IMG/VR virus record: IMGVR_UViG_3300048929_000742
Location: 1 to 47,032 of that record
Length of the DNA stretch: 47,032 nt
Strand: one strand, 5' to 3'
Source: a virus
The number at the start of each line of letters is the position of its first letter. Position 1 is the stretch's first letter. Under the pieces are notes generated by a model. It was not told the DNA's origin. It ran no database searches and saw only the letters and a program-made list of their open reading frames with translations. A program made the translations under genes and the position numbers. This document shows positions 1 to 47,032 of the stretch, piece by piece.

Positions 1-28
1 ATGTCGAGGCAGCGCTTCGACGACAGAT

Positions 29-104
<76 letters not shown>

Positions 105-141
105 CTACTTTCCCAACAAAAACAGTCAGTTACGCAACCGA

Positions 142-172
142 CCGACAAACCGGAAATTGACCGACATACACA
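142..172. promoter_or_regulatory. Operator-like 7-mers beside attL
   Basis: Two copies of the dispersed C(A/C)(G/T)ACA(A/T) site are seen here: CCGACAA at 142-148 and CCGACAT at 161-167, 19 bp apart (two helical turns), followed by CATACAC at 165-171. They lie between attL and the first phage gene. They could be repressor operators for that gene or integrase/excisionase arm-type sites; the same motif lies beside attR. Confidence 0.5.
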
Positions 173-222
173 TGTTTGGGCACTTTTTTGGGCACTCGTC
201 GGCGCACAAGGGAAAGCCTGAC

Positions 223-498
223 ATGGCCGAAGCACTGCCTATCGCATTCGCAACGTTCAAGCGTTGCGTTCATGAAACCCTGATAAATGGCCCTCTTTCA
301 TTCCGCGTCGAGCGGAAGGCGCAGGACTGGTCCGTCTATCTCAAATCGCCTGACGCCTCGACGGAAATTCACGTTCCGCCGAATATTGGCATGATGACGT
401 CGGAAGACGCTGCCCGCGGTTTCGCGAAAGCGGCCCTTGCCCTGGCGCTGGAAGAATTCGACGCCGAAGGTCTGACGGAGGCGTCGACGGAGCAATGA
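223..498 (+). CDS. Small phage protein of unknown function, 91 aa
   Basis: The start at 223 is chosen because an AAGGGA Shine-Dalgarno lies about 10 bases upstream; a longer reading frame would run back through the tRNA and attL and is not credible. The product is a soluble, Ala/Glu-rich protein with a mixed N-terminal half and a C-terminal helix rich in Ala and Glu. I do not recognise a family. Its stop overlaps the next gene by ATGA, so the two are probably translationally coupled. Position next to attL suggests an accessory or lysogeny gene, but nothing in the sequence shows its role. Confidence 0.75.
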   Translation: MAEALPIAFATFKRCVHETLINGPLSFRVERKAQDWSVYLKSPDASTEIHVPPNIGMMTSEDAARGFAKAALALALEEFDAEGLTEASTEQ

Positions 499-830
499 CG
501 GACGAAATCGACTGGCTGCAGAACAGCGCACGCTGGTATGAATTCCGCCACGGCGACGTCGAACGAAACCCGAGTATGCCCGGCACGTCGCTTGCTCGAG
601 CGCGATCAAAAGCGCATCGGGAATTCGATGTCATCTGGAAAATGGGTTTCATGACCAGGACGGAAGCCTACATTTGGCTTGCGGATAAAATGGGCCTGCC
701 CGCCCATAACTGCCACATGGGCATGTTCAATGAGGGGCAATGCGAACGGGTCGTCGAAGTCGTTCAAGCTTTCTGGAAAACAAAGCCGGTTCGCAAGCCC
801 CGCAAAAAGAGAAACTGGCGGCGCTTTTAA
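495..830 (+). CDS. DUF3268-like protein (zinc-finger half missing)
   Basis: The 111-aa product contains a segment with GFMTRTEAYIWLADKMGL and HMGMFNEGQCERVV, which matches my recollection of the C-terminal half of DUF3268 phage proteins, where a helical region follows a CxxC zinc ribbon. The N-terminal cysteine ribbon is absent here, leaving a short charged N-terminus. The C-terminus is strongly basic (KPRKKRNWRR), compatible with nucleic acid binding. It overlaps the upstream gene by four bases and is followed by a terminator at 964-997. Function is unknown. Confidence 0.7.
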   Translation: MTDEIDWLQNSARWYEFRHGDVERNPSMPGTSLARARSKAHREFDVIWKMGFMTRTEAYIWLADKMGLPAHNCHMGMFNEGQCERVVEVVQAFWKTKPVRKPRKKRNWRRF

Positions 831-839
831 AGGCGCCGT

Positions 840-880
840 TTGTCTGATTTGTATGTTAGAAAAAACTTGTTGACAGACAA
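840..880. promoter_or_regulatory. Operator-like 7-mer cluster
   Basis: TTGTCTG (840-846) and TTGTATG (849-855) are direct repeats 9 bp apart; CAGACAA (874-880) faces them. A TTGACA hexamer overlaps the last site at 870-875, but I see no good -10 at the right distance. The cluster lies just downstream of the gene ending at 830 and upstream of the structured RNA region. Confidence 0.5.
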
Positions 881-904
881 CAGTCAAATCAATCACGCTC
901 TGAG

Positions 905-1078
905 GGTCGGATCGAAAAAGGGTCCGATGCGGGTTGAGAGCCGCAAATAACCTTCAGGCGCCAAGCGCCCATAGAGACCGTCTATCGGCGCTTTTTCTAT
1001 GGTCGGGCGTAACGGGAGAGCTATGCTCTGCCGGGTTCCCCTGGGGTTACCGGTCTCTCAACCTGTTATTGCCCGACC
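905..1078 (+). ncRNA. Structured leader or small RNA upstream of the antirepressor-like gene
   Basis: No gene is visible in 831-1132. This stretch folds into successive stems: TCGGATC/GGTCCGA (907-927), TGCGG/CCGCA (around 928-944), the terminator at 964-997, and a long hairpin closed by GGTCGGGC (1001-1008) and GCCCGACC (1071-1078) with inner pairs TAAC/GTTA, GAGAG/CTCTC and CCCC/GGGG. A short stem GGCGC(957-961)/GCGCC(965-969) uses the same bases as the terminator stem, so the two are mutually exclusive, as in an attenuator. It could be a 5' leader controlling the gene at 1133 or a free-standing small RNA; no known Rfam class is recognised. Confidence 0.45.
964..997 (+). terminator. Rho-independent terminator
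   Basis: AGCGCC plus ATAGA pair with TCTAT plus GGCGCT around a five-base loop, followed directly by TTTTTCT. It would end transcripts from the 223-830 genes, or truncate a transcript started near 840-880. Confidence 0.75.
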
Positions 1079-1132
1079 ACCAGCAGTGAGAGACTGGCTC
1101 GGGTTTCACCGTAACCACAGGATGAAACCAAA

Positions 1133-1633
1133 ATGACAAATTCCCTTATCCCCACTTCTGCGCTCACCGAAATTGATGAAGAACCGCGCATCCAAGACAC
1201 AGAGTTGGCGAAGCGGCTCGAGTTCAAAAGAAGCTATGACATTCGCGAGCTGATCAACCGGAATAAAAGCGAATTGGAGAACTATGGGCCACTGCCCGTA
1301 CGACACGGGCAGTCCAGAGGCCAGGCTTTCAAGGCGTTTTACTTGAACGAAGGTCAAGCGCTCGTCATCTGCGCTCTGTCGCGCACGGAGAAAGCCGCAG
1401 AGATACGCAAGCTGATTATCGACGTCTTCATGGCCTGGCGTCGCGGCAAGACGGTCGACGTCAAGGAGCACTATCGTCGGCCTCCTGCACCGAAGGCGGC
1501 GGATGATCAGCAGCGGTTCCAGATGAAGCAATTCGCGCCCGGCGGTCTGGTCACGATCGAAGCGGTCGTTCCGTTCGATCTGGCGCGCGACTATGTCGTG
1601 ATGTTCTCAAACTATCGTCGCGTGACGTTCTAA
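1133..1633 (+). CDS. Antirepressor-like phage protein
   Basis: The 166-aa product carries an N-terminal segment (roughly residues 20-110) with the pattern DTELAKRLEFKRSYDIRELI followed by YLNEGQALVICALSRT and IRKLIIDVFMAWRRG. This resembles the N-terminal DNA-interacting region of Rha/BRO-type phage antirepressors that I recall; the ANT or KilA-C domain usually following is not visible, and the C-terminal third is short and basic. An AGGA element lies about 10 bases before the ATG. It is preceded by a long structured leader and followed by two strong hairpins. A role in controlling lysogeny is inferred from family and position only. Confidence 0.65.
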   Translation: MTNSLIPTSALTEIDEEPRIQDTELAKRLEFKRSYDIRELINRNKSELENYGPLPVRHGQSRGQAFKAFYLNEGQALVICALSRTEKAAEIRKLIIDVFMAWRRGKTVDVKEHYRRPPAPKAADDQQRFQMKQFAPGGLVTIEAVVPFDLARDYVVMFSNYRRVTF

Positions 1634-1641
1634 CTTTGCCA

Positions 1642-1672
1642 GGCGGTTTTCCATGGCCTACGGAAAACCGCC
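1642..1672 (+). terminator. Hairpin after the antirepressor-like gene
   Basis: An 11-bp perfect stem, GGCGGTTTTCC with GGAAAACCGCC, encloses a nine-base loop nine bases after the stop codon. No T-run follows, so termination here may be weak or may work together with the next hairpin. Confidence 0.55.
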
Positions 1673-1692
1673 GCGGGGCGTTCAGTTTCAAT

Positions 1693-1729
1693 GGACGGAG
1701 TTTGCGAGCTTTTCTCGCAAACTCCGTCC
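1693..1729. terminator. Bidirectional terminator between convergent units
   Basis: A perfect 16-bp stem runs from 1693-1708 to 1714-1729 with the loop CTTTT, followed on the + strand by CTTAGGTTTTT. It separates the + gene ending at 1633 from the - strand late operon ending at 1740. Confidence 0.7.
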
Positions 1730-1739
1730 CTTAGGTTTT

Positions 1740-2093
1740 TCAGTTTGCGTGAAAAACCGCGCAAAAACCCTTTCTCAGCTTATGCTTGATGCGCCTGTCC
1801 TCTGCGCGATTATTCAGTGAGAGGCAAAGCGCAATAATCGTGACTTGAAGGCCGAGAACGACACCGATTAAATAGCCCCACGCAAACGGGCGGGTGTACA
1901 GCCCCCAGATACCGAAACAAATTTGCACCAGCCCAACTAGGCCCCACCCCTTAATAGCTTCGAATTTCTGCGCGAGCCTGTTCTTTTCGGAAGTGTAAAT
2001 CTCTAGATAAACTGCTTTCCGCGCCTCATTTTCCGCGTCTATGATCGCGACAATGTTATCAGAGCCTCTGTGCGCATGCTTTGTTATATCCAT
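1740..2093 (-). CDS. Small membrane protein at the end of the late operon
   Basis: The ATG at 2093 is preferred: GAGG lies about 10 bases upstream, and this start falls just after the preceding stop. The 117-aa product has a hydrophilic N-terminal helix (about residues 1-45), two adjacent transmembrane segments (roughly 47-65 and 70-90) separated by a short Arg-Pro turn, and a very basic C-terminal tail. Two segments with a charged tail would fit a holin, but the gene lies far from the endolysin, at the distal end of the virion cluster. The function is therefore left open. Confidence 0.7.
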   Translation of the reverse strand: MDITKHAHRGSDNIVAIIDAENEARKAVYLEIYTSEKNRLAQKFEAIKGWGLVGLVQICFGIWGLYTRPFAWGYLIGVVLGLQVTIIALCLSLNNRAEDRRIKHKLRKGFCAVFHAN

Positions 2094-2103
2094 TCGGCTC
2101 GCC

Positions 2104-2832
2104 TCAACTGTACAGCCCCGCAATACCGCCGCCCCCGAATAGTGCTACCCGGCGCGCCTGCTCGGCTTCCTGTTCTTCGGCGCGGCGTTCATCCTGCCTT
2201 ACTTGTTGCTGCATGAAAAGAGAGGCCAACGCCCCAAATTGATTGCCGGGCGGCATTAAAGGCGCGGAAGGGTCCATGCCAGGTGCTGCGAACAGTGACG
2301 GTAAGCCCGCAGGCTGCGCATTCGGTGCAACTGGCGTTGGCCCTGCATACATGGCCGAGATCGGGGCCGCAGCGCCGCCAGCTGGCATTTTGCCCGCCGG
2401 CACTCCGTTATAAGCCGCGCGCAGCCATTCCGGCGCATTTGCGCCCTTGCCACCCGCGCCCCATACACCCGGCGCGCCGAAACCGACGTGCATGCTGCCC
2501 GGCTGCATATAGCCCGGCCCTGCCCCGAAGCCAGTAACGCCGCCCGCTTTCCCGCGTTCAACGATCTGTCGAAAAATCGCCTGATCCTGCGGGTTTCCCC
2601 AATCCAGACGTCGGCCATTCTGGTGAAAGAAAACGTCAGCCGCGCCGCCGTGATCGTGGCGCGTTGACCCGGTGCGCGGTCCACCTTCCGCCGCTGTGGA
2701 CTGGCCGCCGGAAAACACTTCCATGCTGACGCCCATTTCAGGCAAAAAGCTGAAAGCATTCACAAGGCGGGGGTCAAGGGGCCGGTTTCTGGTGGCACCC
2801 TGGTTTGCGTATCGAAGCCAATCGGTTGCCAT
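2104..2832 (-). CDS. Virion-associated peptidase-like internal protein
   Basis: The 242-aa product has an N-terminal domain (about residues 35-140) with SGGQ, STRHDHGGAADVFF and GSMHVGFG. The conserved His/Asp arrangement resembles metal-binding M15-like or D-Ala-D-Ala peptidase domains found in phage particles. A Pro/Gly/Ala-rich linker and a Gln/Glu-rich coiled-coil end follow. AGGAAA lies before the ATG. As part of the virion cluster it may open the cell wall during DNA ejection; the enzymatic role is inferred from the motif pattern. Confidence 0.6.
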   Translation of the reverse strand: MATDWLRYANQGATRNRPLDPRLVNAFSFLPEMGVSMEVFSGGQSTAAEGGPRTGSTRHDHGGAADVFFHQNGRRLDWGNPQDQAIFRQIVERGKAGGVTGFGAGPGYMQPGSMHVGFGAPGVWGAGGKGANAPEWLRAAYNGVPAGKMPAGGAAAPISAMYAGPTPVAPNAQPAGLPSLFAAPGMDPSAPLMPPGNQFGALASLFMQQQVRQDERRAEEQEAEQARRVALFGGGGIAGLYS

Positions 2833-2836
2833 GATG

Positions 2837-4375
2837 TCAATTTCCTGCCGCGTAAGCGCCCGTGCCCATGATCGATCTGATCAGGGGGTCGGTCGCGTCG
2901 GTCGCAAATCGTTGAACCGGGTTCGGTGCGGGTACGACCGCCGCCCGCGTCCCGCCGCCCATGATGATATCGATCAGATGCTGCACGTTCTGCGCTGTCA
3001 TATCATCCGCCGCGTTCTTGGCGAGGTAGCCAATCGCAGGAACGGCCATTGCCCCGGCCTGCGCACCGGCAGGGCCGCCAAGAGCGTTGCCGACAGCTGC
3101 GCCTGCGCCCGCGCCGATACCGCCGCTGACGATACCGGTCGGCGCAGCTTTACCGATGAGCCGCAAAGCATTCTGTGCCGGCGTGCCCATGATCGTTGTC
3201 ATAAGAGCGTCGTTCTCATCATTCGTAAAACCCCGCACTTCTCGTGGATTTTGCGCAAGCGATTTCATCTGCTGCCGGGTGGCATTGTCGAGGTTTCCGC
3301 CGGATCCGGTTGCGCCTGCGTTCATGCCCGCGCGGTCCAATCGGTTTTGAACAGTTCCTGCCTTCGACAGGCGCGACCAGATAGAGCGAGCTTCTTGAAG
3401 AGCGGTCGACCCGGCGGCCCCATCGCCGCCGAGAACATCGCCAGTAGCCGGGTTCATGACGATATCGTCGATCTTCGCGATCACGTCGCCGATCATCTTG
3501 TTGTTGGCCGCGTTGCCTGGCGCGTACCCGTTTGACGCTACCTTGCGAAGTGTGTCGACACCCTGCAGTGTCACGTTCTGCCCGGACAGCGCTTCAAGCC
3601 TGTTCAGCACAGCCGCGACGCCCGGCTGAAGCGCGGGGTCGTACCCGAGATCGGCCAGTGAAGTCTGCAATGACGTTTTCAGCCGTTCTACTGCCTGCGG
3701 GGCGTAGATAACGCCCGCGTCGTCTGCGGCTTTATATGCAGCCGACGCGGCTTGCTGCAGTTCTTCAGTCGAAGGAATGGGCGGCCTTTTGTTAAACGCC
3801 CCCGCGACCTTGTTAACGCCGCTCATGAGGGTTTCGCCAGCGATGTTTCCGGCGCCGCCGGTAAGGCCGCCGATGACTGCGCCGGTCGCAACGTCCTGAT
3901 CGTTGCCCGCAGCGGTCAGCGCACCGTAGCCCGTGCCTTCTGCCGCCATAAGGCCCGTTCGCCCGGCGACACCGCCAAGCCCTTTCGCGCCAGCAGTTCC
4001 AAGCCTTCCCGTGATGGTCAAACCGGCCTTTGCTGCCCCCATGGGCACAGCGACGGCCGACCCGATAGCAGCGGCTGTCCCTGCGGATCCGGCGCGATCT
4101 TCCGCACCCTCCGTCAAAGCGCGTTCCGCTTCCGTGCCCGCCCCACTGGCGTAACCGGCCATCTTGTCCGCATAGCCGAATGTCAACGCATTTGCCGCAA
4201 TGCGCATAATATCATCTGCGGCGACGCCCGCCTTCTGATACCAGGGCAAGTCGTCGAACGCCGCTTCAGGTTCGGCGGGCGCCGTCGAAGCGCCATATTT
4301 TTGCCAAGGGCCAGCGGCTGGCGCCGCCTGTTGTGCCGGTGCGTCGGTCTGGTATTTCTCCCAAGGCCCTGCCAT
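2837..4375 (-). CDS. Large Ala/Gly-rich internal virion or ejection protein
   Basis: The 512-aa product begins MAGPWEKYQ and has a second GPWQKYG motif near residue 25, a pattern I recall from phage ejection proteins. Residues about 90-190 and 400-450 are long Gly/Ala-rich hydrophobic stretches that could insert into a membrane, separated by a charged helical region. The ATG at 4375 overlaps the upstream stop as TGATG; a TTG three bases earlier is in frame but less likely. Its place after the tail genes fits T7-like internal core proteins that enter the host envelope. No enzymatic motif is visible. Confidence 0.65.
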   Translation of the reverse strand: MAGPWEKYQTDAPAQQAAPAAGPWQKYGASTAPAEPEAAFDDLPWYQKAGVAADDIMRIAANALTFGYADKMAGYASGAGTEAERALTEGAEDRAGSAGTAAAIGSAVAVPMGAAKAGLTITGRLGTAGAKGLGGVAGRTGLMAAEGTGYGALTAAGNDQDVATGAVIGGLTGGAGNIAGETLMSGVNKVAGAFNKRPPIPSTEELQQAASAAYKAADDAGVIYAPQAVERLKTSLQTSLADLGYDPALQPGVAAVLNRLEALSGQNVTLQGVDTLRKVASNGYAPGNAANNKMIGDVIAKIDDIVMNPATGDVLGGDGAAGSTALQEARSIWSRLSKAGTVQNRLDRAGMNAGATGSGGNLDNATRQQMKSLAQNPREVRGFTNDENDALMTTIMGTPAQNALRLIGKAAPTGIVSGGIGAGAGAAVGNALGGPAGAQAGAMAVPAIGYLAKNAADDMTAQNVQHLIDIIMGGGTRAAVVPAPNPVQRFATDATDPLIRSIMGTGAYAAGN

Positions 4376-5856
4376 CAAATCGGCTCCCAGTTGTTAGGAT
4401 CGTTGGGCGCGCCGCCTTTGAACCGATACCCGTCTTCGACAGTGCCGGGCTCAATCGGCGGGCGTGGTGCTTGCGGGGCTTTGCTCTGCGCAGCGCCTGT
4501 CGGTGCCTGCGGCGGTTGCGGCGGCTGGTTTGGTTGTGGCGGCTGGTTTGGTTGCGGCCCCTGTGTCAACGCGTCCTGTAACTTCTTGGTCGGATCATTC
4601 TCGGCAAGGTACTGGGCCATCTGTCGACGGAAACCTTCGTCGATACGCCCGTTCTTTCCGACATACTCGGACCGCATGTCGTTCAGGTCGATGTTTTTCT
4701 GCTGGATCGCCATGAAATATTGCGCCAGCAGGCGGTTTGCCTGTGGCGAATTCCCCAAGGAGATCGACATGCTTTGCAAGAAGTTTCGATCTGCGTCGGA
4801 CATCGCGCCCGGCATACCAGCCCCGCTGGATGGATCACGAAGGCGTAACGAGAGCTGCGCGCCGAGAGCGTTCAACATTTCCGCCGGACCGGTATCACCC
4901 GCTTCAAGGCCGAACGCGTTCATCGCCTTGCGAAGCGCCAATTTTGCGTTTGCCGCCGTGCCCTGATCGACCGTCGGATTATTCACCGCAGCGAGGATCG
5001 TCGAATATGTCCCGCGATCCGAGAGCGATTTGACGGCGTTTGCCGAAAGCTCATCGTTCAACTTTGCGTCGGCCTCGTCCATCGTCCGATCATAGGCGGA
5101 CTGCTGTTGCCCGCGCCCGAGTGCTGCGATGCGCGCATCGTAAGACGCCCGGTTCGGATCGCCTGCAGGCAATGCGTCCCGTTCCTGGATCAAACGCGTC
5201 AACTCGGTGGCGCTATCAGCGGTCGGTTTCACATAGGGTTGTTGCCCGACGGCTGCCTGTCGCGGTGCGATAACTGGCTTACCGTTGGCACCGATGACCT
5301 GTTCCACATTGACGCCCTGCATAGCAATTTCGCGTTGATCCTGTGGCGACAACCCGCCGATAATGGCCCCTTTCATTTCGTCGTCGGTCAGCGGCTTATC
5401 GATGCCGCGACGTTCCGGCAATTGAGGAAGGCCGACGAGTGCCGCAACGTCGTCTGGAACCGCTGGCGCTACTTGGCCGGGGTTCAGCGCGCCGTACAGC
5501 GACGTAATCGCCGCCCGCTGATTATCGGCGCTATTGTTGGCGCGCAGAGTAGCCGCATTTGTGTCATAGCCATACCGCTTCGTAGCGTCGTCCATGTTTC
5601 GGGCAACGAAACCCTGCGTCGGGCCGTACAACTTCGCAAGAGCGCTCACACGGTCAAGCTGGTCATAGCTGGCGTTTGGGTCGCTGTAAGTGGTTATTGC
5701 CGTTTGCATTGCGTCGGCCGAAAGCCCGCGCTCGCGCGCAAGAGCATAGTTCGCGATATCGCCGCTACCTGGGGGCGCGAACAACTTGCTGAGATTGTCC
5801 AAGCCCTGCTGAAAGTAAGGATCGGTCGCCAGCGGATTTCTCTTGATACCGCCCAT
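4375..5856 (-). CDS. Internal virion protein, Gln/Pro-rich
   Basis: The 493-aa product is helical and rich in Ala, Gln and Asp, with a proline/glutamine low-complexity run near residues 430-455 containing repeated QPNQPPQ, and a C-terminal YRFKGGAPNDPNNWE element seen in several phage structural proteins. GGAGG lies nine bases before the ATG at 5856; an in-frame TTG two codons upstream is too close to that site. It overlaps the next gene by one base. It is probably an internal or ejected virion protein; no catalytic motif is recognised. Confidence 0.65.
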   Translation of the reverse strand: MGGIKRNPLATDPYFQQGLDNLSKLFAPPGSGDIANYALARERGLSADAMQTAITTYSDPNASYDQLDRVSALAKLYGPTQGFVARNMDDATKRYGYDTNAATLRANNSADNQRAAITSLYGALNPGQVAPAVPDDVAALVGLPQLPERRGIDKPLTDDEMKGAIIGGLSPQDQREIAMQGVNVEQVIGANGKPVIAPRQAAVGQQPYVKPTADSATELTRLIQERDALPAGDPNRASYDARIAALGRGQQQSAYDRTMDEADAKLNDELSANAVKSLSDRGTYSTILAAVNNPTVDQGTAANAKLALRKAMNAFGLEAGDTGPAEMLNALGAQLSLRLRDPSSGAGMPGAMSDADRNFLQSMSISLGNSPQANRLLAQYFMAIQQKNIDLNDMRSEYVGKNGRIDEGFRRQMAQYLAENDPTKKLQDALTQGPQPNQPPQPNQPPQPPQAPTGAAQSKAPQAPRPPIEPGTVEDGYRFKGGAPNDPNNWEPI

Positions 5857-5858
5857 CG

Positions 5859-6605
5859 TCAAATACCTCCGAACCGAAGCGGGCTTTTCGGCGCCGCCGG
5901 GTAAAATGAACTAAGCGCGCCCACTCGCGACGTCGGAACAGGGCCGACGGTCGGCAGGATGCCCAAATGCGACGACAGCGTCGTTTGCGTGGGTGCTGCG
6001 GCAGCGCCAAACGGATTTGCGCCGCTGAGACCGGCGTTCAACGAAACACCACCCGCCGCGCCGAATAGCGATGCGAGCGTTCCCAAACCGGCGCCTTTCT
6101 GATTTGCCGCTTCCAGCTCGAACGGCAGCACGTCGGAAGACCCTCGCTTAAAACCGCCGATCTGCCCAATCGACATCGCGTCACGGGCCTGCAATCGGCT
6201 GTTCGCGCCGAGCACATCGCCGAAGGCGCGGAGATTGCCGAGCGCCGTTCCGGTGCGATCCGTGAAATCGCGGGCCTTTGCGCGCTGTTTCTGCTCTTCA
6301 CGCACGACAAGATTGTTCGCCGACGTCGGAACGGCGGCTTCCGGCGCGGGCTCTGCGACTTCCTGGCCGGTGAAATAATCGGCCAGTTTCGTTGCTGCGG
6401 CCTGTTCCTGCCCGGCCGTGTCCTGGAAGCGATCTTGCGACTGCGTGTTGAGCGCGTCCGCCTCACGGTCGTAGCCCTGTTGGCGGATCCGCTCGGCGGC
6501 CATCGCGTCGTCGCGCGCTTTGGAAATCTTGCTCTGCGCCATGCCGTTCAATGCAGTGGAACCTGCCGTGAGCGCAACGCCTGCAATTGTTAATGGATCA
6601 CACAT
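5859..6605 (-). CDS. Virion core protein (MCDP-type)
   Basis: The 248-aa protein starts MCDPLTIAGV, a start shared by many small internal virion proteins of podoviruses. A short hydrophobic N-terminal segment is followed by a long helical, Gln/Arg/Ala-rich region (about residues 25-165) and a Gly/Ala/Pro-rich C-terminus. GGGAG lies seven bases before the ATG. Its position between two other internal proteins supports a core or ejection role; no enzyme motif is seen. Confidence 0.65.
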   Translation of the reverse strand: MCDPLTIAGVALTAGSTALNGMAQSKISKARDDAMAAERIRQQGYDREADALNTQSQDRFQDTAGQEQAAATKLADYFTGQEVAEPAPEAAVPTSANNLVVREEQKQRAKARDFTDRTGTALGNLRAFGDVLGANSRLQARDAMSIGQIGGFKRGSSDVLPFELEAANQKGAGLGTLASLFGAAGGVSLNAGLSGANPFGAAAAPTQTTLSSHLGILPTVGPVPTSRVGALSSFYPAAPKSPLRFGGI

Positions 6606-6633
6606 GACGCGCTCCCTGCGATATCACCATCGC

Positions 6634-7518
6634 TCAATTCTTTACCTGCACTGCGCTTTGATTACCGAACAAACCAGTGTTGTAGCGCCCAATCTGCGCG
6701 CGCCCGACGCCGGATCCGGCGTAAGCGTTTGCCGTTTCGAGAGCCGACTGCGTGCCTAATCCCGCTGTAAAGCTCGAAAACAGCTGCGAAAGCGGGCTGT
6801 AAGCCGCAGGCTGTGAGAGGGCCGATGCTCGGTTGATAGCCGAGCTTGCCGCCCCTTCTGCGTCGCCTGTGGCGTTCAGCGTCGCGATCAGGTTGGTGCG
6901 CGCGTCTTCGACGGCGTTCTTCGCCTCTGTCGAGTGAGAAAGCGCGTCGTCGGCGATCTTCTGCTTGTTGACGTCGTAAAGCTGCTGCAGCTGACCGACT
7001 TTTTCCGCTCGCGCCGAACTGTTTGTGAGCCCGCCTCGCGCAAGCGAATAAGTCAGCTCCTTTTGTGCTTTCGCGTACTGGTCTTCCAGCTGTGGCGCTG
7101 CGTAATTGATGTAATTCTGACGTTTCTGATCGAAATACGCATCGTTGAAACCTGATGTCTTCTCTGTTCCGGAATACAGTTTGCCCCCTGAAACCATACC
7201 GGCAAACTGTTCTTGCGGCGTCTTGTTCGATGTCGCCGGCATCCCGCCCCCACCAAACACGGACGCGAGTTGTTGAACGCCAGTAGGGGTGCCGTTGCTT
7301 GCGGACGCGACCGCTGCAGGAGACCACGCCGAACCATCTTCAAGATAGTACTTCGCGGTGGGGTCGAAGATTGTCGAATTGTCGAGCTTGCCAGACCCAA
7401 TCGTCCGCCCGTCGAAAATAGAGTTGATCCGTTCCGTACCGGCACGAATACGCGCTTGACGCTCTTGCTCGTCTTTACGCGCCTGATCGGCTGCTCCGCC
7501 GCCGCCCTTTTTGCCCAT
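6634..7518 (-). CDS. Virion structural protein, unknown role
   Basis: The 294-aa product starts with a Lys/Gly-rich stretch (MGKKGGGGA), then has a charged helix, a mixed region with repeated Ile-Phe-Asp motifs, and a long Ala/Gln-rich helical segment (about residues 140-240). Its 5' end overlaps the 3' end of the next gene by 44 bases in another frame. It belongs to the head-tail/internal protein cluster by position and composition; I do not recognise a named family. Confidence 0.65.
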   Translation of the reverse strand: MGKKGGGGAADQARKDEQERQARIRAGTERINSIFDGRTIGSGKLDNSTIFDPTAKYYLEDGSAWSPAAVASASNGTPTGVQQLASVFGGGGMPATSNKTPQEQFAGMVSGGKLYSGTEKTSGFNDAYFDQKRQNYINYAAPQLEDQYAKAQKELTYSLARGGLTNSSARAEKVGQLQQLYDVNKQKIADDALSHSTEAKNAVEDARTNLIATLNATGDAEGAASSAINRASALSQPAAYSPLSQLFSSFTAGLGTQSALETANAYAGSGVGRAQIGRYNTGLFGNQSAVQVKN

Positions 7519-7966
7519 GGTGATTTATCCGCCGCATGAAAAAGCCTACCTGTTCGAAGTCGAAATGCTGCAGAAAACGAGCGGTGCGATCAGAGTTGAA
7601 CTTGTTATCGTTCCCTCCTGTGATCTCTATCGCTCCTAGCATTTCACTCCATTCAATAAGCTGTTTGATCAGTAGCGCGGCGGCCCGACTTCCGCGTTTA
7701 TCGGGACGAACAAACAATACTTCCTGCGTGGTATAAAGTCCAGCAGCGTGCCGATACTCGTTGATCGTCGCCACCAGGAGCGCGATCACTTCGCGACTGT
7801 CTTCGACGACGAACATAGTCGTTTCGCCGCGATCCAGATATGCCCAGCAGGTTTCCCGCACCTTGTCGGCGGAAAAGATCAAATGTGGTGTCGACAGCTC
7901 GCAATTCATGCGCGCCAATTCGACGATCGTTTCGATATCCGCTTCAAGCGCCAGACGAACAAACAT
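7475..7966 (-). CDS. GNAT-like phage protein
   Basis: The 163-aa product has a GNAT-like layout: a short N-terminal strand-helix (RLALEADIETIVELAR), central strands with MFVVED and VATINEY, and the EVLFVRPDKRGSRAAALLIK segment that corresponds to the acetyl-CoA pyrophosphate loop (R/Q-xx-G-x-A pattern, here RGSRAA). The final ten residues are basic. The next gene looks like a relative, which suggests duplication. Such proteins occur in podovirus head/tail clusters; acetyltransferase activity is not proven by sequence. Confidence 0.6.
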   Translation of the reverse strand: MFVRLALEADIETIVELARMNCELSTPHLIFSADKVRETCWAYLDRGETTMFVVEDSREVIALLVATINEYRHAAGLYTTQEVLFVRPDKRGSRAAALLIKQLIEWSEMLGAIEITGGNDNKFNSDRTARFLQHFDFEQVGFFMRRINHHGQKGRRRSSRSGA

Positions 7967-8435
7967 CACGCACCATCGAAAATTGAATGAAAGCTTCCCC
8001 GCCTTTTCCGTAGCCTCGCATTGGCCCTGTTTCCGGGGTCAGGCCGAGCAATTCTAACCAACGATGCGCGTCATGATGCGAGGCTATCGAAACGGCTTCG
8101 ATCCTGTGGGCGCCCGCTTGGAAGTAGCGCGGGAATAGGTTGTTCTTGATAAACCGCGTCATTGGAAAGCCGATTTCGGAAAAACGGTCAGTCGCAAAGA
8201 ACAGTAATGTTATTACATTTGGTCGAGTTTCTATCGTGCCGCCGATACAGATCGAGCCGCGTTCGTCGCCGCCGCAAAGCGTGTCGTCTCTGTCGCCATA
8301 ACGCTCTGCCAGCAGCTTCGCCAAATCTTCCCTGTTATCGGTAGCGGAAACGGCCGAAAACTCGGCATAGTCCCGTTCGCGCATCGCCTGCGCCACGGTC
8401 AGAACATCGCCATAGGACGCGCGGTCAATCATCAT
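7944..8435 (-). CDS. GNAT-fold/DUF2833-like internal virion protein
   Basis: The 163-aa product has GAHRIEAVSIASHHDAHRWL and MRGYGKGGEAFIQF, which I recall from the DUF2833/GNAT-like internal virion proteins of T7-like phages. The CoA-binding glycine loop is not obvious, so it may be a structural relative rather than an enzyme. ATG ATG at 8435 and 8432 are both possible starts. It overlaps the tail nozzle gene by 11 bases upstream and the other GNAT-like gene by 23 bases downstream. Confidence 0.6.
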   Translation of the reverse strand: MMIDRASYGDVLTVAQAMRERDYAEFSAVSATDNREDLAKLLAERYGDRDDTLCGGDERGSICIGGTIETRPNVITLLFFATDRFSEIGFPMTRFIKNNLFPRYFQAGAHRIEAVSIASHHDAHRWLELLGLTPETGPMRGYGKGGEAFIQFSMVRDVCSSGA

Positions 8436-10830
8436 CGGCGCTGCCCTCGTAATGGACGACGACGGAGCTTAACCGCGCAGGGCCGGATCCTTTCGACCGA
8501 AAACGCGGGCTGATATGGGTAGACCCACCAATTGAGGGCACGCGATCGTCATTGAACGTCGTCTTCGACAGCGTCGCGATAACGTCCTTTGCGTTCTGGT
8601 TGTTGATGCTCATGGCGTAACTGACTTCCCATTCGCCGGTCAGGGCCGCATCGACGCCCGACCATTCCTTGACACGGGTCGGATCGTTCGCGTCGAGGAA
8701 AGGTAGCCAGGCTTCGGCGATCGTCCCGTCAAATACCTGTTGAGGGGTGTTCAGCCCGCCGTAGACGAAAATTCTATTACCCGAGCGGACGTAGACCTTT
8801 TTCTTGAAGACGCTGGCGCCGTCGATGACAAACTGTTCGCCGTCTGGATCGGTCGGCTCGTATGTCGACCAGGCGCTGACCTTGGCGCCGCTGAAATACG
8901 AAAAGACGTAGATCGCGTCTTTGATGATGAGCCAGAACCGGCCGTCGCGCGGTTCGATAAGGCCGATGATGCTCTGCCGTTCAATATCCGTCAGCGACGC
9001 CAGCTTTTCAACGATCAGAGTATCGACGGGAACACCGATATCAGTCGTCGCGGCGGCGTTGGAACTGTCGCGCGCTTTCAGCGAGCGCAGACCGCTTTCG
9101 TCGAGATAGAAAATATCGTTGTCCCCGAACTGCGTCACCGAATGCGGGCTGATCGTGCCAGTGTTGTTCAGAACCTGTGTCTGCCGGTTCAGCGTCGGGT
9201 CCGGATCGAAAAACCAGATCTGAATTGTGCGCTCGGCGAAGACCGCGACAAGGTTCTGATACCGGGCCAACGCGACCAGCTCTTCCGAGCCCGAGCTTTC
9301 CGTCGACATGTCGATGAAACCCGCACCGATAAAGTCGGTCGTCCATTTCGTCGGCTCGGCGATGCCCGAAAAGTGCGTATTCGGGCCGCTGACCGAATAC
9401 ATTTTCTGCCCGATCGTCTTCACGAACGTGCCAGGCTGGAAAACATCGTCGACGCCGCCCGCCATCGGGCCGTTGACCGTGATTGCGAATGTGCCGGTGA
9501 CAGTCCGAGCCACGACTTTACCGTTCGCCTGGGCGCCATTGTCCGTCGCCGAAATCGTCACGACGCTGCCCGCTGCGCTGGCTGAATATTCGGGCGACGA
9601 CGTGTAGCCGTTAATCGCCGTGGCGATGGCCGCTGCCGTCGTGTCGTTGTTGCCGGTGTGATTGACCGTGCCGCTGATGATCGAAACGCCGTCGACCGTC
9701 AAAGCGGTCAATTGATTGCCCGCCGCGCCCGCCGTGACGGTGATCGTCGTCGACGCTCGAGATCCGTTCGACGAGCTGCCCCCATCCAGCGTCAGGCCGT
9801 TCGTCGGCGCGACGGTGAAACCATTCGCCAACGTGAAGATGATCGCTCGCGCGTTCGCGGCTGTGCCTGGTTCCGCCGCGATCAGGTTGACGGTCGATCC
9901 GACCGCCGTCGCCTCATAATCCGGAACGGATGCAAACGAGTTGATCGCCGCTGCAACCGCGCTCGCAGTGTCTTCGTTGCTCGTCGCCCACTGAACCGGC
10001 GCGACAATCGCGCTGACGCCGTCGATCTTGATATCGACCAACGCCGACGTCACCGAATTGGCGCCGCCGCTCATGTTCTGATAGTTGCCAGTCGTCACGT
10101 CGCCGCCAGCGCTCACGACAATGGCCTTTCCGTTTGGCGCTGGCCCTGTGTTCGACGCGGTAATCCGGACGGTCTGACCGTCGGCAACGGCCGAATAGTT
10201 CGGCACGGACACGAAGCTGTTGACCGCAGCCGCGACCGCCGACGCGGTCGTAGCGTTGTTACCTGTGTGCGCCACGTCGCCGCTCATAATCGCGACGCCG
10301 TCGATCGTCACGGCGGAAATCTTGTTAGCGGTGGCCGACGTCCCGCCTGTGATTTCAAAAGAGCCCATCGCCGCGACTGCGGGCGTGACGCCCCCGCCAG
10401 TTACTTCGAAGGATGCGCGAGCGCGACCGTCGAACCAGTCGTCGACACGCGTTCCGTTATAAAAGTGATAGATCGAACCGTTGGCGAATTCCCCGACGAC
10501 GTAAAGCTTGCCGGCGTATAGATCGACCGACAGGATCCGCGTTACAGGGATGCCGCTTGGGTGCTGCAGGCGTTGGTAGAGAACGCCGACAGGCAACCCG
10601 GCCGGTGCTGGCCCGCTCCCGAACACGTAGAGGCTGTTATTGGTGGCGGAAAGGCCGATCGTGCCTGCGGGCAGATCGATTTCAGGCACGAAAGCGGCGC
10701 GTCTTTCAAACTCGCCGCCCCGGCTGATATGTCCGTTGACAGCGCGAACCAGCACGCCGCCGGACGTCGTTTCCGGCAAGCGGCGGGTGTCAAGCCCGCC
10801 GACAAATTCCTTGATCCAGATTGTGCCCAT
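8425..10830 (-). CDS. T7 gp12-like tail nozzle protein with three inserted repeats
   Basis: The 801-aa product has the layout of podovirus tail tubular protein B: an N-terminal strand-rich part (GTIWIKEFVGGLDTRRLP), beta-propeller-like segments with NSLYVFG, GKLYVVG and QKMYSVSG, and a C-terminal half with LVALARYQNLVAVFA and DIFYLDESGLRSL. Between about residues 157 and 458 lie three copies of a roughly 95-residue Ser/Thr/Ala-rich module, each with a (L/V)-T-(V/I)-DGV core and a run of Ala with NS/NG. These are not part of the T7 nozzle and probably form exposed knobs. It follows the gp11-like gene, as in T7. Confidence 0.75.
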   Translation of the reverse strand: MGTIWIKEFVGGLDTRRLPETTSGGVLVRAVNGHISRGGEFERRAAFVPEIDLPAGTIGLSATNNSLYVFGSGPAPAGLPVGVLYQRLQHPSGIPVTRILSVDLYAGKLYVVGEFANGSIYHFYNGTRVDDWFDGRARASFEVTGGGVTPAVAAMGSFEITGGTSATANKISAVTIDGVAIMSGDVAHTGNNATTASAVAAAVNSFVSVPNYSAVADGQTVRITASNTGPAPNGKAIVVSAGGDVTTGNYQNMSGGANSVTSALVDIKIDGVSAIVAPVQWATSNEDTASAVAAAINSFASVPDYEATAVGSTVNLIAAEPGTAANARAIIFTLANGFTVAPTNGLTLDGGSSSNGSRASTTITVTAGAAGNQLTALTVDGVSIISGTVNHTGNNDTTAAAIATAINGYTSSPEYSASAAGSVVTISATDNGAQANGKVVARTVTGTFAITVNGPMAGGVDDVFQPGTFVKTIGQKMYSVSGPNTHFSGIAEPTKWTTDFIGAGFIDMSTESSGSEELVALARYQNLVAVFAERTIQIWFFDPDPTLNRQTQVLNNTGTISPHSVTQFGDNDIFYLDESGLRSLKARDSSNAAATTDIGVPVDTLIVEKLASLTDIERQSIIGLIEPRDGRFWLIIKDAIYVFSYFSGAKVSAWSTYEPTDPDGEQFVIDGASVFKKKVYVRSGNRIFVYGGLNTPQQVFDGTIAEAWLPFLDANDPTRVKEWSGVDAALTGEWEVSYAMSINNQNAKDVIATLSKTTFNDDRVPSIGGSTHISPRFRSKGSGPARLSSVVVHYEGSADDD
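9457..10362 (-). repeat. Three tandem ~95-aa modules in the tail nozzle gene
   Basis: Modules at about residues 157-256, 258-350 and 361-458 share ITIDGV-type cores, an AVAAAINSF/AIATAINGY helix and a VxIxA strand followed by ANGK/ANAR. The first and third are closest to each other; the second has diverged. Internal duplication of an immunoglobulin-like or phage-decoration domain is the simplest reading. Confidence 0.75.
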
Positions 10831-10833
10831 GGA

Positions 10834-11544
10834 TCAACCCGTCTTGTTGTAAACGGCGATTGGAACCTTGCGGATCCGGTCGCGCTCAGTGCCGACGCCA
10901 ACGGTGAATTTCTTGCGCGGCATGAGGGCGCCTCGCAGCTTCACATAAAGGCGGTTCGCCTCGTCCAGCTTCAGCTGTGCGTCCTTCGCGCCCGTTGCGG
11001 CCAGATAGTCCGCAGCGCAGGATTTCACCAACAGCATATCGTCGAGATCGGCACGATCCGAGCCTGCATTAAGCGCCTCCAGATTGCGAATACCCGTGAT
11101 CTTGATCCGGCCTTCAAGGTTCGTCGCGTCAAAATTCGCGTCCGGTATCGGCCAGATCTCGAGCTGTTCGTCTTCGGAAATTCGCCAGCGCCGAACTGGC
11201 CAGGAACGTTGGTCCAATTCGCTGTCGTAAGCGGCGTAGTGGCACTCGTCGATACCGGGCTGCAGGAGCTGGTAAACGCTGTCCATCCTGACGCTGATAT
11301 GGGAGATACGATCAATGTCGAGGTCGTCGGGCATGGAATAGAAGCGTTGCCCGGCCTGCAGATCAAGGTAGCGATCGACGCGCAAATGCGGCCATGCAAA
11401 ATCGCTCCAAAAGAATTCTTGTTTCGCCTGTAAGGCCTGAACCTGCGCGTCGCGATGCTGTGCATTATGCGCTGCGTTCAGCGAAATTCGGCATGCAACC
11501 CGCAGATCGATAAGGAGGCGATCCAAAGTCGTTCTGCGGGCCAT
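10834..11544 (-). CDS. T7 gp11-like tail adaptor protein
   Basis: The 236-aa protein is helical at both ends with a strand-rich centre (QRFYSMPDDLDIDRI, ISEDEQLEIWPIPD), matching the tail tubular protein A/gatekeeper family that links the portal to the nozzle in podoviruses. AGGAA stands six bases before the ATG. It ends three bases before the nozzle gene, in the usual gp11-gp12 order. Length is close to T7 gp11 (about 200 aa). Confidence 0.7.
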   Translation of the reverse strand: MARRTTLDRLLIDLRVACRISLNAAHNAQHRDAQVQALQAKQEFFWSDFAWPHLRVDRYLDLQAGQRFYSMPDDLDIDRISHISVRMDSVYQLLQPGIDECHYAAYDSELDQRSWPVRRWRISEDEQLEIWPIPDANFDATNLEGRIKITGIRNLEALNAGSDRADLDDMLLVKSCAADYLAATGAKDAQLKLDEANRLYVKLRGALMPRKKFTVGVGTERDRIRKVPIAVYNKTG

Positions 11545-11574
11545 GTCTGTTCCTCGTCTTCGAGACTGTGCGGA

Positions 11575-12195
11575 TTACGAAAGGACGCCAGCGCCACCGA
11601 CGCCGTCATTCATTTCACCGACGCCGTCTTCGTCTTCTTCCTGGTCCTGCTCGGCCTGCTCTTCGTCCTGATCGCCAGCGGCTTCCGCCTCTTCGATCTT
11701 GGCGATGATCTCATCCTTCTTGCGGATGCCCGTCAGGTCGATACCGCGATCAGCCGCGTACTTGTTCAGTTCGGCGACAGTCATCGCGGCAAGGCCGGTC
11801 GCAGCAGACGGGGCAGAACCGCCCTTCTTGCCGTCGCCGTCGTGATCCAGCGGATCGCGGTCGGGCGTCGACCGCTCGACGGGCTTGAACAGGCTGTCGT
11901 CAAGCTCAAGCTCTTCGAAAGTGTCGAAGACGCGAGCCGCAGCGCCCGGAAACAGGGCCGATACTGCGGGGGCTGTGCTGTTGCCGTTTGGCTGACGCTG
12001 ACCGTAGACTTCGGTCAAGCGTGTCAGCTCCTGGCGGTTTGAGCGGTTAATATCGCCGGTCTTCTGAATATCGAAGACGGCGTCGTCGCCGTGAATGACA
12101 CGCAGAACGGCAATTTCCGCCGGCGTGATGTTGTCCTTGGGAACTGTGTTCCCGCTATCGCCGCCAAGGGCGACCATTGCGCTGCCGACTTCCAT
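11575..12195 (-). CDS. Acidic head protein with EF-hand-like loop and HeH/SAP-like end
   Basis: The 206-aa product has an N-terminal half of unknown fold, then DHDGDGKKGG (about residues 117-126), which has the D-x-D-x-D-G spacing of a calcium-binding loop, followed by MTVAELNKYAADRGIDLTG and KKDEIIAKIEEAE, typical of the HeH/SAP helix-extended loop-helix found at the end of phage head and tail proteins. The last 35 residues are almost all Asp/Glu/Gln/Gly. It sits between the capsid decoration gene and the gp11-like gene. It could be a head-tail connector or capsid-associated factor; unproven. Confidence 0.6.
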   Translation of the reverse strand: MEVGSAMVALGGDSGNTVPKDNITPAEIAVLRVIHGDDAVFDIQKTGDINRSNRQELTRLTEVYGQRQPNGNSTAPAVSALFPGAAARVFDTFEELELDDSLFKPVERSTPDRDPLDHDGDGKKGGSAPSAATGLAAMTVAELNKYAADRGIDLTGIRKKDEIIAKIEEAEAAGDQDEEQAEQDQEEDEDGVGEMNDGVGGAGVLS

Positions 12196-12261
12196 TTTCC
12201 TAAATCCTGTATTGTTGCGACGAAAGGCAGAAAGCGGGGCTGACCCCGCCTTCCAGGTGCA

Positions 12262-12597
12262 TTAAAGGCTCGCGACCTTGTCCTGTACCTGTTTCGGGAA
12301 CGTGAGGTTGTACGACCCGTTGATATCGATCTGACCGAAGCTGACGCGCAGCTCGGCACCCGCGGGCCAAGTCGAACCGGTGTTATTCGTGATCGTGATG
12401 GCCGACGCACCAAACGCCATGGCGACGTTGCCCGCAACGCCCTGACGGTATGGCCCATCTTCGCCGATCATGACCCTGCCGCCGGTGCTGGTCTGCAGCG
12501 ACGCCTGGTTCTGCCCGGAAGGATATCCGACGTCGACGGTGCCGCCATTGGCGACAGCGGCGGAAAGTCGTGTGGAGGTATTTGCAATAGCGCCCAT
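12262..12597 (-). CDS. Small capsid-associated protein (possible decoration protein)
   Basis: The 111-aa product is Gly/Ser/Thr-rich with alternating hydrophobic residues (GTVDVGYPSGQ, ASAITITNNTGSTWPAGAEL), indicating an all-beta fold. AAGGAG lies nine bases before the ATG. It directly follows the major capsid gene, the usual place for a decoration or stabilising protein. Family not identified, role inferred from position and composition. Confidence 0.65.
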   Translation of the reverse strand: MGAIANTSTRLSAAVANGGTVDVGYPSGQNQASLQTSTGGRVMIGEDGPYRQGVAGNVAMAFGASAITITNNTGSTWPAGAELRVSFGQIDINGSYNLTFPKQVQDKVASL

Positions 12598-12664
12598 TTT
12601 AAAGGCTCCTTCGAAAGGGATAAGGACGAAAAGACGGGACGTTTCCGGCCCGTCTGATCATGTC

Positions 12665-13750
12665 TTACGCGATATCATACACCGCAGACGTGTTGAGCTG
12701 CCGCGCCATGAGAACGGCAGTCGTGGTGATGCCGTTGTACATGACGTAGCGGTCGTAAGGACGCGCCGGGTGGTGCTTCTTCATGCGCTGGCCGTCCATG
12801 TAAAGGAGGCGCAGGCCGGTCTTACCCATATCGATGAAGTAAGCGCGCTTCGACAGGCCGATATCGTCCATGGTCGGATCCCATTCGATAGGAACCTTCT
12901 TGAACGTTGGATCGTCCATGCCGCCGTCGGCGTTGTTCTGGCCCTGCCAACCCGTGTGGGTGTAGCTGCCGTTCGCGCGCAGTTCCTTCTGGTAAGCTGC
13001 GATCCAGTCAGAACCGGCAAAGATGCGCAGGCGGGTCTGGCCGTTGCGATACTTGCGCAGAAGGCGCCATTCCTTTTCAAGGAATTCGATCAACGACCCG
13101 CCGTTGGCCGGGTTGGACACGATCGCACCCTGACCGCCAGCTGCGCCGAACGCAGCAGTCGCGGCGCGGTTACGCCACCATGCGTTCGTCACGCGGCTGA
13201 TCGTACCGGTCGAACCGACGTTCGGGTTGGCGAGAATGAAAGCGCCGATGCCGGCCAAGGCCTTCGCGTCGGTGGTACCATCATTGTGCAACAGACGGTC
13301 AAGCGAAAACGCGTAGTCTTCGCCGAGATCGTCCATTTTCTCGTCGAGCAAATTCGCGAGAACGTGCTCTTCGCGGCCTTCCATGGGGCGGGTCGTATCT
13401 TCGCCGGGATCGTCGTTGATGTCGATACCGTCGGCCTTCAGCTCGGTATGCGTCAGCACGATACCGATATGATGCTCTTTCCACGGATATTTCGCGCGCT
13501 TGCGGCCAGTCGGGTTGTAGTAAGCGACCTGATCGTCGCCCGAGTAACCCTGCAGCGAGCCGCCGCCCTGGCCGGATTTGACACCGACAGAAACGACGTC
13601 CTTACCGCCGGAAAACTTTCCGGCTGCGGTGTTGAAAGCGTCGAGCATCGGCTTGTTGGCAACGTTCTGTTTCCAGACCTTGCCCTTGTCGATATAATTC
13701 TCGAGCGCAGAAGCATTGATATCGCTCAGTTCGTCAGCAGTAAAAGCCAT
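12665..13750 (-). CDS. Major capsid protein
   Basis: The 361-aa product is of a size and composition expected for a HK97-fold major coat protein of podoviruses: an N-terminal helix (FTADELSDINASALENYI), a Gly-rich loop with QGYSGDDQVAYYNPTGRKRA, a long central helix (EEHVLANLLDEKMDDLGE), and a strand-rich C-terminal half with RLRIFAGSDWIAAYQKEL and RYVMYNGITTTAVLMAR. It lies between the scaffold-like and decoration-like genes, the normal order. No protease motif is visible, so head maturation cleavage is not indicated. Confidence 0.8.
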   Translation of the reverse strand: MAFTADELSDINASALENYIDKGKVWKQNVANKPMLDAFNTAAGKFSGGKDVVSVGVKSGQGGGSLQGYSGDDQVAYYNPTGRKRAKYPWKEHHIGIVLTHTELKADGIDINDDPGEDTTRPMEGREEHVLANLLDEKMDDLGEDYAFSLDRLLHNDGTTDAKALAGIGAFILANPNVGSTGTISRVTNAWWRNRAATAAFGAAGGQGAIVSNPANGGSLIEFLEKEWRLLRKYRNGQTRLRIFAGSDWIAAYQKELRANGSYTHTGWQGQNNADGGMDDPTFKKVPIEWDPTMDDIGLSKRAYFIDMGKTGLRLLYMDGQRMKKHHPARPYDRYVMYNGITTTAVLMARQLNTSAVYDIA

Positions 13751-13770
13751 CTTGGCTTGTCCCTTACGTC

Positions 13771-14739
13771 TTAACGGCTGCGGCGTGCACGGATGATGTC
13801 AAGCGTGCTCATGTTCGCCGGGTCCGTTCTTCCTGCGACCTCGCCGCCCCTGACAGGTCGGATTGCCGGTTTCCGCTGCTGTTGGACGGGTGCGGGCTTG
13901 AACTGATCGCTTACTGCCTTGTAGGCGCGGTCAAGCTGGTCCTTGACGCCGTCTGGCGTCGTGGGCCGACCTTCCTTCTGCTGAAGAAACAGGATCTCCT
14001 TTTGGAGCGGCTCGAATTTGGCGTCGAAATTCGGGTCATTGCGACGACGGCGCGTTTCCCAATCATCCGCCGCGCCGGTGATGGCGCTTGCGCTTTCGCG
14101 CTGGCGGCGATCTGTGTCGCGCTGCTGTGCGAACGACTGCTGCGTCTGCGAGGCTGCAACCCCTGCGCGGGCGCGGCTGACTTCCAGCGCTGCCGCCTGA
14201 TCCATCTTGCCTTCCTGGACCATCTGCTGAAGGTCGGTAGGAAGGACTTCACCAGCTGCTACAAGCAGCTTTTGGACGGTTGGCTTCAGCTGTTTCCACG
14301 CTTCGACAGGGTTGTTCTTGATCAACCCCATGATGGTCAGGCCGTCGGCTGCTTCTTCTGCGCTCAGTCCCTGGTTGTCCAGGAATGACTGCACGTTGTT
14401 GTAGCGTTCGGCGTCCTGCTTGAAGCCGTTGCGCTGGCGCAATAGCTGCTGGAAGCGTGGGTGCTTATGGAACGGAACGTCGGTATAACCTTCGTCGTCC
14501 TGTTCCTTCTGCTGCTGGTTGTCGGTCGTCTGACCGTTTTCTTCGCCTGTGGCTGGCGAGGCCTTCTCTTGTCGGCTCTCCGTGACGACGTCACGGACAA
14601 CATTCAAAAGATCATCTTCTTCGCCGGTCGCGGAGGACGACGTCGCGGGCTTCTGCTGATCGGCGGTGTCGCCGTTCGCATTTACGTCCTGAGTGAGATC
14701 GGTGGACGGCTCCAGATCTTCAATTTCGTTATCGTCCAA
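13771..14739 (-). CDS. Scaffolding-like head protein
   Basis: The product, 322 aa if translation starts at the TTG at 14739 (AAGGAG nine bases upstream), is very acidic in its first 90 residues, rich in Asp, Glu, Gln and Thr, and then mostly helical with coiled-coil character (DAERYNNVQSFLDNQ, LLVAAGEVLPTDLQQ, TDRRQRESASA). The C-terminus is basic (TLDIIRARRSR), which in scaffolds contacts the coat protein. An in-frame extension to 14820 exists but would run through operator-like sites and lacks a ribosome site. Position just upstream of the coat gene supports scaffolding. Confidence 0.7.
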   Translation of the reverse strand: MDDNEIEDLEPSTDLTQDVNANGDTADQQKPATSSSATGEEDDLLNVVRDVVTESRQEKASPATGEENGQTTDNQQQKEQDDEGYTDVPFHKHPRFQQLLRQRNGFKQDAERYNNVQSFLDNQGLSAEEAADGLTIMGLIKNNPVEAWKQLKPTVQKLLVAAGEVLPTDLQQMVQEGKMDQAAALEVSRARAGVAASQTQQSFAQQRDTDRRQRESASAITGAADDWETRRRRNDPNFDAKFEPLQKEILFLQQKEGRPTTPDGVKDQLDRAYKAVSDQFKPAPVQQQRKPAIRPVRGGEVAGRTDPANMSTLDIIRARRSR

Positions 14740-14786
14740 TTTGCAAAACTCCTTGTTGCAGTCGTCTATAATTACGCCATGTCTGT

Positions 14787-14820
14787 TTGTGTGGCAAGTG
14801 TATGCCGCGATAACATACAA
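14787..14820. promoter_or_regulatory. Weak operator-like sites before the scaffold gene
   Basis: TTGTGTG (14787), GTGTATG (14798) and CATACAA (14814) lie in the 99-bp gap between two late genes. They match the dispersed 7-mer less well than other clusters, but spacing (11 bp, then facing site) is similar. A separate promoter for scaffold and capsid genes is possible. Confidence 0.35.
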
Positions 14821-14838
14821 AACGCGCGCAATGCGATG

Positions 14839-15108
14839 CTATCGCACCACTGACAAACGCGGGCGAACCGGTTTCGTAAAAGTGACTTCAGCCCATCCCT
14901 CGACAGTCGACGGCGCGAAAGTAATTTCGTAACCGAAGTGCCGCCCGATACGAAAAAGCATCTCGCCGTTCTCGAAGTGATAAACCCCGATAAGTTCATT
15001 AGGAGAAGCTGATAGTTTCTCAAAAACTTGCCCGGCCTCAAACCCGGCCGTGAAACTCTCGCTTTCGTCGATAAACTTTATAATAAGACCGTGCTCAACA
15101 GCGATCAT
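14839..15108 (-). CDS. Small unknown protein between portal and scaffold
   Basis: The ATG at 15108 has AAGGAG seven bases upstream, so it is preferred to an in-frame codon seven residues earlier. The 89-aa product is a mixed alpha/beta protein with alternating hydrophobic residues and several aromatic-Gly pairs (GVYHFENGEMLFRIGRHFGY), suggesting a small beta-barrel. No family is recognised. It is followed by a 99-bp gap, the only sizeable one in the head cluster. Confidence 0.65.
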   Translation of the reverse strand: MIAVEHGLIIKFIDESESFTAGFEAGQVFEKLSASPNELIGVYHFENGEMLFRIGRHFGYEITFAPSTVEGWAEVTFTKPVRPRLSVVR

Positions 15109-15125
15109 TCCCGAACTCCTTTCGA

Positions 15126-17327
15126 TCAAATAGGGCTTGCGACCTGGTTCGAACCGAACGACGGGCCGGTTCCACCTTCGCCCCTTGGCGGTTGCGGAGC
15201 GTTGTTCGCGCCTTGTGGCCCTTGCGCTGCCGGATCCGACGCAGGATCGCCAGCCGGTGCGCCCATTTGCGATTGCTGGTTCATCGACACGATCGACGGA
15301 ATACCGGCAGCAATAGCAGCCGTCAGGTCCATTCGATCGTCAAGACGACGCAGCGTTTCGCGGGCAAGCCAGTAAGGATCGATGTTCGGCAGCTGCATAA
15401 CCAGCGGCAACATCTGCTTCCAATTATTGATTTCGACGGCCTGGTTCGGCTTACCTGTCGATCCGGCTTCGACTTCCAGAAACACTTCGTCGGCGATCTC
15501 GGCCAGTGTCAGTTCGGGCCAGACCGCGCCAGGGCCTGCGATCTCGGCAACCTTTTCGGCCGAATACTCGCGCAGCATGATCTGGCCGGATGCACGCGCG
15601 ATCGTCGTCAAGAAGCTGTCGAGATCGTCGATCGCCGAACCGTCCGACGACGTCGTCGAATTGGCGGCGATCGCGCTCTCCGTTGCGGTGGCCTTTGCCA
15701 CGCCGCCGAACTGCGCTTCCTGCGTCCCGACGACAAGCTGCGTGTCGGTGAAGACTTCGTTCGTATCGTAGAGGTTCGGATCGACACCCGGCACCGGCAG
15801 TGTCTGAAGAACGTTCTGAATGCTCGTCGTCGGATCGATGTTCAGCCCGACGGCTTCGAAAGCTTTCAGATTGCGAATGGCCTGCGGATCGTCTTCGTCA
15901 CCGAACGAACCGTTCGCAAACACCCAACGCGGCCTTGCGGCTTCGCGGTGTTCCCGCTTGCCCTGGCGTGATCGGTTATGCTCCTTCTGCATGTCGAGCA
16001 TCAACGACACGTCGGACGGCGGAAACAGCTCGTCTTCGCTTTCGACATCGTTGAACGTCAGAGCATAGATCGGCCAGAAGTCTTCGACGAAGACGTCCGG
16101 CGGCGCGGGCTTGCGAAGAAAATTTGGGTGGCCGTCTGCAAGGTAATAGACCAGCCCGGACGGCTTGTCGTAATACTTCCAGACCAGCACCATACCGTTT
16201 TTCTTTTCAGACGGCGGCGACCATTCGTAGTCATCATCAAGAACGTCGTTCGAACTGATTTCGCGCGAAGACCCGGCATTCGCCGTGTAGCTGGTGTAAG
16301 CGCTGGTCACGTCGACGTCGAACAGTTCCTTCACTTCGTCGACCGTGTAAACGTATTCGATCGTCATATGCCGGGCGCCGACGAAACCGTCGAGCGACTT
16401 GCAGAGCTTATCCGGAATGACCTTCGTCGACTGAGGGAAATCGAAGATCAGGCCTTCGCGCAGCAAGATTTCCGGCTCACTCATCAACGCTTCGACACTG
16501 TGCTCGAGCTCGGCACGCTCCGCAGCGTCGATATCCATTTCGCCTTCGGCCATTTCTTCCGCGAGGCGACGCATGTGATCCAGACGAACGCGGGCGTCGG
16601 CCAGTTTCTCGGTCATGCCGGGACGCGGGCCATACTCGCGCTGAAAGCCTAATTCGACATAGCCGACAGACGTCGTGCAAGCGCGGCGGACAAGCTTCTT
16701 CATAGCCCGCTTGAAATCGATCGGCTTCTGTTCCCGCATACCATGCGAGAACAGAATTTCCATCGTCTTGCCGATCTTGTCGATCATCGTCCGGCGCGCC
16801 ATTCCCTGTTGGAAATCGGCCATTGTTGCTTGCGCCTGCTCGAAACCGGGTGGCAGCTGCGGTTCGGGTGCCGGCATGATCGCGCCGGTCAGTGGATCCT
16901 GTTGCGCGGTGGCGGTCTGCGCCAGTTGGACGGCTTGCATACCCATCTGTATCGTTTGATAGGCAAGCATGAGCGAAGCGGGGTTTTCGTCCCATACGGC
17001 GAAGTCCAGCGTTTCTTTCCGCCTGGCGACAGCCCGTGGGTTCTTGGCATAAAGCGCCGCTGTCTTTTGCTTGACGTGGCGCCCCGCGATATTGGCGCGA
17101 TAGCGTTCTTCGCCCCAATCCTTGTCAGCGCCCCACATAGCAATTTGCATATCGCGACGCATGCGTTTGAAAGCACGTTCGTGGTGCTTTTTGTCAGCTT
17201 TGATAGTCCGGCAAATCTGCGCAACAAGGGCTTTGTCCTGTCGTGAAACTTCCGCGTCCTTCTCGGCGTCGGCCGTTTCGATGGCGTTTGTCTCGTTCTG
17301 CTGGCCGACGTCGTCCGCGAAATCCAT
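15126..17327 (-). CDS. Portal protein
   Basis: The 733-aa product follows the large terminase directly (TGATG overlap) and has the size and features of podovirus portals: RMRRDMQIAMWGADKDWGEERYRANI near residues 70-100 (quoted in two parts: RMRRDMQIAMWGADK, then DWGEERYRANI), PVLVWKYYDKPSG-like strands in the centre, IYALTFNDVESEDELFPPSD and a C-terminal Pro/Gly/Asn-rich tail. GGAGG lies six bases before the chosen ATG. It forms the dodecameric DNA channel at one capsid vertex and docks the terminase. A role as portal is supported mainly by order and size. Confidence 0.8.
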   Translation of the reverse strand: MDFADDVGQQNETNAIETADAEKDAEVSRQDKALVAQICRTIKADKKHHERAFKRMRRDMQIAMWGADKDWGEERYRANIAGRHVKQKTAALYAKNPRAVARRKETLDFAVWDENPASLMLAYQTIQMGMQAVQLAQTATAQQDPLTGAIMPAPEPQLPPGFEQAQATMADFQQGMARRTMIDKIGKTMEILFSHGMREQKPIDFKRAMKKLVRRACTTSVGYVELGFQREYGPRPGMTEKLADARVRLDHMRRLAEEMAEGEMDIDAAERAELEHSVEALMSEPEILLREGLIFDFPQSTKVIPDKLCKSLDGFVGARHMTIEYVYTVDEVKELFDVDVTSAYTSYTANAGSSREISSNDVLDDDYEWSPPSEKKNGMVLVWKYYDKPSGLVYYLADGHPNFLRKPAPPDVFVEDFWPIYALTFNDVESEDELFPPSDVSLMLDMQKEHNRSRQGKREHREAARPRWVFANGSFGDEDDPQAIRNLKAFEAVGLNIDPTTSIQNVLQTLPVPGVDPNLYDTNEVFTDTQLVVGTQEAQFGGVAKATATESAIAANSTTSSDGSAIDDLDSFLTTIARASGQIMLREYSAEKVAEIAGPGAVWPELTLAEIADEVFLEVEAGSTGKPNQAVEINNWKQMLPLVMQLPNIDPYWLARETLRRLDDRMDLTAAIAAGIPSIVSMNQQSQMGAPAGDPASDPAAQGPQGANNAPQPPRGEGGTGPSFGSNQVASPI

Positions 17328-18997
17328 CAAAAACCTCCGGCCGATTTGCGCGCTTGCTCGCTCTTCGTCCAATTATCCTGAAGTTTAACCCATGCTAGGC
17401 TGCCGAACTTCGGTTGTTCCTGCCGCTTTTGCGCTGCTGTATTTTTACCCGGCCCGAACTGACTTTGCAATCCAAGCCCGATATAGGCCAAGGCGTCGAC
17501 GAAATCGTCGTGCGGGCCGTTCGGGAAAGCCATCATTTCGTTGATCGCTTTTTCCACCCACAATTCGCCGCGCGGGAAAAAGACCTTACCCATAGCGACA
17601 CGGGCGGCGATCGACTGCGCGCGCTGCGCCTTGTCATTCGCCGGGGTCACTTCACGGATGTTGATGTAGACGCCAGTTTCCAGCATGCGCTTGCGCAGAA
17701 ATGGCCCGATTGACTTCGATATGTGGCCTTTTTCCGCCCACCACAGGAGCGGCTTCATATTGCCGCGGCACATGTTGATCATGGCTTCGGTCGCGACGTC
17801 GGATTTCATCTTCCGCCAGTCGCATTCGAGAATAAATATATTATTCTGCCGGTCGACGCCGACTTTCAGCAAACAGCTCGGGTCATTGCGCTGGCCTGTC
17901 GCGACGGCATGGTCAGACGACGCATAGATGCGCAAATCTTCCGGCAGCGCCGCCGTGTTGTCAGCGCCCGAGTGCGTCCAGAAGCGAATATTCTCACGCT
18001 TGAACAGATCGCCGTCGAGCAATGACGGGCGCTGCTGGTAAAGCGCTGCAAAACCGAGCGGGTCAAGCGACTGCTGTTCTTCCAGAAAATCCAGATCGAA
18101 TTTGTCGGGGCCATCCGCCCACAACGGTTCGCCCGCCACACGCCCGAGCGGGTCGTCGTCTTCAGCAATCGCGGGCAGATTGATAATCTTGATCTTCTGC
18201 GCCAGCTTCGGATTGTAATGCTGGTTTTCGGGATCCGTCAGGCGGCCAATCGGGTCGTCGGCGTGCCAGCGCGTAAACGTCATGATGACAAGCTTCAGGC
18301 CCATACGGCGCGACATGGCGACCTTCGTAAACCAGTTCCATGCCTGGTCGCGGATTGCCTGCGACTGCGCTTCCTTGTCGTCCTTGATCAGGTCGTCGAT
18401 GATCAGCAGATGCGCGCCGCGGCCCGTCAGCGAGCCGCCACGGCCGACGAACGACCATTGGCCGCCTGCGGTCGTCTTCAGGAAGTCGGACGCCGCGCCT
18501 CCGCGTTGTAGCCTGACGCTCGGGAATACCTGCTTGAACTGCGACGACTGCACGATCGAACGCACGTCTTTGCCGAAGTCGGACGCGAAATCGTCGTTGT
18601 AGGTCGCGACGACGCCGTTCTGCGTCGGAAATTTGCCGAGAAACCACGCCGGCAGGCGGCGCGATACCTGTTCGGACTTTCCGTGGCGCGGAGGCATGGT
18701 CAGGATCAGAAACCGGATTTTCCCGGAAACGACCTCTTCAATCACCCGGGCAATCGCCCGATGATGCTTGGCATCCTGGTATTTCGACCGGTCAATATCG
18801 TTGGGGTCTTCCGGATCCGGCGACGTAAACTTGATGAAGGGCATGAAACGATCGCGCGCTTCAATGGCCTTCTGCTGTCGCTTCAGCAGCCCGAGCTGCT
18901 TATGGATCTCGACGACGTCCGTCTGTTTGGCCGCTCGCTGTTCCGCTTCCCAATCCAGGCGTTTGCCGGTCTTCGGATTGATGCTGCTACGGGCCAT
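17327..18997 (-). CDS. Terminase large subunit
   Basis: The 556-aa protein has the packaging ATPase with Walker A MPPRHGKSE (residues about 101-109), Walker B LLIIDDLIKD (197-206), an ATTACK-like C-motif region (VIMTFTRWHADD) and an RNase H-like nuclease domain with ASSDHAVATG near residue 360 and the C-terminal HDDFVDALAY acidic pair. All key residues are present and length is typical. It cuts concatemers and pumps DNA into the prohead through the portal, the next gene. The small subunit is encoded 3 kb upstream, with the lysis genes between them, which is an unusual order. Confidence 0.92.
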   Translation of the reverse strand: MARSSINPKTGKRLDWEAEQRAAKQTDVVEIHKQLGLLKRQQKAIEARDRFMPFIKFTSPDPEDPNDIDRSKYQDAKHHRAIARVIEEVVSGKIRFLILTMPPRHGKSEQVSRRLPAWFLGKFPTQNGVVATYNDDFASDFGKDVRSIVQSSQFKQVFPSVRLQRGGAASDFLKTTAGGQWSFVGRGGSLTGRGAHLLIIDDLIKDDKEAQSQAIRDQAWNWFTKVAMSRRMGLKLVIMTFTRWHADDPIGRLTDPENQHYNPKLAQKIKIINLPAIAEDDDPLGRVAGEPLWADGPDKFDLDFLEEQQSLDPLGFAALYQQRPSLLDGDLFKRENIRFWTHSGADNTAALPEDLRIYASSDHAVATGQRNDPSCLLKVGVDRQNNIFILECDWRKMKSDVATEAMINMCRGNMKPLLWWAEKGHISKSIGPFLRKRMLETGVYINIREVTPANDKAQRAQSIAARVAMGKVFFPRGELWVEKAINEMMAFPNGPHDDFVDALAYIGLGLQSQFGPGKNTAAQKRQEQPKFGSLAWVKLQDNWTKSEQARKSAGGF

Positions 18998-19472
18998 TTT
19001 GCGAACGCGCCGGTTTGACGCCCGGATTGGACTGCGTCAGCATTTCCCGAATGAAACGAATATCCGAGCCTTGGCTTTGAACTGCGGTTTTCAACTCGTC
19101 GACGCTTTTCGCCAGCGTCGCGGAACCTTGTTCCTGCACGGTCAGGCGATAGGACAAATTATCGATCTTGCGCAGTTCTACTTCGTGCCCGGTCAGTCGC
19201 TGATCAGTGCGCGCGTCGGTCGTGGCGATCGCGGTGGCGCGCTCCTTGTGCAGCTGTTCGTGATTTGCCTGCCAGGCGTTGTTGCGGTTTTCGTAGTTGT
19301 CGATCCGGGTCGTCAGCGAGCCCCAGACGACGCCCCATCCCGCAAAGGTCGCGCAAAGCCCGATCGTGACGACAGCGGTCGTCATATTCAGCTCATATTT
19401 GACTTTCGGGGCCGAAATCTGCATATCGCCATCCTCGTCGTTTGCGGCGGGCGAGCGTCGAAAGTTGCTCAT
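18987..19472 (-). CDS. Membrane-anchored coiled-coil protein in the lysis cluster
   Basis: The 161-aa product has a hydrophilic N-terminus, one transmembrane helix at about residues 29-50 (NMTTAVVTIGLCATFAGWG), then a long helical coiled-coil-prone region up to residue 145 with heptad-like Leu/Val/Ile. The ATG at 19472 has GGTGGAA upstream. It overlaps the o-spanin gene upstream by four bases and the terminase gene by 11. It could be a holin accessory or antiholin-like factor; topology (one N-terminal segment and long external helix) also resembles inner-membrane spanins. No firm assignment. Confidence 0.65.
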   Translation of the reverse strand: MSNFRRSPAANDEDGDMQISAPKVKYELNMTTAVVTIGLCATFAGWGVVWGSLTTRIDNYENRNNAWQANHEQLHKERATAIATTDARTDQRLTGHEVELRKIDNLSYRLTVQEQGSATLAKSVDELKTAVQSQGSDIRFIREMLTQSNPGVKPARSQNGP

Positions 19473-19657
19473 TTCCACCCGCATCGCTTGGCGCCGTAGC
19501 TGTTATGCTTCAAGATCTGCGTCTGCGTTTCGGGCGTTACCTTGTCGTCGATTGACGGACGAATGGGCGATGCCGTGTCGCAGAAGTCACTTGTCACGCA
19601 GCCACTTGTTCCACTCACGATCGCGATCAGCGCTGCGCATAGTGTCAATCTTTTCAT
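19469..19657 (-). CDS. Outer-membrane spanin (Rz1-like lipoprotein)
   Basis: The 62-aa product has a lipoprotein signal (MKRLTLCAALIAIVSGTSGC) with the acylated Cys at residue 20 and a 42-residue mature tail containing DFCDTASPIRPS, TPETQTQILKHN and a final GAKRCGW, a pattern I recall from small phage o-spanins. Residue -3 of the lipobox is Thr, slightly off consensus. The gene starts inside the preceding gene in a different frame, as in lambda Rz/Rz1. It would span the periplasm with the inner partner and fuse the membranes at the end of lysis. Confidence 0.8.
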   Translation of the reverse strand: MKRLTLCAALIAIVSGTSGCVTSDFCDTASPIRPSIDDKVTPETQTQILKHNSYGAKRCGWK

Positions 19658-19886
19658 CGCTCGCTTTCCGATCTCGCATGGAACGCGCACGCTCGGCGTC
19701 CAGTTCACTGTTTCTGTCTTTCCAGCCCTGTTGACGCGCCCGCAGCTGCAAAAGGCCCGCCAGCGCGAAAGCGCCGGCGATCAAGGCATTGCGCAAGCCG
19801 AACAGGCGCTGCAGGGCGAAAACGCCTATCGCCACGGCGATCAACCAAACCCACCACGGTATCGAATAGGTCAACCAATCACCCAT
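19587..19886 (-). CDS. Probable inner-membrane spanin (Rz-like)
   Basis: The 99-aa product has two hydrophobic segments (about residues 9-24 and 31-47), then a charged helical tail rich in Arg, Asp and Glu (DRNSELDAERARSMRDRKAS) with coiled-coil character. The next gene, the o-spanin, begins inside it in another frame, which supports the assignment. A typical i-spanin has only one N-terminal segment; the second segment here could also make this a holin fused to a spanin-like tail. Start at 19886 overlaps the endolysin stop. Confidence 0.7.
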   Translation of the reverse strand: MGDWLTYSIPWWVWLIAVAIGVFALQRLFGLRNALIAGAFALAGLLQLRARQQGWKDRNSELDAERARSMRDRKASDEKIDTMRSADRDREWNKWLRDK

Positions 19887-20868
19887 TGGCGTTCTCGAAA
19901 CTGCGCAGAACCGATTTGACACGGGCCGCGATCATTTCGCCGCGCCACAGCATGACGATCACGGCCAGGACGCCGAAACCGACGAACACGGCCTTCAAAA
20001 TATCGCTGCTCGGCATGAAATAGCTGGCGACGGGCGCGACGGTCGCGATGCCTGCAGCCAATCGGTTCGAACCGGTCTTTTCAGCGCCTTCCGGTGCGAC
20101 AGGGACGGTCACTTCCTCGACGACAGGGGCGGCGGCCACTTTCATGGCGTTCATGCTGGCAAGATACTTGTGCAGCGCGGCGCGTGTCTGCGGTCCGCTG
20201 TCGCCGTCAACCGCACCGTCGTACAATCCGGCGCGCTTTGCTTCGGTCTGGAACTCACGCAGCGACCGAAAACCGGTAAACGCTAGCGCAATGCGCGCAT
20301 ATTGCGCCAGACGGTCGGAAAAGCCGTTCAGGCCGCCATTTATCCGCTTCGTGATCTGTTCGATGTTGTTGCTGTCGGCCAAAACGTTCAGCGACTTGCC
20401 CGTCGGATTGCCGACGGTCCAATACCAGATCGGCGCGAGCCCTTCCCAGGGGTCGGTATTCAGCAAATCAGGGTTGGCGACAAAATCGGGCGGGTTCAGA
20501 CCGTTTTCGCGGCACCAGAGCATAAACCGCTCAACGTTTCCGCGACCTGTGATCTGGATCGTCGTCCGACCCATGTACTTTTTGCCGTCGCCGTCGCGCT
20601 CGGGCGTGTTGCCGAGATCGGTGCGCGTGTCGTAGCGCTCCTGTGCGGGCGTCGGCCCCCAGATTTCGCGATCATAGCGAAACCCGGCGCTTTCGTGGGC
20701 GAGCTGTGCGAGGAAATGGGCCAGACGGTGCGCCGGAAGCATCCCGGTTTCGCGCCCGAAACGGGCCAGACCCGCTTCGACCGACGCGAGATTGACCGCC
20801 GCCCGCTTATCCGGAAATAGCGCCTTCACGGCGGGAGGAATAATCTCGGTTCCTGCAAGGTAAACCAT
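19879..20868 (-). CDS. GH19-type endolysin with C-terminal membrane segments
   Basis: The 329-aa product begins with a glycoside hydrolase 19 domain (about residues 1-190) containing AQLAHESAGFRYDREIWG with the catalytic Glu in HES and a second Glu in REIW, and YMGRTTIQITGRGNVERF. A peptidoglycan-binding-like stretch follows (GLYDGAVDGDSGPQTRAALHKYL, in two parts: GLYDGAVDGDSG and PQTRAALHKYL). The last 75 residues contain one or two hydrophobic helices (IATVAPVASYF and AVFVGFGVLAVIVML). It cleaves murein glycan strands. The membrane-spanning end is unusual for a soluble GH19 endolysin and may replace or regulate holin-dependent export. Confidence 0.85.
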   Translation of the reverse strand: MVYLAGTEIIPPAVKALFPDKRAAVNLASVEAGLARFGRETGMLPAHRLAHFLAQLAHESAGFRYDREIWGPTPAQERYDTRTDLGNTPERDGDGKKYMGRTTIQITGRGNVERFMLWCRENGLNPPDFVANPDLLNTDPWEGLAPIWYWTVGNPTGKSLNVLADSNNIEQITKRINGGLNGFSDRLAQYARIALAFTGFRSLREFQTEAKRAGLYDGAVDGDSGPQTRAALHKYLASMNAMKVAAAPVVEEVTVPVAPEGAEKTGSNRLAAGIATVAPVASYFMPSSDILKAVFVGFGVLAVIVMLWRGEMIAARVKSVLRSFENANG

Positions 20869-20888
20869 TCGGCGGCCTCTGTCTGAAT

Positions 20889-20902
20889 TTGTAGGCCGAC
20901 AA
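20889..20902. promoter_or_regulatory. Palindromic operator before the endolysin gene
   Basis: TTGTAGG and CCGACAA are fused head to head into one 14-bp inverted site 21 bases upstream of the endolysin start. It would sit over the transcription start or leader of the lysis/late operon. Confidence 0.55.
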
Positions 20903-20999
20903 TACCGCAATACGCGGGGCAAAAGCAAGGCCGCCAAACCAGGGGTTTAACGGCCTTCAGGTAACGTGACAGAGAGGAAGGAAAATACACGTTCGTCAT

Positions 21000-21023
21000 T
21001 TGTAGGCCGATCTCGACCTACGG
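21000..21023. promoter_or_regulatory. Operator-like pair after the Tad1/Acb2-like gene
   Basis: TTGTAGG (21000-21006) and CCTACGG (21017-21023) face each other, 17 bp apart, in the gap before the endolysin gene (156 bp from 20868 to 21024). With the site at 20889 they could control the late operon promoter; I see no clear -35/-10 pair. Confidence 0.4.
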
Positions 21024-21410
21024 TCAAGCCTTATGCGTTCCCTCGACGCCGCGGCGCATACGCGCCAGCGTCCGGGCTTGCAGCCAATGCTGCGCTTCTT
21101 CGATTTTCGTCAACGCCAGTGCATTTTCGCGGCAGGCGAATGGCCCTGCTTGAAAAGAACGAAGCCGGTCTGCGACGATTGCGAGAAGCGCCTCCTGCGT
21201 GACACCGTTAACCCCGGCTTCGTCGATAGGGCCGTTCTGAAAATTTATGTCCCACACACCGACCGCGCCGGATCCGTCGGGCGCGCGTGTCCAATTCGGC
21301 GTCGTGATCATGTAATGGTGGTTCGCGCCGCCCGCGCCAGCTTCGTCGAGAACGGAAATACTCAGCTGATCGTTTGCCGGGTTGATTTTATGCTCATCGA
21401 GAGTGCGCAT
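21024..21410 (-). CDS. Tad1/Acb2-like protein, candidate signal sponge
   Basis: The 128-aa product has a beta-rich N-terminal part (NDQLSISVLDEAGAGG, HHYMITTP, VGVWDINFQNGP) and a helical C-terminal hairpin with CRENALALTKIEEAQHWL and a final RGVEGTHKA. The (E)xxLALTKLEEAxxW signature is the one I recall from Tad1/Acb2-type hairpin domains, which sequester cyclic nucleotides or gcADPR made by CBASS and Thoeris immune systems. Widespread phage homologues with the GVEGTH end are usually left unnamed. The gene has its own promoter (21514-21542) and a structured leader, separate from the late operon. Ligand binding is inference. Confidence 0.6.
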   Translation of the reverse strand: MRTLDEHKINPANDQLSISVLDEAGAGGANHHYMITTPNWTRAPDGSGAVGVWDINFQNGPIDEAGVNGVTQEALLAIVADRLRSFQAGPFACRENALALTKIEEAQHWLQARTLARMRRGVEGTHKA

Positions 21411-21507
21411 GACGTTGGCCCTGTTTTGTCGGTGGCGTGAGGCGGTTCCGACCATCGACGGTGAAAGTTAAAGTTTGCAGCCAACAAACCACGCCACGTC
21501 GGAACCG
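21411..21507 (-). ncRNA. Leader RNA with potential pseudoknot before the Tad1/Acb2-like gene
   Basis: Two perfect complementary pairs interleave: 21498-21506 with 21444-21452 (9 bp, GGTTCCGAC/GTCGGAACC in transcript sense) and 21490-21497 with 21432-21439 (8 bp, GTGGCGTG/CACGCCAC). The interleaved order gives an H-type pseudoknot or two alternative stems. The predicted transcript start near 21507 places the first strand at the very 5' end. TTGTCGG at 21426-21432 lies close to the ribosome site. Function unknown. Confidence 0.5.
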
Positions 21508-21513
21508 TAGGCC

Positions 21514-21542
21514 AACATATGCCGACAAATCAGACATTGCAA
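21514..21542 (-). promoter_or_regulatory. Promoter with operator sites for the Tad1/Acb2-like gene
   Basis: On the - strand, -35 TTGCAA (21537-21542) and -10 TATGTT (21514-21519) are separated by 17 bases. The spacer holds the dispersed 7-mers (TTGTCGG, read on + as CCGACAA at 21522-21528, and CAGACAT at 21531-21537); CCAACAT at 21512-21518 covers the -10. The three are 9-10 bp apart. Confidence 0.65.
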
Positions 21543-21864
21543 GGCCGGTGGCGAAAATCATGCTGATCGCCCGGAAAGGCCGCGACGGCGGGGCGTTGGG
21601 GTGGTGGCCGGGTCTGCTGGTCGACCGATACGGACGGGGCGCCGGGGCGGACAGATTGTCCGTTTCGATTTTGGGGGCGAATTTTTCTATGGGCGTCTGA
21701 TGCAGTTTCCGGATGGGCGCGCGGACTACCACCAGGGGGCGGGTGCGGCCCGGTAGGCCGGGGCGGCGGGCGCTCGGCGCGCCGCCCTCTGTGCTAATAA
21801 GATAGTTCCGATGACAATGTTATCAATCACTTAACGCAATACGCTGCGCACTCGTTGCGCACAA
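21543..21864. other. Non-coding GC-rich gap with a strong hairpin
   Basis: No supported gene lies between the Tad1/Acb2-like promoter and the small terminase stop. A + strand frame starting at 21560 is short, very GC-rich and lacks a ribosome site. GGGCGGCG (21761-21768) pairs with CGCCGCCC (21780-21787) and may act as a terminator after the small terminase gene, though no T-run follows. A 13-bp palindrome GGACAGATTGTCC lies at 21649-21661. Confidence 0.55.
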
Positions 21865-22326
21865 TCACTCGAAAACGTCAGCACCCGAGGCACTGATCGG
21901 CTCTTCGATCGCATCGATCGGCTTGGCCTTGTCAGCGGCTGCACGCTCCAAGGCTGCGATGGCATTCGCCAGTTCTTCGCCCGACATTTCGTGCGGTTCC
22001 TTGCTCTGTTTCAGGTCGTCCATGCCAAGCGTGCGGTCCATGACGACCTTAGCCGCCTGCACTCTGGCCCCTGCCGGTGCCTTGCTGTTGCTGATGATCT
22101 CGACGAGGCAACGCACGGCGGCGGGCAGCGCTTCCGAGAATAGCCGCTCCTGCTGCTGGCGCCCGATTTCGGCGAGCACAGCGGGCCTGGAAAGCGCCCT
22201 GCCAGCGTCCCGCGCCGGTTGCTTGTAGCCCGCTTCCTTCGCCGCATATATCCTGTCGCCGGTGGCCGCCATGCGGTCGATAAACACCTTTTCAGCCGCC
22301 GTAGTCTTCCCGCTTTTGATCGGCAT
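21865..22326 (-). CDS. Terminase small subunit
   Basis: The 153-aa product has an N-terminal DNA-recognition helix-turn-helix (roughly residues 8-55: FIDRMAATGDRIYAAKEAGY, then RALSRPAVLAEIGRQQ), a central helical oligomerisation segment and an acidic tail ending ADVFE, the shared Val-Phe tail of this phage. The pattern matches the P27/terS HTH families. It selects phage DNA and recruits the large subunit. ATG at 22326 is preferred, although an in-frame TTG five codons earlier exists. It is separated from the large subunit by the lysis genes and lies next to the iteron array, which may be its binding site. Confidence 0.78.
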   Translation of the reverse strand: MPIKSGKTTAAEKVFIDRMAATGDRIYAAKEAGYKQPARDAGRALSRPAVLAEIGRQQQERLFSEALPAAVRCLVEIISNSKAPAGARVQAAKVVMDRTLGMDDLKQSKEPHEMSGEELANAIAALERAAADKAKPIDAIEEPISASGADVFE

Positions 22327-22422
22327 TCCCGCTACTTCCAATCCAGATTGTTGAACAATCCATTACATATTGTTCACACGTCCCGCAATATGCGGCGCTT
22401 CTGATCTCGAATTTACCCGCTT

Positions 22423-22465
22423 TTGTCTGCTTCGTCGACCTACACAAATCAAAGCCGTCATACAA
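22423..22465. promoter_or_regulatory. Operator-like sites upstream of the small terminase gene
   Basis: TTGTCTG (22423-22429), CCTACAC (22439-22445) and CATACAA (22459-22465) are visible; the last two are 20 bp apart. On the - strand TTGTAT and TAGGTC are 17 bp apart and could form a weak promoter for the small terminase gene about 100 bases downstream. Confidence 0.45.
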
Positions 22466-22635
22466 ACCCGCCATCCTTCGTCCCGAGCATTGGCCCTTGT
22501 CGTCGGCCCTTTGCCTTCCGCTACTGGGACAATTTGTCCGCGCCCTTGTTCGGGCGCTCTGCCTGTCGGTACAAAATACAAGTGCGGGTTAGGCGGCCTA
22601 TCAGGGCCGCCACCCGCTATACGTAGTATAGGGTT

Positions 22636-22824
22636 AACTTCCGTACTTCCGTAAAACAACCTCCGTTAATAAAATCAATAACTTAGCGATACACTACCGT
22701 ACTTCCGGGAACTTCCGTACAGACTTCCGTAAACTCAATTAAATCAATAACTTAGCTTACAACCTCCCGGGACTTCCGTAAACCTCCGTATCAACTTCCG
22801 TAAACCTCCGTAGACTTCCGTTAG
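22636..22824. repeat. Iteron-like array, 13 copies of (A/G)AC(C/T)TCCGTA
   Basis: Thirteen close matches start at 22636, 22645, 22658, 22693, 22701, 22710, 22722, 22761, 22771, 22781, 22793, 22803 and 22813. Two AT-rich copies of AAATCAATAACTTAGC (22672-22687 and 22741-22756) interrupt the array. All repeats point the same way and occupy the gap directly after the primase-polymerase gene; the last copy reaches its stop codon. Layout is that of an iteron-type replication origin with unwinding elements; a terminase binding (pac/cos) site is the alternative. No other feature is seen in 22466-22635 apart from a 13-bp palindrome at 22527-22539. Confidence 0.75.
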
Positions 22825-24944
22825 TCGAAAACGCTCTTCTCAGGGACAATCTGTCCGGCATCAGCAAGCACTTTATAACCCCTGCGCTTGCTATCACTGT
22901 CGACCATTTCGACCCGAATTAGCCCTGACGCCTCCCAAAGCTTCAGTGTCTCTTCCGCGTCGGCGCCGTCAAAACCGTAGTCAAGGACCATTCGGCGGAC
23001 CGCATATCTGTCTTTCGCCTGCGGTGCCTTCGACCACGGTTCACCCTCATTCCACGCTTTGCGCATGGCGTCGAAGACAGAGGCCGTCGTGTCGGGTGTC
23101 AGCTCTGTGCCCGGCCCGATGGTCTGATCGGCGCGCTCGACAGTGATCGACGTTTCGCCACCTTCTAGCGCGACCGTGTCGAAGCGATAGGGCTCGTCCC
23201 AACCGTCCGGCCCGTCCTTCATCTTTTCGCATTCGATATGACCGACGGTCGCACCCTTGCGACGCTCGAGGCGGAAGACGAAGTCGCCCGCGCCTAGGAG
23301 CACCGTGGAACCGCGCATGTCGCCTGATTTGCCCGCATGGTGCACACCGACCACGGCGCCGCCTGTGGCGTCCCTGACAGCGTCACAGGCCTGCACGAAC
23401 CGCGTCATGTCTTTTTGCAAGTTCTCGTCTGCGCCTGGCATCGCACGCGACACGGTGTCGACGATGACTAGGGCGAATTTCGCGCCGGTCTGTTGCTGCG
23501 CGTTTGCGACCGTGCGGATCAGCTTCTGCATGTCATCTGGCGACATGAAGTTGATTGTCTCTTCGATCATCTTGAACCGAGACAGGAGCTGATCGGCGTC
23601 ACCGTGCTTCTTGATCCATGCCTCGATACGGTTCCTGAAACCGTAGGAACCTTCGGCCGCGAGATAGAGCACTTGCGCATTGTCGTCGAAGATCAGTTCG
23701 TCGCCGTTCCATTCCCTCTTCCCCGATGCGACATGAAGGGCGACGTCGAGGATCCAGAACGACTTGCCGGCACCCGGCACGCTGTAGAGAAAGCCGACAG
23801 AGCGCTTGGGGATATGGCGCGCGACCAGCCATTCGGCCGGTGGGCGATTGCGCAGATCGTCGAGCGTGATCAGCCTGAACGTGTCCGTGCTTGCTGTGGG
23901 GCGCGCTGCGAGCTCGGCAAACGGGTTTGTCGGTTCCTGGATATCGTCGAACCAGACCGACGCCGTCGTGAACTGGCCGCTGCTGTGACGCTCTGCCAGC
24001 TCGTAAAGCCAGCCTGCGCCGCGGCGGAATGGCGGCTTCATGCGGTCCCAATCCGCCCTGACGACGTCGGGGTCGTTATCACCGTCCGTCCACTTGTCGC
24101 ACCAGTCCGAAAAGATATGGAATGCTGTTTGCGGATCGTCGGGCAGTGCCGCCTTGATCGCATAGCCGATGCCGCAATAGCTTTCGCGCGACGGAAACAG
24201 ATCGGACGTGTTGGGGATTGCTGCGACGGCCTGTTCGATGTTCTCGCGCGTGCCTTTCAGCGCGTCCTGATTGATATCCGTGTTGGCGCCTTCGCGGATG
24301 ACTTCACCAGCTGCGGGCAAGAGCGGACGCAGCTTTTCAAGCAGGGCGGTGATTTGCTCGGGCTTGAATATCGGCAGCTCGTCGAACGGTAGAAGCGGCT
24401 TTGCCCATGTGTAGGGCTTTTGCGTCTTCGGGTGGATCCCGTGGACGACGAACTGCCTGCCATCTGAAAGGATTTCGACACGGTCAAGCAATCTGTTCTT
24501 GTCGTCGCGCTCGCCAAATTCGACGCGGCTATATTGAAAAGGGCCATCGACCCGGCAGACATAGGCCGCCTTCGGGTAATTGCCGATACGGATTGGCATG
24601 TCGCCCAGGTGTTCGGCGATGACGTCGCGGATGATGCGCGCGTGGTTTTCGTTCTTCGTGTCGGCGTCGATGACGATCAGGCCCCGCCCCGTCTTGATAC
24701 CGACGCCGGCGCCCATGGCGTTCCAGCGATGCAGATCGCGTTCGTCGGCCTCATATGGCAGCCAATCGAAGCCGGACCAGTCGCCGTCCCTGTTGCGCAC
24801 GCCCGGTGTCTTGCCGCGCCCGTCCTGTGTCGTGCCTACACGCTTGAACAGCGTCGACTTTTCCGAAATTTTGGCGTCGGGCGGAATGATGGGAACAAGC
24901 CGGGCATAGCCGAGCGAATGGAATTTGAGAAAAGGATTGCTCAC
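22821..24944 (-). CDS. Primase-polymerase / RepA-like ATPase replication protein
   Basis: The 707-aa product joins a bifunctional primase-polymerase domain (about residues 10-190, with GAGVGIKTGRGLIVIDADT carrying the catalytic acidic residues and a later HGIHP) to a RecA-fold ATPase of the RepA/AAA_25 type (about 370-590) with Walker A SVPGAGKSF and Walker B FALVIVDTVS, followed by GVHHAGKSG. A winged-helix-like end precedes the SVFD tail. It probably primes and unwinds phage DNA at the adjacent iteron array. GTG at 24944 is chosen: it gives the start SNPFLKFHSLGYARL three bases after the upstream stop; two GTG codons upstream are possible. Confidence 0.85.
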   Translation of the reverse strand: MSNPFLKFHSLGYARLVPIIPPDAKISEKSTLFKRVGTTQDGRGKTPGVRNRDGDWSGFDWLPYEADERDLHRWNAMGAGVGIKTGRGLIVIDADTKNENHARIIRDVIAEHLGDMPIRIGNYPKAAYVCRVDGPFQYSRVEFGERDDKNRLLDRVEILSDGRQFVVHGIHPKTQKPYTWAKPLLPFDELPIFKPEQITALLEKLRPLLPAAGEVIREGANTDINQDALKGTRENIEQAVAAIPNTSDLFPSRESYCGIGYAIKAALPDDPQTAFHIFSDWCDKWTDGDNDPDVVRADWDRMKPPFRRGAGWLYELAERHSSGQFTTASVWFDDIQEPTNPFAELAARPTASTDTFRLITLDDLRNRPPAEWLVARHIPKRSVGFLYSVPGAGKSFWILDVALHVASGKREWNGDELIFDDNAQVLYLAAEGSYGFRNRIEAWIKKHGDADQLLSRFKMIEETINFMSPDDMQKLIRTVANAQQQTGAKFALVIVDTVSRAMPGADENLQKDMTRFVQACDAVRDATGGAVVGVHHAGKSGDMRGSTVLLGAGDFVFRLERRKGATVGHIECEKMKDGPDGWDEPYRFDTVALEGGETSITVERADQTIGPGTELTPDTTASVFDAMRKAWNEGEPWSKAPQAKDRYAVRRMVLDYGFDGADAEETLKLWEASGLIRVEMVDSDSKRRGYKVLADAGQIVPEKSVFD

Positions 24945-24946
24945 GG

Positions 24947-25345
24947 TCACGCACCACCCCACATGTTAAGGCGGCGCAGCTCTGCGACTTCCTGTTTGAC
25001 GAGATCAATGGCCCGCGGCGGAAGCGGGGCAAGGCCGATGACGATAGGCAGACTGGTGATTTGCGAAAGCGCGACGAATGCGGCGGCCTCTTCCAGATAA
25101 TCGGCACCGGATGCGCAACGGATATACCACACGCCATTGCGCAGCTCGAGCTTATCGGGCCAGTTGTGGCATCGCGGGTAGGCGAGAAAGAAATCGACAA
25201 TAGCCCGCATTTCCGGCCGGTCATCGTCTGGCGTGTTAAGCTTCAGCTTTCGAAGGCGTTCGTCGTTCAGCACTTCAAAGAATGCGCTTCTCAGATCGCG
25301 ACGCCCGCGCCAATCTGCCTGTCTCTGTCTTAGTGTCTTGTTCAC
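24947..25345 (-). CDS. Unknown protein upstream of the replicase
   Basis: The 132-aa product starts at a GTG with a weak GCGGGG element. It has a basic N-terminal helix (NKTLRQRQADWRGRRDLR), a central LELRNGVWYIRCASGADYLE segment and a helical Leu-rich end. No family is recognised. It ends three bases before the replicase start, so the two are likely co-transcribed from the operator-bearing region at 25371-25468, which suggests a replication accessory role. Confidence 0.65.
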   Translation of the reverse strand: MNKTLRQRQADWRGRRDLRSAFFEVLNDERLRKLKLNTPDDDRPEMRAIVDFFLAYPRCHNWPDKLELRNGVWYIRCASGADYLEEAAAFVALSQITSLPIVIGLAPLPPRAIDLVKQEVAELRRLNMWGGA

Positions 25346-25370
25346 TGCATGGCCCCGCTGAATGGAATAA

Positions 25371-25468
25371 CCGACGTTACCCCTGTGTGTCGTCCGACGT
25401 CAACCGACAAATCAGACTTGCCATACAAAATCCACCGTACTATATCTTGTGGGCAGTCCCTTTGTCGG
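25371..25468. promoter_or_regulatory. Operator array upstream of the replication genes
   Basis: CCGACGT (25371, 25394), CCGACAA (25404), CAGACTT (25413) and CATACAA (25422) run in one direction at 9-10 bp steps; TTGTGGG (25447) and TTGTCGG (25462) face them. On the - strand TTGACG (25398-25403) could be a -35; the best -10 near 25376-25381 is poor. Confidence 0.6.
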
Positions 25469-25482
25469 TGACTAAATGCGTG

Positions 25483-25520
25483 AAAGCGGCGCGGCCTTTT
25501 CGACAGGGCAGCGCCGCTTT
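25483..25520. terminator. Terminator hairpin after the 25546-26946 genes
   Basis: AAAGCGGCGC (25483-25492) pairs perfectly with GCGCCGCTTT (25511-25520). The + strand continues TATTTTT; the - strand has only TTT. As the genes on the right run leftwards, it most likely stops their transcript before the replication promoter. Confidence 0.6.
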
Positions 25521-25545
25521 TATTTTTCGTAACGATGGTGGTAGA

Positions 25546-26145
25546 TTATGCCCCGTCCTCTCTGTAGCTAGGGGCTGCGGCAAGTGCGGCGGCATAGCGA
25601 GCTTGCATCGCAGCGGCAGAAAAGTTACCGGTCAAATTCAACTCAGCAGCCATCTTTGGCGTCAATTCTTTTGGGACAATTTGCCAGCCTTCCGGTATCG
25701 CCACGTCCTGCACCTGTGCGGCGAGGGGAGCGTAAACCGGGAATAATCGTACTCCATCGACCTTAGAATACGGAAACATCGCATCGTATGGGTAGTTTTC
25801 TGGCAACTCGTCTTCGTAAATCCACGCCACCGGCTCCGCGTCCGTCGATAGGGCGGTTACCGCATCGTATGCAGTGCGGGCGATATGCTGATCGTCATGC
25901 ATAGAACCTATGTCAAGCAATCGTTTGATTAGATCGGCTCGCTTCGCAGGCTCCGCGTCCGTCGATAGGGCGGTTTTGTTTTCGACGGGCCTAAGCAACT
26001 GCACCAATGCGTCGCCGTGCTCAGTGAAAAAATCTCTTGCGCGCCAATCCGTGCCCGCGTTTCGCGTGTTTGTTTCGTTGGTGCGTTTCACTTCGTCTAC
26101 CATCCGCTTAGCGGCTTCAAATAAATCGTGCTGCGCCGGTTTCAT
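25546..26145 (-). CDS. Phage protein of the PEGW-type family, unknown function
   Basis: The 199-aa product ends with IPEGWQIVPKELTPKMAAEL and YAAALAAAPS, a C-terminal pattern that I recall from many small phage proteins (often variable in the rest). Upstream, ALSTDAEP occurs twice because of a 27-bp direct repeat (25832-25858 and 25949-25975), the second time before VAWIYEDELPENYPYD. The N-terminal half is helical. It starts within ATGA overlap with the preceding gene's stop. No biochemical role is known to me. Confidence 0.65.
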   Translation of the reverse strand: MKPAQHDLFEAAKRMVDEVKRTNETNTRNAGTDWRARDFFTEHGDALVQLLRPVENKTALSTDAEPAKRADLIKRLLDIGSMHDDQHIARTAYDAVTALSTDAEPVAWIYEDELPENYPYDAMFPYSKVDGVRLFPVYAPLAAQVQDVAIPEGWQIVPKELTPKMAAELNLTGNFSAAAMQARYAAALAAAPSYREDGA

Positions 26146-26435
26146 CGTCTTAACTCCATAGATTGAACGACACGGGCGTATTGCCCGCTGGTTTCCTGTT
26201 GGCGGATATCCTGCTCACGTAGCTGGCGTTCGGCTTCCAGCAACACGCCGACCAGGGCGACGCACCCGATCATGCTCAACATCAACAAGCGGCCGATGCT
26301 GGTCGCTTGCGACGCGTAATTGCCGGCGAAAGTCGTGCTGCGTGCGCGGTGGTGCTGAAGGTGGACGGCGAAGGACTGGCACTGGCCTGGCGCGCAGTGG
26401 CAACCGTCGAACAGTTTGACGGGGCAATCGGTCAT
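26142..26435 (-). CDS. Small Cys-rich membrane protein
   Basis: The 97-aa product has an N-terminal segment with four closely placed Cys or His residues (CPVKLFDGCHCAPGQC), which could bind a metal, one transmembrane helix at about residues 50-67 (LLMLSMIGCVALVGVLL), and a Gln/Glu/Arg-rich helical tail. AAGGA lies nine bases before the ATG. It is part of the four-gene early unit after the RHH regulator. Function unknown. Confidence 0.6.
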   Translation of the reverse strand: MTDCPVKLFDGCHCAPGQCQSFAVHLQHHRARSTTFAGNYASQATSIGRLLMLSMIGCVALVGVLLEAERQLREQDIRQQETSGQYARVVQSMELRR

Positions 26436-26462
26436 GCTGGCATCCTTTTGTCGGTGGAATTT

Positions 26463-26726
26463 TTAGTCGAAGACGGAGGCCGACGGCGGATCTGGTTCGG
26501 GCTGCGGCTCTTCAGGTTCGGGGCTGGTCTCGGGCGGGAACGCCTTGTCCATGGCTTCTTCGGCGGTGGCGCCGACGAACTGATATGGCGCGACGTCCGC
26601 TTCAGGCGGCATGATTTCCAGCGTCACGACGCCGCGTGGCTCGAAAGCGTAGAGCGCGAACCCACAATCAGGATTTGACGCGCGCAGCTGGTCGAAACGC
26701 TCAATCGAAGATGTTGAGGGGCGCAT
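26463..26726 (-). CDS. Unknown early protein with VFD tail
   Basis: The 87-aa product has a mixed alpha/beta core (residues about 8-65, including SNPDCGFALYAFEPRGVVTL) and a Pro/Glu-rich linker leading to the end SASVFD. The flexible acidic linker before the tail is the layout expected of an exposed C-terminal docking peptide, as in SSB proteins. The gene overlaps the RHH gene by 26 bases. No family known. Confidence 0.65.
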   Translation of the reverse strand: MRPSTSSIERFDQLRASNPDCGFALYAFEPRGVVTLEIMPPEADVAPYQFVGATAEEAMDKAFPPETSPEPEEPQPEPDPPSASVFD

Positions 26727-26946
26727 GGGCGGCCTCCTTCTTGACGATGCGTTCGACTTCCTTGTCGCCGCGCTCGCGCACGTACTCGGTCAGTACGGAC
26801 GAAACGACGCGGCTGCGGGTCGCACCAAGATGCGCGGCGACGTTATCGATCCGCGCGATCAACGACTTTTCCAACCTGAAGGAGATCGGTTTGCTGCGCC
26901 CTTCAGGCGGGCTTGCCGATGGCTCTTTCTCGACACTCTTTGTCAA
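26701..26946 (-). CDS. Ribbon-helix-helix DNA-binding protein
   Basis: The 81-aa product contains a typical Arc/CopG ribbon-helix-helix: strand KPISFRLEKS, then helices SLIARIDNVAAHLG and TRSRVVSSVLTEYVRERG (about residues 19-60). The TTG at 26946 is chosen since AAGGAG lies nine bases upstream and a good promoter (-10 at 26981-26986) stands just before it; longer frames would start upstream of that promoter. It ends LNIFD, a variant of the shared tail. Likely an early transcription regulator; operator not identified. Confidence 0.78.
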   Translation of the reverse strand: MTKSVEKEPSASPPEGRSKPISFRLEKSLIARIDNVAAHLGATRSRVVSSVLTEYVRERGDKEVERIVKKEAAHAPLNIFD

Positions 26947-26973
26947 AGCTTTCTCTCCTTGCGGTGTTGACAG

Positions 26974-27037
26974 TGTCTGTTTTGTATGACAGTTGTATGC
27001 CACTGTCAACAGACAAAACAGACAGATCAACCGACAA
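26974..27037. promoter_or_regulatory. Divergent operator region with - strand promoter
   Basis: On the - strand, -35 TTGACA (27004-27009) and -10 TACAAA (26981-26986) are 17 bp apart and drive the RHH gene. Operator-like 7-mers TTGTATG (26982, 26993), CAGACAA (27010), CAGACAG (27019) and CCGACAA (27031) cover both the promoter and the path to the + gene at 27049. The region thus serves two divergent units. Confidence 0.7.
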
Positions 27038-27048
27038 AGGATAGCGCA

Positions 27049-27783
27049 ATGCCAAAGAACAAAACCGCAGCGACCACCGAAACCGTCATCGCCTACAAGG
27101 GCTTTTCGAAAGACTTCGCATGCCGCGAATTCGCGTTTGAAATCGGCCAGACCTACAGCGTCGACGGCAATGTCCGCGCCTGCCGCAACGGTTTTCATGC
27201 CTGCGAGTATCCGCTTTCTGTGTTCGATTATTACGCCCCGGCGACGAGCCGGTCTGCACTCGTCGAGCTGTCTGGCGATATGGACGTCGAGGGCGACAAG
27301 ACGGCGGCGCGCACGATCAAGGTAATCAAGGAACTTACCCATTTTGAAATGATCGACGCCGCTATCGCGTACACCATGAAGCGCGTGACGGTCGAAGAAG
27401 GCGCGACAGCATCCGGCTATCAGGGCGCGGCGACAGCATCCGGCTATCAGGGCGCGGCGACAGCATCCGGCTATCAGGGCGCGGCGACAGCATCCGGCTA
27501 TCAGGGCGCGGCGACAGCATCCGGCGATCAGGGCGCGGCGACAGCATCTGGCACTCAGGGCGCGGCGACAGCATCCGGCTATCAGGGCGCGGCGACAGCA
27601 TCCGGCCTAGAAGGACGGGTCAGCGGGGCCGACGGCAACGCACTGTTTGCCGTCGAACGCGGCGAATGGGATGGCGAGGGCTATCCGATCTTGTCCGTCG
27701 CCTGCGGTATCGTCGGTAAAGACGGCCTCCTGCCCAACACCTGGTACGTCGCCAAGGGTGGGAAGCTGGTTGAGATCGTCTGA
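27049..27783 (+). CDS. DUF7666-like protein with 9-aa tandem repeats
   Basis: The 244-aa product has an N-terminal domain (about residues 1-110) with YKGFSKDFACREFAFEIGQ and CRNGFHACEYPLSVFDYY, which I recall from phage proteins now grouped as DUF7666, then eight copies of (G)AATASGxQ (residues 118-187), and a C-terminal domain with GNALFAVERGEWDGEGYPI and NTWYVAKGGKLVE. The repeats may form a beta-solenoid whose length varies. AAAGGAT lies before the ATG. It overlaps the next gene by one base. Role unknown. Confidence 0.7.
   Translation: MPKNKTAATTETVIAYKGFSKDFACREFAFEIGQTYSVDGNVRACRNGFHACEYPLSVFDYYAPATSRSALVELSGDMDVEGDKTAARTIKVIKELTHFEMIDAAIAYTMKRVTVEEGATASGYQGAATASGYQGAATASGYQGAATASGYQGAATASGDQGAATASGTQGAATASGYQGAATASGLEGRVSGADGNALFAVERGEWDGEGYPILSVACGIVGKDGLLPNTWYVAKGGKLVEIV
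27400..27609 (+). repeat. 27-bp in-frame tandem repeat array (8 units)
   Basis: Units of GGCGCGGCGACAGCATCCGG plus a variable CTATCAG-type end repeat with almost no synonymous change; the first unit is 24 bp. Units differ only in the eighth or ninth codon (TAT, GAT, ACT, CTA). Such identity at nucleotide level means recent expansion by slippage or recombination. Confidence 0.9.
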
Positions 27784-28286
27784 TGACCGACCTAACCCCA
27801 ATCACTATAGGCGGCAGCAAGGAGCAATATTTCTCCTATGCGTGCTCCGAATGCGGAGGCGAAGCCCGCAACACTTACAGCGAGCCGTATCGAACGCGGA
27901 TGCTCGAGAACCGGCACTGCTGGACCTGCGACTATTGGGCCGACATGGAACGTCGGCTCGAGCGCGACCATGTGAAAATGACGATCGTCGAAGGGCATAT
28001 CTATACGCCCGGAAACGCCACTTCTGGCCCGTTTCGTGGCATGGCAGGCCGTCGCTTCGATATCGAGTATGTCGAACCGTCGATCCACGCCGGAAAGCGG
28101 ATTACGACGTTTGACCTATGGTCCGGCTCGACGCTGCCCGACAAGTTGCGCGAGCGCTTTTCCGACACGGCCGTTTTTCTGAACGGCGCCGAACGCTGCC
28201 AGGTAGGCGAAACGGGTTGTTGGAACCCATCAGAAGGCAAGACGGAACCTTATCCGCTTCCGCGTACATTGGGGCTTGGCCGATGA
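27783..28286 (+). CDS. Zinc-finger-like phage protein
   Basis: The 167-aa product carries two cysteine pairs, CSEC (near residue 21) and CWTC (near residue 46), spaced as in a zinc ribbon, plus later single cysteines. The rest is mixed alpha/beta with IHAGKRITTFDLWSGSTLP. It starts within the stop of the upstream gene (TGATG) and overlaps the J-domain gene by four bases, so three genes are translationally coupled. Function unknown. Confidence 0.65.
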   Translation: MTDLTPITIGGSKEQYFSYACSECGGEARNTYSEPYRTRMLENRHCWTCDYWADMERRLERDHVKMTIVEGHIYTPGNATSGPFRGMAGRRFDIEYVEPSIHAGKRITTFDLWSGSTLPDKLRERFSDTAVFLNGAERCQVGETGCWNPSEGKTEPYPLPRTLGLGR

Positions 28287-28939
28287 CCGACCTTTACAAC
28301 ACGCTCGGCGTTCACAAGGACGCCACACCCGAACAGATCAAGGGCGCCTATCGGCGGAAAGCTAAATCGTCGCACCCTGACACGGGCGGCGATCCTGAAA
28401 AATTCCACACGCTGCAGAAGGCCTACGACGTGTTGTCCGACGATGATCGTCGGGCACGCTATGACAAGACGGGCGATACCGGCGACAAACGCGCGCCGGA
28501 TCCGAACACTGCGGCACTGACCGTCATTGGGCAGTTGGTTGACGAGATCACGCAGCAGATCATCATGAGCGATGACCTGTCGCATATCGATCTCGTCGCG
28601 AACATGCGCAAAAAGATCCGCGACAGGATCCGGGACGTCGCCGCCGATCAGAAAGAAGCGCGCCGGTTCGAAGAAAAAGCGCTGAAGCTGCAGAAGCGGT
28701 TCAAGGTGTCGAAGGGCGAGAACTATATCGCATCGATGCTGGAAGCGAAGATAACGGCCTGCCGGGCCGCGATCGCCAACGCTGACATGCAAACCGAGAT
28801 CTTCAATCGGGCGCTTGCCATTCTCGACGACGCCAGCTTCGACGTTGATCGTGTGGACTTCGATCACGCATCGGACGCTATGGGCTACGCCGTCGAAGCG
28901 GGCCTGTTCAGCCGGTTCAAGCCGCGGGGCTTTGCGTGA
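28283..28939 (+). CDS. J-domain (DnaJ-like) protein
   Basis: The 218-aa product starts with a complete J-domain: MTDLYNTLGVHKDATPEQIK, helix II, the HPD motif in KSSHPDTGGD, and FHTLQKAYDVLSDDDRRARY (residues 1-65). The G/F and zinc domains of DnaJ are absent; the rest is helical with a basic stretch (MRKKIRDRIRDVAADQKEAR). J-domains activate the ATPase of host DnaK, so the protein may direct the chaperone to a phage client such as the tail fibre or a replication complex. It overlaps its neighbours by ATGA and TGATG. Confidence 0.85.
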   Translation: MTDLYNTLGVHKDATPEQIKGAYRRKAKSSHPDTGGDPEKFHTLQKAYDVLSDDDRRARYDKTGDTGDKRAPDPNTAALTVIGQLVDEITQQIIMSDDLSHIDLVANMRKKIRDRIRDVAADQKEARRFEEKALKLQKRFKVSKGENYIASMLEAKITACRAAIANADMQTEIFNRALAILDDASFDVDRVDFDHASDAMGYAVEAGLFSRFKPRGFA

Positions 28940-29124
28940 TGACGTTTGTTGACGCGATAATCGACGGAAAGGCCTGTCTGCGCCCTTTGAGCGGCCATCC
29001 CGGCCCTGCGATGGAAGTCTGCGGCGATCATATCGAAGACTTGTCACGCTACTGCCTGGCGTGCCAGAAACTGCTATGGGTTCCGCCAGCCCAAAAGGCC
29101 AAGCGGAAGAAGCGCACGAATTGA
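28939..29124 (+). CDS. Small Cys-rich basic protein
   Basis: The 61-aa product has CGDHIEDLSRYCLAC, three cysteines and a histidine arranged like a small zinc-binding knuckle, and ends in KAKRKKRTN. A GTG one codon upstream is possible; the ATG overlaps the upstream stop as TGATG. It is the last gene of the coupled set before the tail fibre promoter. No family recognised. Confidence 0.6.
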   Translation: MTFVDAIIDGKACLRPLSGHPGPAMEVCGDHIEDLSRYCLACQKLLWVPPAQKAKRKKRTN

Positions 29125-29152
29125 GTTTGTCGGTCTTGTAGGTTATTGTCGG
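29121..29152 (+). promoter_or_regulatory. Tail fibre promoter with operator sites
   Basis: -35 TTGAGT (29121-29126) and -10 TATTGT (29144-29149) are 17 bp apart. The spacer consists of TTGTCGG (29127) and TTGTAGG (29136), and TTGTCGG (29146) overlaps the -10, so bound repressor would block polymerase directly. Steps are 9 and 10 bp. Confidence 0.7.
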
Positions 29153-29177
29153 TCGCTAAAGATTGGAGCGACAGACA

Positions 29178-30431
29178 ATGGCCGACCCTACGAAATATCA
29201 GCCGGGCTATGACTACTCGGATTTCGAGCAGAACAACCCGACCGAGCCCAAGCCGGGCGGCCAGCTCGACAACGATTTCGCCAACATCGCCACGTCAATC
29301 AACGAAACGATCGACGCGCTGAAAACCGTGCGTCGATCCGATGGCAAATTGGCGAACGGGATCGTCACCTTCGACAGCCTGTCGACCAGCATCAAGGCCG
29401 TTTTGGGCGAAGAGCAGTATCTGAATATCGTCGGCGAAAACATCGATAGCATCGTCACCGTTTCCGACAACATGCCCGAGCTACTGGCCGTCTATTCCAA
29501 TCTTGACGAGATCCAAACGGTTCTAACAATTGCTCCGCAGCTCAGCACCGTTAGCGGCATAGCCGCGAATGTCAGCACTGTCGCTAGCATCGCGCCCGCA
29601 GTGACGGCGAACGCTAATAACATGGCCGCTATCCAAGCGGCGTCCGGCAATGCAAACGCTGCGGCAGCGTCGGCCGCTCTTGCGCAAAAATGGGCCAGCA
29701 ATCCCGAAGACACGGTCGTTTCAGGCGGTCTCTATTCGGCTTTCCATTGGGCCAAGAAAGCTACGGCGACGGTGGCCGGAATGCTGTCCAAAGCTGGTGG
29801 TACCCTAACTGGTGACGTCCTATTTGGCCCTGGCACTGGCGGGAAGTACTCCAAGCTTCAAGCGAACGGTGACGTTCAGCTTAATCGCGGCGACAACACC
29901 GGATACAACACTTGGAACGTTGCCAATGCTTACTTCGGATGGGATGGAACTCGCTATGTCTTTGGACCGGCCGGACCGGTTAGAGCATTTGGCCCAGAGA
30001 TCGGCGTAGAATATGGCGGGATAAGCACTTCTCTTTATCCTAATGGAGACATTAGGTTCAGTGGGGACATGCTATCCGAATACGGCTTGGGCCTCAAAGC
30101 AGCCCTGAAAGTTTTCAGGAGCGGGAACCAGCCTTATGTGACCAATGGCTCTGGCTCAGTCGGGCATGGGCTTGGCATCAAGCCCTCCAAGCTATCTGCC
30201 TATCTGGTCTGTACCACAGCCCAAGACGGATGGGCCGTTGGCGACGAAATGGAAGTCGGCGCCTTCAATTACTTCAATAACGCAAGTTACGGCATTACGT
30301 TTTGGGCCGACGCTACAAACATTTATTGGCGGTTAGCTGCGAATGGTTTGGTTTTGATAAGCAAGGCAAACGGCACGACATTTGTGGCCGCGCCTGCAAA
30401 CTTCGCGCTTAGACTTAGAGGGTCCCTGTAA
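29178..30431 (+). CDS. Tail fibre or spike protein
   Basis: The 417-aa product has an N-terminal anchor-like part (MADPTKYQPGYDYSDFEQNN and QLDNDFANIATSINETIDAL), an Ala/Asn/Ser-rich helical shaft (about residues 90-190) with QKWASNPEDTVV, and a Gly-rich strand region (LSKAGGTLTGDVLF) leading to a C-terminal receptor-binding-type domain. GGAG lies nine bases before the ATG. The following gene is a DUF4376-like assembly protein, which supports the assignment. Confidence 0.8.
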   Translation: MADPTKYQPGYDYSDFEQNNPTEPKPGGQLDNDFANIATSINETIDALKTVRRSDGKLANGIVTFDSLSTSIKAVLGEEQYLNIVGENIDSIVTVSDNMPELLAVYSNLDEIQTVLTIAPQLSTVSGIAANVSTVASIAPAVTANANNMAAIQAASGNANAAAASAALAQKWASNPEDTVVSGGLYSAFHWAKKATATVAGMLSKAGGTLTGDVLFGPGTGGKYSKLQANGDVQLNRGDNTGYNTWNVANAYFGWDGTRYVFGPAGPVRAFGPEIGVEYGGISTSLYPNGDIRFSGDMLSEYGLGLKAALKVFRSGNQPYVTNGSGSVGHGLGIKPSKLSAYLVCTTAQDGWAVGDEMEVGAFNYFNNASYGITFWADATNIYWRLAANGLVLISKANGTTFVAAPANFALRLRGSL

Positions 30432-31024
30432 TGGAAAACGAAGCGTTTGTGGATAAGCCGAACGAGGTCGTCGAGGAAGTTACGCCTCCCCGCCCGCCCA
30501 CCGTGCCGCGTTTCTTCGTGGACGCCGACGGCAAATATCTCGGCTCTTTCGATGGCCTGGACGAGGAAATTCCGGCGGACATGGCGAACGGAATTGAAGT
30601 CCCTACTGCGCCTGTAGACGGGCGTCAGGTTTGGAACGGCAATGAATGGCTTTTAGCCGTCCCGACTTCCGAGCAGGTAGACGCGGAGCGAGATCGACGC
30701 ATTGACGGCGGCTTCGTTTTTCAGGGCGTTCTGTATCAATCACGGTCATCGGATCGTGAGAACATTGCGGGGGCTTCTACGGCCTCCGGCATCGCTATGG
30801 TGACGGGCTCGGAAGTAGGCGACTACCGCTGGCACGGCGGCGATGAAGACTTCGCTTGGATCGCCGCCGACAACAGTACACATTTGATGGACGCACAAAC
30901 GATGTTTGCGTTCGGGCAAGCGGCCATGGCTCATAAAAGCAATCACATTTTCGCGGCACGCGCGATCAAGGATATGGTGCCTGTACCCGCCGATTACGCC
31001 ACTAATCCGGCTTACTGGCCGTGA
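30431..31024 (+). CDS. DUF4376-like tail fibre assembly protein
   Basis: The 197-aa product has RFFVDADGKYLGSFDGLD, GRQVWNGNEWLLAVPTSEQV and DGGFVFQGVLYQSRSSDREN, then helices with MDAQTMFAFGQAAMAHKSNH; this is the DUF4376 arrangement found behind phage tail fibre genes. It starts at the A of the upstream TAATG. Such proteins probably chaperone fibre trimerisation or attachment. Confidence 0.8.
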   Translation: MENEAFVDKPNEVVEEVTPPRPPTVPRFFVDADGKYLGSFDGLDEEIPADMANGIEVPTAPVDGRQVWNGNEWLLAVPTSEQVDAERDRRIDGGFVFQGVLYQSRSSDRENIAGASTASGIAMVTGSEVGDYRWHGGDEDFAWIAADNSTHLMDAQTMFAFGQAAMAHKSNHIFAARAIKDMVPVPADYATNPAYWP

Positions 31025-31056
31025 TTGTTTGCGTCTGATCTGTATGCTATTGTCGG
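31025..31056 (+). promoter_or_regulatory. Promoter with operator sites before 31081
   Basis: -35 TTGTTT (31025-31030) and -10 TATTGT (31048-31053) have a 17-bp spacer containing GTCTG (31033) and CTGTATG (31040); TTGTCGG (31050-31056) overlaps the -10. It would give the minor tail genes 31081-32532 their own transcript. Confidence 0.65.
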
Positions 31057-31080
31057 CCCCAAAATCACGGAGCAATCTAC

Positions 31081-31386
31081 ATGGCCTACGCGGACGCAAG
31101 TTATGACCTTTTGAACAACGGCACCGCGACGGGCGCCGGCGTGAACTGGCCCGGCGGTAAGGGCGTTTTCTCGGTCTATAAGGGTACGTTCAGCGGCGCG
31201 ACCGTGAAACTGCAATGGTCGCCAGACGACGGCACGACTTGGCTTGACGTCGATCGTTCGGGCGACAGCTTCGTGACACTGACTGCCGCAGGATCCGGTC
31301 GCTTCGAATTGCCAGCCTGCAAGCTGCGTGCTGCCGTATCGGGTGGCCCACCTTCTGCGATGTTCGCAACGGTTAGAGGTCTTTGA
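31081..31386 (+). CDS. Small beta-rich virion protein
   Basis: The 101-aa product is Gly/Thr/Ser-rich with alternating hydrophobics (KGVFSVYKGTFSGATVKLQW and SPDDGTTWLDVDRSGDSF), suggesting a beta-sandwich like those in minor tail or decoration proteins. GGAG lies eight bases before the ATG. No family certain. Confidence 0.65.
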   Translation: MAYADASYDLLNNGTATGAGVNWPGGKGVFSVYKGTFSGATVKLQWSPDDGTTWLDVDRSGDSFVTLTAAGSGRFELPACKLRAAVSGGPPSAMFATVRGL

Positions 31387-31387
31387 T

Positions 31388-31555
31388 ATGTCGTTGTCGG
31401 GGCCGCTTTCGTCCGGTCTTTCCCTCGCCATGAGCCAGGGCGTGGTCCCTGGTGGGGCGGTGCCGCCAGCGCCTTCCCCCTGGATATTGGCTAGCGGGGT
31501 GTGGAACGACGAAGGTGTTTGGGAAGACGCCGCAATGTGGAAGGACGCACCATAA
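31388..31555 (+). CDS. Short tail-associated protein, 55 aa
   Basis: The start at 31388 has AGAGG about six bases upstream and follows the previous stop by one base. The product begins MSLSGPLSSGLSLAMSQGV and ends with GVWNDEGVWEDAAMWKDAP, with aromatic-Asp repeats. It overlaps the next gene by one base (TAATG). Small proteins of this kind recur beside tail fibre genes; function unknown. Confidence 0.6.
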   Translation: MSLSGPLSSGLSLAMSQGVVPGGAVPPAPSPWILASGVWNDEGVWEDAAMWKDAP

Positions 31556-32352
31556 TGCCTATAATTCAAAACGGTGATAGCGGGGCGGTTGCTCGCACCA
31601 AGATCAATGCAGCAATTCAGGCAGCCGATAGCCTGCTGAAAAGCACGGTATCGGGCGCAAACCCTTCGGCGACGGACGACGCGACACAAGGATACGCCGT
31701 CAACTCAAAGTGGCTAAACTCTTCGACTGGTATAGAATACATTTGTCGGGATGCGACGACAGGCGCGGCGGCTTGGGTAAGGCAGGATAACGCCGATTTC
31801 TTCGGCTATGTCTCAGGCAACTATTATCAGGGCTTGAACACTCTCGTTTCTGCCGGCGCGGCAATCGTCGGCGGGCAGATCAAGTTTCACCCGATCGTCA
31901 TCAAAGAGCGGGTGACGATATCTGAACTCGCGGTTCGCGTGACGACTGCCGAAAGCGGCAAGACGTTTCAGCTTGCAATCTATGCCGCCGACCCGGCCAC
32001 CAAATTGCCTTCAGGCAACGCTCTTGGCGCGACCGGCACCATGTCGGCGGGGACCACAGGCGCAATGAGCGCCACTTTGGCCGGGGGCAGTGTAACGCTC
32101 AATCCGGGGCTCTATTGGGTTGGGATAAATGGGGACACCACAACTGCCGTCTTTCAGGCATTCGGCTCCAACTCAACCTTTATCGCTGCGCTGATTGGCG
32201 GCACAGCGTCACAGGTGGCGTCGGGAACGGCCTCTTCGGTTTCGTTCCTGGGCAGCAACCAAACATTCGGCACTTGGCCCGATCTCACAGGCCAAGGCTT
32301 CAGTCGAGGCAACAACAGCGGCTATGCTGGTATCTTTTTCAAGGTGGCATAA
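31555..32352 (+). CDS. Tail appendage protein
   Basis: The 265-aa product has an N-terminal helix (GDSGAVARTKINAAIQAADS), then NPSATDDATQGYAVNSKWLN and GIEYICRDATTGAAAWVRQD, a motif I recall from phage fibre-tip or appendage proteins, and a long Gly/Ser/Thr-rich beta domain (about residues 90-265). It may form part of the host recognition apparatus with 29178. No catalytic motif. Confidence 0.65.
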   Translation: MPIIQNGDSGAVARTKINAAIQAADSLLKSTVSGANPSATDDATQGYAVNSKWLNSSTGIEYICRDATTGAAAWVRQDNADFFGYVSGNYYQGLNTLVSAGAAIVGGQIKFHPIVIKERVTISELAVRVTTAESGKTFQLAIYAADPATKLPSGNALGATGTMSAGTTGAMSATLAGGSVTLNPGLYWVGINGDTTTAVFQAFGSNSTFIAALIGGTASQVASGTASSVSFLGSNQTFGTWPDLTGQGFSRGNNSGYAGIFFKVA

Positions 32353-32532
32353 ATGGAAGAAGTCGATCTTTATTTGCACTATGATGCCCAGGGTAACATT
32401 ACGGTTTCTGTGGTGTATCCAGAGGGGAATACGAACACGCTTTATGTTCCCCATGATGTCCCGCCTATTGAGCGTGACGAGCGCATAAACGCTTTCCGAG
32501 CTGAACAACAGGCGCTCTTAGACGCCTCCTGA
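32353..32532 (+). CDS. Short protein ending the tail fibre operon, 59 aa
   Basis: The frame starts at the ATG directly after the previous stop (TAAATG) and encodes MEEVDLYLHYDAQGNITVSV with an acidic helical end. Upstream GGTGG is a weak ribosome site, and coupling to the preceding gene is likely. Composition and codon use resemble its neighbours. Function unknown. Confidence 0.6.
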   Translation: MEEVDLYLHYDAQGNITVSVVYPEGNTNTLYVPHDVPPIERDERINAFRAEQQALLDAS

Positions 32533-32566
32533 CCTTTCGTCCGGTAACGGCAACTCTCCGGGCGGT

Positions 32567-34915
32567 CTAATCCTTCCTGTATCGCTTCCCGCGCCAACCG
32601 CCTGCCGTTAACGGCAGGCCTTTCGCCCATGTCGGCAACTCGCAGATCAGCTTTTCGAATTCTGCGAGATTGCCGAAGCTACGCGGCACTTCCGTGATGA
32701 TTTCATCGTAGACCGTGGCGATGATCGGATAGCCCGCTTCTTCCGCCTTGAACATGCCGTTCACCAGCAAATCGCGGGCAATGGCCTGCGTGTTGTTTTC
32801 CGCCAATAGACCGCCATAAAGCGCCGAACGTTCCCATCGCTTCGTCGTCGAGTTGACGCCAAGGAATGTGACCTTGTCGGACGTCCGCCCGTCGATCTTG
32901 ACCAGCTCCATACGCTCGCGCCGCTCGGCGACGTCGCGGTCCATGACTTCCGCGTCAGACCATTCACCATCAGGCAGCAGAACCTTGGCCCATACCTGCG
33001 CTTTCAGCTTCGGGGCGGCGTAGGCAAGGCAGCGGCCGGACGGCAGACGCGCCCACAGGAAACCGTGCTTGACGAGATAGTCGACCTTGGCGGCCCGTGC
33101 CACCGTGCCCGGCTCTTCGACGGCCTGACGGACGGCAGCCTCGAGATCCTTCCACGACTGCGCAATGGCAGAGTTTGCCGATCGCCAGCCTAGCTTAATG
33201 ATCTCGCAGGCGATCCAGGCGTTGCGCGATAGCTCCTTCGTTCCGTAAAGACCGCGCTTCGAATAGCTTTCGTAGGACTTGACGGCCTTCGACTGACGGG
33301 CTTCTTCGGCAGCGGCCCACACCGGTTCGAACAGCGGATCCAGACGCACGCCATAGTTCCGGGCAAAGGTAACGAAGGCCATAACCCCACCACCGAAGGA
33401 CAGGCCCAATTCGGCGGGCTTGCCTACGCCCTGACGCAGCGGGTGTTTCTTCGTAATAATGTCGGTCGTCGTGTTCAGGATCGAGGCGGCCGTTCGACGA
33501 TACATATCGGGCAGGCTCGGGTCAGCGATCAGATCGAAGATCGCCTGAACCTTCCAATCCTCGCCGGACGTCCACGCAATGACGTTGCCTTCGATGTTCG
33601 AAAAGTCGGCCTGCAGCAGATCATGGCCGGGTGCGGCCCAAATGAAGCCGCGGATCGCGTCGGATATCAGGTGTAGCGACCGCCCAAGCATACCGTCTTG
33701 CGTCGGCATGAGAAACCGCGCCAGCTCGGGCGCGGTCGGCGCAGGCTGTTCCGGGTAAAGGAAGGCCAACAGTTCGGGGTCTTCGCGGCGGAAGGCTTCG
33801 AACAGCAGATCAGTACGGGGCTTGTTGTCGTCATAGACCTTGCGCGGGCGCGGAAGGTTGTTCCAGTTCACGCCGACGCTCTGCGTGCGGCCTGTGCCTG
33901 CCTGGTGATAGATGAAGCCGCCGCGCACGCGTCCGTCAGCGCTGGCGCGGTCCAGCATGGCCTGTAGCTTCGAAACGGACGTCTTTGCGGCTTCCTGCCG
34001 GATCTCGAGCGCACGGCGAACGTCAGCCGGGAGATCGTCGCTTTCCAGCAGATCGGTTATCTCTGCCTTGCCGGCGGATTGCATGACCGCTGTTTCTTCA
34101 TAGTCGTTCGACATGAGCCCCGGGCGAACACCCAAGCGGCTGTTCACCCACTCGACGAGTTTTCCGGGCGTGGAACAGTTCTTGACCGCGCCGCCTGTGA
34201 CCTGTCGCATTTCGCGGTCAAGCGCAGTCTTTGCCTTTTCGGCCAGCCGCAACGCAGCGTGGGCGCTTTTGCGATCGATGCGTATCCCGCGCCGGTTGAT
34301 CAATTCGGTTAGCTGCCACACGGCCTGTTCGGCATTGGACAGCGGGACCATGCGCTTGTCGGCAGCAGCTTCGACGATGACGTCCTGATCGCGGTAGTCC
34401 TGAAATTTGGTGTAGTCTTCCGGAAACTCTTCCGGCTCGTTGAAATAGACGCCGTTCGGGTCTTCGCCCTTGCGGGGTTTGCGCGGGATCGAAAACAGCT
34501 TGATAAGCCGCGAGCCCTCTTTGTCCTTGCGCGCTTCCAGCCCAAGCGCTTCCGCCAGCCCCGTGACGGCGCCCTTCGTATCCAGTGCGCGCGGCAGCGA
34601 CATGGCGGCAGCAGTGGCCGCTGTACAGCGGAACTGCTCGTAACGGGGCATCGGCCAGCCAAGGTTCCGGTGCAGCCATTCGAAGCATTGGATTTCAAAG
34701 CCCGCATTGTGCGCGGATATCACGGCGTCGTCGTCGATGGCCCGGCGCAGATCGTCCGGCAACCGCTGCCCGTAATCCCAACGGCGCATCGGTCCGTGGT
34801 TGATCTGATAGGATCCGCCGAGAACGCGGGCGTGCGGGCTTTCGAAATACTTGTAGACACCGAGCTTGATCGGCACGTCGCTGCGGGTTTCAAAATCGAT
34901 TTCGACGCCAGTCAT
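32567..34915 (-). CDS. Family A DNA polymerase with 3'-5' exonuclease domain
   Basis: The 782-aa protein has an N-terminal DEDD exonuclease (Exo I VEIDFETRS at residue 4; later acidic motifs including YRDQDVIVEA) and a family A polymerase domain: motif A LLQADFSNIEGNVIAW, motif B region KHPLRQGVGKPAELGLSFGG and motif C TVYDEII, where most relatives have VHDE. DFS-IE in motif A is a known phage variant of DYSQIE. It copies the phage genome, probably with the Prim-Pol, helicase and SSB-like proteins. Last gene of its operon, overlapping the methyltransferase by four bases. It lacks the Val-Phe tail shared by its neighbours. Confidence 0.9.
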   Translation of the reverse strand: MTGVEIDFETRSDVPIKLGVYKYFESPHARVLGGSYQINHGPMRRWDYGQRLPDDLRRAIDDDAVISAHNAGFEIQCFEWLHRNLGWPMPRYEQFRCTAATAAAMSLPRALDTKGAVTGLAEALGLEARKDKEGSRLIKLFSIPRKPRKGEDPNGVYFNEPEEFPEDYTKFQDYRDQDVIVEAAADKRMVPLSNAEQAVWQLTELINRRGIRIDRKSAHAALRLAEKAKTALDREMRQVTGGAVKNCSTPGKLVEWVNSRLGVRPGLMSNDYEETAVMQSAGKAEITDLLESDDLPADVRRALEIRQEAAKTSVSKLQAMLDRASADGRVRGGFIYHQAGTGRTQSVGVNWNNLPRPRKVYDDNKPRTDLLFEAFRREDPELLAFLYPEQPAPTAPELARFLMPTQDGMLGRSLHLISDAIRGFIWAAPGHDLLQADFSNIEGNVIAWTSGEDWKVQAIFDLIADPSLPDMYRRTAASILNTTTDIITKKHPLRQGVGKPAELGLSFGGGVMAFVTFARNYGVRLDPLFEPVWAAAEEARQSKAVKSYESYSKRGLYGTKELSRNAWIACEIIKLGWRSANSAIAQSWKDLEAAVRQAVEEPGTVARAAKVDYLVKHGFLWARLPSGRCLAYAAPKLKAQVWAKVLLPDGEWSDAEVMDRDVAERRERMELVKIDGRTSDKVTFLGVNSTTKRWERSALYGGLLAENNTQAIARDLLVNGMFKAEEAGYPIIATVYDEIITEVPRSFGNLAEFEKLICELPTWAKGLPLTAGGWRGKRYRKD
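32600..32619 (+). terminator. 20-bp palindrome, possible terminator of the tail unit
   Basis: A perfect palindrome with centre GTTAAC lies inside the 3' end of the DNA polymerase gene, 68 bases after the last + strand stop, and is followed on + by CTTTCG. It may end the tail fibre transcript against the opposing operon; the short T-run makes this uncertain. Confidence 0.35.
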
Positions 34916-35664
34916 GCGAATACGTCCTGTTGGCTGTAATGGGTTTTTGGAATGGCGGATAGGCGAGCGGCCGCTTTAGCTGCGAAGGTTTCATCCAGTT
35001 CTATGCCGATGAAGTTTCTGCCGGTTGCGAGCGCCGCAGCGCCGGTGGTTCCGCTTCCGCAAGCGAAGTCCAAGATCAGATCGCCCGGACTCGAGTATGT
35101 GCGCAGGAGATATTCGAACCACTCAACAGGCTTTTGCGTCGGGTGAAACTTGCCCGGATCGTCGTTATTCATCACCGGAAAGCGCTGAACGGTGCGCGGA
35201 TAACGGCTTGTGCTGCCGCCGTAGGTGGTCGGCTTTTGGCTGCCGTAAACGGGCGTGAAGCCGGTCCGGTTTGCGAAGTTTCCGGGCTTATGGCCTTCTG
35301 TCATCTGCGGCTGGTAAAGCGGCTGCCGATCGCAGAAAACGATCGTATCTTCATGCGCCCGCAATGGAGCTCGGTTGGCGTTCAGATGGCCGCTTGCCTT
35401 GTTCTTTTCCCAAACCCAATGATGACGAAATTCTTTTATGTTGCTCGCGACTAGAACAGCCGTGAAAGGCATGCAAGCGGTGAAGACGATAGGCGCCCCC
35501 GGCTTGCGAATGCGTTTCAATACAGGCCATAGCTCATTCAGCGGGATTATTTCGTCCCAAGAACACTGTGTCGTTCCATAGGGTGGGTCGCAGAATATGC
35601 CGTCGACTGATGCGGACGGCATATTCTGCATGATTGGCAAACAGTCGCCTTGAAGGATCTGCAT
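34912..35664 (-). CDS. DNA N6-adenine or N4-cytosine methyltransferase
   Basis: The 250-aa product has motif IV DPPYG (residues about 26-30) before motif I LDFACGSGTTGAAAL (about 205-219), the beta-class order, and the FHPTQKPVEWFEYLLR segment. The DPPY tetrad marks amino-methyltransferases. No restriction partner lies nearby, so it is an orphan enzyme that could protect phage DNA or mimic host marks. It ends DVFA, a version of the shared tail, after a short linker. Confidence 0.85.
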   Translation of the reverse strand: MQILQGDCLPIMQNMPSASVDGIFCDPPYGTTQCSWDEIIPLNELWPVLKRIRKPGAPIVFTACMPFTAVLVASNIKEFRHHWVWEKNKASGHLNANRAPLRAHEDTIVFCDRQPLYQPQMTEGHKPGNFANRTGFTPVYGSQKPTTYGGSTSRYPRTVQRFPVMNNDDPGKFHPTQKPVEWFEYLLRTYSSPGDLILDFACGSGTTGAAALATGRNFIGIELDETFAAKAAARLSAIPKTHYSQQDVFA

Positions 35665-36492
35665 TTAGTGCGGTCCTGTCTGAACGTATTGCTTGATCTG
35701 ATCTCTCATCGAATTGGCGAAGAGCGTCAGTGCGACGGTTATTCCCGTGACCGGGGCGACTGCGATTTCCTGCACGCACTTGGCGCGCTCGCTGGTCTTT
35801 GCGACGGCAACGGCTGCGGCTTTGTCGGCAGCAGCAGCTGTCGCGTCCTGCGCCCGTAGCGCTGTGCATTTCTGCTGCTCGTCAGCCCGCGCGGCGGCGA
35901 CCGCTTGAGAAAGGGCCGTCGCTGCGGCGGCAGCGTCTTGTTGACGCAGGGTTGTGCATTTGGCCTGTTCATCTGTCCGCGCTGCTGCGACGGCCTTTGC
36001 CTTGTCGCTGACAGCTGCCGTGGCGTCCTGTTGACGGAGCGTGGCGCACTTCTGCTGCTCGTCGGCACGAGCTGCGGCAACGGCCTGATTTTGTGCGTTC
36101 GCGGCGGCTGTGGCGTCTTGCTGGCGGAACGTGGTGCACTTCTGCTGCTCGTCGGCGCGGGCGGCAGCGACGGCTTTATCTTGCGCCTGTCTGGCGTCCG
36201 TAGCGGCCTTGTCGGCGGCGATCCTGGCGGCTGCGCGTTCATCCTCCCGCGCCGCGGCAATTGCTCTTTGCAGGGCCGTTGCATCGGTCTGGCGCTGTGC
36301 GTCGACCTGTTCCTGCATGGCGGTCATTTCGGCGGCGCGCTCGGTACGCATATCGTTGACGGTTGCCGCAACGGCTGCCCGGATCCGCTCTTGAACGACG
36401 GTGCTTTCCGGGCCTGACACGACTTGGTTGATGATCGGGTATATGCTGGCGATAATGCGCTTCGTGCGCTCTTCAGGGGTTAGATGGCTCAT
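35665..36492 (-). CDS. Ala-rich coiled-coil protein with 30-residue Cys repeats
   Basis: The 275-aa product has a helical N-terminal domain (residues 1-75) and then five or six 30-residue repeats of the form KAVAAARADEQQKCTTLRQQ plus DATAAA, with Cys at residues 119, 149, 179, 209 and 239, exactly 30 apart. A short hydrophobic segment (ITVALTLFANSM) and a basic end follow. A long rod-like coiled coil, perhaps cross-linked or binding a metal, is likely. It sits between two methyltransferase genes with a four-base overlap to one. Function unknown. Confidence 0.65.
   Translation of the reverse strand: MSHLTPEERTKRIIASIYPIINQVVSGPESTVVQERIRAAVAATVNDMRTERAAEMTAMQEQVDAQRQTDATALQRAIAAAREDERAAARIAADKAATDARQAQDKAVAAARADEQQKCTTFRQQDATAAANAQNQAVAAARADEQQKCATLRQQDATAAVSDKAKAVAAARTDEQAKCTTLRQQDAAAAATALSQAVAAARADEQQKCTALRAQDATAAAADKAAAVAVAKTSERAKCVQEIAVAPVTGITVALTLFANSMRDQIKQYVQTGPH
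35773..36267 (-). repeat. 90-bp in-frame repeats with periodic Cys codon
   Basis: Units cover residues 76-105, 106-135, 136-165, 166-195, 196-225 and a degenerate 226-240. Units 2-5 keep AVAAAR(A/T)DEQ(Q/A)KC almost unchanged; unit 1 has lost the Cys. Confidence 0.85.
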
Positions 36493-37685
36493 CCGAATAC
36501 GTCCTGTCTGTTTTGAGGTTCCACGTTGGCCGCAAAATCATACACCGAAATCAGCCGAAAACGTTCTGCTTCGGTTTCGATAAACGCTTCGATGAAGCCC
36601 TGCGCTTGCTCGGCATTGATTGCATTGCCGTAACCGCGCAGTCGTCCCACGCGGGCGGCAGCCCCATGAGCCAGCGGGAATGTGCCGGGTTCAACTGGCC
36701 GCCACTTTCCATCCCGGCAGAAGAGCCAGTCAGCAGCTCGCCAGAGGCCGTTAGTCGGGCCGGTTCCGGGTTGATGCGCAAATTCGCCACCACCATTTCG
36801 TTCAACGGTCGGGCGTTCTCTCCCCATCGATCGTGAGTCGCCCCCTTCCAATCCCTGGACGCCGCTGTAGGCCAGCCCGACAAGGCCGTTGCCATGTTCA
36901 GCGTCACGTTCGGGCCGAACGGATCGCCCCCGTAGCCCCGCTTCGCGTCGGTCGTCGTCGTCGTCGTCGTCGTCGGCCACCCCGCCAACAGCGCAAAGTC
37001 CATCAAGTCGTTGCTGCGTTCCGGGTTCAGCGCCCGTTTCATCTGTCCGCCGCCCGAACCGTCCGAACTCTGTGGCGTCGGCCAGCTCGACATCTGCGCG
37101 AGTTGCGGCAAACTGCTGCCCGACATTCCGTCCGTTATGCCCACTCCTGCCCGCTCCCCGTCCGTCGCCGACGGCGTCGTCCAGCCTTTGCGCGATCCAG
37201 TAGAGCCGCTGTCTGATATGGGGCGCGCCGAAGCCCGCAGCGCAGGTATCAACCGCGCCGAAGGCGTAGCCCGTTCCTTCCATGTCAGCTTGTACAAGGT
37301 CGAGCCAAGCAAGGCCGTCCTTGCTCGCAACCTGCTCGCCAGCGACGACTGCAGGGCTGCACTCGCGGATGAGATAGTGGAAGAAGGGCCATAGGTGCCG
37401 CTCGTCATCAAACCCGCCTCCTTTGCCTGCCGCGCTGAAAGGTTGGCATGGGCAAGAGCCGGTCCAGATCGGTCTGTCGTCGGGCCATCCGGCTCGTCGC
37501 AGGGCATACGACCAGACGCCAATTCCTGCGAAGAAATGGCATTGCGTGTATTTTCTAAGGTCGTCGGGTCGAACATCGACAATGCTCCTGGTGTCCACGT
37601 CGCCGGGTGCGATATGCCCGGCCTTGATCAGCTCGCGTAGCCACGCGGCGGCAAAAGGATCGATCTCGTTATAATAGGCCGTCAT
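36489..37685 (-). CDS. DNA cytosine-C5 methyltransferase
   Basis: The 398-aa product has motif [18 protein letters not shown] (residues about 51-67), motif [18 protein letters not shown] with catalytic Cys, motif VI EQVAS, motif [14 protein letters not shown] and motifs [21 protein letters not shown]. Between them lies a long variable region including an Asp8 run. It methylates cytosine, probably as an orphan protective enzyme. The end RQDVFG is the shared tail. A second gene (36551-37576) is encoded in another frame, which may explain the unusual composition of the variable region. Overlaps both neighbours by ATGA. Confidence 0.85.
36551..37576 (-). CDS. Overprinted gene inside the cytosine methyltransferase gene
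   Basis: A 341-codon frame, shifted by one base against the methyltransferase frame, starts at ATG 37576 with AGGAG eight bases upstream (37585-37589). The product is Ser/Pro/Thr-rich with [32 protein letters not shown], several WPT motifs and [14 protein letters not shown] with [18 protein letters not shown] recall similar proteins as common phage entries misannotated as methyltransferases. It ends QNVFG, the same tail as its neighbours but with different codons (GTT TTC GGC). Own ribosome site, length and tail argue that it is expressed. Function unknown. Confidence 0.7.
36951..36974. repeat. (GTC)8 trinucleotide repeat
   Basis: Eight perfect GTC units encode Asp8 in the methyltransferase and Thr8 in the overprinted frame. 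Because the unit is three bases, length changes keep both frames open. Confidence 0.95.
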
Positions 37686-37903
37686 CCGAATACGTCCTCG
37701 TCGATCATGGCGGGCTTCTTCGGTTCAAGTGCCAGACGTAGAGCCTGCGCGGGGTCCGGGTCGCATCCGACGTCCCACGGTCCCATGAGCGCGCCATGAA
37801 ATTTCGTTATCGCCTGCCAACCGCCGACGCTTTCGCGAAGTACAATTTCAGAAAGGCCACGCTCGGCGGCCTTCCCGATCAGGTCGTCGAGCGTGTCTGT
37901 CAT
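37682..37903 (-). CDS. Small early protein with DVFG tail
   Basis: The 73-aa product has TLDDLIGKAAERGLSEIVLR, GGWQAITKF and DPDPAQALRLAL, a fold reminiscent of small phage proteins of unknown function that share a G(G/R)WQA core. The end is IDEDVFG. ATGA overlaps at both ends show tight coupling in the operon. No role known. Confidence 0.65.
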   Translation of the reverse strand: MTDTLDDLIGKAAERGLSEIVLRESVGGWQAITKFHGALMGPWDVGCDPDPAQALRLALEPKKPAMIDEDVFG

Positions 37904-38190
37904 TTCGCACCTAAAAGCAGCTGCGCTTTTGCGGCTTCAAGCGGCACCGCGCCCCGAACTGTGTTGAAGCACATGCGACCGAGATCGTCACGGAAGAGCG
38001 GGCGGCTCGTCGTCAGGAAGTCCAAGCGGGCTTTCGCTTTCGTCAACGAACCATCCGCCATGATACGGGCGTAGCCGCCGCCCGCCTTCACGAACAGATA
38101 TCCGTCGCGTTCGGCCAGTGTCGTCTGCTTGAAAATGCCGTTCTCGACGATAATGGCGCCTTCGCCTTCGATGTCCTTGAAGAAGCTCAT
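37900..38190 (-). CDS. Small unknown early protein
   Basis: The 96-aa product has an N-terminal strand-rich part (GEGAIIVENGIFKQTTLAER, DGYLFVKAGGGYARI) and a helical C-terminus (VPLEAAKAQLLLGAK). It lacks the Val-Phe tail, unlike the two neighbouring proteins. It overlaps both neighbours by four bases. No family recognised. Confidence 0.65.
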   Translation of the reverse strand: MSFFKDIEGEGAIIVENGIFKQTTLAERDGYLFVKAGGGYARIMADGSLTKAKARLDFLTTSRPLFRDDLGRMCFNTVRGAVPLEAAKAQLLLGAK

Positions 38191-38759
38191 TCGAAGACCC
38201 CCGCAGCACTGACGGGTTCTTGTGCCGACGCCCTGCCCTTGCGCACGGCGGCAGCGACAAGCGCGACCTGGTGGATCGTGTCGTCAAGCGCATTGTGATG
38301 GATGCGCTTGCGCTGCAGATCGCGGGTGTCGAAGTTGAACACGTCGTAGACCGTGCGCGTGTCGCGGACGTTGTAGAAGCGCCACGGCACTTTCGCATCG
38401 AAGCGAGCATATGCGGCTTCCAGCAAGACAGGGTCGAAGTTTGCGCCCTGCGCCCAAACGATGGAAGCGCCCTGATAGCGGAACCACTTGTCGAATTCGC
38501 GCAGCGCATGTTTCAACGGCTGCGGGTCGACGAGAAAGGCGTCGCGGGCTTCCTTCGACTGTTCAGACCACCATTTCTCCGTCGCCGGATCAACAGTGAG
38601 GCCAGCGTCCAGGCATGACTGCCTGTCGATGTTGACGTAGAATTGGGCGTTGATTTCGCCGGTCAGGGCGAAGCTTACAGCGCCGATGGATCGAAGAGCG
38701 CTTCCGGGCGTCGTGCCGAGCGTTTCGATATCAAGCATGATGTTCGGTGTCTTTGTCAT
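38187..38759 (-). CDS. DnaQ-like 3'-5' exonuclease
   Basis: The 190-aa product has Exo I IMLDIETLGTTPGSALRSIG (residue about 7), Exo II region WAQGANFDPVLLEAAY and Exo III HHNALDDTIHQVAL with the His-Asp pair, the DEDDh pattern also seen in phage T4 DexA-type and RNase T-like nucleases. All four acidic residues are present. It may degrade host DNA or trim ends during replication or recombination. C-terminus AAGVFE carries the shared tail after a short linker. Confidence 0.82.
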   Translation of the reverse strand: MTKTPNIMLDIETLGTTPGSALRSIGAVSFALTGEINAQFYVNIDRQSCLDAGLTVDPATEKWWSEQSKEARDAFLVDPQPLKHALREFDKWFRYQGASIVWAQGANFDPVLLEAAYARFDAKVPWRFYNVRDTRTVYDVFNFDTRDLQRKRIHHNALDDTIHQVALVAAAVRKGRASAQEPVSAAGVFE

Positions 38760-39043
38760 CCGAAGACCCCACCCATTCCAAGCGCGTCCAAATAGAGATC
38801 GAGGACCGCCATGCGGTTTTGGCGGTCTTCGGTGTTTTGCTTGCGCAGACGAATAATCTCGCGGATCACCTTGTCGTCGTAGCCCTTGCCTTTTGCCTCG
38901 CTGAGCACGTCTTTGATGTCGCTGCCGATCGCGGCTTTCTCTTCTTCCAACCGCTCGATGCGCTCGACGATCGTGCGCAATTCGTCGGCGGCAACTTTCT
39001 GCGTATCGTTCGGCCTTTCCTTGCCGTCTGATGTCGATGCCAT
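38756..39043 (-). CDS. GapR/DUF2312 homologue
   Basis: The 95-aa product is a full-length DUF2312 protein: ADELRTIVERIERLEEEKAA, DIKDVLSEAKGKGYDDKVIR and IIRLRKQNTEDRQNRMAVLD, ending LYLDALGMGGVFG. GapR of alphaproteobacteria clamps overtwisted AT-rich DNA and aids replication fork progress. Family members I recall end about at ALGM; the extra GGVFG is the tail shared by other early proteins of this phage. AAGGAG stands before the ATG at 39043, and operators lie just upstream. Confidence 0.88.
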   Translation of the reverse strand: MASTSDGKERPNDTQKVAADELRTIVERIERLEEEKAAIGSDIKDVLSEAKGKGYDDKVIREIIRLRKQNTEDRQNRMAVLDLYLDALGMGGVFG

Positions 39044-39060
39044 TTCAAGTCTCCTTGTGA

Positions 39061-39113
39061 TTGTCGGTTGACAACGGCCTTTGTAGGCCGTTGTCGGTCG
39101 CAGTATCAGACAA
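39061..39113. promoter_or_regulatory. Operator array upstream of the GapR-like gene
   Basis: TTGTCGG (39061), TTGTAGG (39081) and TTGTCGG (39091) are in helical phase (20 and 10 bp); CAGACAA (39107) faces them. On the - strand TACAAA (39080-39085) could be a -10, but no good -35 is seen at 16-18 bp. The sites sit 18 bases from the GapR start. Confidence 0.55.
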
Positions 39114-39116
39114 ATA

Positions 39117-39743
39117 TTACGCGAAAAGACCGCCTGCGCCTTCGCCAGACTTCGTCCCGGCTGGTGCATCGCCTTCGTCGTCGATCGTTTCCAGCCACTT
39201 ATCCGGATCAGGACCGCCGCCACCGCCGAGCACTTCGTCGCCCTGCGCAACCTTGGCAACCTGCACCAGTGAAATGCCGAAGCTGATCCCCTTGCCGTTC
39301 TTTTCGTTCTCCCAGGTATAGGCGTTCACGACGGCGTAGACATGCGAGCCGGACGGGCAACCTTCCATTTCCATGACGGGATTACGGCGCTTGTCGAAGA
39401 CCTTCGGCTTGTAGTCCGCGCCGGACGTGCAGCGGATGAAGGTATGGCCCGCATAGCCCTTGTTGCGCTCGCCGGTCTTTTTGTTAATGCCCTGCTTGCC
39501 GTCGCCATCCAGGAACGGGGATTTGATGACCTCGTTCTTGATCATGTCTTTGGCCTTGGCGCCCCATTCGTCGACGGCAGCGGCCAATGCAAGGTTCTGC
39601 AGAGCCGAAATGTCGGTCGTCTTGGGGAACAGCAGCGTGCAGCCATAGCCCTTCGACCCGTTGTCGCGCTCGCGCGCTTCGAACAGATCCCTCGTGAAGC
39701 TGACAATTGCCAGCGGGGTTTTTGCGTCTTCAGATCGTGCCAT
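39117..39743 (-). CDS. DUF2815-type single-stranded DNA-binding protein
   Basis: The 208-aa product fits DUF2815: FTRDLFEARERDNGSKGYG near the start, AGHTFIRCTSGADYKPKVFD in the centre and VYAVVNAYTWENEKNGKGIS before an acidic Gly-rich tail ending GEGAGGLFA. Members are structurally similar to phage SSBs such as T7 gp2.5. The tail is laid out as in SSB proteins (disordered, acidic, aromatic near the end). AGGAG lies nine bases before the ATG. It probably coats ssDNA and recruits partners at the fork. Confidence 0.8.
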   Translation of the reverse strand: MARSEDAKTPLAIVSFTRDLFEARERDNGSKGYGCTLLFPKTTDISALQNLALAAAVDEWGAKAKDMIKNEVIKSPFLDGDGKQGINKKTGERNKGYAGHTFIRCTSGADYKPKVFDKRRNPVMEMEGCPSGSHVYAVVNAYTWENEKNGKGISFGISLVQVAKVAQGDEVLGGGGGPDPDKWLETIDDEGDAPAGTKSGEGAGGLFA

Positions 39744-39757
39744 GTTAAAGGCTCCTG

Positions 39758-41050
39758 TTAATCGAGAATATCGAAGTGTCTGTTCACGGCCGGTTCAACC
39801 GCCGCCCGTGTGGTTTTCGTGGCGCGGACAAGGTTCGTCCCTTTCGTTTCCGCGCCTGATAGGTCTTTCAGCTGTTCCGCGACGTCGGCCTTGCCCGCCT
39901 TTTCCAGAGCCGTGCGGATCTGTTTTGGCGTCTTGGCCTTCGGTGCGTTCCAGATCTTGTCATCGGCCAGCCCGGCGGTTTTGGCGGTTTTCGCCGCTTC
40001 TGCCTCTTTGCCGTCCAACCACTTTTCCCGGCCCTCTTTCGGGACAAGAATATAGTTCGGGATTTCGACGCCCGCTTCGGCCTGGCCGTGCCAATAGGCG
40101 CGGACCGAGTTGATCCATTCCCCCAGCATGTCGGCGGCGTCGAGCAGCTGCGCTGCGCGTTCCGGCGACAGGGTATCGGGCGAATTGGAAATGCGGGGCT
40201 GATCCATGTCGTCGAACCAGACACCGGCCGCATCAAGCGCCCGTTGTTCCAGTGCGGGGCAAAACCCGGCGGCCTTGCAGAACTTGCAATGATCGCCAGC
40301 CGAAAGGTGCGTCATGTTCCATAGCCCTTGCGGGATAAGGTTCGTGTCCACCTTTTCCATGTCGGCAAATGCCTGCGCTGTGCGCTGCATCGCCGCCATA
40401 AGGTCGGTCGTCCACTCGACGAGATCGACGACGTCGATTTCCTCGCTACGGATCCGCCCGTCCTTGTGCCCTGCCCGCGGCTGAACGATCGTCACGCGGA
40501 CGCGTTCAACGCTAAGGCTCGGGTTTGCCAACATGGCGCCGAGACCGTAGGTCCGCAATTGCGGATTGCCCTTGGCTTCAACGACTACGCCCCGGCCGCC
40601 TTTCAAGTCGACGACTTCAAGCAGTTTTCCGGCCGGGGAATAGATCACAGCATCGGCGGTCCCGCCCGCCTGGAAAGGCGGTTTGAGCGAGTGCAGCGAA
40701 AAACGCTGTTCGATCTGCAGGAGTGACGCAGGGTTGACGTTCTTCGGCGCAGCTTCGATCACGCGCTTGCGCACGTAGTCGACATACATCTGCGCCGTTT
40801 CGGCCATTTCCTCGTCGACTTCGAAGGAGAATTTCTTTCCCTTCTCTGTCGTGCCGATGAATTCCGCCGCCTGCTTTCCTTCACGAAGGCACTTTTCCGA
40901 AATCTGGTGCGCACAAGTGCCCCAGTCGGCAGCCTCATTCGTGGTTTCTGGCAGGCCGATCGTCAGAGCGAGCGCACCGCTACAATTCCAATTCCGGTCG
41001 GTGGCGGAAGCCGACCAGGTAGCGTGCTCGCGTTCGGCGTGAACGGCCAT
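39758..41050 (-). CDS. DUF2800 PD-(D/E)XK nuclease
   Basis: The 430-aa product has the DUF2800 features: an N-terminal WSASATDRNWNCSGALAL, the nuclease core GGTADAVIY then LLEVVDLKGG (D and D-x-K) and QLRTYGLGAM, and a late cysteine cluster CKFCKAAGFC that with an upstream Cys may hold an Fe-S centre as in Cas4/AddB-type nucleases. It likely processes DNA ends in phage recombination together with the SSB-like protein next to it. It ends FDILD, a divergent form of the shared tail. Confidence 0.8.
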   Translation of the reverse strand: MAVHAEREHATWSASATDRNWNCSGALALTIGLPETTNEAADWGTCAHQISEKCLREGKQAAEFIGTTEKGKKFSFEVDEEMAETAQMYVDYVRKRVIEAAPKNVNPASLLQIEQRFSLHSLKPPFQAGGTADAVIYSPAGKLLEVVDLKGGRGVVVEAKGNPQLRTYGLGAMLANPSLSVERVRVTIVQPRAGHKDGRIRSEEIDVVDLVEWTTDLMAAMQRTAQAFADMEKVDTNLIPQGLWNMTHLSAGDHCKFCKAAGFCPALEQRALDAAGVWFDDMDQPRISNSPDTLSPERAAQLLDAADMLGEWINSVRAYWHGQAEAGVEIPNYILVPKEGREKWLDGKEAEAAKTAKTAGLADDKIWNAPKAKTPKQIRTALEKAGKADVAEQLKDLSGAETKGTNLVRATKTTRAAVEPAVNRHFDILD

Positions 41051-41052
41051 CG

Positions 41053-41748
41053 TTACACCTTGTCGCGCTTGTAGGGGTTCTGCGAAAGCGCCGTCTGAAA
41101 GACGTTGACGACCTTCGCCAGCTTTTCCGGGTCTTCCGGAATGAGCGACAGTTTCCAGTAGTCTTCACCTTCTGGTGGCTTGCCGAGCGCAGAGCCGATC
41201 AACTTCGGGCCGTCTTCCTGTGTCGCAGGCAGGCCGTAGGTGTTGACGTACTGTGTCATCGCGGCCTTGACGTCGTCGCGGGTCAGTTCCTTGCGAGTGT
41301 CTTCGACTTCGGCCTTTTCGTCGGCCTTGTCTTGATCCTCGTCTTCGACGGTATCTTCCGGACCGACACGCTCACCGCCGGTCGAAATCTGCGACTTTGT
41401 TTCCGGCTCGGAAGTGTCGTTCGCGGCCTGATCGGCGGCGTCGGCCGCTTCGTCTTCGGCGATCTCTTCCTTCGTCCGGCGAGCCTTTCCGGGCGCAGGC
41501 TTACCGCGTTCGCGGGCTTGCGTTTCCGTAACCGCCGACTGCGTTTCGCTTTTCGCGGCTTGCCCCTCCTGCAGCATACCGACTTCGCCGCTGCCCAACC
41601 CGGTCAAAGGTTCGCGGACGACGACCGCCGTCGTGCCCTTCAGCACGTCAATCCGGCGCGTGAAGCCAATAGCGGCCATGGCCTCGTCGATCTGTTCCGC
41701 AAGCGGCCCATGGTCCGGCGTGCCAAAAATTTCGATTTTCAGTGTCAT
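41053..41748 (-). CDS. Acidic protein of unknown function
   Basis: The 231-aa product has a small N-terminal domain (residues 1-50, LKIEIFGTPDHGPLAEQIDE), a long low-complexity Glu/Asp/Ala/Gln region (about 60-155), and a C-terminal helical domain (LTRDDVKAAMTQYVNTYGLP, DPEKLAKVVNVFQTAL). It starts inside the stop of the helicase gene (ATGA) and is followed by DUF2800. It might be a recombination or replication adaptor; the family is not recognised. Confidence 0.65.
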   Translation of the reverse strand: MTLKIEIFGTPDHGPLAEQIDEAMAAIGFTRRIDVLKGTTAVVVREPLTGLGSGEVGMLQEGQAAKSETQSAVTETQARERGKPAPGKARRTKEEIAEDEAADAADQAANDTSEPETKSQISTGGERVGPEDTVEDEDQDKADEKAEVEDTRKELTRDDVKAAMTQYVNTYGLPATQEDGPKLIGSALGKPPEGEDYWKLSLIPEDPEKLAKVVNVFQTALSQNPYKRDKV

Positions 41749-43094
41749 GCTAGTACCTCTCTAATGGAGCTCCAAAGGCGGAGCAGACTTTCGTTGACGG
41801 CCTCGTCGATGCTTCCTTCCAGCACGCAGACACGGACGATGGCCTGACGGGTTTGCGTGTGGTTCGTGATCCGAAGCGACATCTGCTTCATGGATTTTGG
41901 GGAAAAGACGGTTTCGACGAACCAGAGAACGGACGCGGAGCTAAGGTCGATAGCCTCACCCGCCGCTTCGATCTGGCCGAGAAAAACGCGCTTCTGCGGA
42001 TTGTTCAGGAACTGCTGTTCGGCGTCGCCCCGAGCAGTGGCCGACGTCGAGCCGTCGATACCGACGACACCGAACTCTGAAAGTCCGTCCTTCAGGATTT
42101 GCCCGACGTCCTTGTGCCAGTAAGCCAGAACGATCTTGTCGAGCCCGCCGTCGAATTCGTCCTTGACGGCGTCGACGACGGCGTACGCCTTCATTTCGCC
42201 AGTCATGCGGCGAAGCGGTCCAAGGTGCATTTCCAGATTGCGGGTGTCGCCGTCACGCGCGGCGGCAAGAACAGACGTCCGGTCGATATCGCCTTCGACG
42301 TCGCGCAGCATCTTGGCGGACACGACCAGCGGAAGCGTTTCGTAGACTGGCGGACGGATCCCGACGTCGGCCTGCGTGCGCTTCAGCATGAAGCCGTTCA
42401 GGCGATCGCGCAGCTCGGTTTCGTTCTTGCCGCCCATGATGACGATAATGGACTTCCAGGGCGACAGCTTTTTCGGCCGCCATTTGCAATAGCGGTCGCG
42501 GAAGGCCTCATAGGTCGTAACGTCGGGCCAGCCCTTGTCCGGGTCTGACTGCAGGCGTTCCGGGCACAATGAGCGCATCATCGGGTAAATGTCAGAAAGA
42601 TCGTGCGGGTACGGCGTGCCAGTCAGGCACCAGACGCCCTTCGCAGCGTTGGCGATGGAAAGGCCGTGGTGCAGGATCGTGCCGCCGTCTAGGAGCTGCC
42701 CGTAGACCGATTGCGTCCGTTTCGCCGCGAAATTCTTGGCGTTGTGGGCCTCGTCGAGAAAGACGCGATCCCAGGAGCGTTTAAGGATTTCTGTGCGTAT
42801 CTGTGGATTGACGATCGACGGCCACCCCACGATGCAGACGGGCGCGGTCAGCTTCGTCGGCTGCGCGATGATCTGCGTTTGCCGATTGTATGGCGACCAG
42901 TTCGGGAAAGCGCGTTTCCACACTGGCCGACCGGAAGCCGTCGTCACGACAAGGATCGTGTCGTCGAGATTGTAGTCGGCGGCAAGGATGGCAGTTCCGG
43001 TTTTGCCGACGCGCGGCTCGTCTGCGAGCAACGCGTTTTGCTGGCGTGAAAGCCATTCGGCACCGGATAGCTGTGTAGGAAAAGGTTGCAGCAA
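41745..43094 (-). CDS. SNF2/DEAD-type helicase
   Basis: The 449-aa product (TTG start at 43094, AGAGGAA upstream) begins FPTQLSGAEWLSRQQNALLA followed by motif I DEPRVGKTGTAILAA; motif Ia region, motif II DEAHNAKN, motif III VWCLTGTPYPHD and C-terminal motifs V-VI with IEAAGEAIDLSSASVLWFVE and QMSLRITNHTQTR are all present. A longer frame to 43178 would start upstream of the promoter at 43155-43182, so the short start is preferred. Many alphaproteobacterial phages carry such a helicase beside DUF2800; a role in replication restart or branch migration is likely. Confidence 0.83.
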   Translation of the reverse strand: MLQPFPTQLSGAEWLSRQQNALLADEPRVGKTGTAILAADYNLDDTILVVTTASGRPVWKRAFPNWSPYNRQTQIIAQPTKLTAPVCIVGWPSIVNPQIRTEILKRSWDRVFLDEAHNAKNFAAKRTQSVYGQLLDGGTILHHGLSIANAAKGVWCLTGTPYPHDLSDIYPMMRSLCPERLQSDPDKGWPDVTTYEAFRDRYCKWRPKKLSPWKSIIVIMGGKNETELRDRLNGFMLKRTQADVGIRPPVYETLPLVVSAKMLRDVEGDIDRTSVLAAARDGDTRNLEMHLGPLRRMTGEMKAYAVVDAVKDEFDGGLDKIVLAYWHKDVGQILKDGLSEFGVVGIDGSTSATARGDAEQQFLNNPQKRVFLGQIEAAGEAIDLSSASVLWFVETVFSPKSMKQMSLRITNHTQTRQAIVRVCVLEGSIDEAVNESLLRLWSSIREVLA

Positions 43095-43154
43095 CTGCCG
43101 TTCCTCTCGTAATTCCGTAAATCGTAAGCCAACATCGGTAGTGCGTTGTCGGCC

Positions 43155-43182
43155 ATTGTAGGCCGACAAATCAGACAATCAA
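43155..43182 (-). promoter_or_regulatory. Helicase promoter with operator sites
   Basis: On the - strand, -35 TTGATT (43177-43182) and -10 TACAAT (43155-43160) are 16 bp apart. Operator-like sites TTGTCGG (43146), TTGTAGG (43156), CCGACAA (43163) and CAGACAA (43172) cover the spacer, the -10 and the start point. Confidence 0.7.
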
Positions 43183-43760
43183 GATAAATTTTCGGGCGTT
43201 GCCTTGCGATCATCCACGCCTATTTGGCGCTCTTCGTAGGCGATCAGGAACATCAAGCAGCACGCAGCGTGCCACAGATGCGACTTGCCGGTTTCAGCGT
43301 CGACTTTCTCGCCGCCCCACCAGGCCCACATATGACGCATCAGCGCGCCGAAGCAGCGGCCCCATGACATGCCCTTTTCCCAATTACGGGCGGCGTACTT
43401 GTTCGCGCCGAATGCCAGAATATCGGCTGTTGCCATGAGAAATTCCGGCGCGATCAGGTCAAGACGCGGTTTTCCGCCATCTTCCTTCCACGCGGGCTCG
43501 TCTTTCTGCTGGCCGGCTTTGTTCGCAACGTTGCGGGTAATCTCTTCTTCCGACTGCCATTCGGCGACGAGGTCAAAGCCGTGAGGCTTGCCGGCGGCTT
43601 TAACCAGCCGTCCATCTGAATAAAATAAATATGACCCGGTAAGATCAGGTCCTTCGAGTGCATAAAGGCCCGGCTGCCCGTTCCGAAATTTTTGGGCGCT
43701 CCGCCATTTCCCGCCGTCTCGCGAGCGATACGCTTTACCCTCTTCGATTTTAATCGTCAT
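43179..43760 (-). CDS. dATP/dGTP diphosphohydrolase-like (MazG-fold) protein
   Basis: The 193-aa product has an N-terminal beta region (MTIKIEEGKAYRSRDGGKWR) and a C-terminal all-helical domain with KPRLDLIAPEFLMATADILA, KYAARNWEKGMSWGRCFGAL and SHLWHAACCLMFLIAYEE. This is the pattern of the dATP/dGTP diphosphohydrolase N-terminal family, related to MazG nucleotidohydrolases and to MazZ of 2-aminoadenine phages. No PurZ gene is present. It probably adjusts dNTP pools. ATG at 43760 gives ATGA coupling to the resolvase gene. Confidence 0.72.
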   Translation of the reverse strand: MTIKIEEGKAYRSRDGGKWRSAQKFRNGQPGLYALEGPDLTGSYLFYSDGRLVKAAGKPHGFDLVAEWQSEEEITRNVANKAGQQKDEPAWKEDGGKPRLDLIAPEFLMATADILAFGANKYAARNWEKGMSWGRCFGALMRHMWAWWGGEKVDAETGKSHLWHAACCLMFLIAYEERQIGVDDRKATPENLS

Positions 43761-44179
43761 CCGAACACTCCTTCGTCGGTTATAGGCTTCACCCGGATTT
43801 CCATGCGCGGGCGGTCGCTGTAGAATTTGCGGATCCGGCCATCGACAACCTGCGCGTCGTCGATCCACACGATCAGATTGAGCGCGTCGCAGATCTTGGC
43901 GAAGTTGTCGTAGTCGGGTTTCTTCGTCGGCCTGATCTCGCCCGCCAGGGCGGCGGCCTTCCATTTCTTCGGTTTGCTTTCCGGGATCGCCATGAAGGCG
44001 ACGATTTCAACGTCGAGCGGGCCGTCGAGCGGCGCGCGCTCGGCCATTGCCTGTTGAGCGGCCAATGCCAGACGGCTTTCGTAATTGACGGTCCGTTCCG
44101 GCGTGTAGGCGTGTCCAACTCTTGTCAGCCGAACGCGCTCCTTGCCCATCGGCGGCCCTGCCAGCACGATTTCGATCAT
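43757..44179 (-). CDS. RusA-like Holliday junction resolvase
   Basis: The 140-aa product has the RusA layout: LAGPPMGKERVRLTRVGHAY at the start, KKPDYDNFAKICDALNLIVW with the catalytic Asp pair, and DDAQVVDGRIRKFYSDRPRM near the end. RusA dimers cut four-way junctions formed during phage recombination and before packaging. The natural domain ends about at RVKPI; the final TDEGVFG is the shared tail. Length matches RusA (120 aa) plus the tail. Confidence 0.87.
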   Translation of the reverse strand: MIEIVLAGPPMGKERVRLTRVGHAYTPERTVNYESRLALAAQQAMAERAPLDGPLDVEIVAFMAIPESKPKKWKAAALAGEIRPTKKPDYDNFAKICDALNLIVWIDDAQVVDGRIRKFYSDRPRMEIRVKPITDEGVFG

Positions 44180-44415
44180 GCGTAGCGCTCGCGCCGCAGC
44201 CTGAAACTGTCCATTTCAGAAAGAAGATCCTCAGCGCGCTTCACGACAGCCGGATTTTCCGACCGCAAGGCGATGACTTCCAATTCGTCGCGCAGATCTA
44301 GAAACTCTTCGGCGGAACACTGGCCCTCTTTTTTAATCCGCGCGAATTTCTGCTGAAATTGCCAAAGCAGCGAAGTTTCTCCCTCGAGAACCTTCAACTT
44401 CTCACTCGAAAACAT
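44176..44415 (-). CDS. Small helical early protein
   Basis: The 79-aa product is predicted almost wholly helical (GETSLLWQFQQKFARIKKEG, EEFLDLRDELEVIALRSE). Its ATG lies inside the final codons of the preceding gene (GATGTTTTCGAGTGA), a 14-base overlap in another frame. It ends ERYA without the shared tail. Function unknown. Confidence 0.65.
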   Translation of the reverse strand: MFSSEKLKVLEGETSLLWQFQQKFARIKKEGQCSAEEFLDLRDELEVIALRSENPAVVKRAEDLLSEMDSFRLRRERYA

Positions 44416-44644
44416 CGATCAGCCTCCCTGTCTCTACATACGGCAAGAGGCTGATCGGGCGCCCCTTATCCAACTCCACCAATGCGATCAGGACCGGCCA
44501 CCATTCGCCGGGAATGGAAGCCCTGATAAACCATTTCCTGATTGTTTCTCTTGCCGGCACTTCGACGTTTGCCCGGTCTGCCATGTCGGCGATGCTGTCC
44601 GGGGTGACGTCGAAGGCGGACAGGAACGCAGCTCTGTTGAACAT
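44402..44644 (-). CDS. First gene of the early operon, HTH-like
   Basis: The 80-aa product has FNRAAFLSAFDVTPDSIADM, NVEVPARETIRKWFIRASIP and GEWWPVLIALVELDKGRPIS, which fits a small helix-turn-helix domain like those of Cro-type or CII-type phage regulators that recognise DNA through the RETIRKWF helix. Its place opposite the XRE repressor, across the shared operator region, also fits Cro. AAGGAA precedes the ATG. It ends LIDVFE, the shared tail, which would be odd for a pure repressor; unproven. Confidence 0.65.
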   Translation of the reverse strand: MFNRAAFLSAFDVTPDSIADMADRANVEVPARETIRKWFIRASIPGEWWPVLIALVELDKGRPISLLPYVETGRLIDVFE

Positions 44645-44692
44645 CGTGTTCCTTATTTATTAAAATCTAATCTGTAACTGACTTAAATACAT

Positions 44693-44734
44693 TTGTATGA
44701 CGACGTCAACCTACAAAACAGACATTTTGTCCGC
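44693..44734. promoter_or_regulatory. Operator sites for the leftward early operon
   Basis: TTGTATG (44693), CCTACAA (44710), CAGACAT (44719) and TTGTCCG (44728) lie 50-90 bases before the first early gene. TTGACG on the - strand (44704-44709) is a possible -35; TTAAGT at 17 bp spacing is a weak -10. Confidence 0.55.
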
Positions 44735-44774
44735 CGAAACGCAAATACATGTTTTTACTCGGTAATATTTTGCG

Positions 44775-44813
44775 TTGACGTGTCGGCCTACATGGAATAC
44801 AAACGTCATACAC
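44775..44813 (+). promoter_or_regulatory. Repressor promoter with operator sites
   Basis: -35 TTGACG (44775-44780) and -10 TACAAA (44798-44803) are 17 bp apart. CCTACAT (44787), AATACAA (44796) and CATACAC (44807) step by 9 and 11 bp across the spacer, the -10 and the start, so the XRE repressor probably controls its own gene. Confidence 0.7.
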
Positions 44814-44834
44814 AGGAGGTTAAAGGAAACTCGA

Positions 44835-45269
44835 ATGCCAGACAAAACCAAACCGCCGATTATCGGCGACGCACCATCGAAGAAGTTGCCGACGTCGCAT
44901 CTGACTAAACAGCAATTCGGGCAACGCCTTTATCAGCTCATGGTCGCGAAAGGCTGGTCGCAAAGCGATCTGGCACGACGCGCCGGTCTTCAGCGCGACC
45001 GCATATCGTATTATATCCGCGGCCAAGGACTGCCGCAGGGCCATAAACTTGAAGCGCTGGCGAAGGCGCTTGGTGTCACTGCCGACGAGCTGCTTCCGAA
45101 CACGCTCGAAAACCGGATGGAAGCTGATCAGCCGAGCGTCGACCTTAAAGTCAGCCCTAACAACCCGAATGCGGCATGGCTGCGGGTGAACCGTTTAGTG
45201 TCCATGACAACCGCCCTGAAGATATTGGACCTTCTGAACAATGACGACCCGCTTACTTCTGGAAAGTGA
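44835..45269 (+). CDS. XRE-family phage repressor
   Basis: The 144-aa product has a helix-turn-helix of the Cro/CI type (about residues 28-85): FGQRLYQLMVAKGWSQSDLA, RRAGLQRDRISYYIRGQGLP and KLEALAKALGVTADELLP. A short C-terminal extension lacks a LexA-like protease (no Ala-Gly cleavage site or Ser-Lys pair), so induction would not depend on RecA cleavage. AAAGGAA lies seven bases before the ATG. It faces the early operon over shared operators and is the best candidate for the protein that reads the dispersed TTGT(A/C)(G/T)G sites. Confidence 0.82.
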   Translation: MPDKTKPPIIGDAPSKKLPTSHLTKQQFGQRLYQLMVAKGWSQSDLARRAGLQRDRISYYIRGQGLPQGHKLEALAKALGVTADELLPNTLENRMEADQPSVDLKVSPNNPNAAWLRVNRLVSMTTALKILDLLNNDDPLTSGK

Positions 45270-45588
45270 GGCCGCAGAACGGCTTCGCTGTTCCGTGCAA
45301 AAGGTGAAGCGCCTGCGGTTGTCCGGGGCGCTCCCTTACATACCCGGACGGCCCGTCACGATCGACGAGGCCGACGTCGAAACTTATCTGGAGTGTATGA
45401 AATGCCGACCCCAGTCTTGCAGACAAACGACAAAGGCGTCTACTACGCAACATGGAGCGAAAACCGACGTTCAAAGCGCAAGAGCATGGGCACAGCAGAC
45501 CGTGCTGTTGCAGAAGCGCGGTTCGCGCAATGGATCCTCTACGGCGGCCACAAAGCCGAAGTCAGCGAAGAAGCAAAAGCCGAACTGA
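45241..45588 (+). CDS. Excisionase-like HTH protein overlapping int
   Basis: The first about 55 residues form an HTH_17/MerR-type winged helix (LLESEAAERLRCSVQKVKRL, SGALPYIPGRPVTIDEADVE), typical of small excisionases. The remaining 60 residues are basic and Ser/Thr-rich and are read in another frame of the integrase gene, a 187-base overlap. It also overlaps the repressor gene by 29 bases. Location directly before int supports Xis. Whether the long overlapping tail is real cannot be decided from sequence. Confidence 0.65.
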   Translation: MTTRLLLESEAAERLRCSVQKVKRLRLSGALPYIPGRPVTIDEADVETYLECMKCRPQSCRQTTKASTTQHGAKTDVQSARAWAQQTVLLQKRGSRNGSSTAATKPKSAKKQKPN

Positions 45589-46520
45589 ACGTTTCCGAGC
45601 TGTGGGCGATCTATGACGAAAAGCACGTCCAGAAAGCGACGGCCTCTCCTGCCGCGATCGAATATGCCTGGAAGAACCTGGAACCGTTCTTCGGCAAGAT
45701 GCGTGTCGGCCAGATTGATCAAGACGACGTCGACGCATACGAACGCAAACGGGCCGCTGGCGCGATTGGACGGCCTTCCAAGCCGTCTACCGTCCGCAAG
45801 GAGCTGGTCGCGCTCCGCGCCTGCCTGAACTGGCACGCGTCGCCCGAGCGTGGCAAGCGCCGTGTGCTCGAGCTGAAGGACTTGCCCGTCTATACCCTGC
45901 CCGAAGAAAGCGATCCGCGCGACCGATGGCTGACGACGGCAGAGATCGACAAGCTGATGGCCGCTGCGCGCGCATTGCACCCCGGCGCGGCCCGCATGTC
46001 GCGGGGCGAACGGTTCCTGCGCCTGGCGCTGGAAACGGCAGCCCGCAAGCAAGCGATCTTGGATCTGACATGGGACCGCGTCGACTTCGAAATCGGCGTG
46101 ATCGATTTTGCCGTGCCGGGCCGCAAGCAGACGAAGAAGCGGCGCATCACTGTGCCGATTTCTGCAACGCTCATGCCGCAGCTGAAGCGCATGCACGCCG
46201 AGCGGATCAACGACAGGGTTATGGACCATGGCGGGGCCGTCTGGTCGACTGTTCAGTCGATCGTCTTAAAAGCCGGTCTGGCGCCGCCGCAGAAAATCGG
46301 GTCGGGCGAGAAACCGAAGAGCACGGGCATTTCTCCGCACACGTTCCGCCATAGCGCAGCAACCCATATGGCGCGTCGTGGCGTCCCGCTGTACGATATC
46401 GCCGGCATTCTTGGAAACTCGCTGGCGATGGTCGAAAAGGTCTACGCGAAGCACTGCCCCGGTCGTTTGCGGGCAGCGGTTAATTCTATATCGTCGGGCT
46501 TCCTGGAAGCGGCGGAATGA
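45402..46520 (+). CDS. Tyrosine recombinase (integrase)
   Basis: The 372-aa product has an N-terminal arm-binding part (VLQTNDKGVYYATWSENRRS), a core-binding helical domain (about residues 65-165) and a C-terminal catalytic domain with Arg in ETAARKQAILDLTW, HTFRHSAATHMA (H-x-x-R), GNSLAMVEKVYAKH with Tyr. All tetrad residues are visible. GGAG lies eight bases before the ATG at 45402; a GTG three codons upstream is possible. It lies 145 bp from attR, as expected for integration into the adjacent tRNA. Confidence 0.93.
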   Translation: MPTPVLQTNDKGVYYATWSENRRSKRKSMGTADRAVAEARFAQWILYGGHKAEVSEEAKAELNVSELWAIYDEKHVQKATASPAAIEYAWKNLEPFFGKMRVGQIDQDDVDAYERKRAAGAIGRPSKPSTVRKELVALRACLNWHASPERGKRRVLELKDLPVYTLPEESDPRDRWLTTAEIDKLMAAARALHPGAARMSRGERFLRLALETAARKQAILDLTWDRVDFEIGVIDFAVPGRKQTKKRRITVPISATLMPQLKRMHAERINDRVMDHGGAVWSTVQSIVLKAGLAPPQKIGSGEKPKSTGISPHTFRHSAATHMARRGVPLYDIAGILGNSLAMVEKVYAKHCPGRLRAAVNSISSGFLEAAE

Positions 46521-46559
46521 GCGCAGCGCAGGGCACAAAGTGCCCAAAAGATGCATCAT

Positions 46560-46660
46560 TTGTCGGCCCCCGCGACCTACAACGACCGACATTCATCTTT
46601 TAGAGGCTTTGAGCAGAAAGGAAAAACGTGTAGGTTCAGCGGCCTACAAAAAGTCGACAA
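46560..46660. promoter_or_regulatory. Operator-like or arm-type sites beside attR
   Basis: TTGTCGG (46560), CCTACAA (46576) and CCGACAT (46586), then GTGTAGG (46628), CCTACAA (46643) and TCGACAA (46654), steps of 10 and 11 bp. With 142-172 they flank both att cores. They may be integrase or Xis arm sites, or extra repressor sites. Confidence 0.5.
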
Positions 46661-46665
46661 CTTTG

Positions 46666-46711
46666 TTGGTAAGGGAGAGGTCGAGAGTTCAATCCTCTTT
46701 CGCAGCACCAT
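46666..46711 (+). other. attR core (displaced tRNA-Thr 3' end)
   Basis: A 46-bp copy of 59-104 without the 5' half of the tRNA; it cannot fold into a tRNA. It is the original bacterial 3' end of the gene, moved here by integration. Confidence 0.93.
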
Positions 46712-46771
46712 TCAATTCTCCCACACTGTACAGAGTTTTTTCGCGCGATTGCTGGTGAAGCGCGACCGTCG

Positions 46772-47032
46772 TTATGCTTTGGGCTTAACTGGATTGCCGA
46801 AAAGATCGACGGGTTCAGGCTGTGGCGAAACGCCACTCTTGTGGGCCGACAGGCGACCGCTAAATGATCGCAGGCTGTTCGAGCGTCCTGCCCAGAGCGC
46901 GAGTTCGACTTTCTCTCCTGCCTTGATATCGCGGTCTGCGATGAAATAGCCGCGATGGTCAGGAGCGGTCTCGTGCCCAGCCTTTTCGTTTTCAAACAAA
47001 CAAACATCTCCAGGCTTTGCGTTGTAAGCCAT
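46772..47032 (-). CDS. Chromosomal or neighbouring-element small protein, 86 aa
   Basis: This frame reaches the window edge exactly at an ATG, so the start may be here or further right. The product has AYNAKPGDVCLFENEKAGHE, GYFIADRDIKAGEKVELALW, then a Ser/Pro-rich linker with EPVDLFGNPVKPKA. The first part resembles small proteins of phage replication regions that I recall. It lies outside attR, so it is host DNA or part of another element. Function unknown. Confidence 0.6.
   Translation of the reverse strand: MAYNAKPGDVCLFENEKAGHETAPDHRGYFIADRDIKAGEKVELALWAGRSNSLRSFSGRLSAHKSGVSPQPEPVDLFGNPVKPKA

Follow-up and report, generated by a model that had tools for sequence, protein, structure and literature searches.

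Why do 13 unrelated early proteins of one phage end in nearly the same few residues? The window considered here is the whole stretch of viral DNA IMGVR_UViG_3300048929_000742 (positions 1-47,032; 47,032 nucleotides), for which a preliminary description had listed 13 proteins ending in a valine, isoleucine or leucine, a phenylalanine and one last residue. All 13 C-termini were rechecked and lie where they had been placed. With our own gene caller, [VIL]F plus one residue forms the end of 12 of the 58 called genes; the thirteenth protein is encoded by an ORF (36551-37582) missing from the caller's list because it sits in a different frame over 36489-37685. The 12 called genes are all among the 24 early minus-strand genes, and the tail was found in 0/21 late genes (minus strand, below 21.8 kb) and in 0/13 plus-strand genes of the window. 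From composition, [VIL]F ends are expected at a rate of 0.0064 per protein (binomial p = 3e-15 for 12/58); as an internal control, [VIL]F occurs inside the same proteins at 0.0079 per position.

The tailed products, all encoded on the minus strand, begin with an early protein ending in GADVFE (21865..22341) that is weakly similar to terminase small subunits (phrog_51, E 0.0037) and has a homologue in locus L005 whose Terminase_2 match (E 5e-4) stays under the curated cut-off. A packaging protein may therefore carry the tail, which qualifies the earlier statement that no capsid, tail or lysis protein has it. Further carriers are a primase-polymerase/AAA helicase (22821..24962, EKSVFD; AAA_25, Prim-Pol and PriCT_2), an 87-aa protein of no assigned function (26463..26726, SASVFD) and a CopG-like repressor (26701..26946 from the called start, the longest ORF extending to 27342; PLNIFD; phrog_7325, E 5e-7). 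Domain matches identify an N6/N4 DNA methyltransferase (34912..35664, QQDVFA) and a C5 cytosine methyltransferase (36489..37685, RQDVFG), whose DNA contains the second ORF in another frame (36551..37582, KQNVFG); the two methyltransferases previously reported at 36489 and 36551 are thus two frames of one DNA stretch. Next come a 73-aa protein of no assigned function (37682..37903, DEDVFG), an Rv2179c-like/RNase_T exonuclease (38187..38759, AAGVFE), a GapR-like protein (38756..39043, GMGGVFG; domain match) and an Enc34/T7 gp2.5-type single-stranded DNA-binding protein (SSB; 39117..39743, AGGLFA), which passes the gathering score of PF10991 (E 2.8e-21, 76.4 bits, cut-off 26). A RusA resolvase (43757..44179, DEGVFG; domain match) and a carph-isopro-like protein (44402..44644, LIDVFE; E 5.6e-8, below the curated cut-off) complete the set. 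The DUF2800 (PD-(D/E)XK) protein (39758..41050; domain match) has the tail-like end HFDILD, in agreement with the DILD given before. Three minus-strand genes of the same region are of interest as untailed neighbours: a family-A-like DNA polymerase (32567..34915, end GKRYRKD; DNA_pol_A, E 2.4e-8), the hub candidate F5 (41053..41748) and a SNF2 helicase (41745..43178; domain match). As had been described for RusA and GapR, the tail is added past the domain end, and in the exonuclease it also lies outside the domain match.

The tail is tied to a replication module. In 59 relatives carrying the same module including F5 (F5+ loci), 329/1,657 genes are tailed, 327/1,340 on the strand of F5 and 2/317 on the opposite strand, whereas 77 viral loci without the module have 8/1,369 tailed genes. 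Together with the binomial result for the window, the latter count rules out chance or composition as the origin of the tail. Its core is [G/D/S/N]-[V/I/L/A]-F-[G/D/A/E/S]-COOH, and SSB apart it is found on some 52 protein families or singletons. Within the F5+ loci, 29/30 homologues of the 87-aa protein, 32/33 of the 73-aa protein and 12/12 of the exonuclease are tailed; the pattern is absent in three of the 59 loci (L105, L129, L141). When six truncated module loci were added by hand to the F5+ loci (module loci), PrimPol was tailed in 16/19 module loci versus 1/25 others, GapR in 48/59 versus 0/10 and the C5 methyltransferase in 16/18 versus 1/10. SSB is tailed in 46/60, so that SSB and PrimPol of module phages have a common C-terminal tip. 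An independent GapR scan, of which the best 80 of 440 matches were kept (79 new), contained 1/76 tailed GapRs, in the sole locus with polymerase, SSB and F5, a contig already in the set (L007). The GapR of L035, a scan match outside this recount, ends in ALGML. The tail was absent from three non-prophage GapRs read in host genomes of two relatives. A separate scan of 397 genomes of the order of Bosea, aimed at comparing tail types within one host, gave 5 matches at E <= 1e-100, Bosea itself included. Retention in homologues and enrichment over other phages, on which the earlier proposal depended, were both borne out: the tail is not lost at random.

The residue before phenylalanine (position -3) changes in concert. 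Genomes are V-, I-, L- or A-type, with agreement across the tails of one genome, genome-specific proteins included. Same-residue pairs within genomes amount to 0.69 at -3 versus 0.345 after permutation (sd 0.017), compared with 0.300 versus 0.281 at -4 and 0.260 versus 0.219 at -1. Pure descent was rejected as the cause, since agreement at -3 persists among singleton proteins (0.717 versus 0.408) and among 14 non-redundant loci with PolA identity under 60% (0.681 versus 0.406), values that 0/5,000 shuffles reached in either case. GC content was rejected as well, the ranges of the types overlapping with the I-type slightly lower. Of 284 tails, in a set selected by this very pattern, 127 have V before F, 96 I, 39 L, 21 A and one M. 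Tail type is mixed in 8/50 typed F5+ loci, and the SSB tail is mostly L irrespective of the genome's type. Agreement at -1 is somewhat above shuffle, as is that at -4 in the non-redundant set.

The codons of the 329 tails in the 59 loci agree with the earlier view that selection acts on the protein. Phenylalanine codons match the genome (TTC 0.80 versus background 0.79), which excludes a nucleotide signal for F, and all codons for Val, Ile and Ala are represented. A third-position bias remains: C-ending codons before F are rarer than background and A-ending last codons are commoner, the latter perhaps because of ATGA stop-start overlaps. In 16/17 cases, the DNA of a tailed C5 methyltransferase also contains, in a different frame, a second ORF that is tailed too; the structural model of this ORF has a mean pLDDT of 52 and is fairly confident only at about residues 71-120 and in a short stretch near 300.

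Distant relatives use other tips. Alternative tips common to the same proteins are DEV in coliphage Utah, LI in PspYZU01 and DLV/DLI in BPP-1; among the genes listed, no obvious common tip was seen in Streptococcus phage Javan140 or in the methyltransferase-bearing Aeromonas phage AeroV_348. In loci outside the F5+ set, the SSB tip resembles those of SNF2, DUF2800 and F5-like proteins (n 36, 43 and 37; z 3.2, 2.7 and 2.2), while the DUF2800 tip showed |z| below 2 against the SNF2 and F5-like tips. Some SSBs continue past the tail (LFGE, LFGNQ, LFGDDEIPF), and those of L129 and L135 combine an LFG motif with an adjacent SSB-like tip.

From these sequence patterns we infer, with a probability of roughly 0.6, that the tail serves as a docking peptide for a single replisome hub, encoded by the phage and co-evolving with the tails; the T7 helicase tails that dock on T7 polymerase are a precedent. 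The concerted change at -3 within a genome favours a single common partner. A pocket of the hub would accept phenylalanine and the residue before it; as the pocket drifts, the client tails would be re-tuned, which would give each lineage its tail type. Through the tail, the clients (SSB, primase-helicase, exonuclease, resolvase, methyltransferases, the GapR-like protein, many small proteins of no assigned function, and perhaps the terminase small subunit) would be gathered at the replication fork.

Other readers of the tail appear considerably less plausible. The hub could be the phage SSB, with client tails filling the groove visited by its own C-terminus; according to the available excerpts of PMC5686142, the C-terminus in the Enc34 SSB crystal enters a neighbour's beta-sheet groove, and the SSB's own tail is mostly independent of genome type. 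The SSB core follows tail type weakly (Mantel r 0.165), however, and SSB consistently bears the tail itself, which makes this reading improbable. A variant beta-clamp-binding motif recruiting phage proteins to the host clamp is more doubtful still. The bacterial motif is Qx[DS]LF, which the tail core resembles, DnaE of two relatives' hosts contains GQNDMFGG (Rhodopseudomonas) and GQSELFGG (Bosea), and the tails, selected as they were by this pattern, have the hydrophobic-plus-Phe core; yet glutamine at -6 is at background (12/284 tails versus 9.5 expected). Host pockets are generally conserved, and A-type tails (GAFA) and the DEV and LI tips of other lineages are ill-suited to a conserved host pocket. 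A host hub (for example the beta clamp or host SSB partners) is therefore disfavoured by the background glutamine, the lineage-specific tips and the L129 and L135 SSBs with both motifs; of the earlier proposal that one phage or host hub binds all tails, the common partner is supported by retention in homologues, enrichment, the concerted -3 residue and the tail's place past the domain match in RusA, GapR and the exonuclease, and the host option loses ground. Least probable of all is a degradation or stability signal for a host protease or adaptor. The C-terminal site and the restriction to early proteins, with no late-region protein of the window, would fit it, but the carriers are expected to be required throughout replication, the proteins of one phage change tail type together, and in some SSBs further residues follow the tail.

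If the hub is phage-encoded, the polymerase is our tentative first candidate. Its DNA_pol_A match (33.8 bits) falls just below the cut-off of 34.3, many relatives are annotated as DNA polymerase, and 0/92 family members are tailed. The polymerase C-end may be tail-free merely through structural constraint. Outside the F5+ loci, the PolA tip is unlike that of any partner (all |z| under 2). On trees of 31 loci, parsimony gave 10 changes of tail type for the polymerase, 6 for SNF2, 6-7 for F5 and 8-9 for SSB, GapR and DUF2800; Mantel correlation with tail type in 39 loci was 0.211 for the polymerase and 0.357 for SNF2, which alone stays significant in a partial test (r 0.229). The polymerase candidacy is weakened because its genealogy follows tail type less well than that of SNF2. 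A per-column covariation scan revealed no clear site in PolA, SNF2, F5, DUF2800, SSB or GapR, and hence no convincing one in either alternative hub.

Within the same explanation, it is possible, if rather unlikely, that the hub is F5 or the adjacent SNF2 helicase instead, with the helical C-terminal domain of F5 binding the tails. F5 is present in 45/49 tail-rich versus 4/26 tail-poor loci and tailed in 0/59, SNF2 is untailed in the F5+ loci, and tail type is followed most closely by SNF2 and F5 on trees, and by SNF2 in Mantel tests. F5 has a variable N-terminus, a low-confidence middle and a confident all-alpha C-terminal domain (pLDDT 93-98 across residues 161-231; model mean 77.1), which is variable and in some relatives apparently duplicated. 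Its best structural match on a second look was an ET domain, which binds peptides, at Z 5.0, a score that common arrangements also reach. Foldseek returned no PDB match at E <= 0.001 and one BFVD match, F8TV50 (an unnamed protein of 348 aa, E 2.1e-5), probably, to judge by its length, the homologue from EBPR siphovirus 2. For the window F5, Pfam matches did not go below E 0.15, and PHROGs and NCBIfam gave none at the applied thresholds. Against this option, the tip particular to a lineage is also present on its F5-like protein in PspYZU01, L079, L084 and Utah, SNF2 is tailed in 11/37 loci other than the module loci, and the C-terminal 75 residues of F5 (Mantel r 0.160) add nothing in a partial test (r 0.006). 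F5-like genes also occur in 37 loci outside the F5+ set, so the presence of F5 does not discriminate.

The docking reading would have a wider meaning, which we put at slightly less than even odds: a portable address code, in which a fast-evolving hub pocket would recognise the four C-terminal residues encoded by as many as roughly one quarter of early genes, overlapping-frame products included. New genes would join the replisome by gaining the current code, and differing codes would insulate lineages from each other's replication proteins. Among the matches listed in open-access PMC, no such multi-protein tail is described; the novelty lies in the many tailed families besides SSB, in the concerted switching of the code and in related replisomes using different codes. 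Such tails offer a handle on the assembly of phage replisomes and the uptake of accessory enzymes, and a means of picking probable replisome-associated proteins of no assigned function by sequence. One Bosea genome provides natural test pairs, with host GapRs ending in LQAVGESA and LQAVGETA and a prophage GapR ending in LQAVGVFG.

To our knowledge, known docking tails number one or two per replisome. The C-terminal tip of bacterial SSB, DDDIPF, is acidic and ends in Phe. Like it, the tail is a short hydrophobic C-terminal peptide with a putative docking role; unlike it, the tail does not end in Phe, which stands at -2 in 71/293 and at -1 in 5 of the first gene set, and where bacterial SSB has one tip and many binders, here many tips would meet one partner. 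Many unrelated proteins bind one hub through the beta-clamp motif, and the tail shares its hydrophobic-Phe core on many unrelated proteins, but it has no Gln, is mostly at the very C-terminus and depends on the phage. In T7, as far as the excerpts of the sources go, flexible acidic C-tails of helicase and SSB similarly act on a family-A polymerase: those of gp4 on gp5 (PMC8835902, PMC12593628) and that of gp2.5 likewise on the polymerase, according to the Enc34 paper (PMC5686142). Here, unlike in T7, Phe is second to last, the last residue is small or acidic, and a single phage may have as many as a dozen tailed proteins, with a code that varies between lineages. The window SSB, through its PF10991 match, resembles the Enc34/DUF2815 family, whose tail is discussed for replication-protein interactions, oligomerisation and ssDNA discrimination in the available part of that account (PMC5686142); the tail found here differs from it in being a tag common to many other proteins.

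The window is a virus record of 47,032 bases and is probably a prophage, because it carries a tRNA-Thr gene (29-103) near one end and a Phage_integrase protein (45402-46520) near the other; this arrangement is expected if a prophage has integrated at a tRNA gene. Its relatives were found in Bosea lathyri, Rhodopseudomonas pseudopalustris and Rhizobium phage RHph_N65. The early region codes for a family-A-like polymerase (DNA_pol_A, E 2.4e-8, slightly below the cut-off), a DUF2800 protein, an Enc34-type SSB, an SNF2 helicase, a primase-polymerase (PrimPol), RusA, a GapR-like protein, an exonuclease and methyltransferases. All 13 C-terminal tails listed in the preliminary description, each consisting of [VIL]F and one last residue, are present in the window. 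Such tails end 12 of the 58 called genes, where 0.37 would be expected (58 x 0.0064; p 3e-15), and all 12 lie within 24 early minus-strand genes. The window also encodes a 244-aa protein with tandem GYQGAATAS-type repeats (27049-27783; the other strand reads MLSPRPDSR repeats) and an 86-aa ORF reaching the window end (46772-47032), in which the tail-core-like motif DLFGNPV is internal and not C-terminal.

Relatives were collected by scans with the polymerase, a polymerase profile (best 80 of 194) and an SSB profile, and two named phages were added. Including the window, the sample comprised 155 sequences, which were collapsed into 108 loci that are related to one another and, the named phages and the window excepted, at most 22 kb in size. 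Genes in contigs were called with our own codon-based caller and grouped into families by BLAST single linkage; the tail pattern used for the relatives, [VILMA]F followed by one of GADESNKQT, was fixed after the first tails had been seen. In the 59 loci containing F5, the family of the untailed window protein at 41053-41748 (-), 329 of 1,657 genes were tailed (327 of the 1,340 lying on the same strand as F5 and 2 of the 317 on the opposite one). The carriers represent approximately 52 families or singletons, SSB excluded. Among families with at least four members in these loci, 13 were tailed in at least 70% of members, 4 were intermediate and 31 were tailed in at most 10%; three of the 59 loci (L105, L129 and L141) had no tail of this pattern.

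Homologues were compared with a module group consisting of the 59 F5 loci and six truncated ones added by hand. Outside this group, tails were rare on PrimPol (1/25), GapR (0/10) and C5 methyltransferases (1/10) and still present on SSB (14/43) and SNF2 (11/37). A scan with GapR (best 80 of 440 relatives kept; 79 new loci) recovered 76 GapRs with a single tailed one, in the sole locus there with polymerase, SSB and F5 (L292, the same contig as L007); the GapR of L274, which had an SSB match only, was untailed. In the 77 module-free loci, 8 of 1,369 genes fitted the pattern and Phe at position -2 was not enriched, so the comparison with phages lacking the system, proposed in the preliminary description, came out in favour of its view, with the tail enriched in the presence of the module and not in its absence. 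In Bosea, a prophage GapR ends in LQAVGVFG, and two other GapRs end in LQAVGESA and LQAVGETA.

The tail consensus is [G/D/S/N]-[V/I/L/A]-F-[G/D/A/E/S], and the residue before Phe (position -3) is mostly common to unrelated proteins of one genome, SSB excluded: Val in the window and L036, Ile in L016 and L030, Leu in L027 and L120, and mostly Ala in L022 and L111. Within-genome pairs shared this residue at a frequency of 0.69, versus 0.345 (sd 0.017) when residues were permuted within families; the values were 0.300 versus 0.281 at position -4 and 0.260 versus 0.219 (approximately 3 sd) at position -1. Agreement at -3 was 0.717 versus 0.408 among 21 singletons and 0.681 versus 0.406 in 14 loci with polymerases less than 60% identical, neither value being reached in 5,000 shuffles; in the same 14 loci, -4 gave 0.323 versus 0.257 and -1 gave 0.301 versus 0.220 (reached in 14 and 2 of 5,000 shuffles). 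Eight of the 50 typed F5 loci were mixed, and SSB ended in LF and one residue in 45 of 58 F5 loci, independently of genome type. In the tails of the 59 loci, the codon preceding Phe ended in C less often than in the background (GTC 0.16 versus 0.50), and the last codon ended in A more often (GGA 0.51 versus 0.09).

The cytosine methyltransferase frame (36489-37685, minus strand) shares its DNA with a second minus-strand frame of 343 aa (36551-37582), which matches the phage families phrog_31772 (E 4e-39) and phrog_1008 (E 5e-33), both named DNA methyltransferase. All 28 family members have a same-strand second frame of 200 residues or more; in 26 of them, L028 and L041 being the exceptions, 93 or more of 100 synonymous shuffles gave a shorter frame. 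Where the first frame is tailed, so is the second in 16 of 17 members (exception L061, EAWVFT); where it is untailed, the second is tailed in 0 of 11. In L046 the two frames end in LLS and MLS, and its GapR, SSB and f14 (another gene family) in MLS, LLA and MLS. Going by this co-occurrence, the second frame may be translated, and the tails in both frames provide independent evidence for the earlier view that selection acts on the tail's protein sequence. Listed matches to the locus in otherwise unrelated phages have 73-90% DNA identity over approximately 140 to 1,080 bases, and the literature matches listed for overlapping methyltransferase genes included no paper describing it.

In distant relatives, the same proteins have a different tip in common. 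Labelling F5-like, DUF2800-type and SSB proteins of three phages by gene order and resemblance, we found DEDEV (primase), EEDDV (F5-like), DDDEV (Cas4-like and terminase small subunit) and EDEV (SSB) in coliphage Utah, where DEV also ends one late gene (6/19 called genes in total) and the polymerase has no tip; GLI (F5-like, SSB), QLI (DUF2800-type) and DLI (helicase) in PspYZU01, where LI ends two more genes (6/26 in total); and DLV (bbp38, bbp40) and DLI (methyltransferase Bpm) in BPP-1. DLLS ends three proteins of L159 (Arenibaculum), and ALG ends RusA, GapR and f11 of L105; Streptococcus phage Javan140 had no obvious common tip. In loci without F5, whose F5-like proteins were chosen by synteny and an iterated profile, the SSB tip resembled those of SNF2 (z 3.2), DUF2800 (z 2.7) and the F5-like protein (z 2.2) above shuffle, and the DUF2800 tip gave z below 2 with SNF2 or F5-like tips; these loci are mutually related and the z values are indicative only.

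A tail that is alike on many proteins, lineage-specific and changing in concert is as expected if one co-evolving receptor reads it. Host replisome pockets should vary less than these tips. Because of this variation and the absence of the clamp Gln, we infer that the receptor is phage-encoded; of the phage or host hub initially proposed, the phage side is thus retained and the host side disfavoured. The favoured candidate is the polymerase, by analogy with T7 and because it was tailed in 0 of 92 family members and its tip, in loci without F5, resembled no partner's relative to shuffle. T7 helicase without C-tails is reported to lose the boost of fork binding by polymerase (PMC8835902), and acidic tails touch patches on gp5 (PMC12593628). 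The main alternative is that F5 is the hub: in trees, SNF2 and F5 follow tail type better than the polymerase does (SNF2 best in Mantel tests), but F5-like proteins bear their lineage's tip in some phages. F5 had no significant match in Pfam, PHROG or NCBIfam and is a family not previously described; its C-terminal domain is confidently predicted to be helical. The N-terminus occurs in two forms, a QDxADExAE segment is conserved, and the helical domain is seemingly doubled in some relatives.

Among the matches listed, the open-access text available held no description of the shared tail. The clamp motif is disfavoured by the lack of its Gln in the tails, and the SSB tip by Phe not being at the very end. 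The SSBs of L129 and L135 carry two docking-like motifs in tandem, GGLFG and, after it, a tip resembling that of bacterial SSB (DDEIPF or EDDISF), so that the two look like separate sites. In its mode of action, the shared tail may be likened to the tails of T7 and the tip of SSB.

Follow-up and report, generated by a model that had tools for sequence, protein, structure and literature searches.

A candidate iteron origin beside a one-piece phage replicase, with iteron bases that covary with two residues of a predicted wing

Some mobile elements encode their own replication initiators. The alpha protein of phage P4 and the Rep proteins of SaPIs are self-sufficient, element-coded initiators with element-specific iterons, an arrangement that we also propose for the phage described here. 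In RSF1010, the origin carries about 3.5 iterons of 20 bp, with hairpins near the iterons. In pRN1, the gene for the Prim-Pol/helicase/winged-helix protein is followed directly on its 3' side by an origin element that is essential (PMC4234260), and the comparison with P4 is given in the same paper. Here, we describe an array of short repeats adjoining a replicase gene in an environmental virus (IMG/VR record IMGVR_UViG_3300048929_000742, positions 1 to 47,032). We refer to this whole 47,032-base stretch as the window. The features discussed below are as follows.

22821..24962, minus strand: replicase, 713 aa (Pfam, sequence profile, AlphaFold model)
residues ~72-197, minus strand: Prim-Pol domain of the replicase (Pfam PF09250)
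residues 245-323, minus strand: PriCT-2 domain of the replicase (Pfam)
residues 368-548, minus strand: AAA_25/RepA-type helicase domain of the replicase (Pfam, profile, Foldseek)
residues ~623-698, minus strand: predicted C-terminal winged helix of the replicase (AlphaFold model)
22866..22904, minus strand: wing and its strands, residues ~687-699 (VDSDSKRRGYKVL), coordinates from residue numbers
22637..22821, minus strand: iteron array, 13 copies; the same array lies 3' of the replicase in relatives
22762-22821, replicase strand: block I, six copies, spacing 10,10,12,10,10
22741..22756, plus strand: box 1, between blocks I and II, contains AATCAATAACTTA, IHF consensus
22693-22730, replicase strand: block II, four copies, spacing 12,10,8
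22672..22687, plus strand: box 2, between blocks II and III, contains AATCAATAACTTA, IHF consensus
22637-22666, replicase strand: block III, three copies, spacing 14,8
22576..22635, minus strand: hairpin-forming stretch (CCCTATACTACGTATAG... and a GC-rich inverted repeat), just past block III
17327-18997: large terminase (gene scan)

The two residues of the catalytic DxD of the Prim-Pol domain, D99 and D101, are invariant in five relatives, and the nearest PDB relative of the helicase domain is RepA of RSF1010 (1g8y/1olo/1nlf; profile E 3e-4, Foldseek E 1e-11). The C-terminal part is predicted by the AlphaFold model to form three helices, a strand, a wing and a strand. The top VIA-align matches of this domain are winged-helix domains (SAMD1 6lui, Z 8.4); because Foldseek matches it weakly at best (E 0.05 for the top hit), we treat the fold class as predicted. 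The wing segment, VDSDSKRRG, holds D690 and K692.

The same-direction repeats that a preliminary description of this DNA had pointed out are real. They comprise 13 copies of ~10 bp between 22637 and 22821, all on the plus strand; their word there, RACYTCCGTA, reads TACGGARGT on the replicase (minus) strand. The 8-base core ACYTCCGT is exact in 10 copies, and 10 exact cores in 185 bp is far above chance (Poisson P ~1e-29 from composition); outside the array, only one exact core occurs on either strand of the whole window. The reported count of 13 holds once three degenerate copies are admitted (22693, ACTACCGT; 22701, ACTTCCGG; 22762, ACCTCCCG), while the full word is exact in just seven. The array had also been placed in the gap after the replicase stop, and this requires correction, as the copy at 22814-22821, the first on the replicase strand and the last on the plus strand, overlaps the stop codon itself (22821-22823). 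Two spacers with the core AAATCAATAACTTAGC, 69 bp from one another, part the array into its three blocks. The hairpin-forming stretch next to block III has z = -4.4 in the window, and z falls below -2 in 32/48 arrays; this stretch is a possible priming site or terminator.

Other repeats occur in the window. The palindrome GGACANNNTGTCC has only three perfect copies (21649, 22527 and 22844), which lie near the array and on both sides of it, the one at 22844 inside the last replicase codons. It is also found in relatives (L007 at 4793, 5124 and 6343; L010 at 8029 and 8397; L004 at 8116; L008 at 5615; RHph_N65 at 34892). Elsewhere, a 27-bp tandem repeat (27403-27606, 7.6 copies at 96%) lies in a collagen/tail-fibre-like ORF (26986-27783), and a 90-bp tandem duplication (35981-36174, 2.2 copies) lies in an ORF (35665-36492) between methyltransferase-like genes.

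Rhizobium phage RHph_N65 (MN988536, array at ~34.9-35.1 kb), EBPR siphovirus 5, the Caenibius plasmid p1 and many IMG/VR contigs also have an array immediately 3' to the replicase gene. In 48 array-positive relatives, the array lies no more than 500 bases 3' of the replicase stop, and in 43 of these the distance to the first copy is at most 50 bases. The layout is shared, with short iterons in blocks and AT-rich boxes in between, and close relatives retain the geometry (13,10,8 and 14,8 within blocks, boxes 68-69 bp apart). What varies from phage to phage is the iteron word, with GGCGGAGAT, GGCGAGGGT, GGCGTARGT, TACGGAAGT and GGCGAAGCA all represented. The word does not track overall relatedness, because RHph_N65 has GGCGGAGAT, L004, whose replicase is 73% identical, has GGCGAGGGT, and L005 (60%) has TACGGAAGT. 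We called arrays with an automatic search for 8-mer families and left out loci with fewer than five copies, at which absence of an array is not thereby established. No array was seen 3' of the gene in many distant relatives in which little beyond the helicase part is shared, and none was seen 3' of the gene in the helicase relatives in Mycobacterium phage Courthouse and Polaromonas pPNAP03. Plasmid p1 of Caenibius sp. WL (L289, NZ_CP081845) is a circular phage-plasmid with terminase and capsid genes; its 12 iterons come right after the replicase gene (~21042-21230), and it has no other annotated initiator.

We then compared replicases, each aligned with its own iterons, by mutual information over ~540 replicase columns. 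Residue 690 ranked top for iteron positions 1 and 2 and residue 692 ranked top for position 5, with lysine at 690 accompanying G at position 1 and lysine at 692 accompanying G at position 5. Both residues fall in the wing of the predicted winged helix. The rule linking 690 to position 1 and 692 to position 5 was fixed in writing before further relatives were fetched; a script then called the iterons of the held-out loci, using positions 3, 4, 6 and 9 and no others to set the register. All 16 new loci, fetched or first examined after that point, agreed at position 1 (G in 6/6 with Lys690 and in 0/10 without it; Fisher 1.2e-4), and 15/16 agreed at position 5 for Lys692 with G (Fisher 0.003). Working from the DNA instead, four further loci found by pattern alone (GGCGGAAGT; GGCGGAAGTNNNGGCGGAAGT), counted with near-identical copies dropped, all encode Lys690 and Lys692. 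A search of viral contigs for TACGGAAGT pairs gave no new replicase locus, so this reverse test covers the Lys/GG class only. Across all 49 loci, the rule agrees in 47 at position 1 (exceptions L011 and L051) and in 46 at position 5 (exceptions L351, L078 and L046).

Shared ancestry was controlled for with a tree built from replicase residues 10-600, leaving out the C-terminal domain. On this tree, G at position 1 changes 13 times, and 12 of these changes share a branch with a change at Lys690; for G at position 5 and Lys692, the figure is 10 of 11. Of the 1,688 residue traits compared, none matches position 1 better than Lys690 (Jaccard 0.75) or position 5 better than Lys692 (0.77), the runners-up reaching 0.33 and 0.38. 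Aspartate or glutamate at 690 accompanies A at position 2 in 14/16 held-out loci and is not clearly ahead of other traits on the tree, and we treat this pairing as a tendency only. Two further links that were strong by mutual information are not claimed: that between 694 and position 7 (held-out Fisher 0.26) and that between 648 and position 8, neither of which is outstanding on the tree. The covariation and the held-out loci lend strong, though indirect, support to recognition of the array by the replicase through the wing of its predicted winged helix. The covariation argues for such recognition, not for a replication start at the array.

The spacers between the blocks had been described as AT-rich unwinding elements, which is at best half right: they are AT-rich, and they are also perfect matches to the IHF consensus. 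The consensus WATCAANNNNTTR occurs perfectly twice in the window, once per box. Among the arrays, the strict IHF consensus is present in 15/49 (0.13 expected in shuffles) and the IHF-type sequence WWTCAANNNNTTR in 41/49 (0.27 expected), leaving 8/49 arrays without an IHF-type box. In nearly all cases the strand opposite the replicase carries these boxes, with L053 as the exception. Because they match this consensus, the boxes appear to be more than plain AT-rich unwinding DNA; judged by sequence they are candidate IHF sites, which IHF may bind. Caenibius p1 has a different repeated box between its blocks, GAAACCCGCAGAAATCC, and L096 has a similar form of it.

At least 120 viral contigs contain the commonest 19-base form of the box, TAAGTCATTGAWWTCATTG, in many contexts, compared with 11 for the reversed pattern. 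We therefore rejected it as a signature of this origin alone; its spread fits a host-factor site that is not specific to this origin. Its contexts (L089-L208) include positions ahead of promoter-like sequences, next to tRNA genes and within repeat arrays of other kinds, for instance those with the words TTGACGTA (L154), AACTTACC (L157) and ACCTGTGA (L207). Some phage origins and attachment sites that have gone unrecognised may be marked by the box.

We infer, with a probability of about 85%, that the array serves as the replication origin of the phage, recognised by an initiator that the phage itself encodes as one polypeptide. An origin bound by the Prim-Pol/ATPase protein had been suggested before, and two findings now support it well: dozens of relatives keep the array 3' of the replicase, and its sequence covaries with the wing, held-out loci included. 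As in iteron-type origins, multiple short same-direction repeats adjoin the gene for the putative initiator. DnaA boxes are present in many, not all, origins of this type, and none (TTWTNCACA) was seen near the array, the sole copy in the window being at 30448. There is no long AT-rich unwinding region at the array, where the AT-rich DNA consists of the two boxes of ~20 bp that match the IHF consensus, and the GC skew of the window has a local C-rich dip only, with no clear switch. In the mechanism that we propose, the C-terminal winged helix would bind the ~10-bp iterons, whose word on the replicase strand is TACGGARGT; in its wing, residue 690 would read position 1 and residue 692 position 5, with an almost invariant CG between these positions. 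Within blocks the spacing is 8-14 bp, mostly about one helical turn, and adjacent subunits would thereby sit on much the same side of the DNA. Folding of the DNA at both boxes, by IHF or a host protein with similar bending activity, could then bring the blocks together, after which the RepA-type helicase ring would be loaded and the Prim-Pol part would prime synthesis, possibly at the hairpin just past the array.

The array could instead be a regulatory or copy-control site, acting by handcuffing, autorepression or a switch between replication and transcription, while replication starts elsewhere. Plasmid iterons serve both initiation and control, and the covariation, which speaks of recognition and not initiation, would suit this function too. 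The array, however, lies 3' of the replicase gene and not at a promoter, the architecture of the module matches known origins such as that of pRN1 (PMC4234260), and Caenibius p1 has no other obvious initiator. We consider a purely regulatory role unlikely. A centromere-like partition site of a phage-plasmid, in which rows of ~10-bp repeats are bound by a ribbon-helix-helix protein, would explain the short tandem repeats; one relative is indeed a phage-plasmid, and there is a weak ribbon-helix-helix match in 26701-27342. Against this, no partition ATPase was found among the window genes scanned or is annotated in Caenibius p1, and the array tracks the replicase in both position and sequence, which makes partition very improbable as the function of the array.

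Packaging is the reading to which we give the least credence. In lambda cosB and P1 pac, short repeats are combined with IHF sites, and the large terminase gene of the window is 3.6 kb from the array. A pac or cos site bound by terminase, as put forward in the preliminary description, would be expected to adjoin terminase genes across relatives, yet in RHph_N65 the array is ~8.6 kb from a large terminase that is 60% identical and is still beside the replicase, with which it also covaries. Nor is a small terminase gene recognisable beside the array. The gene at 21865-22341, which had been called one, has no detectable relation to small terminases, and that assignment is unsupported because the gene matches nothing. 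In RHph_N65 an HNH gene comes before the terminase; window 18987-19484 was considered as its counterpart and was rejected, as the two have no similarity.

Returning to the origin reading, we think it reasonably probable that a single Prim-Pol/RepA-helicase/winged-helix protein with a recognition code in its wing serves many replicons of phages and phage-plasmids, which would form a large family not described so far. Under this code, residue 690 would set base 1 (Lys for G; Asp/Glu with a tendency towards A at base 2), and base 5 would be set by residue 692 (Lys for G; His, Arg and Asn mostly for A). Origin specificity should therefore be predictable from the protein and should shift with one or two substitutions. 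If this is true, the window phage and L004, which are close relatives, have already switched codes, and co-infecting relatives would be kept off each other's origins, a possible explanation for how related phages keep their replicons apart. The origins of most environmental phages are unknown, and here the replicase gene by itself is enough to locate the candidate origin. The iteron sequence is in turn partly predictable from two wing residues, which offers a direct and inexpensive way to test recognition between initiator and origin in a phage family that is widespread. We found no published account of this origin family in the literature searched, which has most subscription journals outside it, and searches of that literature for the repeat words returned unrelated papers only.

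Compared with the described systems, P4 alpha and SaPI Rep differ from the replicase in having SF3 helicases and another iteron layout, and P4 has a bacterial Toprim-type primase. To our knowledge, no wing-to-base rule has been described for either protein. RSF1010 (IncQ), with its oriV and RepA, RepB' and RepC, shares with the window phage a RepA-type hexameric helicase, iterons and a replicon-coded primase. These functions reside in three separate proteins in RSF1010 and in one polypeptide here; RSF1010 has a separate initiator, RepC, for its 20-bp iterons, whereas here the winged helix is within the replicase and the iterons are ~10 bp, arranged as 13 copies in three blocks with IHF-type boxes. 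ORF904 of pRN1 has the same combination of an archaeo-eukaryotic-type primase-polymerase, a helicase and a C-terminal winged helix, with the origin directly 3' and a hairpin; its helicase is of the SF3 type and that of the replicase here is RecA/DnaB-like, and its origin has a 100-nt stem-loop and no iterons in place of the iteron array found here (PMC4234260). The winged helices of SAMD1 and of MOZ/MORF WH1, which the replicase C-terminus is predicted to resemble in fold, also recognise a CG dinucleotide, and in SAMD1 a hairpin enters the minor groove while the alpha1-alpha2 loop reads CpG (PMC9908889). These are eukaryotic chromatin proteins, and we claim no homology between them and the replicase. 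We class the array as a probable variant of iteron origins, and the new part is the two-residue recognition rule, carried by what would be a single-protein counterpart of the three-protein initiator of RSF1010.
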